A stretch of DNA of 54,757 bases from Chitinophagaceae bacterium. Its GTDB lineage: Bacteria; Bacteroidota; Bacteroidia; Chitinophagales; Chitinophagaceae. Each line of letters starts with the position of its first letter. The stretch's first letter is position 1. The translations under genes and the position numbers were made by a program. Below are positions 1 to 54,757 of the stretch, piece after piece. A model generated the notes under the pieces. It did no database searches, was not told where the DNA came from, and was given only the letters and a program-made list of their open reading frames with translations. The DNA lies in contig CANFLL010000016.1 in NCBI GenBank assembly GCA_947447825.1, forward strand, positions 1 through 54,757, written 5' to 3'.

Positions 1-86
1 AAATAATTATTTTTTAACTAAAGAGGTTATCAACAAAAGTTGAAAGTGGGAGAAAAAACGTCAACCTATATTATGGGACCTCAAAC

Positions 87-198
87 TATTGACTTTCAAC
101 TATTGACTTTCAACTTTTGACTTTCAACTTTTGACTTTCAACTTTTGACTTTCAACTTTTGACTTTCAACTTTTGACTTTCAACTTTTGACTTTCAAC
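87..198. repeat. Tandem repeat, eight 14-bp units (paired heptads)
   Basis: Eight head-to-tail copies of a 14-bp unit (first two start TATTGAC, the rest TTTTGAC, all followed by TTTCAAC). On the minus strand each unit reads GTTGAAA then GTCAAAA, so it is two heptads that both begin with GT. A single opposite-orientation GTTGAAA sits at 39-45 and could pair with the array. It belongs to the heptad family seen throughout the window. The rest of bases 1-254 holds nothing else recognisable. Confidence 0.9.
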
Positions 199-254
199 TA
201 ATAATTCATAACTTTTTTAATAACATCCCTTAACAGGGGCAAAAACACAAAAAA

Positions 255-782
255 ATGGCTACTTACAAATTAGACGCTATGCATAGCGAAATCACTTTTA
301 AAGTGAAACACTTAATGATTAGTACTGTGACAGGTAACTTCTCACAATTTGATGCAACAATGGAAGCTGAAGCAGCAGACTTTAGCGATGCAAAAATTAG
401 CTTTACGGCTGATGTTGCAAGTATTTCTACAGGTAATGAACAAAGAGACGGACACTTGAAGAGTGCTGATTTCTTTGATGCAGAAAAGTTTCCTGCACTT
501 TCATTTACTTCTACTGCATTTGCACACAAGAGTGGAAGTGACTATGAACTAACTGGTGATTTAACAATTAAAGATGTTACTGCCCCAGTTACATTAGCAG
601 TTGAATATGGTGGGGCGATGACTGACTTTTATGGTCAATCAAAAGTTGGTTTTGAATTATCAGCGAAAATTAGTCGTGCAGCTTTTGGATTAACATGGAG
701 TGCAGTTACAGAAGCGGGCGGTGTGGTAGTAAGCGATGAAGTTAAATTGGCATTGTCTGTACAATTGGTGAAGCAAGCGTAG
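255..782 (+). CDS. YceI family protein
   Basis: A 175-residue protein matching the YceI family, small lipocalin-like beta-barrels that bind isoprenoid-type lipids. The typical opening is visible (YKLDAMHSEITFKVKHL, a D-x-x-H-S-x-I-x-F-x-V-K-H-L pattern), followed by the NEQRDGHLKSADFFDAEKFP segment and a C-terminal half rich in alternating beta strands. No signal peptide is visible, so unlike E. coli YceI it is probably cytoplasmic. The next gene is a small DoxX-like membrane protein on the same strand 93 bp away, and the two may share a transcript. The ligand cannot be read from sequence. Confidence 0.9.
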   Translation: MATYKLDAMHSEITFKVKHLMISTVTGNFSQFDATMEAEAADFSDAKISFTADVASISTGNEQRDGHLKSADFFDAEKFPALSFTSTAFAHKSGSDYELTGDLTIKDVTAPVTLAVEYGGAMTDFYGQSKVGFELSAKISRAAFGLTWSAVTEAGGVVVSDEVKLALSVQLVKQA

Positions 783-792
783 GAATTAATAT

Positions 793-841
793 GTTGTACG
801 TTTAAAATCTAACGTAAAACGTAATACTTAATACGTATAAC
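793..841. repeat. GT-phased heptad array, 7 units
   Basis: Seven consecutive 7-bp units in strict phase beginning 10 bp after the YceI stop: GTTGTAC, GTTTAAA, ATCTAAC, GTAAAAC, GTAATAC, TTAATAC, GTATAAC. The first units (GTT type) and the last (AAC type) are roughly reverse complements, so the transcript could fold on itself. There is no U-tract, so it is not a classical terminator. Confidence 0.85.
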
Positions 842-875
842 TCTTTTAATTCATTCATCATTCAAATCATAATTC

Positions 876-1244
876 ATGAACATTGTAAAACAAATTCCGG
901 CTTATCTATTAGCCTTGGTATTCATCGTTTTCGGTGCAAACTTCTTTTTACATTTCTTACCAATGCCCCTAATGAGTGGCGATGCAGGTTCTTTTGCGGG
1001 ACTGCTATATAAGTCTGGTTACTTGTTGTTTGTAAAAATACTTGAAGTAGTTATAGGTATCCTTTTGCTAGTTCCTGTTACTAGGGCGTTGGCCTTACTT
1101 TTAATAGCCCCTATAGCCGTAAACATATTGTTATTTGAAGTTTGTTTATCGCATCAGCCTAGTATTGGCGTAGTATTAGTGATTGTAAATGCAATAGGAA
1201 TCATCCTCAATAAAGAAAAATATTTAGGAATAATTGCTAAATAA
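876..1244 (+). CDS. DoxX-like small membrane protein
   Basis: 122 residues, almost entirely hydrophobic, with four apparent transmembrane segments (about 8-27, 45-68, 69-90 and 95-112). The overall pattern, including the segment with K-I-L-E-V-V-I-G-I-L-L-L, resembles the DoxX/DUF6041-type membrane proteins common in Bacteroidota. No catalytic motif is visible and the function is unknown; DoxX relatives have been linked to redox or quinone-related processes. It follows YceI and precedes a strong terminator at 1269-1298, so the pair could form a small unit. Confidence 0.7.
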   Translation: MNIVKQIPAYLLALVFIVFGANFFLHFLPMPLMSGDAGSFAGLLYKSGYLLFVKILEVVIGILLLVPVTRALALLLIAPIAVNILLFEVCLSHQPSIGVVLVIVNAIGIILNKEKYLGIIAK

Positions 1245-1268
1245 TTGCTGGTATAAAAAAAGGAAATG

Positions 1269-1298
1269 AAAGCGAATATTCAATGAATATTCGCTTTT
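1269..1298 (+). terminator. Intrinsic terminator after the DoxX-like gene
   Basis: Perfect 12-bp stem (AAAGCGAATATT at 1269-1280 with AATATTCGCTTT at 1286-1297), a 5-nt loop, then TTTT. It lies 24 bp past the stop codon. Confidence 0.85.
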
Positions 1299-1388
1299 GT
1301 CATTTGTTTAAAAGACTACTCCTCTAAAATTAACAATCATCTTAGCGTACGATTAACATTTTATTTTCATATTCTACAATGAATATTA

Positions 1389-1396
1389 TATATTTG
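1389..1396 (+). promoter_or_regulatory. Bacteroidota -7 promoter box upstream of greA
   Basis: TATATTTG matches the TAnnTTTG -7 consensus of the Bacteroidota primary sigma factor. No clear TTTG -33 box is seen at the usual distance, only an AT-rich stretch. Transcription would start near 1401-1404, exactly at the left arm of the hairpin at 1403. Confidence 0.6.
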
Positions 1397-1402
1397 TGAT
1401 AG

Positions 1403-1440
1403 TACAACGTCACGGTTATCTGTGACGTTGTATTTTTTTT
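1403..1440 (+). terminator. Terminator-like hairpin in the greA leader
   Basis: Perfect 11-bp stem (TACAACGTCAC at 1403-1413 with GTGACGTTGTA at 1422-1432), an 8-nt loop and a run of eight T immediately after it. It lies between the greA -7 box and the greA start codon 24 bp downstream, so it is positioned as a leader attenuator and not as the terminator of the previous gene, which has its own at 1269-1298. Confidence 0.75.
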
Positions 1441-1464
1441 AATAACACCTTCAATAAATAGAAC

Positions 1465-1932
1465 ATGAGTGATTACGTAACACAAGAGACATTTAATAAG
1501 ATGCGTGAAGAGCTTCAGAAGATGAAAGGAATAGACAGACCTGCTGCATCGCGGGCTATTGCAGAAGCTAGAGAGAAAGGAGATTTGAAGGAAAATGCTG
1601 AATACGATTCTGCTAAGGAAGCGCAGGGAATGCTTGAAGCAAGGATTAAACAACTGGAAGGGATTATTGCTACAGCAAAAATTATTGATCCCAATACCAT
1701 CGATACTAGCAAGGTGGCTGTTTTAACTAAAGTGACTATTACCAACATCGCTAATAAAAAAGTGATGACTTACCAAATAGTTGGACAAAAAGAAGCTGAC
1801 CTAAAATTGGGCAAAATATCTGCCTCTTCTCCTATTGGTAGTGGACTACTAGGTAAAGCAATTGGTGAAATTGCTGAAGTAACTACACCAACGGGCATTA
1901 TGAAGTTTAAAATTGATGCCATCACCATCTAA
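1465..1932 (+). CDS. greA: Transcription elongation factor GreA
   Basis: 155 residues, the normal GreA length. The N-terminal coiled coil (about 1-75) carries the hallmark tip GDLKENAEYDSAKEAQ, with acidic residues D40 and E43 that coordinate the second Mg ion in the RNA polymerase active site. The C-terminal FKBP-like domain (about 80-155) contains the expected SPIGSGLLGKAIGE segment. GreA rescues backtracked polymerase by stimulating cleavage of the nascent RNA. The gene stands alone between its own promoter with a terminator-like leader hairpin and a terminator at 1957, so it is probably monocistronic and possibly controlled by attenuation. Confidence 0.97.
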   Translation: MSDYVTQETFNKMREELQKMKGIDRPAASRAIAEAREKGDLKENAEYDSAKEAQGMLEARIKQLEGIIATAKIIDPNTIDTSKVAVLTKVTITNIANKKVMTYQIVGQKEADLKLGKISASSPIGSGLLGKAIGEIAEVTTPTGIMKFKIDAITI

Positions 1933-1956
1933 AATTAAGTTTGATTAAAAAATAAT

Positions 1957-1984
1957 AGCCTCTACTTTTGTAGGGGCTTTTTAT
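1957..1984 (+). terminator. Intrinsic terminator after greA
   Basis: 8-bp stem with one G-T wobble (AGCCTCTA at 1957-1964 with TAGGGGCT at 1971-1978), a 6-nt loop and a TTTTTATTT tail. Confidence 0.85.
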
Positions 1985-1988
1985 TTAA

Positions 1989-2092
1989 GTTTCTAATTAC
2001 AAGTTTCTGGTTTTTACCTGTATCAAGTAACTGGAAAACTGTAACTTAATAAATTGAATCACTAATCACTAATCACTAATCACTAACCACTA
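1989..2092. repeat. Two adjacent heptad arrays between greA and the HIT gene
   Basis: First block, 1989-2047: GTTTCTA, ATTACAA, GTTTCTG, GTTTTTA, a 3-bp break, then GTATCAA, GTAACTG, GAAAACT, GTAACTT. Its two halves are partly reverse complementary. Second block, 2058-2092: four copies of ATCACTA and one ACCACTA; on the minus strand these read as GTGATTA/GTGGTTA heptads. The second block ends 3 bp before the HIT start codon and so occupies its ribosome-binding region. Confidence 0.85.
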
Positions 2093-2095
2093 ATT

Positions 2096-2488
2096 ATGAC
2101 TATCTTTTCAAAAATTATTGCAGGAGAAATTCCATGTTACAAACTTGCCGAGAATGAACATTTCATCGCATTTCTTGATATATTTCCTTTAAAAAAGGGT
2201 CATGCGTTGGTAGTTCCTAAAATAGAAATAGATGAACTATTTGATTTGCCAAATGAATACCTGACAGGTCTTTTAACTTTTGCAAAGCCCATTGCTAAAG
2301 CAATAGAAAAAGCATTTCCTTGCGACAGAGTAAGCATTTTAACAGTAGGGCTAGAAGTACCGCATGCGCATGTACATCTAATTCCGATGGATAAAACCGA
2401 GGAAATGAACCTATTGAACAATAAACTTAACTTGAGTAAAGAAGAGTTCGTAGAAGTGCAATTGAAGATTATGGGTTTTATTTCTTAA
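2096..2488 (+). CDS. HIT family nucleotide hydrolase/transferase
   Basis: 130 residues of the histidine-triad superfamily. The N-terminal FSKIIAGEIPCYKLAENEHFIAFLDIFP and the signature PHAHVHLIP (H-phi-H-phi-H, around residues 89-97) are plain to see. HIT proteins hydrolyse or transfer nucleoside monophosphates from adducts such as adenosine phosphoramidate or Ap4A; the exact substrate cannot be told here. The start codon directly follows an array of ATCACTA heptads, leaving no normal purine-rich ribosome-binding site, which is unusual even for Bacteroidota. Confidence 0.93.
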   Translation: MTIFSKIIAGEIPCYKLAENEHFIAFLDIFPLKKGHALVVPKIEIDELFDLPNEYLTGLLTFAKPIAKAIEKAFPCDRVSILTVGLEVPHAHVHLIPMDKTEEMNLLNNKLNLSKEEFVEVQLKIMGFIS

Positions 2489-2543
2489 TATAAGCCAATT
2501 AAAAGAAGTGCAGTTGCATGACTCTAAAAATTAAATATCAGCT

Positions 2544-3446
2544 TCATGCTACTGAAACTTCTTTCAACTCTTGCTTTAAAATCACAACGGCAGTATCATT
2601 TGGAATCATGCCGCCTCCATACATTTTGGTGAAAACTTTGGTAAATTCCGCTCCAAGATATAAGATTACACTAGCATAATATACCCACAAAAGAATTACC
2701 ACAACAGCAGAAGCTGTGCCATAAGTAAGATTTACAGTGGAATGACCAAGATAGAAACCAATGGCAAATCGCCCAAATAAGAATAAAATACTTGTAACAA
2801 ATGCACCAACAAATGCGTCTTTCCATCGGATGATTACATCGGGGAGTACTTTGAAAATAATGGCAAACAACAAAGATGTAATGCTTAATACGAGAACTAG
2901 ATTAATGCAATAGGTAAGATAAATGAGGGAATCTTTAAAATAAGAATGCAACCTATCGCTCAACAGATCTATTAACGTATTTAGGAACAACGAGACCATT
3001 AAGATGAAACCCATCACCAAAATGAGCGAGAAAGACAATAATCGGCTATTTACAAAACGAATGATATTCTTTTTGGGTTTTGCTTTTATGCCCCATATAT
3101 AATTCATAGAATCTTGTATCTCCAGAAAAACACTACTTGCTCCCACAAACAAGATAACAATACCAACAATACTATTAGAAAAGGAGTTATGAGTGTGGTG
3201 CATATTCTTAATAATCTCTTGTATTTGCAAAGCTGCTTCGTCACTAATTAATGTGCGCAATTGAGAATAAACCTTACCCTGAACGGCTTGCTCACCAAAA
3301 AACAATCCCGCCAATGATATGGCAATCATTAATAATGGGGCAATTGAAAAGATGGTGTAATAGGAAAGCGAGGCACTAAGTTTCATGCCTTTATCATCAG
3401 AAAAATTACTGATGGTCTGCTTAGTCATTATCCATATTTTCTTCAT
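2544..3446 (-). CDS. YihY/virulence factor BrkB family membrane protein
   Basis: 300 residues with about six transmembrane segments. The opening (S-A-S-L-S-Y-Y-T-I-F-S-I-A-P-L-L) is typical of the YihY/BrkB family, as is the C-terminal region with the YGTASAVVVILLWVYYASVI stretch. Once annotated as ribonuclease BN by mistake, the family is an inner-membrane protein of uncertain transport function. It lies downstream of the LptF/G-like gene on the same strand, separated by 135 bp that are mostly heptad repeats. Confidence 0.92.
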   Translation of the reverse strand: MKKIWIMTKQTISNFSDDKGMKLSASLSYYTIFSIAPLLMIAISLAGLFFGEQAVQGKVYSQLRTLISDEAALQIQEIIKNMHHTHNSFSNSIVGIVILFVGASSVFLEIQDSMNYIWGIKAKPKKNIIRFVNSRLLSFSLILVMGFILMVSLFLNTLIDLLSDRLHSYFKDSLIYLTYCINLVLVLSITSLLFAIIFKVLPDVIIRWKDAFVGAFVTSILFLFGRFAIGFYLGHSTVNLTYGTASAVVVILLWVYYASVILYLGAEFTKVFTKMYGGGMIPNDTAVVILKQELKEVSVA

Positions 3447-3464
3447 AAAAGAGAGATTGTAGAG

Positions 3465-3576
3465 GTTGCAAGTTACTGGTTTCAGGTTTCAGGTTACTAG
3501 TTTCTGGTTACTGGTTTCAAGTTACTGGTTTCAGGTTGCCAGTAACTAGAAACTAGCGACCTGAAACCAGTATCTT
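3465..3576. repeat. Longest GT-phased heptad array, 16 units
   Basis: Sixteen 7-bp units without a phase break, from GTTGCAA to GTATCTT. Eleven begin GTT (GTTACTG, GTTTCAG, GTTACTA, GTTTCTG and similar) and the last five are mainly the complementary kind (GTAACTA, GAAACTA, GCGACCT, GAAACCA). The array fills 112 of the 135 bp between the two flanking genes, ends 5 bp from the LptF/G stop codon, and could form a long imperfect hairpin. Confidence 0.92.
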
Positions 3577-3581
3577 CCTTT

Positions 3582-4676
3582 CTACTTTGGTGCTTTTTTG
3601 TGAAGATAGAGTGCTACAAAAAAGAAAATGAGATTTGGAATCCAGGCAGCAATTACTGGTGGCAAATCTCCTTTGGTAGAAAAGATAGTAGAAAAGCGAT
3701 CGGTAATAATAAAAGCTGCTGCTGTCATAAACCCATACGCAAGATGCGCCCCACTACCTCCACGCACTTTTCTGCCAGAAACTATGGCCCCAATTATGGT
3801 CAACAAGAAAACTGTTACAGGGGTGGCACTACGCCTTTGTAGCTCAACTTTAAGGTCATTAATACCTTCCGAACCTCGCTCTTCCTGCATTTTAATGAAC
3901 CTTTTAAGTTCTTTAGAAGTAAGCTTATCCTTCGTAAATTTATCCTTACCTAAGTCTTGAGGCTTAAAGTTGAAAGAAGCAATCTGCTCTTGTTCCATCT
4001 TAACAGTTTCATTAAGAGGGTGCAACGTGCGAATAATAACATTGCGCAAACGCCACTTATGAATAGCTGTATCCCATTCAATACTTTCTGAGCGGGTATT
4101 TACGGTTAACTTATTATGCTCAATATGGTGCATAAAAAAAGTACCCCCATGTTTGTAAGAAGTATCATAATTCATGATACCTGCATAAGTAAAAGAATCA
4201 ACTTTAAAATAGATGTTGGTGTTGGTATTCGCAGTAAGTTGCTCGTAAGAATTGTCTCTATCAACATACCTAGCCTCGAAACTACTCCTAATCAGATTAG
4301 CTTTAGGGATTACATATTGGTTAGATGCCCACAATATTAAACCAAGAAAACCTCCACCAATAAAGTATGGCCTCAACCATCTGTTATAAGAAGTTCCGCT
4401 GGCTAATATGGGAATTATCTCTGTATTGTTGGCCATCTTAGACGTGAAAAAGATAACCGAGATATACACAAACAAGGGAAAAAGCAGGGCAATGATATAA
4501 GGGATGAACCCATAATAGTAGCCCGTAACAATCTGCATGAATGTTAGTCCAGATTTTACAAAGTTGTCAGTCTTCTCACTAAGGTCTATCACAATAGCGA
4601 TGATTGTGAACAGAACGATGGCGAAAAAAAAGGTACCCAGAAACTTTTTTAATATATACCAGTCAAGTTTTTTCAT
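3582..4676 (-). CDS. LptF/LptG family permease
   Basis: 364 residues from the ATG giving MKKLDWYILKKFLGTFFFAI; an upstream in-frame TTG would add five residues but is less likely. The family forms the membrane part of the LptB2FG ABC transporter that extracts lipopolysaccharide from the inner membrane. Seen here: three N-terminal transmembrane segments (about 10-35, 50-80, 95-120), a periplasmic beta-jellyroll-like region (about 125-260) and three C-terminal segments (about 280-360), including TPVTVFLLTIIGAIVSGRKV. Bacteroidota often have two such genes apart from each other; whether this is the F or G partner is not decidable. No lptB lies nearby. Confidence 0.9.
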   Translation of the reverse strand: MKKLDWYILKKFLGTFFFAIVLFTIIAIVIDLSEKTDNFVKSGLTFMQIVTGYYYGFIPYIIALLFPLFVYISVIFFTSKMANNTEIIPILASGTSYNRWLRPYFIGGGFLGLILWASNQYVIPKANLIRSSFEARYVDRDNSYEQLTANTNTNIYFKVDSFTYAGIMNYDTSYKHGGTFFMHHIEHNKLTVNTRSESIEWDTAIHKWRLRNVIIRTLHPLNETVKMEQEQIASFNFKPQDLGKDKFTKDKLTSKELKRFIKMQEERGSEGINDLKVELQRRSATPVTVFLLTIIGAIVSGRKVRGGSGAHLAYGFMTAAAFIITDRFSTIFSTKGDLPPVIAAWIPNLIFFFVALYLHKKAPK

Positions 4677-4718
4677 TCTAAATGGTGGCAAATATAGTTG
4701 GAGAGGGCATGATAAAAC

Positions 4719-4757
4719 AAAAAGTGCAACCCTTCAATTAAGATAGTTGCACTTTTT
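4719..4757 (-). terminator. Intrinsic terminator downstream of the small gene 4820-5065
   Basis: Perfect 12-bp stem (AAAAAGTGCAAC at 4719-4730 with GTTGCACTTTTT at 4746-4757) and a 15-nt loop. Read on the minus strand it ends in a T-rich tail, so it closes the icd/small-gene transcript ahead of the LptF/G gene. Confidence 0.85.
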
Positions 4758-4819
4758 AGAGATACATTTACTAAAACAGGTAAATACAGAAATTAACCTT
4801 TTAGTATCTCCAAGTTCTT

Positions 4820-5065
4820 TTAGTGGTAGTTGATTACTGAAGATAATTCAATAAGTCCGCCTTTTGCTAGTAGATTACTCCTAAGATTTTGAAGTTCATT
4901 TTGAAGTTCTTTAATCCTCTTTTCTTCTAGTTTACTGTCTTCTTCATTGCTAGTATTGGTGATTTTGTTTTCATGAAATTTAATTTTCACTTGTACCATC
5001 TGTGTAATTATGTCTATTGCATCATTGGCACTAAACTTTCCTTGTATCAATTTAAAACTGCTCAT
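4820..5065 (-). CDS. Small conserved hypothetical protein
   Basis: 81 residues, soluble and charged. The N-terminal pattern (KLIQGKFSANDAIDIITQMVQVKIKFHENKI) resembles a small family of Bacteroidota proteins I have seen only as hypothetical, followed by a likely coiled coil (about 42-66, rich in E, K, L, Q). It begins 37 bp after the stop of the isocitrate dehydrogenase gene and is followed by a terminator, so the two are probably co-transcribed. Function unknown. Confidence 0.7.
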   Translation of the reverse strand: MSSFKLIQGKFSANDAIDIITQMVQVKIKFHENKITNTSNEEDSKLEEKRIKELQNELQNLRSNLLAKGGLIELSSVINYH

Positions 5066-5102
5066 AATTATAATTTAAATGTAAAATGTTACTTTGTTAA
5101 TG

Positions 5103-6539
5103 TTATTGTCCTTGACCTAAAGAATACCCTGCTTTACCATCAAATTCATATAGGTTTTCTGTTTTTACTACATCTACACCAACCCAATAAGATTTCGAAA
5201 GCAACCTGCCTATATCCTCATTATTTATTGTTTTTATACCCTCTGGCTTAAACCTGCATCTCCAATGATCAGTGCAAAAAGTTTCTTTAAACCCTTCTGG
5301 CCAAACCTTAATACCCCTGTTAGTAATCATCGAAAGTTTTACCGTATCGGTTCCAATTACTTTTATTTTATCTGCTAACTCATCTGGATTAGTCCCTCTC
5401 CAATGTATAAATAAATCAATTCCTACCAATTCCTTCTTTGTTGCTGGCTTACGCTCATATTTAGGTAAAACAATGGGACTTCCTTTGGCATAAGATACTG
5501 GTTTTAAAAGAGTAGGTCTTTGCCCAAGATTGGCAATAACAGCATCAGCAAACTCCGATGTACCTACCTTTTGTTTGCTAGTACCGTCTTTAAAAATATC
5601 GTACGTATGAATACCATCCTCAATGGTTTTTAACCAGGCATTTTGTACATTTTCTGCTACGTCATTTTGACCAATATGATTCAACATCAAGATGGCACCT
5701 TGCAATAACCCTGATGGATTTGCCATATTTTGATTGGCACGTCTTGGTGCCGAACCATGAATAGCTTCAAACATGGCACATTCTTCCCCAATGTTTGCCG
5801 AACCAGCAAGGCCAACAGAACCAGCAATCTGCGCTGCCACATCCGACAATACATCTCCATACAAGTTGAGCGTTACAATCACATCAAAAACCTCTGGCGT
5901 ATCGGCCATTTTTGCTGCGCCAATATCTATAATCCAATGTTCGTTTTCTATTTCTGGGTACTCTTTTGCGATCTCATCAAACACCTGATGAAACAGTCCG
6001 TCAGTCTGTTTCATAATGTTATCCTTGGTAAAACAAGTCACTTTTTTTCTACCATATTGTTTAGCATATTCAAATGCATACCTCACTATTTTTTCACAAC
6101 CCGGGCGGCTAATCAGTTTTAAACATTGAACCACTTCATCGGTTTGCTGGTGCTCAATCCCTGCATATAAATCCTCTTCATTTTCCCTGATAATCACCAA
6201 ATCCATTTTTGGATGCTTGGTACTTACAAAAGGATGTAGACTACTACAAGGGCGAACATTTGAATATAAACCTAAAAACTTTCTAGTAGTAACATTCAAA
6301 CTTTTGTAGCCACCTCCTTGCGGTGTAGTGATGGGGGCTTTCAAAAAAACTTTGTTACGTCTTATCACGTCCCACGATTCTTTTGCAATGCCAGAAGTAT
6401 TTCCCGCTAAGTACACCTTCTCTCCTACTTCAATTTCATCAATCTCAATTTTAGCACCTGCAGCTAAAATAATTTTCAAGGTGGCATCCATTATCTCAGG
6501 GCCAATTCCATCTCCTTTTGCTACTGTAATCCTTTGCAT
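5103..6539 (-). CDS. icd: NADP-dependent isocitrate dehydrogenase
   Basis: 478 residues from the ATG giving MQRITVAKGDGIGPEIMDA; a longer reading from an upstream TTG lacks homology. It oxidatively decarboxylates isocitrate to 2-oxoglutarate in the TCA cycle. The isocitrate site has the right spacing (SLNVTTRKFLGLYSNVRP, giving S, N, R and R at +0, +2, +6, +16), and the metal-binding region appears as N-L-Y-G-D-V-L-S-D. A C-terminal extension of roughly 130 residues beyond the E. coli core resembles the Thermus-type enzyme. It is divergent from a LysR-type regulator 95 bp away, which may control it. Confidence 0.93.
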   Translation of the reverse strand: MQRITVAKGDGIGPEIMDATLKIILAAGAKIEIDEIEVGEKVYLAGNTSGIAKESWDVIRRNKVFLKAPITTPQGGGYKSLNVTTRKFLGLYSNVRPCSSLHPFVSTKHPKMDLVIIRENEEDLYAGIEHQQTDEVVQCLKLISRPGCEKIVRYAFEYAKQYGRKKVTCFTKDNIMKQTDGLFHQVFDEIAKEYPEIENEHWIIDIGAAKMADTPEVFDVIVTLNLYGDVLSDVAAQIAGSVGLAGSANIGEECAMFEAIHGSAPRRANQNMANPSGLLQGAILMLNHIGQNDVAENVQNAWLKTIEDGIHTYDIFKDGTSKQKVGTSEFADAVIANLGQRPTLLKPVSYAKGSPIVLPKYERKPATKKELVGIDLFIHWRGTNPDELADKIKVIGTDTVKLSMITNRGIKVWPEGFKETFCTDHWRCRFKPEGIKTINNEDIGRLLSKSYWVGVDVVKTENLYEFDGKAGYSLGQGQ

Positions 6540-6634
6540 CTTTTTTGTTTTTTCGTGATTTAATGATGCAAAAATGTAGCGCCCAATTGATATGTTTTTA
6601 TTTATAATAATTATGTTTGCCATAAATAATTTTT
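6540..6634. promoter_or_regulatory. Divergent icd/LysR promoter region
   Basis: The 95-bp gap between the divergent genes carries a plus-strand -7 box TATGTTTG (6612-6619), 15 bp before the LysR start, and an AT-rich dyad (TTATAATAATTATG area). LysR regulators classically bind such shared regions to regulate themselves and the neighbour. The binding site itself is not resolved. Confidence 0.45.
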
Positions 6635-7558
6635 ATGAATTATACTTTACACCAGCTTCAAGTATTCTTAAAAGTGTGTCAATTGGAGAGCATAACTAAG
6701 GCTGCAGAAGAGTTATATCTTACACAACCCGCAGTATCAATTCAGTTAAAAAACTTACAGGATCAGTTCGAAATACCACTTACAGAAGTAGTAGGCAGAA
6801 AACTTTATGTAACAGATTTTGGCAAGGAAATAGCTTTGGCAGCAGCGAATATTTTGAATGAAATAAATGCCATAAACTACAAAACTCTAGCCTTTAAAGG
6901 AAAGGTTTCTGGTAAACTGAAGCTCTCGGTTGTATCTACAGGAAAGTATATTATTCCTTATTTTTTAGCTGAATTCTTAAAGAAAAACGAAGGCATAGAA
7001 CTGATATTGGACGTTACCAATAAAGCAAAAGTGATAGAAAGTCTTTCTAACAATGAGGTAGATTTTTCGATGGTATCTGTTTTGCCAACCGATTTAAGAA
7101 TAGAAAATGTAGAACTGATGCAAAACAAACTTTACCTAGTGGGCAATAAAGAGCATAAACAAAAAAGGAAAATGAACGACAATTCTATATTTGAAACCTT
7201 ACCACTAATATACAGAGAGGAAGGTTCAGGAACTCGATATGTGATGGAGAAATACATTAGCCAAAATAGTGTTCCGGTAAGAAAGAAGATGGAATTAACA
7301 TCTAATGAAGCAGTTAAACAAGCCGTTATTGCTGGATTAGGCTATTCTATTATGCCATTGATTGGATTAAAAAACGAATTACTCAATGGTGACTTGCAAA
7401 TAATACCTGTGAAAGATTTTCCTATAACTAGTACTTGGAATTTGATTTGGATGAAAGGAAAGAATTTTTCACCTGCGGCCGCCGCATTTTTGAATTACAT
7501 AAAATTAGAAAAAGACAATATCATTAAAGAACGATTTGACTGGTTTGAGAAGTATTAA
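6635..7558 (+). CDS. LysR family transcriptional regulator
   Basis: 307 residues. The N-terminal winged helix-turn-helix (about 1-60, with ESITKAAEELYLTQPAVSIQ) is followed by a periplasmic-binding-protein-like effector domain (about 90-295). The effector half, with STGKYIIPYFLAEFL and YREEGSGTR, most resembles the CysB/CbbR-type branch. It is transcribed away from icd, which makes icd the first candidate target; this is inferred from position only. Downstream lies a 21-bp repeat array. Confidence 0.92.
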   Translation: MNYTLHQLQVFLKVCQLESITKAAEELYLTQPAVSIQLKNLQDQFEIPLTEVVGRKLYVTDFGKEIALAAANILNEINAINYKTLAFKGKVSGKLKLSVVSTGKYIIPYFLAEFLKKNEGIELILDVTNKAKVIESLSNNEVDFSMVSVLPTDLRIENVELMQNKLYLVGNKEHKQKRKMNDNSIFETLPLIYREEGSGTRYVMEKYISQNSVPVRKKMELTSNEAVKQAVIAGLGYSIMPLIGLKNELLNGDLQIIPVKDFPITSTWNLIWMKGKNFSPAAAAFLNYIKLEKDNIIKERFDWFEKY

Positions 7559-7643
7559 TGAATGAGTAGAGAACTCAGGTTTACACATCTGCAAAAGGCA
7601 TTTTACACCTAAAATCATTTATTGTAACCTAAAAAGTACTAAA

Positions 7644-7850
7644 ATGAATATTGTTCTTGCTAAGAACAATATTCATCTTGCTAAGAACAATATTCATCTT
7701 ACCAAGAACAATATTCGTTTTACCAAGAATGATATTCATCTCGCCAAGAACAATATTCATCTCGCCAAGAACAATATTCATCTTACCAAGAACAATATTC
7801 GTTTTACCAAGAATGATATTCGTTTTGCCAAGAATGATATTCAAATTGTC
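7644..7850. repeat. 21-bp tandem array with a hairpin cap at its left end
   Basis: Nine exact-length 21-bp units run from 7662 to 7850, each AAGAA-CA/TG-ATATTC followed by a short variable end. A single inverted copy at 7644-7658 pairs with the start of the first unit (7662-7676) to form a perfect 15-bp stem with a 3-nt loop. Across units 1-8 every difference is a transition, and positions 6-7 (CA or TG) change together. Because 21 is divisible by three the array is open in several frames and would read as heptapeptides such as N-N-I-H-L-A-K, but I do not regard it as coding. Confidence 0.9.
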
Positions 7851-7933
7851 TCATTTTACTAGATTTCCAAATAATAATCTTTCAGTAACACATCTCTTAA
7901 TCCTTTTTTATTAGCTTGCCCGCAAAATAGTTT

Positions 7934-9076
7934 ATGAAGATATACCTGTTACTACTGTTTGGTTGGTTGGTTTGCTTTAACGTTGTTGCACAGAAAAAAT
8001 ATGTGCAAACTATTGCTCCAAACATCAAGCAATTGAAGTTTTTGGGAGAGTATGATGTGCCGCATAATATGCAGTTTAAACGCACAACTATCGGTGGACT
8101 TTCTGGAATTGATTATGATGCGGAACACAATCTTTTTTATTCGATAAGTGATGACAAAAGCGAATTTAACCCAGCTCGTTTTTATACTTTAAAAATAAAC
8201 ATTTCTCCAAAAGGAATAGATACGGTTATTTTTTTGGATTTTATTTGCCTTTTACAACCCGATGGAAATGTATATCCTAATAAAAAAGAAAACCCTTTTC
8301 GCACACCAGATCCTGAGGCAATAAGGTATAATCCGAATAAGAAAAATTTAATTTGGACGAGTGAAGGGGAACGAGATTTAAGTATTTTTAGAGATGTTAT
8401 TGAAAATCCTGCTATCACAACAGTAACAGTTAAGGGGAGATACATTGACACATTTCCGCTGCCGGAACAAGTGGTGATACATAAAGAAGAAATTGGCCCA
8501 AGAAAGAATAGCGTTTTTGAGGGAGTAACCTTTGCTAATGACTACAAAGACGTTTTTGTGAATGTGGAAGAACCCCTCTATCAAGATGGTCCTCAAGCCG
8601 ATACTCAGGATGTGAACCCGATGATTAGAATTTTGAAATTTGATGCCGACACAAAGAAGAACACTGCACAATATGCTTACAAACTAGACCCAGTGGCTCA
8701 TGCACCTCTGCCGCTTACTTTTAAGATTAATGGCGTTTCGGATATTCTTTGGGCAGGAAAAGATAAATTATTGGTAATGGAACGTTCTTACTCAACTGGA
8801 AGATTGGCTTGTACGGTGAAGATTTATGAGGCAGATCTTAGTAAAGCCACTAACATTAAAGACAATCTTTCTCTGATTAAAGACAATAAATTTATACCAG
8901 CAACCAAACGATTAATAATTAATATGGATAACCTAGGTCGCTTTGTGGACAATGTGGAAGGAATGACCTTTGGTCCTACACTTCCAAATGGACACAAAAC
9001 TTTGATAACAATGGTTGACAATAACTTTATGGTTCTTGAAAAAACACAAGTGTTTTTGTTTGAAATAGTGGAATAG
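7934..9076 (+). CDS. Secreted esterase-like/phytase-like protein
   Basis: 380 residues with a clear signal peptide (about 1-19, ending V-V-A-Q). The rest matches the phytase-like domain family (PF13449, esterase-like activity of phytase): the G-G-L-S-G-I-D-Y-D opening, S-I-S-D-D, D-P-E-A-I-R, N-S-V-F-E-G-V-T-F and the final N-V-E-G-M-T-F are all characteristic of this beta-propeller family. It probably acts on phosphoesters in the periplasm or outside the cell, but the substrate is unproven. It converges on the SUI1-type gene, and the gap between them is almost wholly heptad repeats. Confidence 0.88.
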   Translation: MKIYLLLLFGWLVCFNVVAQKKYVQTIAPNIKQLKFLGEYDVPHNMQFKRTTIGGLSGIDYDAEHNLFYSISDDKSEFNPARFYTLKINISPKGIDTVIFLDFICLLQPDGNVYPNKKENPFRTPDPEAIRYNPNKKNLIWTSEGERDLSIFRDVIENPAITTVTVKGRYIDTFPLPEQVVIHKEEIGPRKNSVFEGVTFANDYKDVFVNVEEPLYQDGPQADTQDVNPMIRILKFDADTKKNTAQYAYKLDPVAHAPLPLTFKINGVSDILWAGKDKLLVMERSYSTGRLACTVKIYEADLSKATNIKDNLSLIKDNKFIPATKRLIINMDNLGRFVDNVEGMTFGPTLPNGHKTLITMVDNNFMVLEKTQVFLFEIVE

Positions 9077-9078
9077 AA

Positions 9079-9155
9079 GTTGTACGTTATACGTTATACG
9101 TTATAAGTTATATGTTTTAAGTTTTACGTAGAACGTATAACTTATAACGTATAAC
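9079..9155. repeat. GT-phased heptad array, 11 units, filling a convergent gap
   Basis: Eleven units in unbroken phase: GTTGTAC, GTTATAC twice, GTTATAA, GTTATAT, GTTTTAA, GTTTTAC, GTAGAAC, GTATAAC, TTATAAC, GTATAAC. It takes 77 of the 80 bp between two convergent genes and touches both stop codons. The left and right ends are reverse complements, so each gene sees GTTATAC-type heptads right after its stop on its own coding strand. Confidence 0.92.
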
Positions 9156-9156
9156 T

Positions 9157-9492
9157 CTATTTGCTATTCTTATATCCATTTGCCAGCAAGCATTTCAATA
9201 CCTTTTCCCGTTGATCGCCTTGAATTATTATCTCGCCATCTTTGGCAGAGCCACCTGTACCGCAATAGTTTTTTAGTTGCTTTCCCAAGGCCTGAAAATC
9301 ATCTTCGGTGCCGATGAATCCTGCCACTATTGTTGCTGCTTTTCCTGCACGGTGCTTCGTCTCCAATCGTAGCCTAAGTTTTTGTTGTGCCGGTGGAAGG
9401 GTTTCCTGTATTTCTTCGTTGTCCTCCAGTTTAAAGTTCGGGTCTGTGCTATACACTAAACCATTAGAGGAGGGTTTTATCTTTTTGCTCAT
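9157..9492 (-). CDS. SUI1/eIF1-family translation factor (YciH-like)
   Basis: 111 residues. The C-terminal SUI1 domain (about 38-108) shows L-R-L-R-L-E-T-K-H-R-A-G-K, the GTGGSAKDGEIIIQGDQREK loop and L-x-x-N-G-Y. Bacterial members (YciH) are related to eukaryotic eIF1 and affect start-codon fidelity in vitro; their physiological role is unclear. It is the first of three same-strand genes ending at its locus (nadC, Fic, SUI1 in transcription order), separated by short gaps made of heptads. Confidence 0.92.
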   Translation of the reverse strand: MSKKIKPSSNGLVYSTDPNFKLEDNEEIQETLPPAQQKLRLRLETKHRAGKAATIVAGFIGTEDDFQALGKQLKNYCGTGGSAKDGEIIIQGDQREKVLKCLLANGYKNSK

Positions 9493-9501
9493 GTTATTTT
9501 A

Positions 9502-9536
9502 GTTGAAAGTTAAAAGTCGAGAGTTGAAAGTTAAAC
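9502..9536. repeat. GT-phased heptad array, 5 units, overlapping the Fic stop
   Basis: GTTGAAA, GTTAAAA, GTCGAGA, GTTGAAA, GTTAAAC. The last unit contains the stop codon of the Fic gene (9531-9533), so the array has reached into the coding region and sets the protein's final residues. It takes up nearly all of the 38-bp gap to the SUI1-type gene. Confidence 0.85.
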
Positions 9537-10946
9537 GTATTGTTTTAGCTGTTCCATAAAATACTTAACCTCATTGGCTACGGCAGTGGTTAACTCTTCT
9601 TTTGATTTGTTTTGACCATAAACATCTTGTAAAACATCCGAATGTGCATTTTGACGTGTCACGTAATAATTAAATTCTTGAAAGCTTACCAAATAATTCA
9701 ATGAGATATTAGTTGGTATCTTTCTCTTTGTAAACCCATTAAAAAGAAAGTAAACTTTAAAGGAGGATAATGAATAAAGTACCTTGCTCTCAACAGTTAA
9801 AAATGGATTATTCATACTGCTATAGTTAGAAAAAAGAGAATCTAAGTCATGATTAATAAACCCATCACTTTCAAGTTCGAACTTAAAGTTATTGAAACCA
9901 TCGTTAAATTCCAATATTTTCTCTACTTCGACAAATAAATCGTCAAGATGCTTTAGCTTAACAATTAACATATTAAAGAAAGGAATGATTGTCTCCTTAA
10001 TAACTTTCTCTACATAGATAGCATCCTTTTTATGTTTCAATACATCTTCCCTCAAACTCTTCTTAAACAGAGCAATCTCTTTATCAATATCATCTTCTTC
10101 TTCAAAGCTTTCGCCTTTGGCAGCTTTAATGTAAATAGATAAGGAATGTTTCACCAAGTCGGCAATATATTCAGTTAGTGGAATCATTTCCCCCGCATCT
10201 GCCTGCCTCAACACTTGATAATATTCAGTCTTATTACCTTGTTTTACAACGATAGGCAAGTAATCATCTTGCATCAACATCAAGTTCATCAATAGCCTTC
10301 CCATCCGTCCATTGCCATCATCAAAAGGATGAATTGCCGTGAACTCATGGTGAAACAAAGCCGCTAATACCACAGGATGAATAGTTGGGTTATCCTTTGC
10401 CATATTGTACCATTCCATCAAATCGCCCATCAGCATGGGTACGTGTTCTGGGGAGGCATAATAATGTATTTCGCCAGTAGGCGTTTGTACATGATTAGGC
10501 GAGGTCTTATACTGCCCCACTTTTATTTCTTTCCTTGTTGGTAAACCCGCATCAGTAATAGCGTCTACAAAATAATTTTCTTTTAATGTAAGCGTATGGA
10601 GATTTCTAACTTCACTTTCATTCAGCGAATAATCTTTATCTTTTACCAAAGACAAAAGATAATTTATTGCTTCATCATGCCCTTTTATATCCAAATGATC
10701 TTTAAAGGGTTTGCCTTTAGCTGTTAATCCTTCTTTCAAAAAAGCAACTGTTTCTCCATAAGTAAGTTGGTTTCCCTCAATGGCATTGGAATGATAGTTC
10801 CAATCCAGCCGAAACTTCTGCATCACCCTTCCTTCCTTATCTGCCGAAAGGGGGCGCAATGCCATCACTTCTGCTTTTAGCCTATCTATCTCCGCTAAAA
10901 AAGGAAGTGTGCTTAATTTTTCTGCTGTATCAATTGATAGTGCCAT
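9531..10946 (-). CDS. Fic family protein with N-terminal autoinhibitory motif
   Basis: 471 residues. The Fic core motif HPFDDGNGRMGR (206-217) is intact with catalytic H206, so AMP transfer from ATP to hydroxyl side chains is expected. An inhibitory helix motif of the S/T-x-x-x-E-G/N type is present as SNAIEG (53-58), which places it among the class II proteins inhibited from their own N-terminus. The region after about 260 is charged and unusual, lacks the winged-helix domain often found at the C-terminus of such proteins, and may bind the target. The target is unknown; no toxin-antitoxin partner gene is next to it. Confidence 0.93.
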   Translation of the reverse strand: MALSIDTAEKLSTLPFLAEIDRLKAEVMALRPLSADKEGRVMQKFRLDWNYHSNAIEGNQLTYGETVAFLKEGLTAKGKPFKDHLDIKGHDEAINYLLSLVKDKDYSLNESEVRNLHTLTLKENYFVDAITDAGLPTRKEIKVGQYKTSPNHVQTPTGEIHYYASPEHVPMLMGDLMEWYNMAKDNPTIHPVVLAALFHHEFTAIHPFDDGNGRMGRLLMNLMLMQDDYLPIVVKQGNKTEYYQVLRQADAGEMIPLTEYIADLVKHSLSIYIKAAKGESFEEEDDIDKEIALFKKSLREDVLKHKKDAIYVEKVIKETIIPFFNMLIVKLKHLDDLFVEVEKILEFNDGFNNFKFELESDGFINHDLDSLFSNYSSMNNPFLTVESKVLYSLSSFKVYFLFNGFTKRKIPTNISLNYLVSFQEFNYYVTRQNAHSDVLQDVYGQNKSKEELTTAVANEVKYFMEQLKQYV

Positions 10947-10956
10947 TTGTAAATTA

Positions 10957-11005
10957 GTTGATAGTTGAAAGTCGAGAGTCGTAAGTCAAGAGTTAACCGT
11001 TTTGC
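10957..11005. repeat. GT-phased heptad array, 7 units, between Fic and nadC
   Basis: GTTGATA, GTTGAAA, GTCGAGA, GTCGTAA, GTCAAGA, GTTAACC, GTTTTGC. It starts 10 bp from the Fic start codon and ends 4 bp from the nadC stop. It shares the units GTTGAAA and GTCGAGA with the array at 9502. Confidence 0.85.
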
Positions 11006-11009
11006 CACT

Positions 11010-11873
11010 CTAGGTGTTGGGGATTATTACTGCTTTCAAGCTCAAATCCAAGCTTTGTGCCTGATGAATTAGTCCGCCTACACTTACATAATCTACGCCG
11101 GTTGCTGCAAAACTTTCTATTGTTTGTAGATTGATACCTCCACTAGCTTCTGTTTCGTATTCGCCTTTTATTATTTGCAATGCCTCGGTTATCTGTGCAG
11201 GGCTAAAGTTGTCGAGCATTATCCTGAAAACCTTTCCTTTTCCTATTCGGCACACTGTTTCAACATCTTGCAAGCTTCTTGTTTCAACTTCAATTTTTAA
11301 TGGAAGATTGTTTGTTTGTGTATAATCGAATGCCTTGTTGATGGCAGGTTCCAATCCTCCGGCATAGTCAATATGATTGTCTTTTAGCATCATCATATCA
11401 TACAAACCAAAGCGGTGATTAGTGCCTCCACCAATTCGCACCGCTTCTTTTTCAAGCAACCTAAAGTTGGGCGTTGTTTTTCTGGTGTCTAATAATTTAG
11501 TGGAATATCCTTGTAGTTTTTGGGTGTATTGATGCGTTAGTGTAGCAATGCCACTCATGCGTTGCATACAGTTTAGCACCAACCTTTCGCAAGTGAGGAT
11601 GGTATAGATTGTTGCAGAAATTTCGAAAGCAACTTCGCCATAAACCATCGAATCGCCATCGTTTTTGTAAGCAGTAAACACAGCCGAAGGTTCTACTCGT
11701 TCAAATATCATTTTGGCAACATCCATCCCTGCCAAAGTCCCATCTTGCTTAATTTTTAGTTCTGCCTTTCCCATTTTATCTTTGGGTATGCAACTCAAGG
11801 TGCTATGGTCGCCACTACCAATATCTTCTTTCAACGCAGCATCAATTAACTGATTAAATAGTTCGCTATTCAT
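11010..11873 (-). CDS. nadC: Nicotinate-nucleotide pyrophosphorylase (quinolinate phosphoribosyltransferase)
   Basis: 287 residues, standard NadC length. It makes nicotinate mononucleotide from quinolinate and PRPP in de novo NAD synthesis. Seen: the N-terminal A-L-K-E-D-I-G-S-G-D-H-S-T, the substrate region E-R-L-V-L-N-C-M-Q-R-M-S-G-I-A-T, then L-D-T-R-K-T-T-P, R-x-G-G-G-T-N-H-R-F-G-L-Y-D, the metal/phosphate-binding M-L-K-D-N-H-I, and the terminal E-A-S-G-G-I-N and V-D-Y-V-S-V-G. No nadA or nadB is nearby. It is the promoter-proximal gene of the nadC-Fic-SUI1 run. Confidence 0.96.
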   Translation of the reverse strand: MNSELFNQLIDAALKEDIGSGDHSTLSCIPKDKMGKAELKIKQDGTLAGMDVAKMIFERVEPSAVFTAYKNDGDSMVYGEVAFEISATIYTILTCERLVLNCMQRMSGIATLTHQYTQKLQGYSTKLLDTRKTTPNFRLLEKEAVRIGGGTNHRFGLYDMMMLKDNHIDYAGGLEPAINKAFDYTQTNNLPLKIEVETRSLQDVETVCRIGKGKVFRIMLDNFSPAQITEALQIIKGEYETEASGGINLQTIESFAATGVDYVSVGGLIHQAQSLDLSLKAVIIPNT

Positions 11874-12213
11874 ATTTGCAAAATAACAGGTTTTAGGAGT
11901 TTGTTCTTAATAGTCTATAATCAGTCGTAAGTAAATCTTTTATAAAAATAACTACCACAATTGATCTTTTGATAGAAAACTTTTACATACCCTATTTAGT
12001 TAATCGGTAGTGAAGAAATAGTCGAACATTATAATAGATGAAGAAAACAGAATGCAACGAAATAATATTATTCAATTGAAATATACTGAAAACAATACAT
12101 TCGCTAGTGAAACTTAATCTTAGATAAGATTTCATGCTGTAATCACTGGCTAATATTGAAAGCTACCGGGTTCATTGATAGTTAGCCATACTGAAACTAA
12201 ATAATAGAATTTT
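11874..12213. other. Gene-free stretch
   Basis: About 340 bp between the divergent nadC and Crp/Fnr genes. AT-rich; I see no repeat array, RNA gene or convincing ORF. It must hold both promoters, but no clean TAnnTTTG was located. Confidence 0.5.
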
Positions 12214-12720
12214 ATGAAAGAAATAATTGAACTTTCAGAAAAGAAAATAACCATTGAAAGAAACCAATATCTGAAAGTAAGTGGTAGTATTGACAGAAAT
12301 TTATATTACATAGAAAGTGGTAGTGTGAGGATTTTTGTTATTGACGAGGATGAAGAACAAATCATTAGGTTTGGTTATAAAGATAATTTAATAGTTGCTT
12401 TGGATTCATTTCTTACAGGAAGACCTTCTGAATTATTTATTCAAGCAATAAAAAAGACGACCATAAAGATTGTTACTAAACATGAGTTTGACAAATTTAT
12501 AGAAACAGACCCACATCATAAACTATGGGCTAGCATTCTAGAAAACTTGGTAATCCAACAGTTTGAAAGAGAAATTGATATACTTACAAATTCTCCAAAG
12601 GATAGATACGAAAGAGTTTTAAAACGAAGTCCTCAACTATTTCAGGAAATCCCTAACAAGTATATTGCTAATTATTTAAGAATGAGTGCCGAAACCTTAT
12701 CTCGCCTCAAAAAGTCTTGA
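12214..12720 (+). CDS. Crp/Fnr family transcriptional regulator
   Basis: 168 residues. An N-terminal cyclic-nucleotide-binding-like beta roll (about 10-110, with YYIESGSVRIFVIDEDEEQIIRFGY) is followed by a long helix and a short C-terminal helix-turn-helix (about 140-168, IANYLRMSAETLSRL). No Fnr-type cysteine cluster is visible, so it is unlikely to bind an iron-sulfur centre. It is somewhat shorter than E. coli Crp (210 residues), as is common in this Bacteroidota subgroup. A DinB-family gene follows 57 bp downstream and may be co-transcribed. Confidence 0.88.
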   Translation: MKEIIELSEKKITIERNQYLKVSGSIDRNLYYIESGSVRIFVIDEDEEQIIRFGYKDNLIVALDSFLTGRPSELFIQAIKKTTIKIVTKHEFDKFIETDPHHKLWASILENLVIQQFEREIDILTNSPKDRYERVLKRSPQLFQEIPNKYIANYLRMSAETLSRLKKS

Positions 12721-12776
12721 CATGAATCAAGGTTAATAACAAGCACAACTTAGAATTTTGCATCAAATTTATAATA

Positions 12777-13322
12777 GTGCAATCAGAGAAATTAATACTT
12801 ACGCTTTTAAAGCAAACTCAAGAAATATTAAATCAGGTAGAGAAATTAAAATCACTTGATTTAAATACATTGACAATTAAAGAAAATGAAAATACTTGGA
12901 GTATTTTGGAATGTGTAGAACATCTAAATTTATATGGCGACTTTTATCTTCCACAGATTGAATCTAAAATTAAAAATTCTACTATCAAATCAGATGTTGA
13001 CTTTAAAAGTAGTCTATTGGGTAATTACTTTGCAAAAAGCATGTTACCTAATGATAAGTTGAATAAAATGAAAACATTTAAAGATAAAAATCCAATAAAT
13101 GCAGCGCTTGACAAGACTGCTATTGACAAATTAATCAATCAACAAAATAAACTTTTAGAACTAATAAACCTATCAAAGTCTGTAAGTTTGAATAATGTGA
13201 AAATTAAAACATCAATTTCTAGTTTGATAAGAATTAATCTGGGAGACACCTTTCAGTTTTATATTAACCACATTATCAGACATTTGAAGCAAATTGACCG
13301 TATAAGAACTAAGATATATTAA
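12777..13322 (+). CDS. DinB family protein
   Basis: 181 residues, probably starting at GTG. Four-helix DinB/YfiT-like architecture: N-terminal helix, then E-N-T-W-S-I-L-E-C-V-E-H-L-N-L-Y (first metal-ligand histidine in E-H-L) and the C-terminal H-I-I-R-H-L-K-Q-I, which supplies the other histidines of the metal-binding triad. Relatives include thiol transferases using bacillithiol or mycothiol, but the activity cannot be assigned here. Placement right behind a Crp/Fnr-type regulator suggests joint control. Confidence 0.85.
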   Translation: MQSEKLILTLLKQTQEILNQVEKLKSLDLNTLTIKENENTWSILECVEHLNLYGDFYLPQIESKIKNSTIKSDVDFKSSLLGNYFAKSMLPNDKLNKMKTFKDKNPINAALDKTAIDKLINQQNKLLELINLSKSVSLNNVKIKTSISSLIRINLGDTFQFYINHIIRHLKQIDRIRTKIY

Positions 13323-13390
13323 TGTAGAGAAAGAATTGTATGTACCAATTAACCGTTCTTTATCTAATAGCGTTAAATAAAAAATGTGAT

Positions 13391-13499
13391 ATTACGCTCC
13401 ATCTCTGCGTTCGTAAATTCAAACTTATTTTATGACATTTATGATATTCACTCTGGGTTTCTCTTTGAAAACAACTTAGCGAACTCTGCGGAAATTTTT
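13391..13499. repeat. REP-like dispersed element, copy 1
   Basis: An intergenic stretch starting ATTACGCTCCATCTCTGCG and ending near GAACTCTGCGGAAA resembles in order and spacing the stretch at 31176-31276 (CGCCCATCTCTGCG ... GGACTTTGCAGTAAA). The ends are roughly complementary. It is a diverged non-coding dispersed repeat. Confidence 0.45.
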
Positions 13500-13573
13500 C
13501 TTTTCTCAATTATTTGTTATTAATGCTTTATCTCTTTAGCATACTTTTTATTAAGAAAATTCACCCCCACCAT

Positions 13574-16033
13574 TTACATCTTATTCCTAAGCCTATCAAT
13601 CGCCTTTTGTTTGTCCTTTTCGCTTATCCTGCTTTTCTGTACCATTCTGTTTAGCTGATAAGATATGGTTAGCCTATAGTTGCGGGTATTGGCAGAATTA
13701 TAGTTTTTTGTGCTAAAATTGGTGCCATAAGTATAGGTGGTGTACTCCTGCATACTGATTGGGTCAATTATGTTTATGCCAATGATGAGCCGCTTTTCGA
13801 AGAACTTCTTCTGTATCCCAAAGTTTAAATTCAGGTTGCTACGACTACGCCCCTGCGGATCGGCAAAGTTGCTAAACTTCGCATTTCCATCAATAGTTAT
13901 AAGGTTAGTTGGCATATAACTACAATTTAAACTGGTATAAAAGCTACTACCATCGCGGTATTTAAACAATTTTTTTTCTATTTCACTGTAGCTATTATAA
14001 GAATACCCCACACTGCTATTTACCCTAAAGCGTTTGGTAAACGTGTAACCACCCCAAGCACTAGCCTCATATTCTTGCCTACTTGCTATGTTTTGCCAAG
14101 TGGCTTGGGTTTTACCAGCATCAAGAAGGGTTCTTATCTGATAAAAAACATTCTTCACATTATTGTAACCAAGCGATGTGTTGATGTAATACTTGCCTTT
14201 CATCCAACTACAATTAAAATCGAAATTGTCTGCCGTAGAGGGCGATAAATAGGGGTTGCCAAACCTGATATTGTTATTGTCGCTGTAATCTATATTAGGA
14301 TTTAGCTGGCCTAAATTGGGACGATTAATGCTGCCTCTATACACAATTGCCATATTGAAGGCTTTACTAAACTCTTTGCGTACAGTAAGGTAATGCATCA
14401 TGTTCCAGTAATCATTACTATTATCGGCTACGTTACCTTTTTTGTAAATAAATGCGGTATGGGTTTCTTCAGCCTGCGTACCTACTATCAATCGTAGGTT
14501 TTGCAGAATGTTTATAGTGATGGCAGCACGAATTGTAGCAATGTTTTGATGAAACAGAAAGTCGTTACTCAGTAAGTCTTTCGTTTCAAACACACTATCT
14601 TGCTTATTAAAAAAGCTGGTGTTGAGTGTATTATGAAAAGTACCTAGCTGATAAGTGGCACCGGTAGAAAAGAATAGCTTTTTGCTAAAGGGTTTGTCAT
14701 AACCAACACGGATATTTAAAGTTTTATTGTATGAATCGAAGTATTGCGACTGTGTACTATCTCCCGTTGGACTATTAAAGGCATTTAGATATTGTTGGAA
14801 ATAATCTTTTCCATTATCGTTTTTGCCAATGCCAAAATTTACACTTGTTCTTAATACCTCGCCTATATTTTTACTCTTCCAAGTGTGAGAAATAGTCAAG
14901 TTATGGTTATAGCCAGTGCCATTACTTCCGTTATTTCTGTTGCTGATTTTGGTAACTTGTTGTAAACTATTCAGGTTAACATACTTTGTATTGGTTACGT
15001 TATCAAAGTAGTTAAGGTTGCCCTGATAGGTAATGTTTAGGGCATTTTGTTTATTAAATTCATAATCTACCTGACTACGTAATGAAGGTCTTGTATTTTT
15101 ATTTGTCCAGTCGTTATAAGTATTGTTATAGGTGGTGCCAGATTTGTACAAATTAGTTCTGTTAGAGTATCCATTACCAGAATAATTATTGGCAGAAACT
15201 CCTATAACATTATTTGTAGAGAAGCTTTTATCGCGATAACTTACATTGCCAGAAAAACTTTCTTCGCCTCTTGTACCCGCACTAACTGTTACTTTTCCGG
15301 TAAAACCAATCTTACCTTTTTTAGTGATAATATTTATAACGCCTCCTTGTTCGGTAGCGTATTGTGGCTCAGGATTGGTAATCAATTCGATTTTTTCAAT
15401 ACTACTGCCGGGCAAACTTTCCAATAAATCTTTAAGTTGATCGGCAGTTAGGTCGGTTGGTTTATCATCAATTAATATTTTAGGTTCTTTACCCTTTAAT
15501 AATATTTTGCCATTGGGATCATTGCTCACTAGGGGCATATTTTTCAATATCTCTGCCGTAGATGAGCCGTTACTCAATGCACTTTCGCCAACATTGTAAG
15601 TTATTTTGCCATCCTTATTTTCTATCAATGGTTTTTCAGAATACACGATAACCTCATTTAAATCGGTAGATGATTGTGTAATTTTTATATCTCCCAAGTT
15701 AAAGTCGGCACGTTCTGTACGAAGATAAATACTGTCAATAGTGGCACTTTTATACCCAATAGCTTTTATAATTAGTTTATAATAACCCAAAGGCAGTTTA
15801 TCTATTTCAAAAGCACCGTTCTTGTCGGTTACTTGAACATTTTTTCTAGCCGAATCAGTGCTCATCATTGCGGTCACTGTTACAAACTGTAAGGGTTTGG
15901 CAGTTGCAGCATCTAAAACATTGCCTATAAGCAACCCAATATCATGCTTACTAGGTTTAGATACTTCTGTTTGCGAAAAAACGTTTGCAGCATGCAATAC
16001 CATCAAAACAATAAATGCAATTGTATTTCTCAT
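13574..16033 (-). CDS. TonB-dependent-receptor-like outer membrane beta-barrel protein
   Basis: 819 residues with a signal peptide (about 1-20). An N-terminal carboxypeptidase-regulatory-like domain (about 32-115, LLIGNVLDAATAKPLQFVTV) precedes a plug-like domain (about 125-245, with S-T-A-E-I-L-K-N-M-P, I-L-I-D-D-K-P-T and Q-G-G-V-I-N-I-I-T-K-K) and a long beta barrel of the outer-membrane family 3 type (about 380-800). No SusD-like partner gene is adjacent, so it is not a standard SusCD pair. The substrate is unknown; related proteins are thought to take up siderophores, peptides or other small solutes. Confidence 0.9.
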   Translation of the reverse strand: MRNTIAFIVLMVLHAANVFSQTEVSKPSKHDIGLLIGNVLDAATAKPLQFVTVTAMMSTDSARKNVQVTDKNGAFEIDKLPLGYYKLIIKAIGYKSATIDSIYLRTERADFNLGDIKITQSSTDLNEVIVYSEKPLIENKDGKITYNVGESALSNGSSTAEILKNMPLVSNDPNGKILLKGKEPKILIDDKPTDLTADQLKDLLESLPGSSIEKIELITNPEPQYATEQGGVINIITKKGKIGFTGKVTVSAGTRGEESFSGNVSYRDKSFSTNNVIGVSANNYSGNGYSNRTNLYKSGTTYNNTYNDWTNKNTRPSLRSQVDYEFNKQNALNITYQGNLNYFDNVTNTKYVNLNSLQQVTKISNRNNGSNGTGYNHNLTISHTWKSKNIGEVLRTSVNFGIGKNDNGKDYFQQYLNAFNSPTGDSTQSQYFDSYNKTLNIRVGYDKPFSKKLFFSTGATYQLGTFHNTLNTSFFNKQDSVFETKDLLSNDFLFHQNIATIRAAITINILQNLRLIVGTQAEETHTAFIYKKGNVADNSNDYWNMMHYLTVRKEFSKAFNMAIVYRGSINRPNLGQLNPNIDYSDNNNIRFGNPYLSPSTADNFDFNCSWMKGKYYINTSLGYNNVKNVFYQIRTLLDAGKTQATWQNIASRQEYEASAWGGYTFTKRFRVNSSVGYSYNSYSEIEKKLFKYRDGSSFYTSLNCSYMPTNLITIDGNAKFSNFADPQGRSRSNLNLNFGIQKKFFEKRLIIGINIIDPISMQEYTTYTYGTNFSTKNYNSANTRNYRLTISYQLNRMVQKSRISEKDKQKAIDRLRNKM

Positions 16034-16266
16034 TTAATAAAAACGTAGGTTAGTTAAAGTTGCTTACTGTTGCTATCTGAAAGTGCTAGTAATGAGTTGT
16101 GCAAGGCGGTATGGTTTAATTAAGTGGTGAAAAAAGGGATGATTTTTATGGTCATTATGTTTACAGGCAAGTACCTGTTAAGTATGTAGAGGAATATAAG
16201 GCACTATTATTTCTGGTTACTTTCAAAAACTATAACATTAGCTATTTTACGAAACATATTTACCCT

Positions 16267-16590
16267 GTGTGTGTATTGAATTTCTTTCTCATTTTGCCAA
16301 TTAAAGTCATTATCTTAATATCAAAAGGAACACCATTTGATTGGAGAAATATTAGGCGGTTAAGTTATATAGCTTACTTTCTTCTTCTTTTCCCTTTTAT
16401 TCTGTTGGGAATAAAATTGATTATCCATCAAATGTTTTTACAAAAAATTCCAAAGGATTTTTGTTTTCATTTACAGCTATACTTCAATTCATATTTTAAG
16501 TACATGCTTGCAGGTGTAATTGTCTTTATCATCGCCAGAGCATTTAAACGAGGTTACAATCTTCAAAAAAAACAAGAACTAACAATTTAA
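16267..16590 (+). CDS. DUF2975 family membrane protein, possibly N-terminally shortened
   Basis: 107 residues from a GTG start. Three hydrophobic segments (about 2-21, 33-54, 75-92) and the ending A-R-A-F-K-R-G-Y-N-L-Q-K-K-Q-E-L-T-I are typical of DUF2975. Family members usually have around 150-190 residues and four transmembrane segments, so the first part appears missing. The frame stays open upstream to 16120 but with no good start codon and no family-like sequence. It pairs with the HTH gene starting 2 bp later, as in the well-known DUF2975/YozG-like arrangement. Confidence 0.7.
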   Translation: MCVLNFFLILPIKVIILISKGTPFDWRNIRRLSYIAYFLLLFPFILLGIKLIIHQMFLQKIPKDFCFHLQLYFNSYFKYMLAGVIVFIIARAFKRGYNLQKKQELTI

Positions 16591-16592
16591 TT

Positions 16593-16823
16593 ATGCCAAT
16601 AGTAGTAAACCTAGATGTGATGTTGGCAAAGCGTAAGATGAGTCTTACTGAACTAAGTACCTCTGTGGGTATTACTTTGGCTAATATGAGTATTTTGAAG
16701 AGTGGTAAGGCAAAAGCCATACGCTTTAGTACACTTGAAGAAATATGCGAGATACTAGAATGCCAACCTGGTGATATTTTGGAATACATGGATAACGAAG
16801 CATACGCTAAATTGATGGGATAG
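16593..16823 (+). CDS. XRE-type helix-turn-helix regulator (YozG-like)
   Basis: 76 residues that are almost entirely one Xre-type HTH domain: M-L-A-K-R-K-M-S-L-T-E-L-S-T-S-V-G-I-T, then N-M-S-I-L-K-S-G-K-A-K-A-I-R-F-S-T-L and C-Q-P-G-D-I-L-E-Y. This is the small regulator that usually accompanies DUF2975 membrane proteins, and only 2 bp separate the two genes, so they are surely co-transcribed. The role of the pair is not established. Confidence 0.9.
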   Translation: MPIVVNLDVMLAKRKMSLTELSTSVGITLANMSILKSGKAKAIRFSTLEEICEILECQPGDILEYMDNEAYAKLMG

Positions 16824-16896
16824 AGAGTATAAATTAGTTTGTTTGTACAGGTATTTGGTTCGAAAACGCTTAGCAATAGGGTTGTTTCAATTGCCC

Positions 16897-17026
16897 CGAC
16901 CTTTAGGTCGAGTTAATAAATCAGGTGATTATTGGCTTTAGCCAAATATTTAAAATAGACAATAATGCTTAAGTGTGGCTAAAGCCACGTTATAAAATCA
17001 ATACTTTTCCCTTGGCTAAAGCCGAA
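16897..17026. repeat. Cluster of four 14-bp palindromes
   Basis: CGACCTTTAGGTCG (16897), TTGGCTTTAGCCAA (16932), GTGGCTAAAGCCAC (16975) and TTGGCTAAAGCCGA (17012). The first three are perfect 14-bp palindromes, the last has a mismatch at its outer base pair. The core GGCTWWAGCC is shared by three. They lie 35-43 bp apart in a gap between convergent genes and could act as binding sites or as REP-type units. Confidence 0.85.
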
Positions 17027-17082
17027 GGGCTATTGATTTGCGAACTAAATTCTAATTTAAGAGGGATATTGTGCATTTAACG

Positions 17083-17673
17083 CTAGGAGAACATATTATC
17101 AGAGTCAATAGAAAAGCCATCAAATATGCCTACAGGAATCATGTCTTCTTGTACGTAAGAATCTCTCCAAACAAACTTTTCATCTTTCAAATCAAAAACT
17201 GACACCTGAAAATATGCAGGATAAACAATCCAATATTCCTTCACCCCATTTTCTTCGTACAAAGAAAACTTCTCCTTCATCTCTTTCTTTGTATTGCCGG
17301 GGCTAAGTATTTCAATAATCCAATCTGGCGAACCAATACAACCCTTATCATCTAGCTTGTCTAAATCGCAAATAACAGATATATCAGGTTGAACTACCGA
17401 CGTGATGAATTTTGCATTAATCATCTTCTTTCGCTTGTTTAAAAGCCTAACATCGAAAGGTACAGCATAGGCTCTGCAACTCTTGTTAGACAAATAGTTC
17501 CCAATTTGAACGGAAAGGTTAAAAGAAATATTCTGATGGTATCTCAATGGGGCAGGACTCATTCTACTAATCCAACCTCTTATCAGTTCTACTCGTTCAT
17601 CAAATTTCCAAGTTAGATAATCGGCATAAGTGTATTGACGAGAAAAATCTAATTCATTGATATCTGTAATCAT
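17083..17673 (-). CDS. Uma2 family endonuclease-like protein (DUF820)
   Basis: 196 residues of the Uma2 family, which has a PD-(D/E)xK nuclease fold. The core is clear: F-D-V-R-L-L near 75, the V-Q-P-D-I-S-V-I-C-D motif (catalytic aspartate), G-S-P-D-W-I-I-E-I-L-S-P (catalytic E-x-x-S-P), then E-K-F-S-L-Y-E-E-N-G-V-K-E-Y-W-I-V-Y-P. The function is unknown. The family is widespread and multicopy in cyanobacteria and some Bacteroidota, often in accessory regions. It stands alone here. Confidence 0.9.
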   Translation of the reverse strand: MITDINELDFSRQYTYADYLTWKFDERVELIRGWISRMSPAPLRYHQNISFNLSVQIGNYLSNKSCRAYAVPFDVRLLNKRKKMINAKFITSVVQPDISVICDLDKLDDKGCIGSPDWIIEILSPGNTKKEMKEKFSLYEENGVKEYWIVYPAYFQVSVFDLKDEKFVWRDSYVQEDMIPVGIFDGFSIDSDNMFS

Positions 17674-17865
17674 TATTCCTTTTGGGTAAAAATAACCCCT
17701 TTGTTTTTATAAAGAAGATATATTTAACAAGTAACTATTCAGAGGTACTTTTTATCGGTTACACATTAAAATGCCAATAAAATCGTTATTAAGATGTGAT
17801 ATTAGAATAAGAAAAAGCTTCTTTTCCCAAAAATGAACGAAGAAGGCTGCGTAATTCTGAACAGC

Positions 17866-19065
17866 CTACTTTGCATTATTGGGTACAATCTTCCAGTAAA
17901 GGATAATAGCTATGAGTACAATAAAAGTGGCTATCCCATACAATACACTTGGGCTATAATAATAAATTGCAGCCGCTCCCATTGGAACGAACACGCTATT
18001 TGCAGATTGCAAACTTTGACTCACTCCCTGTAATTTCCCCTGTTTGCTTTCTTCAACTGATTGTGATAGTTTCCCATTGTAGGTAGGATCAAATAATCCT
18101 TCACCCAAGATTATGAACGTTACTGCCAACACAATGATAACTACCGAATGAATATAAATGCTTAACAGAATTAGCCCTAACCCTAAAGTAAGCCCCATTA
18201 ATCCCGCTATTCCAATCCTTTTTTCATTAAACAATTTCATCAACCAGGGCAATAAAAGTCCACGTGAAATAATATCACAAACACCCACCAGCATTATAAT
18301 GCTCCCAATAAATGAAGGACTCCATTTGTAAATATCTTTCAGAAGAAGGATGAAATTAAACTGAAAAATACCCAAGCTTGCATGAAAGAGTACACCCAAC
18401 ATCAATAGCCACGATACTTCTTTTAGATTAAAAATATCTTTGAAATGTGAAAAAGTGTTGAAGCTGGAAAGCGTTAAATGAGTAGTCCTCTTTTCTGGAA
18501 TTAGAGATTCGGGCAACATAAAATAAACTGCCAAGCTGGAAAGAAATATTAAACCAGCAGTTACAAAGAAAGGTAAAGAAAGGTTTATGCTACCCAAGAA
18601 ACCGCCTAATGCAGGGCCTGCAATCATACCTATTCCCATTGCCGAACCGATGTAGCCAAACCATTTGGTACGTTCTTCTGGTTCGGTACTATCTGAAATG
18701 TAAGCAATCAATGTACTAATATTTCCTGCTGTAAGTCCATCAATTATACGACCTAGGAAAAGTATCCACAATGCGCCTCCTATTCCAAAAAGTATATATC
18801 CAATCATTGAACCTAATAAACTGATTATTAGAATATTTTTTCGCCCATATCTGTCACTTAGTGCGCCAAAAACTGGAGCAGCAAAAAAAGTACAACCTGC
18901 AAATACTGACATCAACGCTCCCATGCCAAAGGCTACCTGCTGTGGAGGAAGATATTTGCCCAATAAAAAAGGAAGAAGGGGGAAAGCAACCGACATGCCA
19001 ATCGCATTCAGTAGAACGATTAATAATATAATCCATAAAACGTTCGTTGTTGATTTCACTTTCAT
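17866..19065 (-). CDS. MFS efflux transporter, TetA-like
   Basis: 399 residues with 12 predicted transmembrane helices. The motif between helices 2 and 3 is F-G-A-L-S-D-R-Y-G-R-K-N, the drug:proton antiporter signature, and helix 5 has the G-x-x-x-G-P-A-L-G-G motif of efflux families. The whole resembles TetA-type tetracycline or multidrug exporters; the substrate is not predictable. It is the last gene of a probable operon (TetR, small protein, MFS), which makes efflux controlled by its own repressor likely. Confidence 0.9.
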   Translation of the reverse strand: MKVKSTTNVLWIILLIVLLNAIGMSVAFPLLPFLLGKYLPPQQVAFGMGALMSVFAGCTFFAAPVFGALSDRYGRKNILIISLLGSMIGYILFGIGGALWILFLGRIIDGLTAGNISTLIAYISDSTEPEERTKWFGYIGSAMGIGMIAGPALGGFLGSINLSLPFFVTAGLIFLSSLAVYFMLPESLIPEKRTTHLTLSSFNTFSHFKDIFNLKEVSWLLMLGVLFHASLGIFQFNFILLLKDIYKWSPSFIGSIIMLVGVCDIISRGLLLPWLMKLFNEKRIGIAGLMGLTLGLGLILLSIYIHSVVIIVLAVTFIILGEGLFDPTYNGKLSQSVEESKQGKLQGVSQSLQSANSVFVPMGAAAIYYYSPSVLYGIATFIVLIAIILYWKIVPNNAK

Positions 19066-19195
19066 ATTTTGTTTTTAATAAATTACAATTCGACTACTTA
19101 ATTTGGAATGTGGTCATAATTAAATGAGCAATTAAAGCTAAATGCAGTGTCTTTTTAACTTACTACTTTGCTTACAATTTCCTAGCTATTTTTCT

Positions 19196-19423
19196 CTATG
19201 GAAGTTCTGCACAATTAAACCCTAGCTCGTTTATCAGTTTTATAACTTCCTCTGCAGTTATGGATTGGCTTACAATTCTAAGAACACAATCAACATCTTT
19301 TTGGTCAATGTTCCATTCTTCTATTGCTGCAAGATCATTTAGCGGGGTAGTTATCTGCTTCTTTTCCATTTTTGTTTTAATATCGGTAGCAAAAACCAAT
19401 ATATTTTTCCTGTTTTCTTCCAT
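19196..19423 (-). CDS. Small HMA-like/ferredoxin-fold protein
   Basis: 75 residues from the ATG giving MEENRKNILVFATDIKTK; an upstream TTG start is less likely. The pattern resembles small Bacteroidota proteins with a heavy-metal-associated-like fold: strand I-L-V-F-A-T-D-I-K, the W-N-I-D-Q-K-D-V-D-C-V-L-R-I-V centre, and a final L-I-N-E-L-G-F-N-C-A-E-L. The normal C-x-x-C metal-binding pair is absent, leaving cysteines in D-C-V and N-C-A. It lies between the TetR stop (9 bp away) and the MFS gene, so it may take part in sensing or efflux. Function unknown. Confidence 0.7.
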   Translation of the reverse strand: MEENRKNILVFATDIKTKMEKKQITTPLNDLAAIEEWNIDQKDVDCVLRIVSQSITAEEVIKLINELGFNCAELP

Positions 19424-19432
19424 TTTTTTCAA

Positions 19433-20020
19433 TTAGGGTGTCAGTGCTTTTAAAACCAAGTTGAATGCTTCGTCTATCACATTTGATGTAAGTGTAAAAT
19501 GAGTTCCATCCAGTTTTTTTCCTATGGCATGATGCTTTAGTAAAGAAAATAATGGTCCAAAAGCGATACTCCTAAATACCTCTGGGGATATTGGCACCAA
19601 ATCTTTTCTTTCAATTGCTTGTTCATAAAAAGCAACTATAATAGCTCTAAGATCCACCATACCTTGGTTGATATATTCGCCATAAGTAGAGTTTTGCAAT
19701 ACTTCCCAACAAGCCACTTCCATTTTATTAGTCTCCCAAAAACTAATTCTGATGTCCCACTGCTTTCTTAGTCCTTCCGCAAAAGGCATATCATTAGAAA
19801 AGGCCTTAATCATTGCCTCAAAATAGTTTCTTCCTATTTGAGTCCCTATCTTTTTTATCAAATCATCTTTATCAGCATAATAGATATATAAGGTAGCTAC
19901 TGAAATACCGCACTCTTTGGCAAGCTTATTCATACCAAATCCCTCTATGCCCTGCGAAACAATCATTTGTATCGCTTTCTGCTTTACTATTTCTTCTTTT
20001 CCTGCATCTCTTGTTCTCAT
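19433..20020 (-). CDS. TetR/AcrR family transcriptional regulator
   Basis: 195 residues from the ATG giving MRTRDAGKEEIVKQKA; an in-frame TTG 21 bp upstream is possible but unsupported. The N-terminal HTH (about 12-55) reads G-F-G-M-N-K-L-A-K-E-C-G-I-S-V-A-T-L-Y-I-Y with the usual tyrosine pair. The rest is the helical ligand-binding and dimerisation part. It leads a run of three same-strand genes ending in an MFS exporter and has a palindrome in its own promoter, so it is presumably the local repressor released by the exporter's substrate. Confidence 0.92.
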   Translation of the reverse strand: MRTRDAGKEEIVKQKAIQMIVSQGIEGFGMNKLAKECGISVATLYIYYADKDDLIKKIGTQIGRNYFEAMIKAFSNDMPFAEGLRKQWDIRISFWETNKMEVACWEVLQNSTYGEYINQGMVDLRAIIVAFYEQAIERKDLVPISPEVFRSIAFGPLFSLLKHHAIGKKLDGTHFTLTSNVIDEAFNLVLKALTP

Positions 20021-20038
20021 TATGTTGCATTTAAGGTG

Positions 20039-20066
20039 CAAACATAATATTTATAAATGAACGTTC
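20039..20066 (-). promoter_or_regulatory. TetR promoter with candidate operator
   Basis: On the minus strand a perfect -7 box TATGTTTG occupies 20046-20039, about 19 bp upstream of the TetR ATG. The palindrome GAACGTTC (20059-20066), within TGAACGTTCG, falls between the -33 and -7 positions, where repressor binding would block polymerase. Such GAACGTTC cores are common in TetR operators. The assignment is inferred. Confidence 0.55.
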
Positions 20067-20312
20067 GCTTACTTATTATATTTTAAACAACATCCTTTAC
20101 TATTAATATCCAATTTAATAATTGCTCCTCTAAAATAGATAACGCCAAAAATCATTTCATGAACGAATTATTTTCCAAGGAATTTAATCAAACTAAATTG
20201 AACAATTCTCTTTTCAATTTAGCAACACTTTGACATAAACTTTCAATTTATTAAGCTAAACTTCCTAAACTTTACAACTTCAAACTAAGGCATTAGCAGT
20301 TAGATTTGCAAC

Positions 20313-21158
20313 ATGAGATTTGTAGATATTACTAATGACATCGCATTTAGAAAAATATTTGGTAACGAAGGCAAGAAAAAGTCCTTGATTTCGTTTCTGA
20401 ATGCAGTTATACAATTCCCCAAGAATGAGCAAATAATAGATGTGGAAATAACCAATCCATACCAATTAGGTAAACTCAGTGGTGGAAAATCTACCATTGT
20501 TGATGTGAAAGCAAGAGATGAGAAAGGCAATGAATTCATTGTAGAAATGCAAATTGCTGAATTTGACTTTTTTCATAAACGTATCCTATACTACACCTCT
20601 CAAAGTTATGTTTCACAAATAGATAAAGGCATTGAATATAGTAGATTGAAGCCTGTTTACTTTATTGGAATCCTTGAATTTGAAATTGGACAAAACCTAA
20701 ACTATTTAAGCAGACATAAAGTGTTGAACATTGAAACAAAAGAACAAGTAATAGCAGATGTTGAATTCAACTTTATAGAACTACCCAAATTTAACAAAAC
20801 AATTGACCAATTGGAAACTAGCATTGACCAGTGGACATATTTCATTAAAAATGCTGAGAACCTTAATTTGATACCAGAGGATGTAAAAGACGAAGGATTG
20901 AAGGAAGCATATATAGAAGCAGATAAGCAAAACTGGACAAAACTAGAACTAGAAGACTACGAAAGAGCATCGATTAAAGAACGCGATGACATAGGCATAC
21001 TTGAATTTGCAGTAAGGAAGGCAGAAATGAAAGCCGAGAAGAAAGGCGAGAAGAAAAAGGCATTAGAAGTAGCTAGGCGTGCCAAAATAAAAGGGATGAA
21101 TATATTGGATATAATAGACTTCACTGGCTTATCCAAAGAAGAAATTGAACATCTATAA
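20313..21158 (+). CDS. Rpn family PD-(D/E)XK nuclease (putative transposase-related)
   Basis: 281 residues with the Rpn/PDDEXK_2 signature: the start D-I-T-N-D-I-A-F-R-K-I-F-G, the core K-S-T-I-V-D-V-K-A-R-D and E-F-I-V-E-M-Q-I, giving the D ... E-x-Q catalytic arrangement, and R-I-L-Y-Y-T-S-Q-S-Y. The last 60 residues are rich in K, E and A and probably form a coiled coil. E. coli Rpn proteins promote RecA-independent recombination; many homologues are called transposases without proof. It lies 170 bp upstream of a MITE-like element, but nothing links it to that element directly. Confidence 0.9.
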   Translation: MRFVDITNDIAFRKIFGNEGKKKSLISFLNAVIQFPKNEQIIDVEITNPYQLGKLSGGKSTIVDVKARDEKGNEFIVEMQIAEFDFFHKRILYYTSQSYVSQIDKGIEYSRLKPVYFIGILEFEIGQNLNYLSRHKVLNIETKEQVIADVEFNFIELPKFNKTIDQLETSIDQWTYFIKNAENLNLIPEDVKDEGLKEAYIEADKQNWTKLELEDYERASIKERDDIGILEFAVRKAEMKAEKKGEKKKALEVARRAKIKGMNILDIIDFTGLSKEEIEHL

Positions 21159-21327
21159 TCAGGGTAAGTCAAAAAAACTTTCACCAAGTCAGGGTAAAAT
21201 AATCGGTACGTTTAAATTCTATGCCCTTGAGATATTGACTTGATCTGCATTTACTAAACCCGATCTTCCATTGAGATTACTTTTATAAACACAGATTACG
21301 CTTTAGACTCGTTACTGTATTGTCAAA

Positions 21328-21495
21328 GTAACTATTCAGGGGATATTTAACCACAAAGGGCACTAGGGTTTTCACCAGGAACACAAGGATTGTGTTGTAT
21401 TATTTCTTCAGTACTACCATTGAGGAACTCTAAACCTTAGTGTACTTAGTTTTTTCCTTGTATACTTCGTGGTAAATAACCCCTGAAGAGTTACT
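21328..21495 (+). mobile_element. MITE-like element, copy 1
   Basis: A 168-bp element with terminal inverted repeats: GTAACTATTCAGGGG at the left and the complement of GTAACTCTTCAGGGG at the right, extending inward to TATTTA. The interior has further complementary parts (CCACAAAGGGCACTA, TGGTAAATAACC). A second copy in the opposite orientation is at 22541-22710 and a degenerate one near 37736. It contains no gene and needs a transposase from elsewhere. Confidence 0.8.
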
Positions 21496-21948
21496 TATCA
21501 ATTATAATAAACACAATTTTTTGTGCAGATTTTTTGACTAAGGACATAGTATATTACGTTGAAGTAAAACAAATCAAGCAAAAGCTTGTGCTTGAAGTAG
21601 CTGTAAATTATGGTATAGTCCTATTCCGCAATCTGGGTTTAGAGATAAGGGCAAATTAAAATAAGAAATAAAAGTGGGAACTGAATTTGCTATGCAATAC
21701 AACTTCGGCAAGTCTCGAAGGAATTAATTATTGTTAGGGAACGTCACTAAACCTTTTTATCTATTTCTTTCACAATATCAAACTTATTGACGAATGAAAT
21801 GGTTAAATTAATGTGCCTAAATTATAAATTATTTTGATAACTTGTTCAATCAAAGGAATTATTTCACTCATCTTATCAGATTTAGATGGGGTCAATAAAT
21901 ACTTTTTACATCATACGTCACGACGTTATGGGTTTAAAATCAAAATAT
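21496..21948. other. Gene-free stretch between MITE and repeat array
   Basis: About 450 bp of AT-rich DNA with no convincing ORF, RNA or repeat. The final part (about 21912-21948) already contains a poorly matching unit of the following 42-bp array. Confidence 0.4.
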
Positions 21949-22158
21949 ATGTCGTACGAGACGATGTACGACATAAATAGTCTTGAAAATATGTCATACG
22001 GCACGGCGTACGACGCAAAAAGTATTAAATTTATCGAATACGTTGCGGTGTATGACATAAAAGTCCTTGAAAAAATGTCGTACGCCATAAGATTAGTTGT
22101 AAAAAGACTTGAAAAGATGTCTCACGTAATGACGTACGACATCTTTTCAAGTCTTTTT
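21949..22158. repeat. 42-bp (2 x 21) tandem array with hairpin cap at its right end
   Basis: Alternating 21-bp half-units run from 21949: one type begins ATGTCGTACG and the other GACATAAA...CTTGAAAA. About four and a half 42-bp units are recognisable, with GTCGTAC/GTACGAC dyads in the better ones. The right end is a perfect 21-bp stem (22101-22121 with 22138-22158) around a 16-nt loop, followed by further T's. A 99-codon reading frame across it (21886-22185) has no recognisable product and appears to be a by-product of the period. Confidence 0.88.
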
Positions 22159-22475
22159 ATATGTATTTTGATATTGGGGATTTAAAAAGTGTTTTTTGGA
22201 GTTGACATTTAACTGCGAAGCGATTTAAAAAGAGGTAAATTGATGGATACACATTTGGTTGGTCAATAAAGAGTTTTCCTTGAGCAGGCACTCTGTCTGA
22301 CTATTGTAAATTTGGCAATTTTTTGAAAGTTGCCAAATCTAACACCCCGATTTCCAAGCAGTACTTGATTAGTATTCAATCGTGCTCTAACTAAGAATTT
22401 AGTCCTATTACATTTAGCTAGTTAGTATGATAATTTGTATCAAATACAATTAACCATACAGAAAAATAAATTGAA
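22159..22475. other. Gene-free stretch
   Basis: About 320 bp with no ORF of note. A small inverted pair is present around 22313-22339 (TTTGGCAA ... TTGCCAAA), a weak hairpin of unknown meaning. Confidence 0.4.
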
Positions 22476-22540
22476 ATGATACTTGACTTTAAAGATCAAA
22501 TCAAACAGCTTGGAGATAGAGTTGCTAATTTAAAAAATGT
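22476..22540 (+). pseudogene. Remnant of a type I restriction HsdR-N-domain gene start
   Basis: From an ATG at 22476 the frame reads MILDFKDQIKQLGDRVANLK, which matches the N-terminus of type I restriction endonuclease R-subunit N-domain (HsdR_N) proteins as I remember them. Similarity ends where the MITE-like element begins at 22541, and the frame then stops at 22589 inside the element. No continuation is seen to the right of the element, so this is a decayed stub. The match is short, which limits certainty. Confidence 0.5.
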
Positions 22541-22710
22541 GCAACTCATCAGAGGTTATTTACCAAGAAATACACATAAAAAAAACTAAGTACACTAAAG
22601 TTTAGAGTCCCCCAATGGTAGTTCTGAGGAAATAATACAACACAACACTTGTGTTCTTGTTGAAAGCCTTAGTGCCCCTTGTGGTTGTTAAATAACCCCT
22701 GAATAGTTAC
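22541..22710 (-). mobile_element. MITE-like element, copy 2 (inverted relative to copy 1)
   Basis: 170 bp; its reverse complement aligns along its whole length with 21328-21495, sharing the end GTAACTATTCAGGGG and long interior runs such as GTTGTGTTGTATTATTTC and TTAGTGTACTTAG. It interrupts the HsdR-N-like stub. Together the two copies bracket 1.05 kb that holds the 42-bp array, in the manner of a composite element. Confidence 0.8.
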
Positions 22711-22825
22711 CCTGAATTAAATTATTCAGAATATCCCTCCCCGAAAAAGCTTCACTTCTTTATAAACACACAAAAACTGATATTTGCAGCTAAATAATTG
22801 AGCTATTAATCAGTCTTCGAACATA

Positions 22826-24916
22826 TTGGCAACACCCATTGAATACCTTAAAGGTGTTGGCCCATTGCGTGGTGATTCTTTGAAAAAAGAACTGAACATT
22901 TATTCATTCGACGATTTACTAAATCATTTCCCTAATCGCCACATAGATAAAACTAAGATTAATACAATTGCTGACATTCATTCAGAAACTGACTTTATTC
23001 AGGTTGTAGGAAGGCTTACACACTTGGAAGGCATAGGAGAATTTAGAGCTAGGCGACTAGTTGGGCAACTGCAAGATGGTACCGGAATTTTAGACCTTGC
23101 TTGGTTTCAGGGAACAAGCTGGGTGGAGAAGAACTTACATGTAGGTACAAAATATTTGGTTTATGGGCGCACAGGCATGTTTAACAATAAGCCACAAATT
23201 GTTCATCCAGAAATTGAAGTGTATGTACCTGCACAAGTGGGTGCTAAAAACTTGCTAGAACCCGTGTATCCTAGCACTGAAAAACTAAAAGCAAAGAGTT
23301 TAGGCGGCAGACAGATTGGTGCTTTAACGAAACAATTGTTTACCCAATTAAAACCAACTGATATTCCTGAAAACATTCCAAACAATATTCTAGAAGCATT
23401 AAACTTACTGCCTAGGCATGAAGCTTATTTTAAAATACATTTCCCTTCCTCACCAGAGGAGTATGAAAGAGCCTTGAAGCGGTTGAAGTTTGAGGAGTTT
23501 TTTGTGGCGCAAGTGCGGCTAAACTTGGTGAGGCTTCAACGACACAGCTCTAGCAGAGGTGTGTTGTTTGAAAAGGTGGGTGATTATTTTAATACGTTCT
23601 ATAACGAACATCTCCCCTTTCCGCTCACGGGCGCACAGAAAAGAGTGCTGAAAGAAATAAGGATGGATACGGCCAAGGGCTATCAAATGAACCGCCTTTT
23701 GCAGGGTGATGTGGGCAGTGGAAAAACCATTGTGGCTTTGCTGAGTATGTTGCTAGCAGCAGATAATGGCTTCCAGAGTTGTATGCTTGCTCCTACAGAA
23801 ATATTGGCACAGCAACACTATAACGGATTGAGTGAACTACTAGATGGACTACCATTAAACATTAAATTGCTAACTGGAAGCACTAAAGTGAAACAAAGAC
23901 GAGAAATTAAAGCAGGACTGGAAGATGGTTCCCTGCACTTTGTGGTGGGTACACATGCCTTATTAGAAGATGCTGTTCAGTTTAAAAACTTAGGCTTTGT
24001 AGTGGTGGATGAACAGCATCGGTTTGGCGTGGCTCAACGTGCTAAGATGTGGGAGAAAGCAACTATTCCGCCACACATATTGGTAATGACTGCCACCCCA
24101 ATACCTCGAACACTTGCCATGACTGCTTATGGCGACCTTGATTATAGCGTGATTGATGAATTGCCCCCAGGCAGAAAGCCCATACTTACTGTTCACAGAA
24201 ACGAAATGGCTAGGGCGAGTGTAATGGAGTTTATTAGGGGAGAAGTGGAAAAAGGAAGACAGGCGTACATCATATATCCACTGATAGATGAGAGTGACAA
24301 AGTGAGTTATGAGGATTTGATGCAAGGCTATGAACAAGTGAAAAGCTTTTTCCCTGAACCTAAATACTTAATCAGTATGGTTCATGGACGACAAACACCC
24401 GACATTAAACAAACTAATATGGACAGGTTTGTACGTGGCGAAACTAACATAATGGTTAGCACTACAGTAATTGAAGTGGGGGTTAATGTACCTAACGCTA
24501 GCGTGATGGTGATAGAAAGCACGGAGAAATTTGGCTTATCGCAGTTGCATCAATTGAGAGGACGCGTAGGAAGAGGTAGCGAAAAAAGCTTTTGCATTCT
24601 TTTAACGGGTAGCAAAGTAAGCAGAGAAGGCAAAGAACGTATCAACATTATGTGTGCTACTAATGATGGTTTCAAAATTGCTGAAAAAGATTTAGAACTG
24701 CGTGGTCCAGGAGATATTGAAGGAACAAGGCAAAGTGGTGCATTAAATTTTAAACTGGTATCGCTTGTGGATGATAAAGAAGTGTTGGAGAGGGCAAAAA
24801 GCATTGCAGAGAAATTGGTTGCTGAAGATGAAAAACTGAATCTGCCACTTAACTTACCCCTTAAAAGCTTTTTACAGCAACAAAAAGGGAAGACAGGATG
24901 GAGTAAGATTTCATAG
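22826..24916 (+). CDS. recG: ATP-dependent DNA helicase RecG
   Basis: 696 residues, normal RecG length. The start is a TTG giving MATPIEYLKGVGPLRGDSL, which fits the RecG N-terminus; an in-frame stop lies just upstream and no ATG is available. Seen: the wedge/OB domain (about 60-150), Walker A in L-L-Q-G-D-V-G-S-G-K-T (about 292-302), the D-E-Q-H box (about 393), and the C-terminal helicase half with S-T-T-V-I-E-V-G-V-N-V-P and Q-L-R-G-R-V-G-R-G. RecG remodels stalled forks and Holliday junctions. Confidence 0.97.
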   Translation: MATPIEYLKGVGPLRGDSLKKELNIYSFDDLLNHFPNRHIDKTKINTIADIHSETDFIQVVGRLTHLEGIGEFRARRLVGQLQDGTGILDLAWFQGTSWVEKNLHVGTKYLVYGRTGMFNNKPQIVHPEIEVYVPAQVGAKNLLEPVYPSTEKLKAKSLGGRQIGALTKQLFTQLKPTDIPENIPNNILEALNLLPRHEAYFKIHFPSSPEEYERALKRLKFEEFFVAQVRLNLVRLQRHSSSRGVLFEKVGDYFNTFYNEHLPFPLTGAQKRVLKEIRMDTAKGYQMNRLLQGDVGSGKTIVALLSMLLAADNGFQSCMLAPTEILAQQHYNGLSELLDGLPLNIKLLTGSTKVKQRREIKAGLEDGSLHFVVGTHALLEDAVQFKNLGFVVVDEQHRFGVAQRAKMWEKATIPPHILVMTATPIPRTLAMTAYGDLDYSVIDELPPGRKPILTVHRNEMARASVMEFIRGEVEKGRQAYIIYPLIDESDKVSYEDLMQGYEQVKSFFPEPKYLISMVHGRQTPDIKQTNMDRFVRGETNIMVSTTVIEVGVNVPNASVMVIESTEKFGLSQLHQLRGRVGRGSEKSFCILLTGSKVSREGKERINIMCATNDGFKIAEKDLELRGPGDIEGTRQSGALNFKLVSLVDDKEVLERAKSIAEKLVAEDEKLNLPLNLPLKSFLQQQKGKTGWSKIS

Positions 24917-24936
24917 ACTATTATTTAAAACTTCTA

Positions 24937-24957
24937 GTTTTAAATTTTAAGTTTTAA
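24937..24957. repeat. Short heptad array downstream of recG
   Basis: GTTTTAA, ATTTTAA, GTTTTAA, starting 20 bp past the recG stop. It is the shortest member of the heptad family I accept; AT-rich composition alone might produce it. Confidence 0.55.
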
Positions 24958-25082
24958 AATGAGTTTTTATCCTTTGTGCCAGATAAACACTCATACATTT
25001 AGCCTTAAAGTATCATTTTTAGCAAACCATTTTATTCAGACTATAAATAAAATGACTTTACTTTACCATATATAATACGAGG

Positions 25083-28000
25083 ATGCAGTTAAAATTTATA
25101 TCAACATTTCTATTCATCGCACTTCTGCTTTCTGCCACAAATGCCCTATGCCAACAAAATTTAGAGTTTATAGAAAACAAAGGTCAGTGGGATAAGAATA
25201 TATCTTTTAGGGGTGAATTAACTACAGGCATTTTTGCTTTAAAACCAGATGGTGGCTATCGCCTATTACAATATGATACTACTTGCTTAAAAGGTTTATT
25301 CAACAAGATTCATCCACATAGCCTTCCTACTTCAACATCCGAAGAAAAAGAAGAAACAAGCAATGGAGGCGATTTTAATTACACCATAAAAGGACATGTT
25401 TATGAAATAAAATTCATCAATTCAAACCCCTCTCCTATTGCACAGCCTGATAAACAACTGGAATGCTACAACAATTATATTATAGGAACAGATTCTACAA
25501 AATGGGCTGGCCATTGCCGGATATTTAATGCAGTAACCTACAAAAACCTGTATCCCAACATAGATATTCGTTACTATACAGATAGAGGCAACATCAAATA
25601 TGATTTCATTATTCATCCTGGTGGCAACCCAAATGACATCATTATGTATGTAGATGGTGCTGATAATGTTGCTGTGCGAAATGGGCAGCTTTCTATTAAA
25701 ACTAGTGCAGGAGAAGTTCGTGAATCTATTCCTTCTAGCTTTCAAATAAATAATCGGGTTGGTAAAAAAGAGGTTTCTTGTAACTATAAGGTTAAAGGAA
25801 ACATTGTTCATTTTAATGTTCTATCAAGTATTGAAAAAGATGCCACACTAATTATTGATCCACAGTGGATTTTTTCAACTTTCACGGGTAGTCGCATAGA
25901 CAACTGGGGTTATGCTGCTACTTATGATGCAGATGGTAACTTTTATGCAGGGGGCATAGTGTTTGGAACAGGATTCCCTGTATCTAATGGTGCATATAAA
26001 ACCACTTTCACAGGAGGCAATAATGGAACTGGCGAAGGAGGAGGCTTTGATATTGGTATTATGAAGTTTAATCCCTTAGGTACTGCAAGAGTATATGCTA
26101 CTTATCTTGGCGGATCAGGCAACGAATATCCACACAGCATGGTGGTGGATGCCAATAAAAATTTAATTGTTTCTGGCAAAACAACGTCTGCAGATTATCC
26201 CAATTACCCAGCATCAATAGAACATTATGGTCCAGGCAATCCAAGCAACAATAATTTCGATATTATTCTTACCAAGCTAAATGCTTCAGGAACTGCATTG
26301 ATTGGTTCTAGAGTAATTGGAGGATTAAGTAATGATGGGGTTAATATTGGCAATAAGTATACTTCATTTGGCCCGCAATCTATAAGACTAAATTATGGCG
26401 ACGACTCTCGTAGTGAGGTCATTATTGATAGTGCTGGTTACGTTTATTTAGCATCCTGCACACAATCCACAGACTTTCCTGTTACTTCTAACGCCTTCCA
26501 AAAAACGCATGGCAGCAATAGTTCTGGCTCTTTCAATCAGGATGGAATAGTTTTAAAAACATCTCCCGATTTGAGTACCATAATGTTCAGTACTTATTTA
26601 GGTGGCAATGGCGATGACGCTGCTTTTGTACTAGCATTCGACCCTACTTCAAACAAGCTAGCGGTGGCTGGTGGAACAACAAGCAGAGACTTTCCTGGAG
26701 ACACGGTTAAAGCATTATATCCACATTATCAAGGCGGACAAACTGATGGCTTTATCACATTGATGAGTACTGATGGAAGTACACTTTACAACACTAGCTA
26801 CTTAGGCACCACAGGAAACGACATTGTTTTTGGGGTACAATTCGATAAGTTCGGCTACCCATACATTGTGGGTACTACTACAGGCAATTGGCCAGTTATG
26901 AATGCCACCTTTAAACAAAATGGTGGCAAGCAATTCATTGCTAAACTTGAAAAAGACCTGAGTGGCTTTGTCTATTCTACCACTTTTGGTACTGGCACTT
27001 CAATTGCCCCAAACATTTCCCCTATTGCTTTTCTGGTTGACCGTTGCGAGAATGTGTATGTTTCTGGCTGGGGAGGAAAAGGCAATACCCTTCAAAAATA
27101 TATAAGTGCAGGAACAATTGGCATGTCAGTTACCAGTGATGCCATAAAAAGCGTAACCGATGGTAGTGACTTTTACTTTTTTGTTCTAGAACACAATGCC
27201 AATAGTCAGTTATATGGCAGCTTCTTTGGGCAAGATGGAGGAAGATATCCTGATCATGTGGATGGTGGCACCAGTAGATTCGACAAAAATGGGGTAATAT
27301 ATCAAGCTCTTTGTGCCAACTGCGAAGGCGGTGCAGTGTTCCCTACCACTGGTGGCGTGGCCTATCCTAACAATGGATCAACAGGTTGCAATCTGGCTGC
27401 GGTGAAAATTGCGTTCAATTTGGCAGGTGTAGGAGCAGATATTAAATCGAAAATAAAAGGAATAAAAGGTAAAATACTAGGTTGTGTGCCTATGTCGGCA
27501 ACCTTTACAGACGAAATTGGCGAAGGCAGAACATACGTTTGGGACTTTGGAGATAATACAACTAAAATCACCACAACTAATCCTACTGTAAATCACTTGT
27601 TTAGCAACATTGGCACCTATAAAGTTTCACTAGTGTCTATAGATTCTACGGCTTGCAACATTGCCGATACTTCTAGCACAACCATTAGAGTAGCAAACAA
27701 TGAATCTGTGCTAAAAATAAATGCTAACAAAACAGGAGACTGTACCTCTAAAACCTATCTTTTCAATAACACAAGTTTCGGAGAAACAAGCTTTAAAAGC
27801 AACAGCTTCACGCTTTATTTTGGTGATGGTAATCAACAAGATTTGAAAGCACCACAACAAATAGCCCATACCTACTTGGCAGAAGGAACATATAAAGCCA
27901 GTCTTTGGTTGAATGATACAAGCTATTGCAATGCGCCCGATTCAATACAATTGGTTATTCGTATTGCACAAAATGTAAAAGCCGTTATCACTACAAACCC

Positions 28001-28745
28001 ACTTGGTTGTGCCCCTTACGATGCTGTTATTACCAACAATTCCCTTGGTGGCGAAACATTCCATTGGGACTTTGGTGATGGAACTCCTAAATTTACCAGC
28101 AACGACATTAACATAACCCATCATTATAAAGATACTGGCACTTACGTAATTAAACTGGAAGCAATAGATAGTTCTACTTGCAACATTAATAGTTCCACCA
28201 CATTTGTTTTATCTGTAAAGGATAAACCAACAGCTGCATTTAGTTTTTCACCCAATCCTCCACAGGCAAACACTGAGGTGTCTTTCACCAATCAATCTGC
28301 AGAAGCCACAAAGTATATCTGGATTTTTGATGATGGCGACACGCTAATTACCACAGATCATAATGCAGTCGTATCACATACTTTCAATGCTAGCCAAACT
28401 TATCGGGTAACGCTTATTGCACTTAATGAAAGCGGTTGTTCAGACACAGTTCAACATGACGTAAAAGCATTGGTAAGCCCAATTGTAGATGTGGCTAATG
28501 CGATTTCTCCTAATGGAATTAATAATAAAGTAGAAGTAAAGGGCTACGGAATTAATAAAATTAAATGGGTTATTTATAATCGTTGGGGACAAAAAGTGTT
28601 TGAAACAACCAATGTAAATGATGCTTGGTATGGCAAACTAAATGGACAAGTACTTCCACCAGATGTATATACTTACACACTTGATATTACTTACACAAAT
28701 CGTGATCACACCACTAAAACAGGAGATATTACTTTATTAAAATAG
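25083..28745 (+). CDS. T9SS type B cargo protein: DUF7948, SBBP propeller, PKD repeats, CHU_C tail
   Basis: 1220 residues. Signal peptide (about 1-24), then a DUF7948-type region (about 28-260, beginning with F-I-E-N-K-G-Q-W-D), an SBBP beta-propeller (about 265-780) with repeating V-D-A-N-K-N-L-I-V-S-G-K-T-type units, about four PKD modules (marked by W-D-F-G-D at about 819, Y-F-G-D-G at about 910, W-D-F-G-D-G at about 995 and F-D-D-G-D at about 1080), and a gliding-motility-type C-terminal domain (about 1137-1220) that directs export by the type IX system (type B). It abuts the PorP/SprF gene with no spacer. Likely a large surface protein involved in adhesion or gliding; the exact role is unknown. 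Confidence 0.92.
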   Translation: MQLKFISTFLFIALLLSATNALCQQNLEFIENKGQWDKNISFRGELTTGIFALKPDGGYRLLQYDTTCLKGLFNKIHPHSLPTSTSEEKEETSNGGDFNYTIKGHVYEIKFINSNPSPIAQPDKQLECYNNYIIGTDSTKWAGHCRIFNAVTYKNLYPNIDIRYYTDRGNIKYDFIIHPGGNPNDIIMYVDGADNVAVRNGQLSIKTSAGEVRESIPSSFQINNRVGKKEVSCNYKVKGNIVHFNVLSSIEKDATLIIDPQWIFSTFTGSRIDNWGYAATYDADGNFYAGGIVFGTGFPVSNGAYKTTFTGGNNGTGEGGGFDIGIMKFNPLGTARVYATYLGGSGNEYPHSMVVDANKNLIVSGKTTSADYPNYPASIEHYGPGNPSNNNFDIILTKLNASGTALIGSRVIGGLSNDGVNIGNKYTSFGPQSIRLNYGDDSRSEVIIDSAGYVYLASCTQSTDFPVTSNAFQKTHGSNSSGSFNQDGIVLKTSPDLSTIMFSTYLGGNGDDAAFVLAFDPTSNKLAVAGGTTSRDFPGDTVKALYPHYQGGQTDGFITLMSTDGSTLYNTSYLGTTGNDIVFGVQFDKFGYPYIVGTTTGNWPVMNATFKQNGGKQFIAKLEKDLSGFVYSTTFGTGTSIAPNISPIAFLVDRCENVYVSGWGGKGNTLQKYISAGTIGMSVTSDAIKSVTDGSDFYFFVLEHNANSQLYGSFFGQDGGRYPDHVDGGTSRFDKNGVIYQALCANCEGGAVFPTTGGVAYPNNGSTGCNLAAVKIAFNLAGVGADIKSKIKGIKGKILGCVPMSATFTDEIGEGRTYVWDFGDNTTKITTTNPTVNHLFSNIGTYKVSLVSIDSTACNIADTSSTTIRVANNESVLKINANKTGDCTSKTYLFNNTSFGETSFKSNSFTLYFGDGNQQDLKAPQQIAHTYLAEGTYKASLWLNDTSYCNAPDSIQLVIRIAQNVKAVITTNPLGCAPYDAVITNNSLGGETFHWDFGDGTPKFTSNDINITHHYKDTGTYVIKLEAIDSSTCNINSSTTFVLSVKDKPTAAFSFSPNPPQANTEVSFTNQSAEATKYIWIFDDGDTLITTDHNAVVSHTFNASQTYRVTLIALNESGCSDTVQHDVKALVSPIVDVANAISPNGINNKVEVKGYGINKIKWVIYNRWGQKVFETTNVNDAWYGKLNGQVLPPDVYTYTLDITYTNRDHTTKTGDITLLK

Positions 28746-29768
28746 ATGAAATCCGCTAATTACATATTATTCATACTTTATTGTTGCATAGGCGTTGCCT
28801 CCGCACAGGGGCTTCATTTTTCGCAATACTTCAATGCACCCTTGTTGGTGAATCCCGCAAATGCAGGTTTCGATCCTGATTATGATTACCGAGTGGGTGG
28901 CAATTATCGCAATCAGTGGGCAAATGTGGCTTCCACTCCCTACAAAACTTCTAGTGCTTGGGCCGATGTTCAGGCACTTACTGGCAAACTACAAAATGGA
29001 TGGGTTGGGCTAGGTGCAACCATCTACAAAGATCAAGCGGGCAGTGGCAATCTAACCAGCACGCAAGGATATGCTAGTATTGCTTACCATCAATTGTTGG
29101 GCACTGCTAGTTTGCTTAGTTTGGGCGTTAATTTAGGAGCGGTAAACAAGAGCATAGATCCTAGTAAACTAACTTTCAACAATCAATGGGATGGTAAATT
29201 CTTCAATACCAGCACACCTGTTGACGGAGGAGAAAGCTTTGCTAATACCAATATCTCCTATTTCGATATGCAAATAGGCCTCAACTATGCATGGTTTGCT
29301 TCTCCTACCGCTTATGTAAATGTAGGATTGAGTGTTATGCACATTAACAAACCTTCTGAAAGTTTTTTTACCGCAAAAAGCAGTGTAGATGCTACTGTTC
29401 CTATGCGTTCCACTTTTTTTGTGAATAGTAGTTTTAAAATTGAAAACTTATGGATACTAAATCCTAATCTTTATTTCAGCAAATCTGGAGGTAATAATGA
29501 GACAGTTTTGGGGATGAATGCCAACAGAAACATTAGTGAAGATGGCAGTAAACAACTAGTTATGGGATTATATTATCGCTATAAAGATGCTTTTATTCCG
29601 TTGGTTGGTTATCAAGTTAACGATTTAAAAATGACTGCAAGCTACGACGTAACAGCCTCTGGTCTATCGGGCTATAACAGCAGTATGGGAGCTTATGAAT
29701 TCTCGATTATTAAAAGTGGCTCTTTCGACAGAACACGCCCCATCAAATGCCCATCTTTAAAGTTCTAG
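28746..29768 (+). CDS. PorP/SprF family type IX secretion outer membrane protein
   Basis: 340 residues with a signal peptide (about 1-20). The family signature is immediate: L-H-F-S-Q-Y-F-N-A-P-L-L-V-N-P-A-N-A-G, then G-G-N-Y-R-N-Q-W, and a beta-barrel throughout. PorP/SprF proteins work with one specific type B cargo encoded directly upstream, binding it and anchoring it to the T9SS and cell surface. The start codon follows the cargo stop without a gap, so translation is probably coupled. Confidence 0.95.
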   Translation: MKSANYILFILYCCIGVASAQGLHFSQYFNAPLLVNPANAGFDPDYDYRVGGNYRNQWANVASTPYKTSSAWADVQALTGKLQNGWVGLGATIYKDQAGSGNLTSTQGYASIAYHQLLGTASLLSLGVNLGAVNKSIDPSKLTFNNQWDGKFFNTSTPVDGGESFANTNISYFDMQIGLNYAWFASPTAYVNVGLSVMHINKPSESFFTAKSSVDATVPMRSTFFVNSSFKIENLWILNPNLYFSKSGGNNETVLGMNANRNISEDGSKQLVMGLYYRYKDAFIPLVGYQVNDLKMTASYDVTASGLSGYNSSMGAYEFSIIKSGSFDRTRPIKCPSLKF

Positions 29769-29774
29769 AGAAAT

Positions 29775-29942
29775 AGTTGTTAGTGGTTAGTGGTTAGTTA
29801 TTAGTTATTAGTATTTTGAATTTTATTACATCTAATCACTATTTTCTTAAAATGAATTTAGTTACAAGTTTTTAAGAAAGTAAATTTGTAACTACATGCC
29901 TAATAACTAATAACTTACCACTAACAACTAATAACTAATCAC
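29775..29942. repeat. Heptad arrays as inverted arms in a convergent gap
   Basis: Left arm 29775-29816: GTTGTTA, GTGGTTA twice, GTTATTA twice, GTATTTT. Right arm 29901-29942: TAATAAC twice, TTACCAC, TAACAAC, TAATAAC, TAATCAC, the reverse complements of the left-arm units. The arms lie at the two gene ends, and the right one contains the stop codon of the epimerase-like gene (29939-29941). A long stem could form across the 84-bp centre. Confidence 0.9.
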
Positions 29943-30586
29943 TTCCTTATATCCACATTTTCATAAATTTCTTTCTTGCCACCATCAATTCCTACTGTTA
30001 CCATTTTATGAGCCAGCACCTTCGAGCTAACACCAATATTTGGATAGATGAATGAAATAGGTCTATATAAAACACGCATAATACCATAAAAAAGATTGGG
30101 TTCTCGTCGTGGAGTCACAGGATAAATATAACCAGGCCGGAATATGTAGGTTCTAGCAAAATTCAGTTTCAATAATCTATTCTCTGCAATTCCTTTTGCC
30201 TTTGCAAACAAAACCCTGCTCTTTTCGGTGTTATCCGCTCCTTGTCCGCTTAAAAAACAAAAAGTAGCCATTGGGCTATTCCGCTTTAATGCTTCACTAA
30301 AAAACTTTGTAAAATCGATGGTCACTTTATTAAATTGTTCTTTAGGAACTTGCCCTGTATATACACCGATACAGTAAAAACAAACATCCTGATTTTGTAA
30401 GCGGGAGGCTATTGCCGTATAATCAGTAAAATCTGAGTGAATAACTTCTATCAATTTAGGATGTTGCAACCCTAAAGACATCCTAACAATACAAGTAACA
30501 GTACTTACATCTGCTCTTTCCAAGCATTCTTGAAGTATCAATTTACCTATCATTCCATTACTACCTGTTATTATCACTTTTTTCAT
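29939..30586 (-). CDS. NAD(P)-binding epimerase/dehydratase-like protein
   Basis: 215 residues from the ATG giving MKKVIITGSNGMIGKLI; a longer TTG reading is unlikely. The Rossmann motif G-S-N-G-M-I-G-K at the N-terminus binds NAD(P). The sequence resembles the atypical short-chain dehydrogenases of the HTATIP2/YbjT kind, with F-L-S-G-Q-G-A-D, A-K-G-x-A-E-N-R-L and F-R-P-G-Y-I-Y-P. The catalytic Y-x-x-x-K of classical members is replaced, so the function may be NADPH sensing or an unassigned reduction. It stands alone. Confidence 0.87.
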   Translation of the reverse strand: MKKVIITGSNGMIGKLILQECLERADVSTVTCIVRMSLGLQHPKLIEVIHSDFTDYTAIASRLQNQDVCFYCIGVYTGQVPKEQFNKVTIDFTKFFSEALKRNSPMATFCFLSGQGADNTEKSRVLFAKAKGIAENRLLKLNFARTYIFRPGYIYPVTPRREPNLFYGIMRVLYRPISFIYPNIGVSSKVLAHKMVTVGIDGGKKEIYENVDIRK

Positions 30587-30627
30587 CGCAGCGAATTTAC
30601 AGTTCTGCAATTACAAACTAACTTTTT

Positions 30628-30655
30628 GTGATTAGTGGTTAGTGATTAGTGGCTA
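30628..30655. repeat. GT-phased heptad array, 4 units
   Basis: GTGATTA, GTGGTTA, GTGATTA, GTGGCTA, about 40 bp upstream of the epimerase-like gene. The same units appear in the array at 29775-29942 and, complementary, at 2058-2092. Confidence 0.8.
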
Positions 30656-30852
30656 TCGATTATGTTTAATGATTAATGGCAGCCATGCTTTTACGCAAGC
30701 AAAGTCTTGGTTCTTACATTTTGTCAATCTCCTCTGGCATTTGTAGTAATCCATTACGCTCAATCTATTCCCTTTATCATTAATTAAAATGAGTTGATTC
30801 CCCAACTACTGTTAAGGTGATTGTAAGGAAAGATGAAAAGAGGTTGGCTTAT

Positions 30853-31070
30853 GTTGCCACTTATTTAAAAAAGATTGCCGTTTATGCCAGAAAGGTTGCT
30901 CCTTATGAGTTAAAAGTTGCCGTTTATGCCATAATGATTGCTCCTTATGAGTTAAAAAGAGCAACCGATTCAATAAAGTTTGCCGTTTATGGCCCAAAAA
31001 GGGCAAACAATACCCCTTCCGGTTGCCGTTTATGAGTCATTCATTGCCCTTTTTGACTCATAAACGGCAA
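30853..31070. repeat. 21-bp tandem array with hairpin cap at its right end
   Basis: Nine in-phase units of 21 bp run from 30853 to 31042. Most start R-TTGCC or TTGCT followed by GTTTATG or CCTTATG; units 6 and 8 are more diverged. The array ends with a perfect 17-bp stem (31023-31039 with 31054-31070) around a 14-nt loop, the last repeat copy being inverted. A 72-codon frame across it (30817-31035) reads as degenerate heptapeptides and shows no homology that I can recognise. Confidence 0.88.
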
Positions 31071-31175
31071 TGCCATGACGATTTGATTGAACATTTTGGA
31101 GCAGAATGCCTATAAAACATGCAAAATATACAATTTGAGTAGCTGCTAAGTAGGAATACTGAAATAATAGCCCCT

Positions 31176-31276
31176 TTTACACGCCCATCTCTGCGCTTTT
31201 AAAGTACAAAGTTTTATCTTTTTTACTATTCCCTTTGCAACTCCTTTGCGAATAGCTTTGTGGACTTTGCAGTAAA
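31176..31276. repeat. REP-like dispersed element, copy 2
   Basis: Begins TTTACACGCCCATCTCTGCG and ends GGACTTTGCAGTAAA. It aligns loosely with 13391-13499 over the whole length; the ends are best conserved. Confidence 0.45.
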
Positions 31277-31661
31277 ATTACCCTCCCTATTTAAATTAAT
31301 AAAAAAGTAGGGTTTCGCTAAAAGCGAAGGCTTCCTGAACTTAGCGGAATTGAAACCTATTTGAATAAACTTTTTAATTGAATACTACATTGAAAAAGTA
31401 TCAATTCCCCTAATAATAACTAAGAACCATAAAAAAGTATAAACAACACTTCTATCAGCTTTTAAAAGAACTTATTCGTAAGCTGATAGAATTTATTCTG
31501 AAGCATAAAACACAGCGTTTCTTGTTTATCTAGAAGCCATAAACGTATAATATTGTAAGGTTATAAGCCTGTGATAAGTAAATGGATGAATTTAAATAAT
31601 ATGCTTAGTGATTAATTTAAAGTTTGATTACTCCCCTTCATTTTATTCCATCAATTCCTAT
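31277..31661. other. Gene-free stretch
   Basis: About 385 bp, AT-rich, no ORF or RNA gene recognised. An inverted pair near 31460-31490 (ATCAGCTTTTAA ... TTCGTAAGCTGAT) gives a weak hairpin. Confidence 0.4.
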
Positions 31662-31669
31662 TATTTTTG
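31662..31669 (+). promoter_or_regulatory. -7 promoter box of the nuclease gene
   Basis: TATTTTTG fits TAnnTTTG and lies 16 bp before the start codon, which implies a very short leader. No matching -33 TTTG is seen at about 20 bp. Confidence 0.4.
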
Positions 31670-31685
31670 AAGCAAACACAACAAT

Positions 31686-33077
31686 ATGGCTTCACCTTTC
31701 ACCATTCACAATCCGATTAGAAAAAAACTGTTAAGGAGTTTATTAATGTTGATTTTTGGTGCCGCAAGTATGGCATCTATTGCGCAGCAAAAAATACCAT
31801 TAAAGGAAGGTTTTGAACAAGGTAATAAATTATCTTATCAAAATGAGGAAGTTGCTCTTCCTTCGGGATCTTGGATTTTTACTGATGCCTTAATTGGTCA
31901 ATCAGCTTTAGATAAAAAAAGTGAGGCTAAAAGCATTCGGATTCATCACCAAGGAACTGTGACGATGAATTTTGATTATGCTTATGGCAACACAAAACTA
32001 ATTACACTTTACCATGCTAGATATGGCAATGATGCCCCATCAGTTTGGGCTTTATATGCTTCAACAGATAGTGCGAAAACATGGCAGCGTGTGGGTGATA
32101 GCGTTATAACGAAAGACAATGATTTTAAGATGGTGACATTTATAAAATCATACAGTGGCAAAATTCGATTTCAAATAAGAAAGCTAAGTGGTGGACGACT
32201 GAACATAGATGATTTTAGCATCGTGGGCAATGGTAATAGTAACAATAAGCACCTAGCTACTTTTGGTGCTTCGGGCTGTAACTGTGCGGGTACCAACACA
32301 GACACTATTCCTACAAGAGATAATAATTTGGCAATGGGAAACCCAAGTAATGCCACCACCAATACTACAGACTCTAACAACTACCTCATCTCTCGTAGTC
32401 AATATACTGTATCCTACAATAATTCTTATGGAGAACCCAACTGGACTAGCTGGCATTTAAGTGCCGCTTGGAAAGGCAGTGCAGCAAGATGCGATTGCTT
32501 TACATCTGACGCTTCATTGCCAACAGGCTATAATAAAATTGTTACGGGTAACTATACAAATAGTGGTTTTGACAGAGGGCATCTTTGTCCATCAGAAGAT
32601 AGGGATGGTTCGGACTCTGACAATAGAGCTACTTTTGTTATGACCAACATTACTCCGCAAGCACCCATTTTAAATCAGCAAACATGGTTAGGTTTCGAGA
32701 CTTATTGCCGTACATTAATGTCGCAAGGCAATGAACTATACATCATTGCGGGTGGCTATGGCTCGGGCGGTACAGGTAGTAATGGTGGGGATAGTATGAC
32801 AATTAATAAAGGTAAAATTAAAGTATATGCACACTTTTGGAAGGTAGCGGTGGTGTTGCCAGTGGGCATAAATGATGTAAGTAGGGTTTCGGCAAGCACT
32901 AGGATTATAGCGATAGATATGCCTAATAATCAGACTACAAATGCGCATACGTGGGATTATTATCGAGTTTCGGTTGATAGTATTGAAGCCGCAACAGGCT
33001 ATAACTTTTTGAGTAATGTGGCAACGAATATCCAATCTACCATTGAGGCAACGGTAGATAATGGACCAACACAGTGA
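31686..33077 (+). CDS. Secreted DNA/RNA non-specific endonuclease
   Basis: 463 residues. A signal peptide (about 12-34, ending S-I-A-Q-Q) is followed by a beta-rich domain (about 38-182) resembling a carbohydrate-binding jelly roll and a cysteine-containing linker (S-G-C-N-C-A-G). The C-terminal nuclease domain (about 235-450) has the D-R-G-H catalytic motif (296-299, H299 as general base) and the metal-ligand region V-M-T-N-I-T-P-Q with N321. Enzymes of this Serratia-nuclease family degrade extracellular DNA and RNA, here perhaps for nutrient supply. No immunity gene is seen, which argues against a toxin role. Confidence 0.93.
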   Translation: MASPFTIHNPIRKKLLRSLLMLIFGAASMASIAQQKIPLKEGFEQGNKLSYQNEEVALPSGSWIFTDALIGQSALDKKSEAKSIRIHHQGTVTMNFDYAYGNTKLITLYHARYGNDAPSVWALYASTDSAKTWQRVGDSVITKDNDFKMVTFIKSYSGKIRFQIRKLSGGRLNIDDFSIVGNGNSNNKHLATFGASGCNCAGTNTDTIPTRDNNLAMGNPSNATTNTTDSNNYLISRSQYTVSYNNSYGEPNWTSWHLSAAWKGSAARCDCFTSDASLPTGYNKIVTGNYTNSGFDRGHLCPSEDRDGSDSDNRATFVMTNITPQAPILNQQTWLGFETYCRTLMSQGNELYIIAGGYGSGGTGSNGGDSMTINKGKIKVYAHFWKVAVVLPVGINDVSRVSASTRIIAIDMPNNQTTNAHTWDYYRVSVDSIEAATGYNFLSNVATNIQSTIEATVDNGPTQ

Positions 33078-33186
33078 TTTTTAAATTAATAATTATTAGT
33101 TTGAAAAAGCCAAACAGCCTAAGCGCAGGCCTGAATCAAATAAACGGCAACCAAAATTAGCAGCAAGCTTAAAACATCTTTTCTAA

Positions 33187-33225
33187 ATAAAAAAGGCTGC
33201 CCTAGCAATTAAGCTAGTGGCAGCC
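33187..33225 (-). terminator. Intrinsic terminator of kup (minus strand)
   Basis: GGCTGCC ... GGCAGCC (7 bp) and CTAGC ... GCTAG (5 bp) form a nearly continuous stem with a one-base bulge. On the minus strand it is followed by TTTTTTATTT, so it ends transcription coming from kup. Confidence 0.8.
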
Positions 33226-33285
33226 AACATGGACTATAACAACAATTTCTTAAAGGATGAAGTATGGGGAAGTAGTATTTTGAAA

Positions 33286-33313
33286 GTCGAAAGTCTTAAT
33301 TAGTTAGTCAAAA
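33286..33313. repeat. Heptad array, 4 units
   Basis: GTCGAAA, GTCTTAA, TTAGTTA, GTCAAAA in phase. Weaker than others in the window; preceded by a further GAAA. Confidence 0.6.
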
Positions 33314-33386
33314 ACCGTGAATTGAGGTTAAAACTGCTCAATTTATATTGATGAGTTTCCTAAACAAGTTTAGCAATTCAAATCAG

Positions 33387-33435
33387 CTACAACTTATCAC
33401 CTAAAACTAAATACTTATCACTTTCTACTTAAAGC
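33387..33435. repeat. Heptad array adjoining the kup stop
   Basis: CTACAAC, TTATCAC, CTAAAAC, TAAATAC, TTATCAC, TTTCTAC, TTAAAGC. Read on the kup strand these are GTAGAAA, GTGATAA, GTATTTA, GTTTTAG, GTGATAA, GTTGTAG, beginning within about 17 bp of the kup stop. The unit sequence changes at each step while the GT phase is kept. Confidence 0.82.
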
Positions 33436-33444
33436 TTACAAAGA

Positions 33445-35460
33445 CTAAATATGCCCAATTCGTTTCAGTGGCATACTCTGAACAGGTGCAACAACCAATG
33501 GAATCTTTTCTATGGCAGTATCGCTCCAATCGAGTCCATAAGCTTTTTTATCCGTTTGCGCAAGATGGGCAATAGCAAAATAAGCATTTAAGATGAAGCC
33601 ATCCCTCAACGAGAACTCATTTTCTACGGATAAGAAACGTTTAATAATAACATATCTAATGTCTCCAGAGATGTTGTGTTTATTGTAAGCCACCTCACTT
33701 GCATTAGCATCAACATTCAATTCATGGTGCTCAACCATATCTTCCATCACCTTTTTGAATAATAAATGTATTCTAGGCTGAACACGGAAACCAAGGTTAA
33801 ATTCAACTCTGATAATTTTATCATGTTCAATCTCTATCACTTCATATTCCATGGAATACGGATCATCTGCCCTATTAATATGCAAAAACCAATACACATC
33901 AGCTCGCTTAGGTCTTTTGGTAAGAATAGACTCCATTACTCTTTTTTCTATTGCTTTTTTGTTAGCAGCAGTAGTTAGATAAACCAGATGAGTAGCGTAT
34001 TTGGCTTCATCATGGTTTTCACTCAATGCTTTTAGGGCAGGAATATAATTCGATAAATTATCGAACTGCATAAAACTCTTCGTAATCTTTTCAGCCTTAA
34101 ACCAGATATACATGATAAAGATTAAGGTTACTTCGAAGATCAAAAACGGCCATCTATTTTTAATCTTGGTAACATTGGCCAAGAAAAAAGAAAACTCTAC
34201 TGTTAAAAACACAGCTAATATCAAGAAGATGATTGGTTGCATCCATTTCTTCACAAACTTCATGTAATAGAACATCAATAAAGTAGTCATTAACATGGCT
34301 ACTGTAATGGAGAAACCATAAGCGGCTTGCATCTTTTCTGAATCCTGAAAGTATAGCATCATGCCTACACAACCTCCCCAAAGTAACCAGTTGATGCTAG
34401 GAATGTAGATCTGTCCACGAACGTTTGTAGGAAACTTAATGGTGATTTTTGGCCAAAAGCCCATACTTACTGCCTCACTAATCAGGGTAAATGAACCACT
34501 AATTAACGCTTGGCTAGCAATAATAGTAGCGAGGGTTGAAATGATGATTCCAGATAATAAGAACCAATGTGGCATCATTTCAAAGAAGGGGTTTAGGGCT
34601 GTAACTCCTTTCATTACTAAAAACTTATTGTTCATACTATCATGAAACAGCTCAGGATTATCACTACGCAACATCCAAGCACCCTGGCCAAAATAGTTTG
34701 CTAATAAAGAGAATTTTACAAACATCCAGCTTACTTGTATATTCTTTTTACCACAATGTCCTAAATCTGAGTATAATGCTTCCGCACCTGTAGTACATAG
34801 GAAAACAGAACCAAGAATTAGAAACCCACCAACTTTATGATCCATCAACAATTGAACGCCATAAACAGGATTTATGGCTGCTAGTATTTGTGGGTAATGT
34901 GCAATATTTATAGCTCCTAAAGTTAAAATCATGGCAAACCATATAAACATGATGGGTCCAAAAGAACTCCCTACTACCTTGGTTCCAAACTTTTGGAAAA
35001 AGAATAGAAGCGAAATAATGGCTATTACAATACTAATTGTAAGTGTGTTTCCAGGAACTATGATTGTTTCTAATCCAGAAACACCGTTCAATCCTTCAAT
35101 GGCAGAAGCCACAGAAATAGGTGGCGTAATGATACCATCTGCTAACAATGTACCCGCACCAACAATGGCAGGAAAATACAACCAATGACGATAACGCCAC
35201 ACGAGCGCATATAAAGAAAAGATGCCACCTTCGCCTTTGTTATCTGCTTGAAGTGTTAGAAGAATATATTTGAAAGTTGTTTGCAGGGTAAGCGTCCAAA
35301 ACACACAAGACACACCGCCATAAACAAGGGCGGGTTCAATTTTGTTAGCCCCAATGATGGCACTAAACACATAGAGCGGAGACGTACCGATGTCGCCGAA
35401 GATGATACCGATAGTAACTAAGAGACCCGCAGCAGTAACTTTTTTTAAATGAGGATTCAT
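33445..35460 (-). CDS. kup: KUP/HAK/KT potassium transporter
   Basis: 671 residues with about 12 transmembrane helices followed by a cytoplasmic C-terminal part (about 470-671). The N-terminus shows G-I-I-F-G-D-I-G-T-S-P-L-Y-V and N-K-G-E-G-G-I-F-S-L-Y-A-L, and the fourth region has G-A-G-T-L-L-A-D-G-I-I-T-P-P-I-S-V-x-S-A-I-E-G, all signatures of Kup. It imports K+ with protons. It has its own terminator on the left (33187) and is not in an operon. No cyclic-di-AMP riboswitch was recognised upstream. Confidence 0.95.
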   Translation of the reverse strand: MNPHLKKVTAAGLLVTIGIIFGDIGTSPLYVFSAIIGANKIEPALVYGGVSCVFWTLTLQTTFKYILLTLQADNKGEGGIFSLYALVWRYRHWLYFPAIVGAGTLLADGIITPPISVASAIEGLNGVSGLETIIVPGNTLTISIVIAIISLLFFFQKFGTKVVGSSFGPIMFIWFAMILTLGAINIAHYPQILAAINPVYGVQLLMDHKVGGFLILGSVFLCTTGAEALYSDLGHCGKKNIQVSWMFVKFSLLANYFGQGAWMLRSDNPELFHDSMNNKFLVMKGVTALNPFFEMMPHWFLLSGIIISTLATIIASQALISGSFTLISEAVSMGFWPKITIKFPTNVRGQIYIPSINWLLWGGCVGMMLYFQDSEKMQAAYGFSITVAMLMTTLLMFYYMKFVKKWMQPIIFLILAVFLTVEFSFFLANVTKIKNRWPFLIFEVTLIFIMYIWFKAEKITKSFMQFDNLSNYIPALKALSENHDEAKYATHLVYLTTAANKKAIEKRVMESILTKRPKRADVYWFLHINRADDPYSMEYEVIEIEHDKIIRVEFNLGFRVQPRIHLLFKKVMEDMVEHHELNVDANASEVAYNKHNISGDIRYVIIKRFLSVENEFSLRDGFILNAYFAIAHLAQTDKKAYGLDWSDTAIEKIPLVVAPVQSMPLKRIGHI

Positions 35461-35758
35461 ACACTTTTGCTTATAGTAAAATATTATGTCAACAAAACGG
35501 TTGAATCATACGGCGCAATACAGTGGTAGTTACTAATTGAATGCCATTTTGGGGTGCATGTTGTCATTTTGTTAAGAATTGATTCTTTTTAAACTAAAAA
35601 AAAAAACATAACTATTTTTTCATAATAATTCGGTCATTTGAAAGACCATACCATTTTGAAAGGATTCTTTTCATTTTGATAGGGTTATGCAATTTGAAAA
35701 TGAAAAAATTAACACTTAGGCAAATGAGGCAAATGAGGATTAAGGCAGCAAAAGAAAA
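35461..35758. other. Gene-free stretch with irregular ATTTTGA-type motifs
   Basis: About 300 bp upstream of kup. Four CATTTGA/CATTTTGA/CAATTTGA motifs at 35635, 35652, 35672 and 35690 repeat at 17-20 bp, too irregular for a tandem array but close to two helical turns. Confidence 0.4.
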
Positions 35759-35800
35759 GGACACATAGAAATTACTATTCTTAGCATTATCTATGTGTCC
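35759..35800. repeat. Inverted repeat (GGACACATAGA)
   Basis: Perfect 11-bp arms at 35759-35769 and 35790-35800 with a 20-nt loop; related copies of CTATGTGTC occur again at about 35836. This has the look of an intergenic REP-type hairpin. Confidence 0.6.
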
Positions 35801-35929
35801 TTAAAGTTCAATGTCTCTTTCTAAGTTCTACTTTTCTATGTGTCTATTGTGCCTTTGTATTGAAGCCATTTTTGCCAAATGAAGTTATCCAAAATAGATT
35901 AAGCTAATAAAAAATAAAGGCAGTATTCT

Positions 35930-35964
35930 TTTAAACTTAATACCTATAACTTATTACCTACAAC
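35930..35964. repeat. Heptad array adjoining the NtrC-type gene stop
   Basis: TTTAAAC, TTAATAC, CTATAAC, TTATTAC, CTACAAC. On the gene's strand: GTTGTAG, GTAATAA, GTTATAG, GTATTAA, GTTTAAA, starting 3 bp past the stop codon. Confidence 0.85.
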
Positions 35965-35967
35965 ATT

Positions 35968-37323
35968 CTAACTAATCTTGTATTCTTCTATTTTTCTGTA
36001 GAGCGTGGTCAACCCGATATTAAGCAATCGAGCGGCTTCGGTTTTATTGCCTTTGCAATGATGCAGCACCCTTTGAATGTGCAATTTTTCAACGCTTGCC
36101 AAATCAAATGCCGATAACAGTTTGTTATTATCCATCAAATGAAGCGATTGCATATCTATCGGCAAATCGTTAATGGTTAATTCATCACTATCAGAAAGAA
36201 TAACGGCTCTTTCCATCACGTTCTTAAGTTCTCTTATATTCCCTTTCCAATCATGTTTTTGAAGGTTCGACAAAAACTCATCACTCATCTTTGTAATTGC
36301 CCGATTGGCTTTACCTGCAAACATCTCTAAAAAATGATTTGCCAACAGAGGAATGTCTTTTCTGCGGTCTCTTAGTCCAGGTAAATAAATTGTAAATACG
36401 TTCAATCTGTAAAACAAATCCTCCCTAAACTTACCTTCTTTCACTTCTAATTGCAGGTCTCTATTAGTAGCGGCAATGATGCGCACACTTACTTTGGTGG
36501 GTTTTGTGTCACCCACCTTAATAAATTCGCTAGTCTCTAACACTCGTAGCAACTTACTCTGAAGATCGATGTGCATCTCCCCAATTTCATCCAGAAAGAG
36601 CGTACCAGTACTAGCCTCTTCTATCAGACCTTTCTTATCTTTTATTGCACCAGTAAAAGCGCCGGCCTTGTGACCAAATATCTCACTCTCTAATATTTCT
36701 TTACCAAATGCACTACAGTTGAGTGCCATAAAAGGCTTTCCGTTTCGTTTACTATTATTATGAATTGCCTGTGCAAAAACTTCTTTCCCAGTACCTGTTT
36801 CGCCCAATAGTAAAACGGTTGCATCTGTGGGGGCAACACGTTTTGCCAAATTTATAGCATCCAGAATAAGAGTAGAAGAACCAAGAATGCTGTCGAAACT
36901 ATAGCGTTTTCCAACCTGTTCTTCTAATAATTCAACACGCTTTTGCAAACTAACTTTCTCATAAGCATTATTGAGTAAAGGAATGATTCTGTCGTTGTCA
37001 TCACCCTTCATTATGTAGTCGAAAGCACCATTTTTAATGGCTTTAACCCCATCCGCCACATTACCATAAGCAGTTAATAAAATAATTTCCACCGATTTAT
37101 AAACAGGCTTAATGATAGAGATATAATCTACCCCATTACCATCTGGGAGCTTCACATCGCACAAAATGATGTCCACTTCTTTAGTAGCCAGCAATTTAGA
37201 ACCTTCTTTTAGCGTGCCAGCCTCAATTACATCAAATCCTTCTGCCCTAATGATACGAGCAAGAAGATTCCTCAATTTAATTTCGTCGTCAATAACCAAT
37301 ACCTTTTTCAATGTGCTACTCAT
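35968..37323 (-). CDS. Sigma-54-dependent response regulator, NtrC family
   Basis: 451 residues. Receiver domain (about 5-120) with acidic D12/D13 and phosphorylation site D56 in I-I-L-C-D-V-K-L-P; AAA+ domain (about 145-370) with Walker A G-E-T-G-T-G-K-E (174-181), the sigma-54-contact loop G-A-F-T-G-A (221-226) and Walker B T-L-F-L-D-E-I-G-E (241-249); Fis-type HTH at the end (about 410-451). It activates sigma-54 promoters on phosphorylation. No histidine kinase is beside it, so the partner is encoded elsewhere, and no -24/-12 promoter was recognised in the window. Confidence 0.95.
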   Translation of the reverse strand: MSSTLKKVLVIDDEIKLRNLLARIIRAEGFDVIEAGTLKEGSKLLATKEVDIILCDVKLPDGNGVDYISIIKPVYKSVEIILLTAYGNVADGVKAIKNGAFDYIMKGDDNDRIIPLLNNAYEKVSLQKRVELLEEQVGKRYSFDSILGSSTLILDAINLAKRVAPTDATVLLLGETGTGKEVFAQAIHNNSKRNGKPFMALNCSAFGKEILESEIFGHKAGAFTGAIKDKKGLIEEASTGTLFLDEIGEMHIDLQSKLLRVLETSEFIKVGDTKPTKVSVRIIAATNRDLQLEVKEGKFREDLFYRLNVFTIYLPGLRDRRKDIPLLANHFLEMFAGKANRAITKMSDEFLSNLQKHDWKGNIRELKNVMERAVILSDSDELTINDLPIDMQSLHLMDNNKLLSAFDLASVEKLHIQRVLHHCKGNKTEAARLLNIGLTTLYRKIEEYKIS

Positions 37324-37735
37324 TTAATTCAAAAGTAAGTACACAATAATTAAACCTAAACTTTTTATGGGGAATAGTTAAGTAGTCACCTTCAAGTAAA
37401 TAATAGGTTTATTATCTCCTTCTTAGCGTAATAACACAGCGAACATTATGGTTTATCCATACTCCAGAATTATCTAAAGAAACGATGATTATCTCAATTC
37501 AACTACGTTTATGGTAAGGTAAATGTGATAATATGCCACAATTCTGTCTTCTTAAACACAAACATTTATCGTAATTATTGCTTTTATTCTGGTTTCATTT
37601 CACTAATTTTTAAAGACGATTAAATAATTTTCAGCTCAACTATAACCATTCAATTCCATGATTTTCGACCTATTTCTACCGGTTCATTAAAAATGTGTAC
37701 AAAAGGTTGTTTTATTCAATGTTAATCAAAAAATA
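37324..37735. other. Gene-free stretch
   Basis: About 410 bp upstream of the NtrC-type gene, AT-rich. No RNA gene, array or sigma-54 promoter was recognised. Confidence 0.4.
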
Positions 37736-37830
37736 AGGTTTTTACCAAGAACACAAGAATTGCTGGATGTATTGTTTGTATAGATTTACCAGTATTAATG
37801 CTAAACTTTAGTGTCCTTTTTTTCATACTG
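37736..37830. mobile_element. Degenerate MITE-like element, copy 3
   Basis: The stretch AAGGTTTTTACCAAGAACAC ... GCTAAACTTTAGTGTCC follows the interior of copy 1 (GGTTTTCACCAGGAACACAAGGATTG ... CTAAACCTTAGTGTAC) in order and spacing. The terminal inverted repeats are not recognisable, so this is an old copy. Confidence 0.5.
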
Positions 37831-37985
37831 CTTCATCATATAACTTGTTTTGAATAAAACTTATTGGTCACAAATTTTTCAGAGCAATTAGTGGCAAATT
37901 ATTTCTTAAGTAAGTTATTTAATAATGAAACATGAAGTCACTAATTTTAGCCTATCTAGTACTGCTCATGAGTAGCAACATGTTT

Positions 37986-39314
37986 TTAATTAACTTTTCT
38001 GTTATCAACTCCGATTTTTATGAGGTAAGCCACTACTCCTAGGCTAATAACCGTTACGCCGCCCATCATCATCTTGCTTCCTGTGGAATAAAAAATAAAT
38101 GCCCACAACACAATAGCAATAACAGCAGGAAGTGGATAGAGTGGCATCTTCCATGCAAAATGATTGAGCCCTTTTCGACGCACTAAAAGTAAAAGCCCAA
38201 TGGCCTGACCAATAAACTGCACCATTATCCGCATGGCCAGTATGGCATCAATTACATCTTTTAGCTTAAACAATAAACTAAACACAAACGCAATTCCTCC
38301 CAAAAACAAAAGGGAGATATAGGGAAAGTGTTTGGTGGGATGTAGGCGGGCAAAAGCAGAAAAAAACGCACCATCTTTGGCGGCCGCAAAAGGCACACGG
38401 CTATAACCCAACGTGGCACTGAAAACAGAAGCAAAAGCAACCCATAAAACCAATATTGTCACCACAGTTGCAGCGGTTGGCCCCCAGAGTTTTTGTATGA
38501 ACAAGCTTACTACAAACTTGCTGTGTTTTATCTCGTCAATAGGCAAAACCGAAGCCACACTAATGTTCATCAATAGGTATAAAACAGCAATTCCCCCAAT
38601 GGAAATAAACATACTTAGCGGGATGTTTCGTTTGGGATTTACGATTTCACCTCCCAACTGGCAAACATTGTAGTAGCCTAAATAACTATACATTGTTTTC
38701 ACACTGGCAAAGCCAATGGCCGCAACAAATGCTTGGTTTAGCACTAATCCATCGTTTATGTGCTGAATAGGTTCCATAAAATGCCCATGAAAAAGGCCAC
38801 CACCAATAATGCCTGCCATGGTTGCCATTACGCCGATCCAAAGAAACACACTTATTTTGCCAATACTTTCTATTTTTCGATACAATAAAACAATAATTAA
38901 AATAACCACACTACCACTTAGTACTTTACTTTGAAAAGTGGATAATGGGATGATGTAACAGAAATATTGAGAAAAACCAATGGCTGCAGAAGCAATAACA
39001 AGGGGAGCCTGAATGAGTGTTTGCCAAACAAAAAGGAAACTTATTAGCTTGCCAGCCTTACCGCCATAACCTTCTTTTAAAAAATTGTAACTTCCGCCAG
39101 CCATCGGATATGTGGCACCTAACTGGCTCCAGACATTACCATCAATAAAGGCCAAAAATGCCCCAGCAATCCAAGCATATAGAAAATAAGGACCATTAAT
39201 AATTTCCACCACAACACTTAGCACCACAAAAGGACCAATGCCCACCATATCAATCATGTTTATGGCGGTGGCTTGAAGAAGACTTATTTTTCTTTCTGAC
39301 TTATTTATGTCCAT
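37986..39314 (-). CDS. APC family amino acid permease
   Basis: 442 residues from the ATG giving MDINKSERKISLLQATAIN; a TTG 30 bp upstream would add ten residues without family support. Twelve hydrophobic segments are visible. The APC helix 1 break appears as M-V-G-I-G-P-F-V-V-L-S and helix 6 region as F-A-S-V-K-T-M-Y-S-Y-L-G-Y-Y-N. It is an amino acid or amine:proton symporter or antiporter; the substrate is not evident. Confidence 0.88.
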   Translation of the reverse strand: MDINKSERKISLLQATAINMIDMVGIGPFVVLSVVVEIINGPYFLYAWIAGAFLAFIDGNVWSQLGATYPMAGGSYNFLKEGYGGKAGKLISFLFVWQTLIQAPLVIASAAIGFSQYFCYIIPLSTFQSKVLSGSVVILIIVLLYRKIESIGKISVFLWIGVMATMAGIIGGGLFHGHFMEPIQHINDGLVLNQAFVAAIGFASVKTMYSYLGYYNVCQLGGEIVNPKRNIPLSMFISIGGIAVLYLLMNISVASVLPIDEIKHSKFVVSLFIQKLWGPTAATVVTILVLWVAFASVFSATLGYSRVPFAAAKDGAFFSAFARLHPTKHFPYISLLFLGGIAFVFSLLFKLKDVIDAILAMRIMVQFIGQAIGLLLLVRRKGLNHFAWKMPLYPLPAVIAIVLWAFIFYSTGSKMMMGGVTVISLGVVAYLIKIGVDNRKVN

Positions 39315-39459
39315 AGAGAATAAAAATAAAGGTTTTATTTGCAAGAAATGTTACTAGTCAGGATGTTTGTAACTTATGAGGGGCATTTTTACAATAAGAA
39401 GCGCATTGAAAGCTTTTATGTTTCTAATTAATTAGCTAATAAATGAGGTCTACTTTTTT

Positions 39460-39562
39460 TTCTTCAACACAAAGACTCAAAGACGCTAAGATGCACAAAG
39501 AAAAAAGAAACATAAGCTAGGCTTAGTTTTACTTCGAGCCTTTGAGTCTTTGTGTTGAAGAA
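39460..39562. repeat. Long inverted repeat, 23-bp perfect arms
   Basis: The arms 39460-39482 (starting TTCTTCAACACAAAGACTC) and 39540-39562 are perfect reverse complements around a 57-nt centre, which again contains CACAAAG-like pieces in about 8-bp steps. It lies in the divergent gap between the permease and the GH13 gene, whose remaining bases (39315-39459, 39563-39722) hold nothing else I recognise. Confidence 0.85.
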
Positions 39563-39722
39563 ACCTAAAAAATGAGTTACATAGTAAAAGGTAATAAGTG
39601 GGTGATTTAGTCAAAACACATTATTTTAAAGAAGCAAAGGAGGAGAATTATAAAGTTTTTCTTTTGATGGAAACTAGATAAAACCAAACGAGCAGAACAT
39701 TAAAATACATTAATTATATATT

Positions 39723-40985
39723 ATGAGTAAACCATTTGAAACCATTGGTTGGGCAAAAGGAACTAATATTTACGAAGTAAACATTAGGCAATATACTACC
39801 GAAGGAACATTTAAAGCCTTTAGAAAGCATTTGCCCAGACTTGCAGATATGGGGGTTGAAGTTTTATGGTTGATGCCAATTACCCCAATTAGTCATAAAA
39901 ACAGATTGGGAACCTTGGGTAGCTATTATGCTTGTAGTAGTTATGTGGGCATTAATCCTGAGTTTGGCAATCTGACTGATTTTAAGGAATTAGTGGATGA
40001 AGCACACGGATTAGGATTTAAAATTATTATTGATTGGGTGGCTAATCATACGGGTTGCGATCATGAATGGACGGAAAGCAACCCTGAATTTTATACAAGA
40101 AATGCAGAAGGTCACTTCACGGAACGCAATGGATGGAAAGATGTAATTGATCTGGATTATACCAACTATGATATGCGTGCTGCAATGATTAGTGCGATGC
40201 GCTTTTGGGTGAAAGAGTTTGATATTGACGGGTTTAGATGCGATATGGCTCATCTGGTACCATTAAATTTCTGGGAGAGCGCAAGAACAAGTTGCGAAAC
40301 CATTAAGCCACTTTTCTGGTTGGCAGAATGCGAAGATCCCTCTTATCACCATGTGTATGATGTTAGTTATGCTTGGCACTGGATGCACGCCACTGAAAAA
40401 TTTGTGAAAGGAGAGGTGGCTATTACAGACTTATATAATATTTTACATGGATACAGCCAATATCCTTATGAGGCTTTGAAGTTATTTTTCACGTCGAACC
40501 ATGATGAGAATAGCTGGAATGGAACCGAATATGAGAAATATGGTAATATGGCCAAACCATTGGCGGTATTGAATGCTACATGGATTAACAGTGTTCCGCT
40601 AGTGTATAGTGGTCAGGAATTACCCAATAAAAAAAGGTTAGCCTTCTTTAATAAAGATGAAATTGAGTGGAGTACAAAAATTGAATTGGGTAACTTTTAT
40701 AAGATAATTCTCAATTTGCATAAAACTAAGGCAGTTGCCCAAGGAGAAATATTTATTCTGCCATCAAACCACAATGGAGTGATGGCATTTTTGAGGAAGT
40801 TTGAAGAAGAAGTAGTATTGGTAATTATTAATTTAAGCAGTAGTAGCAAATTAACGCTATCTGTTCATCATCAATGGATTGTAGGAACATTTACCAACTG
40901 TTTTTCAGGACTAGACTATTCATTTAACAAAACGGAGAACTTTGAAGTGATGGCTTATGAATATTTAATTTATAGAAAGAAGTAA
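39723..40985 (+). CDS. Alpha-amylase family glycoside hydrolase (GH13)
   Basis: 420 residues, no signal peptide, so probably cytoplasmic. The (beta/alpha)8 barrel shows the GH13 regions: D-W-V-A-N-H-T (about 104-110), G-F-R-C-D-M-A with nucleophile D174, W-L-A-E-C-E-D with acid/base E202, and T-S-N-H-D-E-N-S with H260 and D261. A short C-terminal beta domain follows (about 335-420). It probably acts on maltodextrins or related alpha-glucans. The exact specificity (amylase, trehalose-type or transferase) is open. It stands alone. Confidence 0.93.
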   Translation: MSKPFETIGWAKGTNIYEVNIRQYTTEGTFKAFRKHLPRLADMGVEVLWLMPITPISHKNRLGTLGSYYACSSYVGINPEFGNLTDFKELVDEAHGLGFKIIIDWVANHTGCDHEWTESNPEFYTRNAEGHFTERNGWKDVIDLDYTNYDMRAAMISAMRFWVKEFDIDGFRCDMAHLVPLNFWESARTSCETIKPLFWLAECEDPSYHHVYDVSYAWHWMHATEKFVKGEVAITDLYNILHGYSQYPYEALKLFFTSNHDENSWNGTEYEKYGNMAKPLAVLNATWINSVPLVYSGQELPNKKRLAFFNKDEIEWSTKIELGNFYKIILNLHKTKAVAQGEIFILPSNHNGVMAFLRKFEEEVVLVIINLSSSSKLTLSVHHQWIVGTFTNCFSGLDYSFNKTENFEVMAYEYLIYRKK

Positions 40986-41224
40986 ATGTTGTTTTCTGTT
41001 CAATTGGATATAGCGAAACAAATGAGTACACCATCATTAAAATTATATAAAACATCGTAGTGTTTTAACTACCAGTGTTTTAGTCAATAGTTTAATACTA
41101 ATTTGGAGAAGTGTCCATAATTTTATCGCTTGAAATAAAGCACTATAAATCAATAAACTTCGATATATAATTTAGATTTTAGAGCGGAGAAATTAAAGGG
41201 AATTACATTAAAAGTTAACTGTCT

Positions 41225-41851
41225 ATGAGAATTTTAATTGCGGATGATCACCAGCTAGTAAGAACGGCTTTGAAGTACATTTTAAAGGAAGCTTATCCTA
41301 CAGTAGAATTGGAGGAAGTGGATAATACAGTTGCCTTATTTAAGCGCGCTGTAAAAGAAAAGTGGGATTTAATAATTTCGGATCTTTCTTTTCCTGATCA
41401 ATCAGGATTGGAAGTACTTAAACAAATAAAGACGCATGCCCCAAAGATTCCAGTGCTAATATTAAGCATGTATCCAGCACAAGAGTATGCCATTAGATGT
41501 ATTACAGCCGGCAGTGCTGGCTATCTTACAAAAGATAATATTTCTGAAGAGTTAATTACAGCCGTAAATCAAATATTAGCAGGAAGAAGATACCTTAATC
41601 TAGAAGTAGCAGAGATATTAGCGTCCTCCTATGAAAGTAAATCTAAAACAGATACACATGAGAATTTATCTGATAGAGAATATCAAATATTCAAGATGCT
41701 AATTGATGGTCATTCTATGCAGGATATAGCTAATAAATTATCTATAAGCATCAATACGGTAAGATCACATAAAGTACACATTCATAAAAAAATGAACATT
41801 CAGGGGGATGCAGATTTAATAAAGTATGGCATCCAGCATAACTTGGATTAA
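41225..41851 (+). CDS. NarL/LuxR-type response regulator (1 of a tandem pair)
   Basis: 208 residues. Receiver domain (about 1-120) with D7/D8 and phospho-acceptor D53 in I-I-S-D-L-S-F-P, conserved T/S and K (Y-L-T-K-D) residues, then a LuxR-type HTH (about 145-205) with L-S-D-R-E-Y-Q-I-F-K-M-L and S-I-S-I-N-T-V-R-S-H-K. The second regulator, of identical length, starts 113 bp downstream. No sensor kinase is adjacent. Confidence 0.95.
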   Translation: MRILIADDHQLVRTALKYILKEAYPTVELEEVDNTVALFKRAVKEKWDLIISDLSFPDQSGLEVLKQIKTHAPKIPVLILSMYPAQEYAIRCITAGSAGYLTKDNISEELITAVNQILAGRRYLNLEVAEILASSYESKSKTDTHENLSDREYQIFKMLIDGHSMQDIANKLSISINTVRSHKVHIHKKMNIQGDADLIKYGIQHNLD

Positions 41852-41964
41852 TCAAGTTAAATACATCTGAAGAAAAGGAATAGTTTCTTTTTTAATCCCC
41901 AATTGATTAATGAAGCCATAAAATGCTTTAGTTTGTAATTATACAGGCTATAAATTATAAATAA

Positions 41965-42591
41965 ATGAAAATTCTTCTAGTAGATGATCATGCTATGATT
42001 AGACAAGGTTTGGTCTTATTATTAAGACAAACCTACCCTTCTGCTGAAATAGTTGAGAAAAACGATGCGGTTGGTTTAAGAGACTCTCTGTCTGATACAA
42101 CGTTTGATATTGTTATTACTGATTTGTTTATGCCAGGGCCTCCAGTTATAGAAGTGATAAAACAAGTGAGGGATTCGGGGAATAAGATACCAATTATTAT
42201 TTTAAGTATGTCTCTTCCTGAACGTAACGCAGTTAGGGTAATTAGGGCAGGTGCAAATGGTTATTTAAGCAAGGATACTGTTCCGGAAGAGTTGATAAAA
42301 GCAATGCAATTTGTGTTGCAAGGTCGTAAATATATCACGCCCGAAATTGCTTCTCTTCTAGCTGATGCTTATTTGGATGATACAGAGAAAAAACCGCACG
42401 AAACACTTTCAGACAGAGAGTTCGAAGTGTTTCAGATGCTTGCACAAGGTAAAACGGTTACACAGATTGCAGAAACTTTAAAAGTTAGTATCAATACAAT
42501 TAGCACCTATAAATCAAGGATTTTAGATAAAATGAACTTTCAAGGCTTTGCAGATATTATTAAATATGCACATGCTAATAACTTGGTATAA
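41965..42591 (+). CDS. NarL/LuxR-type response regulator (2 of a tandem pair)
   Basis: 208 residues, same length and layout as the preceding gene: D7/D8, D53 in I-V-I-T-D-L-F-M-P, K in Y-L-S-K-D, and a LuxR HTH with L-S-D-R-E-F-E-V-F-Q-M-L and S-I-N-T-I-S-T-Y-K-S. The recognition helix differs (T-I-S-T-Y-K against T-V-R-S-H-K), so the two likely bind different sites. Divergence is substantial, indicating an old duplication. A strong bidirectional terminator follows. Confidence 0.95.
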   Translation: MKILLVDDHAMIRQGLVLLLRQTYPSAEIVEKNDAVGLRDSLSDTTFDIVITDLFMPGPPVIEVIKQVRDSGNKIPIIILSMSLPERNAVRVIRAGANGYLSKDTVPEELIKAMQFVLQGRKYITPEIASLLADAYLDDTEKKPHETLSDREFEVFQMLAQGKTVTQIAETLKVSINTISTYKSRILDKMNFQGFADIIKYAHANNLV

Positions 42592-42701
42592 ATAGATTAA
42601 TTATATGTATCAAGCCAAATAGAGCTTGCATTATATTGCAAGTTGCTTAACTTTTTGGAGGAACATTACATTGTATGAAAACAAATTAATTCTTAGTTAA
42701 T

Positions 42702-42737
42702 AAAAAAAGCCACTTTCAAATGAAAGTGGCTTTTTTT
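42702..42737. terminator. Bidirectional intrinsic terminator
   Basis: 17-bp perfect stem (42702-42718 with 42721-42737), A-tract on the left and T-tract on the right, with GC core AGCCACTTTCA. It serves both the response regulator gene from the left and rplI from the right. Confidence 0.92.
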
Positions 42738-42758
42738 ATTAGCATTTTAAAAGATTGA

Positions 42759-43205
42759 TTATTCAGCAACCACTTCAAAATCTACTTCAGTAACGTGACC
42801 GCCACCAAAATCGATAGAAGCTTTATGAGAACCTATTTCTTTTACTTCAGTAATGATAGTGATTCTTTTGCGATCAACTTCATATCCTTTTTGATCACGG
42901 ATAGCTCTTGCAATCTGCAAAGAAGTAACGCTACCAAATATTTTACCAGTTGTACCCACTTTAGCACCAATGCTAAGTGGAGAAGAAGTAATTGTAGCAA
43001 TAACACTTTTGATTTCAGCAAGCATAGCTGCTTCTTTCTTAGCTTTTACTTTTAAAGACTCTTCTAGCTTCTTCAAGTTTGAAGGTGTTCCTTCAATCGC
43101 AAACTTTTGAGGAATTAAATAGTTACGTGCGTAGCCATTTTTAACGGTTACTAGTTCGTTTTTACCGCCTAAATTATCTACATCTTGTATTAATATAACT
43201 TGCAT
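42759..43205 (-). CDS. rplI: 50S ribosomal protein L9
   Basis: 148 residues. The L9 N-domain is typical: MQVILIQDVDNLGGKNELV, V-K-N-G-Y-A-R-N-Y-L-I-P, then the long connecting helix (about 40-75) and the C-terminal rRNA-binding domain. It is last in the operon rpsF-rpsR-rplI. The 90-bp gap to rpsR is larger than the 2-bp gap between rpsR and rpsF and carries a short heptad block. Confidence 0.97.
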   Translation of the reverse strand: MQVILIQDVDNLGGKNELVTVKNGYARNYLIPQKFAIEGTPSNLKKLEESLKVKAKKEAAMLAEIKSVIATITSSPLSIGAKVGTTGKIFGSVTSLQIARAIRDQKGYEVDRKRITIITEVKEIGSHKASIDFGGGHVTEVDFEVVAE

Positions 43206-43213
43206 AATTTTTT

Positions 43214-43234
43214 GTTGTTAGTTCCCAGAACCCA
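43214..43234. repeat. Short heptad block inside the ribosomal operon
   Basis: GTTGTTA, GTTCCCA, GAACCCA, directly upstream of rplI. A following AGCTTTTAAAAAGCT palindrome forms a separate small hairpin. Only three units, so chance is possible. Confidence 0.45.
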
Positions 43235-43295
43235 GCTTTTAAAAAGCTGTCTCTCAAGTTTGTTTGCTGAGATTAGGGAGGGTTACTAAAATTGT

Positions 43296-43562
43296 TTATT
43301 TCATTAAATCTGTTACGTAAGGTAACAAAGCCATTTGTCTAGCTCTTTTCACAGCATCACCAACTTTACGTTGATATTTTAAAGAGTTACCACTCAAGCG
43401 ACGAGGTAATAATTTGCCTTGTTCGTTAAGGAATTTCTTCAAAAAATCTATGTCTTTGTAATCGACATATTTGATACCGTATTTTTTAAAGCGACAGAAT
43501 TTTTTCTTTTGCTTTTCTTGTTTTACCGCTGTAAGGTATTTGATATCACTACTCTTTGCCAT
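43296..43562 (-). CDS. rpsR: 30S ribosomal protein S18
   Basis: 88 residues with the S18 core [31 protein letters not shown] and [10 protein letters not shown]. It binds S6 in the small-subunit platform. It starts 2 bp after the rpsF stop, which fits coupled translation of the two partners. Confidence 0.97.
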
Positions 43563-43564
43563 AA

Positions 43565-43918
43565 TTATACGATTTCTTTGTCAAGTTTCTTAAATCCGCC
43601 ATTTCTCTTTACGTAGTTATACTCAACGGCGTTTTTGTCGAGTTTCGTAATCATGTGACGCATAATTTGTTCGTCACGTAGTATTTGTACTTTCAATTTT
43701 TCATTGAAATCGCTGGGAGCGATGTACTCAACTACCCAATAAATACCTGTTGTTTTCTTTTCAATTGGGTAAGCTAAGGACTTTAGACCCCAAGGATTAC
43801 TGTGCACAATCGAACCGCCTGCTTCTGCTACTAGGTCGGAATACTTTTTCTGAGAAGCCTTAAACTCTTCCTCAGAAAGGATTGGTGTAAAAATCACCAT
43901 CAATTCGTAACTGTTCAT
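43565..43918 (-). CDS. rpsF: 30S ribosomal protein S6
   Basis: 117 residues: [16 protein letters not shown], the [18 protein letters not shown] segment and [14 protein letters not shown] near the end are characteristic. First gene of the S6-S18-L9 operon. Its roughly 85-nt leader may contain an S6:S18-responsive RNA element (see findings). Confidence 0.97.
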
Positions 43919-44007
43919 TAACTGAATTTAAAATTATAAAATGGGTTTATCCCAACGGACATTCCAATGCTATTTGGAAAGAATCTGCCAAGACAGATTT
44001 GGGGCGG

Positions 44008-44015
44008 CAAAAGTA
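44008..44015 (-). promoter_or_regulatory. -7 promoter box of the rpsF operon
   Basis: On the minus strand TACTTTTG matches TAnnTTTG. It predicts a start near 44001 and a leader of about 83 nt ahead of rpsF. No clear -33 box. Confidence 0.55.
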
Positions 44016-44139
44016 GGGTATTTTTTTACTAGATAAAATATTTTCTTTTCTTCCCTTTCTTAAACGATATTTTGATTGTTTATGACTTCCAATAATAGAT
44101 TACAAGCTCTTATATTCGCATTCTTTCAAAAATTAGTTA

Positions 44140-44541
44140 ATGAGATATCTATTTATTTTAGTTTCTATTCTTTTAATGTCATGCAATAACATGAATCAAG
44201 AATATAAAAATGCAGATAATGCCTTGGATGCTGGGCGAGAATTTATTGATGCTTGTTTGAAAGGTGATTTTGTTAAAGCATCTTTTTACATGATCCCTGA
44301 TGAAACAAATGCAGAAGATTTAAAAAAGATTGAGCATCAATATCGTGAAAAAGATCGTGATGGAAGACGACAATATCGAGAAGCGAGTATTAATATTGCC
44401 GAGGTAGCTAACCCTACAGAATCAATAACCATTATAAACTACAGTAACTCTTATGATAAAGTTGCCCATAAAATTAAAGTCATTCAAAAGGACAATAAAT
44501 GGTTAGTAGACTTTAAATATACCTTTGACCCAAATTTATAA
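44140..44541 (+). CDS. Small lipoprotein (DUF4878-like)
   Basis: 133 residues with a lipoprotein signal (L-V-S-I-L-L-M-S-C-N, lipobox cysteine C15). The mature part resembles NTF2-like DUF4878-type lipoproteins: a helix A-G-R-E-F-I-D-A-C-L-K-G-D-F-x-K-A, then strands ending D-N-K-W-L-V-D-F-K-Y. Probably anchored in the membrane facing the periplasm. Function unknown. It is divergent from the rpsF operon and upstream of ppa on the same strand. Confidence 0.78.
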   Translation: MRYLFILVSILLMSCNNMNQEYKNADNALDAGREFIDACLKGDFVKASFYMIPDETNAEDLKKIEHQYREKDRDGRRQYREASINIAEVANPTESITIINYSNSYDKVAHKIKVIQKDNKWLVDFKYTFDPNL

Positions 44542-44614
44542 TTGCCCATATCGAATTATTGTTGTTTATTGCAATCGTTTTCGTTATAACATTTTTCATA
44601 ACTAAGTATAATAT

Positions 44615-45163
44615 ATGATTACTACAAATGTTCTCCACCCTTGGCACAGTGTTAACCCTGGTGAAAATGCGCCTAGAATTGTTACTGCGATTATCGAAAT
44701 CCCAGAAGGAAGCCGATGTAAATATGAAATAGATAAGGCTACTGGTCTTCTAAAGTTGGATAGAATTATTTATTCTTCATTTCACTATCCAATCAACTAT
44801 GGCTTTATACCTCAAACTTATGGTGGCGATAAAGATCCGCTAGATATTTTAGTAATTACTTCTCTACCGGTTGTACCGCTAACAATGATGGATGCAAAAG
44901 TGATTGGTGTAATGCAAATGATTGATCAAGGTGAGGCTGATGATAAAATCATTGCAGTTGCTGCTACAGATCCTACTGTTAATCACTATAATAATATTGA
45001 AGAATTGCAACCACACTTCTTTGATGAGTTAAGACACTTCTTTGAAGAGTACAAAAAACTAGAAAAGAAAGCAGTAAAAGTGGAAGAATTTGGTGATAAA
45101 ACAAAGGCAATTGCCATAGTGCAAGAAGCGATTGCTTACTACAAAGAAAACTTTCCCAGATAA
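44615..45163 (+). CDS. ppa: Inorganic pyrophosphatase
   Basis: 182 residues of the soluble family I pyrophosphatase. Metal and substrate residues are visible: E-I-P-E-G-S-R-C-K-Y-E, F-H-Y-P-I-N-Y-G-F-I-P-Q-T, then D-K-D-P-L-D-I-L-V (catalytic aspartates) and D-Q-G-E-A-D-D-K-I. It removes pyrophosphate from biosynthesis. Followed 5 bp later by a TauE-like gene, so the two are likely co-transcribed. Confidence 0.96.
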   Translation: MITTNVLHPWHSVNPGENAPRIVTAIIEIPEGSRCKYEIDKATGLLKLDRIIYSSFHYPINYGFIPQTYGGDKDPLDILVITSLPVVPLTMMDAKVIGVMQMIDQGEADDKIIAVAATDPTVNHYNNIEELQPHFFDELRHFFEEYKKLEKKAVKVEEFGDKTKAIAIVQEAIAYYKENFPR

Positions 45164-45168
45164 TTACA

Positions 45169-45594
45169 ATGTTGAAGATGTCCATTGCTACTATAATAAT
45201 ACTTGTTGTAATTGGGGTTGCTGCTGGCATTCTTAGTGGACTAGTTGGAGTGGGTGGTGGACTAATCATTGTGCCTTCATTAGTTTATTTCTTGGCTTTT
45301 TCTCAAAAAGAAGCTCAAGGTACTTCTTTAGGCATACTGCTGCTTCCTGTTGGAATATTAGCTGTTATGCAATATTATCAAAAGGGGTTCATTGATATTA
45401 AGGTTGTTTTGATTGTTTCAACAGGTTTTTTAATAGGAGGTTGGTTTGGAAGCAAAATGGCAGTATCACTGCCCGTAGCAACAATTAAAAAGATATTTGC
45501 TATTTTCATGTTAATTACGGCAGTTAAAATGTTATTAATAGATAAGCCTTCTCCAAAAGAAATAACAGAAAAGCAAAATATAGAAAAAAAATAA
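45169..45594 (+). CDS. TauE/SafE-like permease, half-size
   Basis: 141 residues with four transmembrane segments. The TSUP repeat is seen once: I-L-S-G-L-V-G-V-G-G-G-L-I-I-V-P and Q-G-T-S-L-G-I-L-L-L-P, then G-G-W-F-G-S-K-M-A. Full TauE/SafE proteins have two such repeats in 240-260 residues, so this one would need to dimerise. Half-size members exist in Bacteroidota, and there is no frameshift remnant after the stop. Substrates of the family are small organic or sulfur anions. Confidence 0.85.
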   Translation: MLKMSIATIIILVVIGVAAGILSGLVGVGGGLIIVPSLVYFLAFSQKEAQGTSLGILLLPVGILAVMQYYQKGFIDIKVVLIVSTGFLIGGWFGSKMAVSLPVATIKKIFAIFMLITAVKMLLIDKPSPKEITEKQNIEKK

Positions 45595-45613
45595 GTAAAA
45601 GAAAATAAGTAAA

Positions 45614-45648
45614 CCATTTGGTACAAATGGGTCGTACTATTACATTTG
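45614..45648 (+). promoter_or_regulatory. Consensus Bacteroidota promoter with a palindrome over -33
   Basis: TTTG (45617-45620), 20 bp, then TACATTTG (45641-45648): both boxes match the Bacteroidota consensus TTTG / TAnnTTTG at proper spacing. CCATTTG-GTA-CAAATGG (45614-45630) is a perfect 7-bp dyad overlapping the -33 box and could be an operator. Confidence 0.75.
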
Positions 45649-45662
45649 CAAAAAAATAAACA

Positions 45663-45815
45663 ATGGAAGCAAAAAAATCTACTGGAATTTATTGGTTGTA
45701 TTTCACAATTTGGTTGGGTATATTAATTACTCTAATGTTTGTATATCGTGAATTCTTTTGGTTGGCACTTCCCGGCGTAATTACTTCTTTCGTAAAAGGA
45801 ATGGATATAATCTAA
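45663..45815 (+). CDS. Small membrane protein, 50 residues
   Basis: An ATG at 45663 opens 50 codons ending in TAA at 45813. The product starts MEAKKSTGIYWLYFTIWLGI and has one clear membrane segment (about 9-28) and a second hydrophobic stretch (about 31-43) rich in W and F. It starts 15 bp after a consensus promoter and is closed by a strong terminator 26 bp past its stop, so a single, self-contained unit is evident even though the protein is not recognised. Expression is likely; function unknown. Confidence 0.75.
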   Translation: MEAKKSTGIYWLYFTIWLGILITLMFVYREFFWLALPGVITSFVKGMDII

Positions 45816-45840
45816 AAGCATTTAAAAGTATAACAACAAA

Positions 45841-45869
45841 AAAAGCAGACTATAATTTAGTCTGCTTTT
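45841..45869. terminator. Bidirectional intrinsic terminator
   Basis: 12-bp perfect stem (AAAAGCAGACTA at 45841-45852 with TAGTCTGCTTTT at 45858-45869), 5-nt loop, T-tract to the right and A-tract to the left. It separates the small membrane protein gene from the convergent glutathione peroxidase gene. Confidence 0.9.
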
Positions 45870-45894
45870 TTATTTTACTGCACTTTCAACCCTA

Positions 45895-46428
45895 TTATTT
45901 CAAATATTTTGCAATCTCTTCACTATCAGGTTCAGTATTACTTGGAAAATAAGCCAACAACTTCCCATTTTCATCTAGTATAAACTTATTGAAGTTCCAA
46001 CTTATGGTAGCATCCAGAACGCCATTCTCTGATTTGTTGGTTAGCCATTTATAGATTGGCGCAATATCATCCCCCTTCACACTAATCTTACTTGACAATG
46101 GAAAAGTAACTCCAAAACGGGCCTTACAGAAGGTAATTATTTCACTATCTGTACCTGGTTCTTGTGAACCAAAATTATTGGCCGGAAAACCAACTATAAC
46201 AAGCTTCTCCTTGTTCAATTTATATAGCTTTTCTAACCCTTCATATTGTCTGGTAAACCCGCATTTAGACGCTACATTAACTACCAATATTTTCTTTCCT
46301 TTAAATTTAGAAAAATCAATTGTTTCACCACTAATGCTTTTAACTTTAAACTGGTGTATCGACTTAATAGGAAGTGTTCTGAACGAAAAGATTGCTACAA
46401 AGGCAAGAATAAAAAGGAAATATCTCAT
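45895..46428 (-). CDS. Glutathione peroxidase-family thiol peroxidase
   Basis: 177 residues. An N-terminal hydrophobic segment (about 2-18) works as signal peptide or anchor, so the enzyme is probably exported. The GPx core shows N-V-A-S-K-C-G-F-T with the peroxidatic cysteine (not selenocysteine), G-F-P-A-N-N-F-G-S-Q-E-P-G and W-N-F-N-K-F-I, which provide the Q, W and N of the catalytic tetrad. Bacterial cysteine-type GPx usually take electrons from thioredoxin. The gene is single. Confidence 0.93.
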   Translation of the reverse strand: MRYFLFILAFVAIFSFRTLPIKSIHQFKVKSISGETIDFSKFKGKKILVVNVASKCGFTRQYEGLEKLYKLNKEKLVIVGFPANNFGSQEPGTDSEIITFCKARFGVTFPLSSKISVKGDDIAPIYKWLTNKSENGVLDATISWNFNKFILDENGKLLAYFPSNTEPDSEEIAKYLK

Positions 46429-46563
46429 GTGTTTATATTTTAATTAACTGTAACAAATGTATTTCTGCTTGGTTTAATAATGAAGCCTAAAATTATTAAA
46501 GAGTGTTCTAGTTATAAGAGTCGCTAATTAATAGTAGATTTAATTACTCCAATAGTTCAGAAA

Positions 46564-47136
46564 TTATTCAATAATGATGTTGTATTTATTAAGTAACCCC
46601 ACGATTCCATTTGCAGAAAATTTAGCCTTTTTGATACGGTTCAATTCTGGGTCGATAGAATAATTATAGGCAGTTCGCAAATCTGCTTTTTCAAGTATTG
46701 TGTTCACAAAAGCCGCAAGAAGTAAGTTGCAATTTTCTAATACTGCACTCGTAAGATCTGTTTCAGTAAAATCAACTTCATTCAAGCTAGAATTTCTGAA
46801 TGTTGTCTTTTTAAGATTTACCTTGTAAAACGAGGAAAGGTTTAAGTTGCAATCTTCAAAATAAGTGGTGAATAAAAACTGGTTACATTGTTCAAAATGT
46901 AAGCCTAGCATCTTACAATCTATAAATTTCACATCGTTAAAAACAGTATCTAGCAGTTTTGTCATACTCAAATTGCATCCTTGAAAAGTACACTCTGAAA
47001 AGTTAACGCTTGACAGATACGAATTAGAAAAGTTGCAGTTTATGAACTGACAGTTATCATAATCTGCAACTTGTAAGGCATCTTCACCAAAATCTATTTG
47101 CTCAAACACCTTATCTTCTATGTAGTTTCTTTCCAT
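46564..47136 (-). CDS. Pentapeptide repeat protein
   Basis: 190 residues made almost wholly of A(D/N)LXX-type repeats, for example C-N-F-S-N, S-Y-L-S-S, V-N-F-S-E, C-T-F-Q-G, C-N-L-S-M. This predicts a right-handed quadrilateral beta-helix, similar in size to Qnr/MfpA proteins (about 190-218 residues) that mimic DNA and protect gyrase. Whether it does that here is unknown. It starts 2 bp past the stop of the deoxynucleoside kinase gene, so the two are co-transcribed. Confidence 0.9.
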   Translation of the reverse strand: MERNYIEDKVFEQIDFGEDALQVADYDNCQFINCNFSNSYLSSVNFSECTFQGCNLSMTKLLDTVFNDVKFIDCKMLGLHFEQCNQFLFTTYFEDCNLNLSSFYKVNLKKTTFRNSSLNEVDFTETDLTSAVLENCNLLLAAFVNTILEKADLRTAYNYSIDPELNRIKKAKFSANGIVGLLNKYNIIIE

Positions 47137-47138
47137 CT

Positions 47139-47774
47139 TTAAAACAAGCCGAATAATTGGCTATCTACTTTTCTAATCACCTCTCCCAGATGTTCTTCGT
47201 TTTCTGCAAATTTGTTCTTATCACAATCAATAATAAGTATAGGACCTTCTTTATAATCTTCTATAAATTTATCATAATAAGCATTCAGCTTTTTCAGATA
47301 ATCTAAGCGAATGTTTTCTTCATACTCCCTACCTCTTTTTTGTATTTGATAAACCAAGGTAGGAACAGATGCTTTAAGATAGATTAATAAATCCGGCGGA
47401 TCAACCATTGATTTCAGTGTCTGAAAAAACTGAAAGTAATTATCATAATCCCTTTTGCTCATCAAGTTCATGTCATGAAGATTAGGGGCAAAAATGTTTG
47501 CATCTTCATAAATAGTTCTATCCTGAATAACCGTTTCTGTTCCTCTTCTAATTTCTAACAACTGTTTTAATCTACTATTTAAAAAATAGATTTGAAGATT
47601 AAAGCTCCAACGTGGCATATCATCATAAAAATCCATTAAATAAGGATTATGATCAACGTCTTCAAATTGTGGAATCCACTTATAATGCTTACTAAGCATT
47701 TCTGTAAGTGTTGTTTTGCCTGCGCCAATGTTGCCTGCTATAGCAATATGCTTAGGCTTTCTTATATCTGTCAT
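47139..47774 (-). CDS. Deoxynucleoside kinase
   Basis: 211 residues. P-loop G-N-I-G-A-G-K-T-T (14-22), the D-R-T-I-Y-E-D segment (about 85-91, with the E-R/D-R-S-like substrate motif), F-E-D-V-D-H-N-P-Y at the nucleoside pocket, and the lid-type arginines in Q-K-R-G-R-E-Y-E. Matches the dCK/dGK/dNK family of salvage kinases. The base preference cannot be read. It is the leading gene of a two-gene unit with a pentapeptide protein. Confidence 0.93.
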   Translation of the reverse strand: MTDIRKPKHIAIAGNIGAGKTTLTEMLSKHYKWIPQFEDVDHNPYLMDFYDDMPRWSFNLQIYFLNSRLKQLLEIRRGTETVIQDRTIYEDANIFAPNLHDMNLMSKRDYDNYFQFFQTLKSMVDPPDLLIYLKASVPTLVYQIQKRGREYEENIRLDYLKKLNAYYDKFIEDYKEGPILIIDCDKNKFAENEEHLGEVIRKVDSQLFGLF

Positions 47775-47860
47775 ACAGTTAATTGTGTAATTATAATAAG
47801 TATTATTAAAGAAAAATTAGGAGCAGGAGCTATTTTCCTGTTTAAAAAAAGCAAGCTTTA

Positions 47861-47882
47861 CAAAATTAAGTTTGCAAATGTA
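47861..47882 (-). promoter_or_regulatory. Candidate promoter boxes for the kinase gene
   Basis: On the minus strand TAATTTTG (47868-47861) and TACATTTG (47882-47875) both match TAnnTTTG, about 90-105 bp upstream of the kinase start. A plus-strand match (TAAGTTTG, 47867-47874) overlaps them, so specificity is modest. Confidence 0.4.
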
Positions 47883-47913
47883 AACTTGTCGAAGCAAAAC
47901 AATACAAATTTTA

Positions 47914-48924
47914 CTAATAATTCATTCCTATTGCTTGCCTAACTTCTTTCAAAGTAGCAGAGGCACTTTCTCTTGCCTTATCAGCCCCTTGCTTTATGAT
48001 TTTCGAAAGCAGTTCCTTATCATTCTGAATATCCACAGCCCTTTCTCTTATCGGAGAAATGAATTTAATCATATCTTCAGCCAACTGTTTCTTCATATCC
48101 CCGTATCTAATAATGCAGTTACCAGTACTACTTGCATTAAAGTCAGCTTTAAACTTTTCAAAAGCATCAGCAGAACTCACTAGCCCCATCAGGGTAAATA
48201 AATTTTCAATATAGTCAGGCATGATGCTATTCGGTGTTTCTGGACCACCATCAGTTTTAGCCTTCATAATTTTCTTTTTCAACAAATCATCAGTATCGGC
48301 AAGATATAAGGTATTTAGTTGATTCTCACTCTTGCTCATCTTTCCATTTCCATCAAGGCTAAGTATTTTCACTAGCTCACCACCATAATTGAAGGCATGA
48401 GGTTCTGGTAAAACATCGCCATATCTATGATTGAAGCGTTGGGCAAAATTGCGCGCCATCTCCAAGTGTTGTTCCTGATCTTTGCCCACAGGCACTTTTA
48501 CTGCTCTATGAATAAGTATGTCGGCAGCTTGCAAAACAGGATAAGTTAGTAAGCCTGCATTAATATTTTCTGGTTGCAAGCGTACTTTATCCTTGAAAGT
48601 GGTCGTTTTTTCGAGCTCACCTTTATAGGCAAGCATATTAAGATAAAGATATAATTCTGCAATTTCAGGAACATCACTTTGCACATATAACGACACTTTT
48701 TCAGGATCAAGACCACATGCAACGTTTTCAGCGATTACTCTATGTACTGCAATTTTAAGTTCCCTAGTGTCTGGATGGGTGGTTAGGCTGTGCCAATTAG
48801 CAACAAAAAAGTAACAATTATACTCGTCTTGCATTCTGACATAGTTACGCATTGCGCCAAAATAATTTCCCAAATGTAAAAAACCAGTGGGACGAATTCC
48901 ACTTAAAACAACCTCTTTTGCCAT
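47914..48924 (-). CDS. trpS: Tryptophanyl-tRNA synthetase
   Basis: 336 residues, class I synthetase. ATP-binding motif in F-L-H-L-G-N (15-20, HIGH-like) and K-M-S-K-S (195-199). The tryptophan pocket region Y-P-V-L-Q-A-A-D-I-L and V-G-K-D-Q-E-Q-H appears as expected. It charges tRNA-Trp. A 41-bp repeat array lies upstream, 166 bp from the start. No T-box or trp leader was recognised. Confidence 0.97.
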   Translation of the reverse strand: MAKEVVLSGIRPTGFLHLGNYFGAMRNYVRMQDEYNCYFFVANWHSLTTHPDTRELKIAVHRVIAENVACGLDPEKVSLYVQSDVPEIAELYLYLNMLAYKGELEKTTTFKDKVRLQPENINAGLLTYPVLQAADILIHRAVKVPVGKDQEQHLEMARNFAQRFNHRYGDVLPEPHAFNYGGELVKILSLDGNGKMSKSENQLNTLYLADTDDLLKKKIMKAKTDGGPETPNSIMPDYIENLFTLMGLVSSADAFEKFKADFNASSTGNCIIRYGDMKKQLAEDMIKFISPIRERAVDIQNDKELLSKIIKQGADKARESASATLKEVRQAIGMNY

Positions 48925-49089
48925 AAGGTTGCGAAGATAATGATTAGCGTATGGTAAGCCAACAATAAGGTTTTGAAAGTAGATAGTTTAGGTAAGTTAA
49001 AGGTAAATAAATAAGCCTAATGCAGGCTAGAATAAAGTTTGGTAAAAGGGATAGTTTTTTTAATAACTAGATAGCTTATAATGAAAATG

Positions 49090-49582
49090 GAGGCATTCGT
49101 AAATGAAGTATGAACTAAACAATACTGCTTGGATCATCCTTCATTTAAGAACACACTAAACCATATTACTGGAAACATATTTTGATTAAGAATACTCCAA
49201 GTGATATTACTGGAAGCATATTATTTTGGGGAATACTCCAAGTGATAATACTGGAAGCATATTATTCTGGAGAATGCTCCAAGTAGTGTTACTGGGAGCA
49301 TGTTATCCTGGGGAATGCTCCAAGTGATATTACTGGGAGCATGTTTAAAATAAACATTCAACAAACAGCATTACTGAAAGCATGCTTAAAATAATTATCC
49401 TTCAGGTAAAGTAACTGGAAGGATATTTATCTTGAATATACATCAAAGAGAGTTACTGGAAGGATGTTTCAAAATAAGATGCTCCCAGTGACGTTACTGA
49501 AGCCCTATTTAGTTTAGTAATACATCAAGTAGTGTTACATGAAGCATGTTGAAACAGAACATTCACCCAATGACAGTAATTG
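49090..49582. repeat. 41-bp tandem array, 12 units, each with internal dyad
   Basis: Twelve consecutive units of 41 bp (one of 42) from 49090 to 49582. In the best ones ACTGGGAGCAT and ATGCTCCAAGT lie 13 bp apart and can pair, so each unit can form a hairpin across the unit border. The central units (49172-49335) are most alike; the ends have diverged. Period and content do not fit CRISPR: there are no separate conserved repeats and unique spacers and no cas genes. Confidence 0.88.
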
Positions 49583-49864
49583 ATTTATATTTAAACGAAT
49601 GATAAACAAATTAGCATACATCGATATGAAACCCATTTAGCCATCTATCGAAAAAAATGATTGGGGGGCACATTGTGTAGCATAAGGAGATTGATTGTAC
49701 TAAGTAATAAGAATACTAAGATTTTCGCCAAGAAAGCCAAATATTTGGGTTATTAGTTATAAATCGTTCCTAAAGTATGCGCCATTTCCTAGTGAACTTT
49801 GTGATTACCATTGTGACCTTTACAATAAAGATCCGGAGTACTTATTAATAACTGGCGGCTTTTA
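49583..49864. other. Gene-free stretch
   Basis: About 280 bp beyond the lipoprotein gene's stop. No gene, terminator or array seen. Confidence 0.4.
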
Positions 49865-51184
49865 CTATTCTTGTAAGCGCCACCATACAGCCTCAAGTGG
49901 GAAAAAATAGACAAAATAAAGTTTATTGAACTTGTAGGTATTAAAGACGGCCATCAAATCGTTTTTCCTAGACTGCAGGACTTTTTTATCTGGAGCCAAA
50001 GAAATAGCCCAAGCAGCAAAAATTGGCTCTCTAACATAAGCAACTTCTGTGGAACGCCTTGGCTGACGTTTCATCCAATCAGCTAATTGGGCATAAGCAA
50101 CCGAATCTGCTTGGGCAGGAGAAGTTTGTACTTTCCAAAATTTATTCATCGGACGCCAATCTATACTTAACGAATTTGTATCATTTTGCGGATAGTAGCC
50201 AGCTTTTTTTAAACTAGCTAATGCATTTGTTGCTGTTGTTTCAAGACCTTTTCTATAGCTCTCTTTTATGGCTGTATCTTCTTCCAATTCCCATAAACTT
50301 CTTAAACAAGCAAATGAAGGCGAATTATGCCAAGTATCCGTGGTTTTAGCCTGAGAAGCAAGACCGTCAGCAAGAATTTGTAAACGGGACTCTTTTAAAG
50401 GGCCACCAGTTTCTGCCATAGTTTTCAGATACAAATTATTCCAGTAACTGTCCTTGGTAATTTTATAACATATTTTAGCAGTAAACAATAATCTCGCAGC
50501 TCTATAATCGAAAGGTGCAAATGAGCCTCTTACATTAAAAGGGGGTTCAGCAGGTATTCCCCAATTTTTACTTACCATCGCTTTCGAAGCAGCAATAATT
50601 TTATTCTCGATATTTGTTCTTTCAGATGCGGTTGGAATAGTAGTTTCTAAATATCGCCACATGCCATATATCCATCCTCCAGCTTGATCATCTGAACTCA
50701 TTGGATAATATGCATTACCATCACTACCGTTGTAACCTCTTGCAAAAAAGCCTTCAACTGAACTTACGGTAGCCAACAACATTAAGCCACTAGCTAAATT
50801 TCTTACTTTTAATGAATCTTCTGGTTTTCTTGTGTGCTCCCAGCGCTTGATTGCTCCATCCATATATAAACCTCCGAACATTGATCCATTCTCTGTAGGA
50901 GACCACCAACCCGTAGCATTTGGCTTTCCGTCCTTGTATTCTTGGACAGTTGGATAAATCACTCCCCCATTCAAATCTTTATAATCATTGAAAATATAGT
51001 TTTTATCTATGTACCTCCTCCAAATCTCTGAATTTATCTCATCAACAGTTGAAGTTGATGTTGCACTAACTGAATTTGCCGATTTTTGACAGGAGGTTAA
51101 AGGAAGTATGCAAAAAACAAAAAATGAAAAAATTACTGTACGATAAAATAAGTAATTGAATTTGTGGGTACTTGTTGAAAACAT
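49865..51184 (-). CDS. Lipoprotein, possible alpha/alpha-toroid enzyme (paralogue 1)
   Basis: 439 residues with a lipoprotein signal ending L-P-L-T-S-C (C32). I do not recognise the family with certainty. The body is mostly helical, rich in W, Y, R, D and E, with conserved-looking blocks such as E-N-G-S-M-F-G-G-L-Y-M-D-G, F-F-A-R-G-Y-N-G, S-S-D-D-Q-A-G-G-W-I-Y-G-M-W-R-Y and T-W-H-N-S-P-S-F-A. This recalls the (alpha/alpha)6 toroids of glycoside hydrolases and lyases; a sugar-processing role is inference. A close paralogue follows at 51658. Confidence 0.75.
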   Translation of the reverse strand: MFSTSTHKFNYLFYRTVIFSFFVFCILPLTSCQKSANSVSATSTSTVDEINSEIWRRYIDKNYIFNDYKDLNGGVIYPTVQEYKDGKPNATGWWSPTENGSMFGGLYMDGAIKRWEHTRKPEDSLKVRNLASGLMLLATVSSVEGFFARGYNGSDGNAYYPMSSDDQAGGWIYGMWRYLETTIPTASERTNIENKIIAASKAMVSKNWGIPAEPPFNVRGSFAPFDYRAARLLFTAKICYKITKDSYWNNLYLKTMAETGGPLKESRLQILADGLASQAKTTDTWHNSPSFACLRSLWELEEDTAIKESYRKGLETTATNALASLKKAGYYPQNDTNSLSIDWRPMNKFWKVQTSPAQADSVAYAQLADWMKRQPRRSTEVAYVREPIFAAWAISLAPDKKVLQSRKNDLMAVFNTYKFNKLYFVYFFPLEAVWWRLQE

Positions 51185-51657
51185 ATTGTGAATATTTTGT
51201 AGTTAATTTAACAAAGAAAACGAATATATATTAATAAATCAATTTGTTTTGAAATTATTAAAGTCACAGTCCTGTAAATCCCTACAAGGCTGTTTGATAA
51301 CACAGTAAAACACTATTTTTAGTATGTTTAACAAGTGTTTTCTTTCTAAATTATTTAACCCAAGTTGCAGCTGATTCAAACAATTCCCATCCGTTTTCAA
51401 CTTATTTTGGGCAAAGGAATGCAATATTCTTTCCAAAACCACTATGTTCAGGGCATTTTAGGCTGAATTCATTTTTGCGGTACACAATGGGAGAGATAAG
51501 AGGTGATGTTTCAAAATCTTACTTCATTTATATAAATGCTTCGTTCAAACACAATCATTTTGTTTTACTATCGATTGGTAGAAAGCTACCGTAATGAATA
51601 GGATATAATTTGCAAGAGAACACTTTTAAATATAGTCATTTGGCCTGATGCCACCCA
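51185..51657. other. Gene-free stretch between the two lipoprotein paralogues
   Basis: About 470 bp, AT-rich. A 67-codon minus frame at 51239-51442 has no recognisable features and I do not call it. No terminator or array was found. Confidence 0.45.
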
Positions 51658-52971
51658 TCAAAATTCATTTAAACGCCACCACACAGCCTCAAGAGGAAAG
51701 AAATAAACAAAATAAAGTTGATTGAACTTATAAGTATTAAACACGTTCATTAAATCATTTCTCCTAGATTGAAGAACCTTTTTATCTGGTGCTAATGAAA
51801 TAGCCCAAGCAGCAAATATTGGCTCTCTAACATAAATAACTTCAGTTGAACGCCTAGGCTCACGAATTATCCAATCAGCTAATTGAGCTAAAGCAACTGA
51901 ATCCGCTTGAGCGGAAGAAGTTTGCGATTTCCAAAACTTATTCATTGGATACCAATTTAAACTAAAGGAGTTTATGTCATATTGAGGATAGTAGCTAGAT
52001 TTTTTTAAACTTGCTAATGCATTTGTTGCCGTTGCTTCTAAACCTTTTCCATAGCTCTCTTTTATTGAGTTATCATCTTCCATTTCCCAAAGGCACCTTA
52101 AACAAGCAAAAGAAGGAGAATTATGCCATGTATTAGTACTTTCCGCTTGTGAATCGAGTCCTTTAGCTATAATTTGTAAACGTGACTGTTTCTTATTACC
52201 CCCAGTTTCATACATAGCATTTAAATACAAATTATTCCAGTAACTGTCTTTGGTAATTTTATAACATATTTTAGCAGTAAACAACATTCTTGCTGCTCTA
52301 AAATCAAAAGTTGCGAAAGAGCCTCTTACTTTGAAAGGTGCTTCTGCCGGAATTAACCAATGTTTACTTACAATTGCCGTTGCTGCACTCACAATTTTGT
52401 TCTGAATTCTTACTCTTTCATCAGATGTTGGGATATTAGTTTCTAAATAACGCCACATTCCATAGAACCAGCCACTTGCTTGATCATCTGAACTTAAAGG
52501 ATAATAAGAGTTTCCATCATTACCATTGTAACCTCTTGCAAAAAAACCTTCAACAGAACTAACAGTTGCTAATAACATTAATCCATTAGCTAAATTTCTT
52601 ACTTTCAATGAATCATCTGGTTTTTTAGTGTGCTCCCAGCGCTTGATTGCTCCATCCATATATAAACCTCCGAACATTGATCCATTCTCTGTAGGAGTCC
52701 ACCATCCTATTGAATTTGGTCTTCCTTCTTTATAATCTAACAAAGTGGGGAAAATGATATTTCCATTTAAGTCAGTGTAATCAATAAAAATATTGTTTTT
52801 ATCAATAAATCTTTTCCAAATTTCAGCATTAATGTCATCAATAGTTGAGTTTTGTTTAAATGGCGTTGTCTCTTTATAACAGGAAGTTAATAACAGAATC
52901 ATACTAAAAAACAAAAGAAATTTTGGGTGATAGTACGACTGAAATCGAATGTTAATAATATTTAAAACCAT
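51658..52971 (-). CDS. Lipoprotein, possible alpha/alpha-toroid enzyme (paralogue 2)
   Basis: 437 residues from the ATG giving MVLNIINIRFQSYYHPKFLL; a TTG 18 bp upstream is less likely. Lipobox L-L-L-T-S-C (C31). Very similar to the gene at 49865 through the whole body, with the same blocks (E-N-G-S-M-F-G-G-L-Y-M-D-G and T-W-H-N-S-P-S-F-A), while the signal peptides and the first 20 mature residues differ. This is a tandem duplication with conserved bodies, so both copies are probably under selection. Function as for the paralogue. Confidence 0.75.
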   Translation of the reverse strand: MVLNIINIRFQSYYHPKFLLFFSMILLLTSCYKETTPFKQNSTIDDINAEIWKRFIDKNNIFIDYTDLNGNIIFPTLLDYKEGRPNSIGWWTPTENGSMFGGLYMDGAIKRWEHTKKPDDSLKVRNLANGLMLLATVSSVEGFFARGYNGNDGNSYYPLSSDDQASGWFYGMWRYLETNIPTSDERVRIQNKIVSAATAIVSKHWLIPAEAPFKVRGSFATFDFRAARMLFTAKICYKITKDSYWNNLYLNAMYETGGNKKQSRLQIIAKGLDSQAESTNTWHNSPSFACLRCLWEMEDDNSIKESYGKGLEATATNALASLKKSSYYPQYDINSFSLNWYPMNKFWKSQTSSAQADSVALAQLADWIIREPRRSTEVIYVREPIFAAWAISLAPDKKVLQSRRNDLMNVFNTYKFNQLYFVYFFPLEAVWWRLNEF

Positions 52972-53220
52972 ACTCTTTGTAATAATCAATAAAATTTAAA
53001 AACAATGTATTTCACTAATTCAATAAGCACCTTAATTCTATTTTTACAGACAAAATGATTGTTATTCATCAGACGATTTACAGCTAATTTCAAGAGATAA
53101 AAGCTATAAATTTTTATGTGCCAGTGTCAACTTCTTAAAGGTTTAAACTTTTCGGAAGCTTATGACAAATACGCAGAATATCAAAGTGAGTTCCTTTTTT
53201 CAATCCTCTTTCTTCCAATT
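52972..53220. other. Gene-free stretch
   Basis: About 250 bp upstream of paralogue 2. No gene, RNA or clear promoter box recognised. Confidence 0.4.
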
Positions 53221-53304
53221 ATTCGACTGAATGACGCATATATTCACTTGAATGAGTGAAAGATTCACCTGAGTGAGTCGACGATTCAGGTTAACGATAT
53301 CAGG
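53221..53304. repeat. 21-bp tandem array, 4 units
   Basis: Four 21-bp units in phase, starting ATTCGACTGAATGACG, ATTCACTTGAATGAGTG, ATTCACCTGAGTGAGTC and ATTCAGGTTAACGATATC. ACCTGA and TCAGGT form a small dyad between the last two. Smaller than the other 21-bp arrays and without a long capping hairpin. The bases 53305-53550 beyond it show nothing further. Confidence 0.75.
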
Positions 53305-53550
53305 GTTTATCCTTTTATCCTAAAGCTTTTTATAAATGCCAATGCTTAACCTAAAAATATTACACCCTAAAATTATTAAATTTAATGTGTCATATTAGAG
53401 TTTAAAACCCATGTAAAACTTATCAATTAGTAGCATTTCAGAAAAACTAACACCTAATTACTGGTTGTGAATTAACATAAGTGCTAATTTATCCTTTCAT
53501 TTATAAAACGAATGATAAAGCTACTCTCAACAAAATATTATGCAATAATA

Positions 53551-53581
53551 AGAAAGGCATCCATTTACAGGATGCCTTTCT
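53551..53581 (-). terminator. Terminator of the T9SS protein gene
   Basis: Perfect 12-bp stem (AGAAAGGCATCC at 53551-53562 with GGATGCCTTTCT at 53570-53581), 7-nt loop. On the minus strand it is followed by a T-rich stretch (TATTATTG). It lies about 70 bp past the stop codon. Confidence 0.8.
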
Positions 53582-53649
53582 ACTTTTAGTTCTTAAATTG
53601 TGTATTTGAAAATATATTTATCAAATAAAATACAATCAAATTGCCTGAG

Positions 53650-54757
53650 TTATCGGTTTATAACCCATTTAATTTCTCGACGTTGACCTTCATTAGTAAC
53701 TGAAACCATATAAACTCCCTGTGCAAGTGTTCCTGCTGGAAGGGAAATTGTTTTGTTGCCACCAACACTGTTTCTCCAGATAGTTCTGCCCAACATATCT
53801 GTTACAGTAATATCTGTTTTACTAGTTGCTCCAGTTATTTGAACAAAAGCATTACTTCCAGAAGGATTAGGGAATAACTTAACATTCAAATCTGCACCTT
53901 CGTAAGTTAATGTTACAGAACTAGTCTCTGCTTTTTGTGTATTCTCGCTAAACAAAGATGGTGTTGTTACCGTAGGACAATTCTCATTAACACTATTAAT
54001 AGAATCTCTTGTGTTTACAATGTAGTTGCTCATTGGTGATTTACAACCATTTACATTTGCTTGAACACTATACACGCCATAAACAGTAGTATCCATAACA
54101 TAAGAAGTAGTGCTTGCCACTGGTATAGCAGAGTTTTGATACCACTGATTGCTACCAGTAAAAGATGAAGTCAACACATTGCCAATTCTTGAAATTAATG
54201 GTGCTGGAACAAACTGTTCACGTAATGCTACAGGCGTTGAAGTAGCATAACAACCGTTAACATCTGGTGCATACACATTATAAGTTCCATACAAATGAGC
54301 AACATAACGTGAACCCGTTGATTTCGGTATGGAAACATTATTTCTAAACCACTGTGCAGAGCTTGACGTTGTACTCATTATTAAACTATCTCCAGTTGTT
54401 AAACAAATAGGATTGTTTCCTACACTTGTGATAATTGGTGCAATAGGAATATTTACAGTTATTGTAGTTACTTTATAGATACTATCACAACCGCCAACAC
54501 TCTTAGTAGTATCACGTTTAATGGTTGAACTTGTGTAAGTGATATTATTGTAGGCAACACTATTGCAACCATACAAACTAGTAGCTATAGTAGTAGGCGT
54601 AATTGGCGTAATGGTAATGGTGGCTACGTTGTAAATACTATCACAACCTTGAACACTCTTAACTGTATCTCTAATCACTGTTGAACTTGTATAAGTTTTG
54701 TTTTTGTACAATACACTACTACAATTGGAGAATGAAACTGGCTTTGTAACCGCAACA
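53650..54757 (-). CDS. T9SS type A cargo protein, C-terminal part (runs off the right edge)
   Basis: The frame is open to the window edge, so the N-terminus is missing; an internal TTG at 54711 is not the true start. About 369 residues are visible. They begin with repeats of about 60 residues bearing G-C-D-S-I-Y (N-C-S-S-V-L-Y-K-N-K-T-Y, then G-C-N-S-V-A-Y-N-N-I-T-Y), followed by an Ig-like part with Q-W-Y-Q-N and Q-W-F-R-N. The last 75 residues are a type A sorting domain: V-K-L-F-P-N-P-S-G, D-M-L-G-R-T-I-W, L-A-Q-G-V-Y-M-V-S-V. It is a large secreted or surface-attached protein. Confidence 0.9.
   Translation of the reverse strand, partial: VAVTKPVSFSNCSSVLYKNKTYTSSTVIRDTVKSVQGCDSIYNVATITITPITPTTIATSLYGCNSVAYNNITYTSSTIKRDTTKSVGGCDSIYKVTTITVNIPIAPIITSVGNNPICLTTGDSLIMSTTSSSAQWFRNNVSIPKSTGSRYVAHLYGTYNVYAPDVNGCYATSTPVALREQFVPAPLISRIGNVLTSSFTGSNQWYQNSAIPVASTTSYVMDTTVYGVYSVQANVNGCKSPMSNYIVNTRDSINSVNENCPTVTTPSLFSENTQKAETSSVTLTYEGADLNVKLFPNPSGSNAFVQITGATSKTDITVTDMLGRTIWRNSVGGNKTISLPAGTLAQGVYMVSVTNEGQRREIKWVINR

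Follow-up and report, generated by a model that had tools for sequence, protein, structure and literature searches.

Arrays of tandem 7-bp units occupy many gene spacers of this Chitinophagaceae genome, and many of them are arms of head-to-head palindromes. Through comparison with shuffled sequence, we confirmed that the arrays are real. Tentatively, we read them as intergenic heptad palindromes that arise by 7-bp slippage and by copying from one arm to the other, in a hairpin that is tolerated or perhaps of slight use.

Period-7 arrays and their words

The window (the whole stretch analysed, 54,757 bp) contains 14 places at which a preliminary description had reported GT-phased heptad arrays. 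Self-match at lag 7, compared with 3000 dinucleotide shuffles, gave p ≤ 0.002 at 13 of them, the sole exception being 33286-33313 (p=0.045). We found 51 intergenic period-7 segments in 855 kb of this genome against 0.6 in shuffles, and 0-3 segments for each of the periods 5, 6 and 8-11 in the same 855 kb. In the window and 20 further stretches (89 kb intergenic), 34 segments reached score 14 (0.1 in shuffles), whereas 365 kb of coding DNA held six; runs of at least four GT/AC at spacing 7 numbered 41 against 1.1 expected, and spacings 5, 6 and 8-11 gave 0-2. A chance origin was rejected on the lag-7 shuffles and the genome-wide excess. Arrays of 21-bp units, considered as heptad triples, were also rejected, their mean lag-7 match being 0.23 (29 arrays). 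A detection threshold of score 12 misses the places at 24937, 33286, 33387, 35930 and 43214 as period-7 segments. Genes were called by ORF scoring on codon usage, in which starts may be misplaced and small genes missed. Spacers of 20 to 500 bp were considered; the counts of GT anchor, abutment and polarity took spacers up to 600 bp and arrays of at least 28 bp.

The GT phase was less uniform than the period. The GT count in one phase gave p ≤ 0.0023 at nine of the 14 places, and was weaker or non-significant at 29775-29942 (p=0.012), 33286-33313 (p=0.058), 1989-2092 (p=0.066), 24937-24957 (p=0.13) and 43214-43234 (p=0.29). At 1989-2092 and 29775-29942 the one-phase test is handicapped because arms lie on both strands, and both places contain GT runs of 5-6 units. 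The longest unbroken GT run, put at 16 units before, has 18 (78-198). GT stands in phase in at least 80% of units in 29 of the 50 arrays of this genome (AA/TT in 21), in 71 of 145 arrays of the genus sample (AA/TT in 65) and in 30 of 65 at named relatives' loci (AA/TT in 30). It is therefore the most enriched and a common anchor and no universal rule; a strict GT rule was rejected, and the constant GT described earlier does not stand. The "five free positions" of that description are too loose, as the arrays fall into word families (by eye from the listed arrays: AGTKRTT, AGTYRAR, NGTWWTA and RGTTWCW), and the several families also led us to reject one slipping motif. With all-frame backup stops in mind, RGTTWCW words were seen by eye to carry no stop codon on the G strand.

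The constant spacing and the frequent anchor could suit rows of binding sites at which a protein contacts DNA or RNA and recognises NGTNNNN with a 7-position step. Such an origin is improbable, since the anchor reaches 80% of units in only about half of the arrays, and one and the same site can carry entirely different words in close species.

Palindromic layout, strand polarity and gene boundaries

Head-to-head array pairs within one spacer were seen at 3465-3567, 9079-9155 and 29776-29942. The first belongs to an array of RGTTWCW words (3465-3576) lying between the lptF/G stop and the start of the next gene, with 12 GT on the + strand (3465-3543) and four on the − strand (3545-3567). The second, a palindromic array of CGTTATA words (9079-9155), fills the spacer of the convergent phytase-like and SUI1 genes. 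In the third, the left arm (29774-29824, + strand; AGTTGTT/AGTGGTT/AGTTATT) begins 5 bp after the PorP stop, and the right arm (29900-29943, − strand), with the same words, overlaps by 5 bp the stop of a convergent NAD-binding (epimerase-like) gene. Another head-to-head array (790-841) follows the yceI stop (782), with a few GT on the + strand at left and a run of five on the − strand at right (812-841). The array at 1989-2093 lies beyond a terminator-like site (1957-1978) and ends 2 bp before a start at 2096; its right part consists of AGTGATT units on the − strand (GT run 2061-2090), and its left part is degenerate, with GT on the + strand.

The 18-unit run at 78-198 (− strand; AGTTGAA/AGTCAAA) lies upstream of yceI, whose start is at 255; the neighbour on its other side is off the contig. 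An AGTTGAA/AGTTAAA/AGTCGAG array (9501-9538, + strand) lies between the Fic stop, which it overlaps by 8 bp, and the SUI1 start, and a 7-unit GT run (10955-11001, + strand) between the nadC stop and the Fic start; the G strand is non-coding in both cases, for both genes in the former. An AGTGATT/AGTGGTT array (30625-30678, + strand) stands between divergent genes, the rare arrangement. Smaller places are three AT-rich units after recG (24937-24957, + strand; period 7 p=0.0017), the weak array at 33286-33313 (+ strand) and three units at 43214-43234 (+ strand) upstream of the gene at 42759-43205 (− strand). Six GT in phase (33392-33428) within 33387-33435 (− strand), after the kup stop (33445, − strand), and five within 35930-35964 (− strand), 3 bp after the stop of an NtrC-type regulator (35968, − strand), belong to places below the array threshold. 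Both strands are used, as had been described, but often as one head-to-head pair per spacer. Some arrays are unpaired, and arms can be very unequal (10682-10801 in locus L034).

The 5' arm is the G-richer one in 88 of 96 array-bearing hairpins. Among the 155 arrays with clear G/C skew (55 of 210 had none), polarity is constant in 142 (p about 1e-28), including 31 of 33 in this genome, and it persists with one array per spacer (112/122) and in spacers with no stem of at least 10 (34/37). The G-rich strand is coding in 81 of 92 stop-side arrays and non-coding in 61 of 63 start-side arrays. GGG or CCC occurs in 2 of the 50 arrays of this genome and in 21 of 210 overall. Polarity holds in 125 of 138 arrays without any GGG, so G-quadruplexes are not needed, and as a requirement they were rejected. 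Some relatives have GGG words, for example AGTCGGG in locus L048. On theoretical grounds we set aside an origin driven by R-loops, which predicts coding-strand G at starts too, opposite to what start-side arrays show.

Heptamers are over-represented simple sequence repeats in many bacteria, according to the passages of PMC4692102 and PMC4679880 that cite Mrazek 2007, and this would fit neutral microsatellites of the usual kind, formed with no process particular to hairpins. Their constant polarity, head-to-head pairing and orthologous persistence would all be unexpected for such repeats, which makes that origin highly improbable.

Arrays lie within 20 bp of stops in 131 of 248 cases (0.53, against 0.35 under uniform placement), and within 20 bp of starts in 75 of 172 (0.44 against 0.32). 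The placement against stops reported before is thus correct but applies to starts too; the excess over shuffled DNA and the enrichment next to stops, on which that report had staked its claim, were both found. Spacers with arrays numbered 96 of 1082 co-directional, 25 of 259 convergent and 5 of 310 divergent, and those with stems of at least 14 numbered 106, 70 and 8 of the same totals. With co-directional and convergent spacers set against divergent ones, p=6.5e-7 for arrays (121/1341 vs 5/310) and p=2.8e-9 for stems. Arrays and long stems therefore favour stop-containing spacers and are rare in start-start spacers. The control genomes G014 and G019, kept apart from this test, have arrays in 1/49 co-directional, 0/10 convergent and 1/21 divergent spacers.

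This distribution, together with strong predicted folds, suits a selected RNA element, whose transcript hairpin would end, protect or insulate mRNAs at 3' ends or between cistrons, the stem being selected while the sequence drifts. TTTT within 10 nt after the stem was seldom found, in 5 of 80 array hairpins (3/57 co-directional, 2/23 convergent; 13 of 93 near a cut end were set aside). After non-heptad hairpins it followed 15 of 133 (7/74 co-directional, 8/59 convergent), so that the measure is low there too and the difference is weak. Canonical terminators are disfavoured as the identity of the array hairpins. Mismatches in these hairpins are symmetric (G.T 81 vs A.C 74, p=0.63), without a G.U preference, as DNA-level turnover predicts; non-heptad co-directional stems have an excess of G.U over A.C (128 vs 87, p=0.006), and convergent ones 66 vs 64. 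The power of this comparison is limited, as words differ at an A/G position and 210 of 365 co-directional array-hairpin mismatches are of other kinds. At gathering score no Rfam family matched in the window, and known RNA families were rejected. The 3'-end RNA element suggested in the preliminary description agrees with the preference for stop-containing spacers, but not with the rarity of T-tracts, the mismatch symmetry, the arrays at starts or the array past the terminator-like site at 1957-1978. Considering both sides, we regard a selected RNA element as possible, and less probable than the slippage and copying reading.

Orthologous spacers and turnover

Arrays of at least 28 bp were found in 26 of 80 named loci of relatives (Chitinophagaceae), which have one gene neighbourhood in common and were treated with one codon table; locus L046 alone holds 15 of their 78 segments, and at least L040, L054 and L073 are probably the same contigs as in genus genomes. 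Genus genomes contain arrays in 122 of 1128 spacers, against 4 of 289 in control genomes from other families in the order; G001-G003, G005 and G009 contributed small samples, picked around query genes. This recurrence, the specificity for period 7 and the constant polarity uphold the earlier proposal of a shared mechanism.

The relative G004 has arrays at 7 of 7 sites where this genome (G000) has one and at 0 of 7 where it has none. Over all relatives, whose loci were mostly fetched around array-adjoining genes and whose pairs cluster in 28 sites, the array is present in 16 of 29 pairs where G000 has one vs 1 of 25 where it has none. Where G000 has a stem it is kept in 14 of 25 pairs, and where G000 lacks one a stem occurs in 3 of 29; with words that have changed, this also fits a selected RNA element. 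Persistence is partial: the array is missing from 13 of the 29 pairs, and only 5 of 10 species yielded a stem at the two best-sampled sites (L037 430 and L020 17895). At 9079-9155 five of six relatives compared carry other words, and the word family itself changes between species at site 9077 and at L039 17373. In relatives, the corresponding gap thus often still holds a heptad hairpin, with changed words that are sometimes of another word family.

Arms match within a hairpin with a median of 0.86 (29 stems), against a median same-arm identity between species of 0.53 (43 comparisons); this comparison is biased, since the best stem was chosen per sequence and two of the nine sites are not heptad hairpins. 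The spacer at 3465 is 35 bp, or five units, shorter in G004 (135 vs 100 bp). Between G000 and G004, lengths at the remaining array sites differ by 8, 23, -20, 0, 0 and -2, with no multiples of 7 except 0. The orthologous-site comparisons caught no single inter-arm copying event, and the site at 12311 (L039) shows two uncompensated loop-near differences between G000 and G004.

The reading that we tentatively prefer is as follows. Tandem 7-bp units, commonly as two head-to-head arrays, would let the spacer fold into one stem, predicted to have a 5' arm rich in G/T and a 3' arm rich in A/C. Slippage by 7 bp, or unequal recombination, would add and remove units, and inter-arm copying, by template switching in a quasi-palindrome, may restore the register of the two arms. 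The element would stay at gene ends and between cistrons, where a hairpin is tolerated or of slight use, and would be purged from promoters; solitary arrays would most simply be palindromes with one arm lost or decayed. Slippage alone accounts for neither the polarity nor the word-family change at the two sites named above, and the G-first arm order is left unexplained by slippage and copying together.

Words recur across loci, as they would if a dedicated, templated, telomerase-like activity wrote the arrays. We consider this scarcely credible: a search covering the Y1_Tnp family found no enzyme or template, complementary arms require copying and not independent addition, and unit loss such as the five-unit change at 3465 fits slippage or recombination, so the heptad-adding enzyme of the preliminary description is not borne out.

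REP and REPIN elements are near-identical dispersed palindromes with a tagged foot. Mobile palindromes of this type, spread by a Y1 (RAYT-type) transposase, would agree with the intergenic palindromes, with Y1_Tnp domains in 12 of 13 genus genomes and with slightly more word sharing between loci within genomes (433/1704 pairs) than between them (1526/8439; 0.254 vs 0.181), an excess reached by 0 of 500 label shuffles, though the difference is small and the statistic ignores relatedness. Near-identical dispersed copies were not noticed by eye among the listed arrays, and array frequency shows no visible relation to Y1 number (in small samples, G005 has seven matches and arrays in 0/19 spacers, G010 one match and 8/57). 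We hold a mobile origin to be very unlikely.

Relation to known heptad repeats

The layout and strand polarity were already described for the GGGAATC heptads of Xanthomonas (Rehm et al. 2015, PMC4692102). Those (GGGANTN)n/GGGAATC arrays are intergenic and heterogeneous with some positions fixed, form 70 (Xcc) and 75 (Xac) convergent inverted pairs, carry the G-rich strand as coding just after stops (stop overlaps included) and as non-coding just before starts, and are under-represented between divergent genes; in two related species their sites are mostly the same, with variable length and sequence (PMC4692102). The arrays here share the intergenic period-7 units, the convergent inverted pairs, the polarity and the rarity between divergent genes. 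In Xanthomonas a G-run word family was chosen for study and quadruplexes were shown in vitro (PMC4692102), whereas here several families occur per genome, 48 of 50 arrays have no GGG and so lack quadruplex-capable G-runs, and a different word family may occupy one site in close species. The GGGGA(C/T)T heptads of Nostoc are intergenic and G4-forming, with few inverted pairs (PMC4692102); their distance and strand pattern is similar, but inverted pairs are common here.

TAACTGA heptads were reported from Beggiatoaceae, cyanobacteria and five Bacteroidetes (MacGregor 2015, PMC4679880). In Beggiatoa they have 2-6 copies, mostly upstream of starts, and as direct repeats alone give no predicted hairpin; in the Beggiatoa genome and Flexibacter litoralis their coding-strand sequence before starts is A/C-rich in most cases, and a small Microcystis sample, with six forward and eight reverse to a start, is off this polarity (PMC4679880). 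They resemble our arrays as 7-bp direct repeats, and their rotated complement, AGTTATC, occurs in arrays of G004 and lies outside the 12 commonest words of G000; they differ in that one word was studied, mostly upstream of starts. Intrinsic terminators likewise form hairpins in stop-containing spacers, but T-tracts are seldom present here and the arms are tandem heptads. What is new here is the occurrence in Chitinophagaceae, the coexistence of several word families in one genome, the replacement of words at sites that stay fixed, and polarity without GGG.

Studies of published heptad arrays with like layout asked whether they could form G-quadruplexes or regulate translation at starts. Polarity in arrays without GGG, beside stops as well as starts, implies that neither is the general cause. 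It is conceivable, though we think it unlikely, that G-first heptad palindromes form a single general class of bacterial spacer element in Bacteroidota, Xanthomonas and at least some cyanobacteria, in which a process writes 7-bp units with fixed polarity at gene boundaries, rewrites both arms together and swaps word families at a fixed site. If so, arms rich in G/U that follow stops could pair with arms rich in A/C that precede starts in different mRNAs, with words shared across loci. The orthologous spacers with changed words form a natural series from which the order of slippage, arm copying and family change may be reconstructed, and they make the bacterial preference for period 7 testable.

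Seven-base periodicity of the intergenic DNA

The source genome comprises 4.65 Mb in 187 contigs, the window being contig C16, and the closest named records by nadC were Chitinophagaceae MAGs and isolates. Each interval listed in the preliminary description was compared with 3000 dinucleotide shuffles. The 7-bp phase described there was recovered in 13 of the 14 intervals (lag-7 match, p<=0.002), and the constant GT stood in nine (GT in phase, p<=0.0023), the other five lying above that p. Runs of at least four GT at spacing 7 numbered 14 in intergenic and two in coding DNA of the whole window. All ten proteins put through Pfam had a match above cut-off, in agreement with the gene names given earlier (YceI, LptF/G, phytase-like, SUI1, Fic, RecG, PorP/SprF, NAD(P)-binding protein, K+ transporter and NtrC-type regulator).

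In a 455-kb sample, 34 period-7 segments were found in 89 kb of intergenic DNA against 0.1 in shuffles, and six in 365 kb of coding DNA. Periods 4-6 and 8-11 gave 0-3 intergenic segments each, and periods 14 (26 segments), 21 (33) and 22 (6) also lay above background. A wider scan, over an 855-kb sample, revealed 51 period-7 segments against 0.6 in shuffled DNA. In the 455-kb sample, spacing-7 runs exceeded expectation for GT/AC (41 vs 1.1), AG/CT (33 vs 2.2), TA (44 vs 7.9) and AA/TT (120 vs 55.6); therefore GT is the anchor with the highest enrichment, yet it travels with the neighbouring letters of the 7-bp word. Printed in phase and sorted by eye, the words of the source genome included AGTKRTT, AGTYRAR, RGTTWCW and NGT followed by an A/T-rich tail with final A, and some words contained no GT (e.g. 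TATGAAA). Of its 50 arrays, 29 kept GT in phase in 80% or more of their units.

A separate class of intergenic arrays had a period of 21 without 7-bp sub-period (29 in the 855-kb sample, including 11 in spacers of divergent gene pairs), for example at window 53220-53288 and at sampled loci L025 15524-15772 and L021 7351-7509; another member, L022 13404-13474, looked palindromic by eye. Tandem repeats with a unit of about 41 bp were located at window 49145-49384, near two neighbouring genes (49865-51184 and 51658-52989) that look alike by eye.

Hairpin layout, strand polarity and possible origin

Many arrays served as arms of a single palindrome; in the spacer at L037 430-513, for instance, AGTKRTT words made up a perfect stem of 33 bp that occupied it entirely. 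The 5′ arm was G-richer in 88, C-richer in six and equal in two of 96 array-bearing hairpins, the corresponding numbers for 154 other hairpins being 73, 56 and 25. Among 155 clearly skewed single arrays, 142 had their G-rich strand pointing outward from the closest gene boundary (31/33 in the source genome alone; 112/122 with one array per spacer), and this polarity held in arrays without GGG or CCC (125/138) and in spacers without a stem of at least 10 (34/37). Of 1082 co-directional spacers 96 contained an array, as did 25 of the 259 convergent and five of the 310 divergent ones; stems were present in 106, 70 and eight, respectively. At L039 18044-18231 and its counterpart in G004, the nearest genome by nadC, there was a hairpin of CACAAAGAACACTAAG-type units, a short-period palindrome not based on heptads.

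A T-tract followed five of 80 array hairpins and 15 of 133 other hairpins. Array-hairpin mismatches showed no G.U preference (81 G.T vs 74 A.C, p=0.63), and other co-directional stems showed one (128 vs 87, p=0.006). One array was placed beyond a terminator-like site; such sites occurred in six of 128 co-directional spacers with an array and 91 of 1184 without (p=0.29). The T-tract, mismatch and array-beyond-terminator results, each not strong alone, speak against a plain terminator. Because of these three results, a hairpin selected as an RNA element seems to us rather doubtful, and we rank above it, tentatively, a turnover at the DNA level: heptad units would turn over by slippage and arm sequences would be renewed by copying of one arm from the other, in places that can bear a hairpin or draw a slight benefit from one. 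The G-first polarity is accounted for by neither explanation. Terminator-like hairpins with T-tracts were present at window 1401-1434 and 1957-1978, so ordinary intrinsic terminators are probably in use in this genome too.

Orthologous sites between species

We compared 54 orthologous spacer pairs over 28 sites. Relatives had arrays in 16 of 29 pairs where the source genome has one and in one of 25 where it has none; the numbers for stems were 14 of 25 and three of 29. G004 had arrays at 7/7 array sites and 0/7 non-array sites, with the weak places 24937 and 33286-33435 scored as none at the threshold. At site 9077-9156 the words were CGTTATA in the source genome, AATGATT-type in G004, G001 and G010, RGTTWCW in G003 and ATGAA-type in G002, and a stem was present in five of six relatives, the G006 sequence being cut to 17 bp by the script. 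The source genome and G004 also differed in word family at L039 17373-17458. Site 3447-3581 had the same family in both, G004 being shorter by 35 bp (five units); length differences at the remaining six array sites were 8, 23, -20, 0, 0 and -2. Stems at L037 430 and L020 17895 were found in only five of ten species compared. The median match was 0.86 between arms of one hairpin, a value inflated by best-stem choice, and 0.53 for the same arm across species, two of the nine sites not being heptad.

At about 1351-1500 of L120 and L121, 150 bases including the hairpin were identical in the source genome and G004. Identity was 91-99% on the upstream side and about 70-86% on the downstream side, a pattern resembling the end of a recombination tract close to the hairpin. 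The source genome carried a Fic gene between nadC and SUI1 with a heptad array on each side (window 9501-11001). SUI1 directly followed nadC in eight relatives (nadC loci L001-L012), and a Fic-like start followed nadC in G005 too. The nadC-SUI1 array was present in G004 but not in all relatives, and G002 had none. Acquisition or loss of the Fic gene may have taken place at the array.

Spread among relatives and known heptad systems

Eighty loci of named relatives contained 78 period-7 segments against 0.6 expected, with different words (e.g. CGTGAGG, AGTCGGG, GGCTTTA). Arrays of at least 28 bp were borne by a minority, 26 of the 80, and 15 of the 78 segments belonged to one locus (CP128386.1, Chitinophagaceae bacterium DXS). 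Period-8 segments were also detected in these loci (26 vs 0.6 expected). In seven genomes from other families of the order, arrays were found in four of 289 spacers.

TAACTGA heptads are reported in genomes including five Bacteroidetes; in Beggiatoa the coding strand ahead of start codons mostly carries the A/C-rich side, and a Microcystis sample breaks this pattern (6 forward, 8 reverse, 8 between stops) (PMC4679880). Among the matches listed from the open literature, there was no report of heptad hairpins in Chitinophagaceae. Xanthomonas has intergenic heptads in convergent pairs with strand polarity, scarce between divergent genes, at sites mostly common but variable in sequence (PMC4692102). 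The arrays described here match these layout features but not the G-quadruplex feature; we therefore file the Chitinophagaceae arrays as a variant of the Xanthomonas kind.
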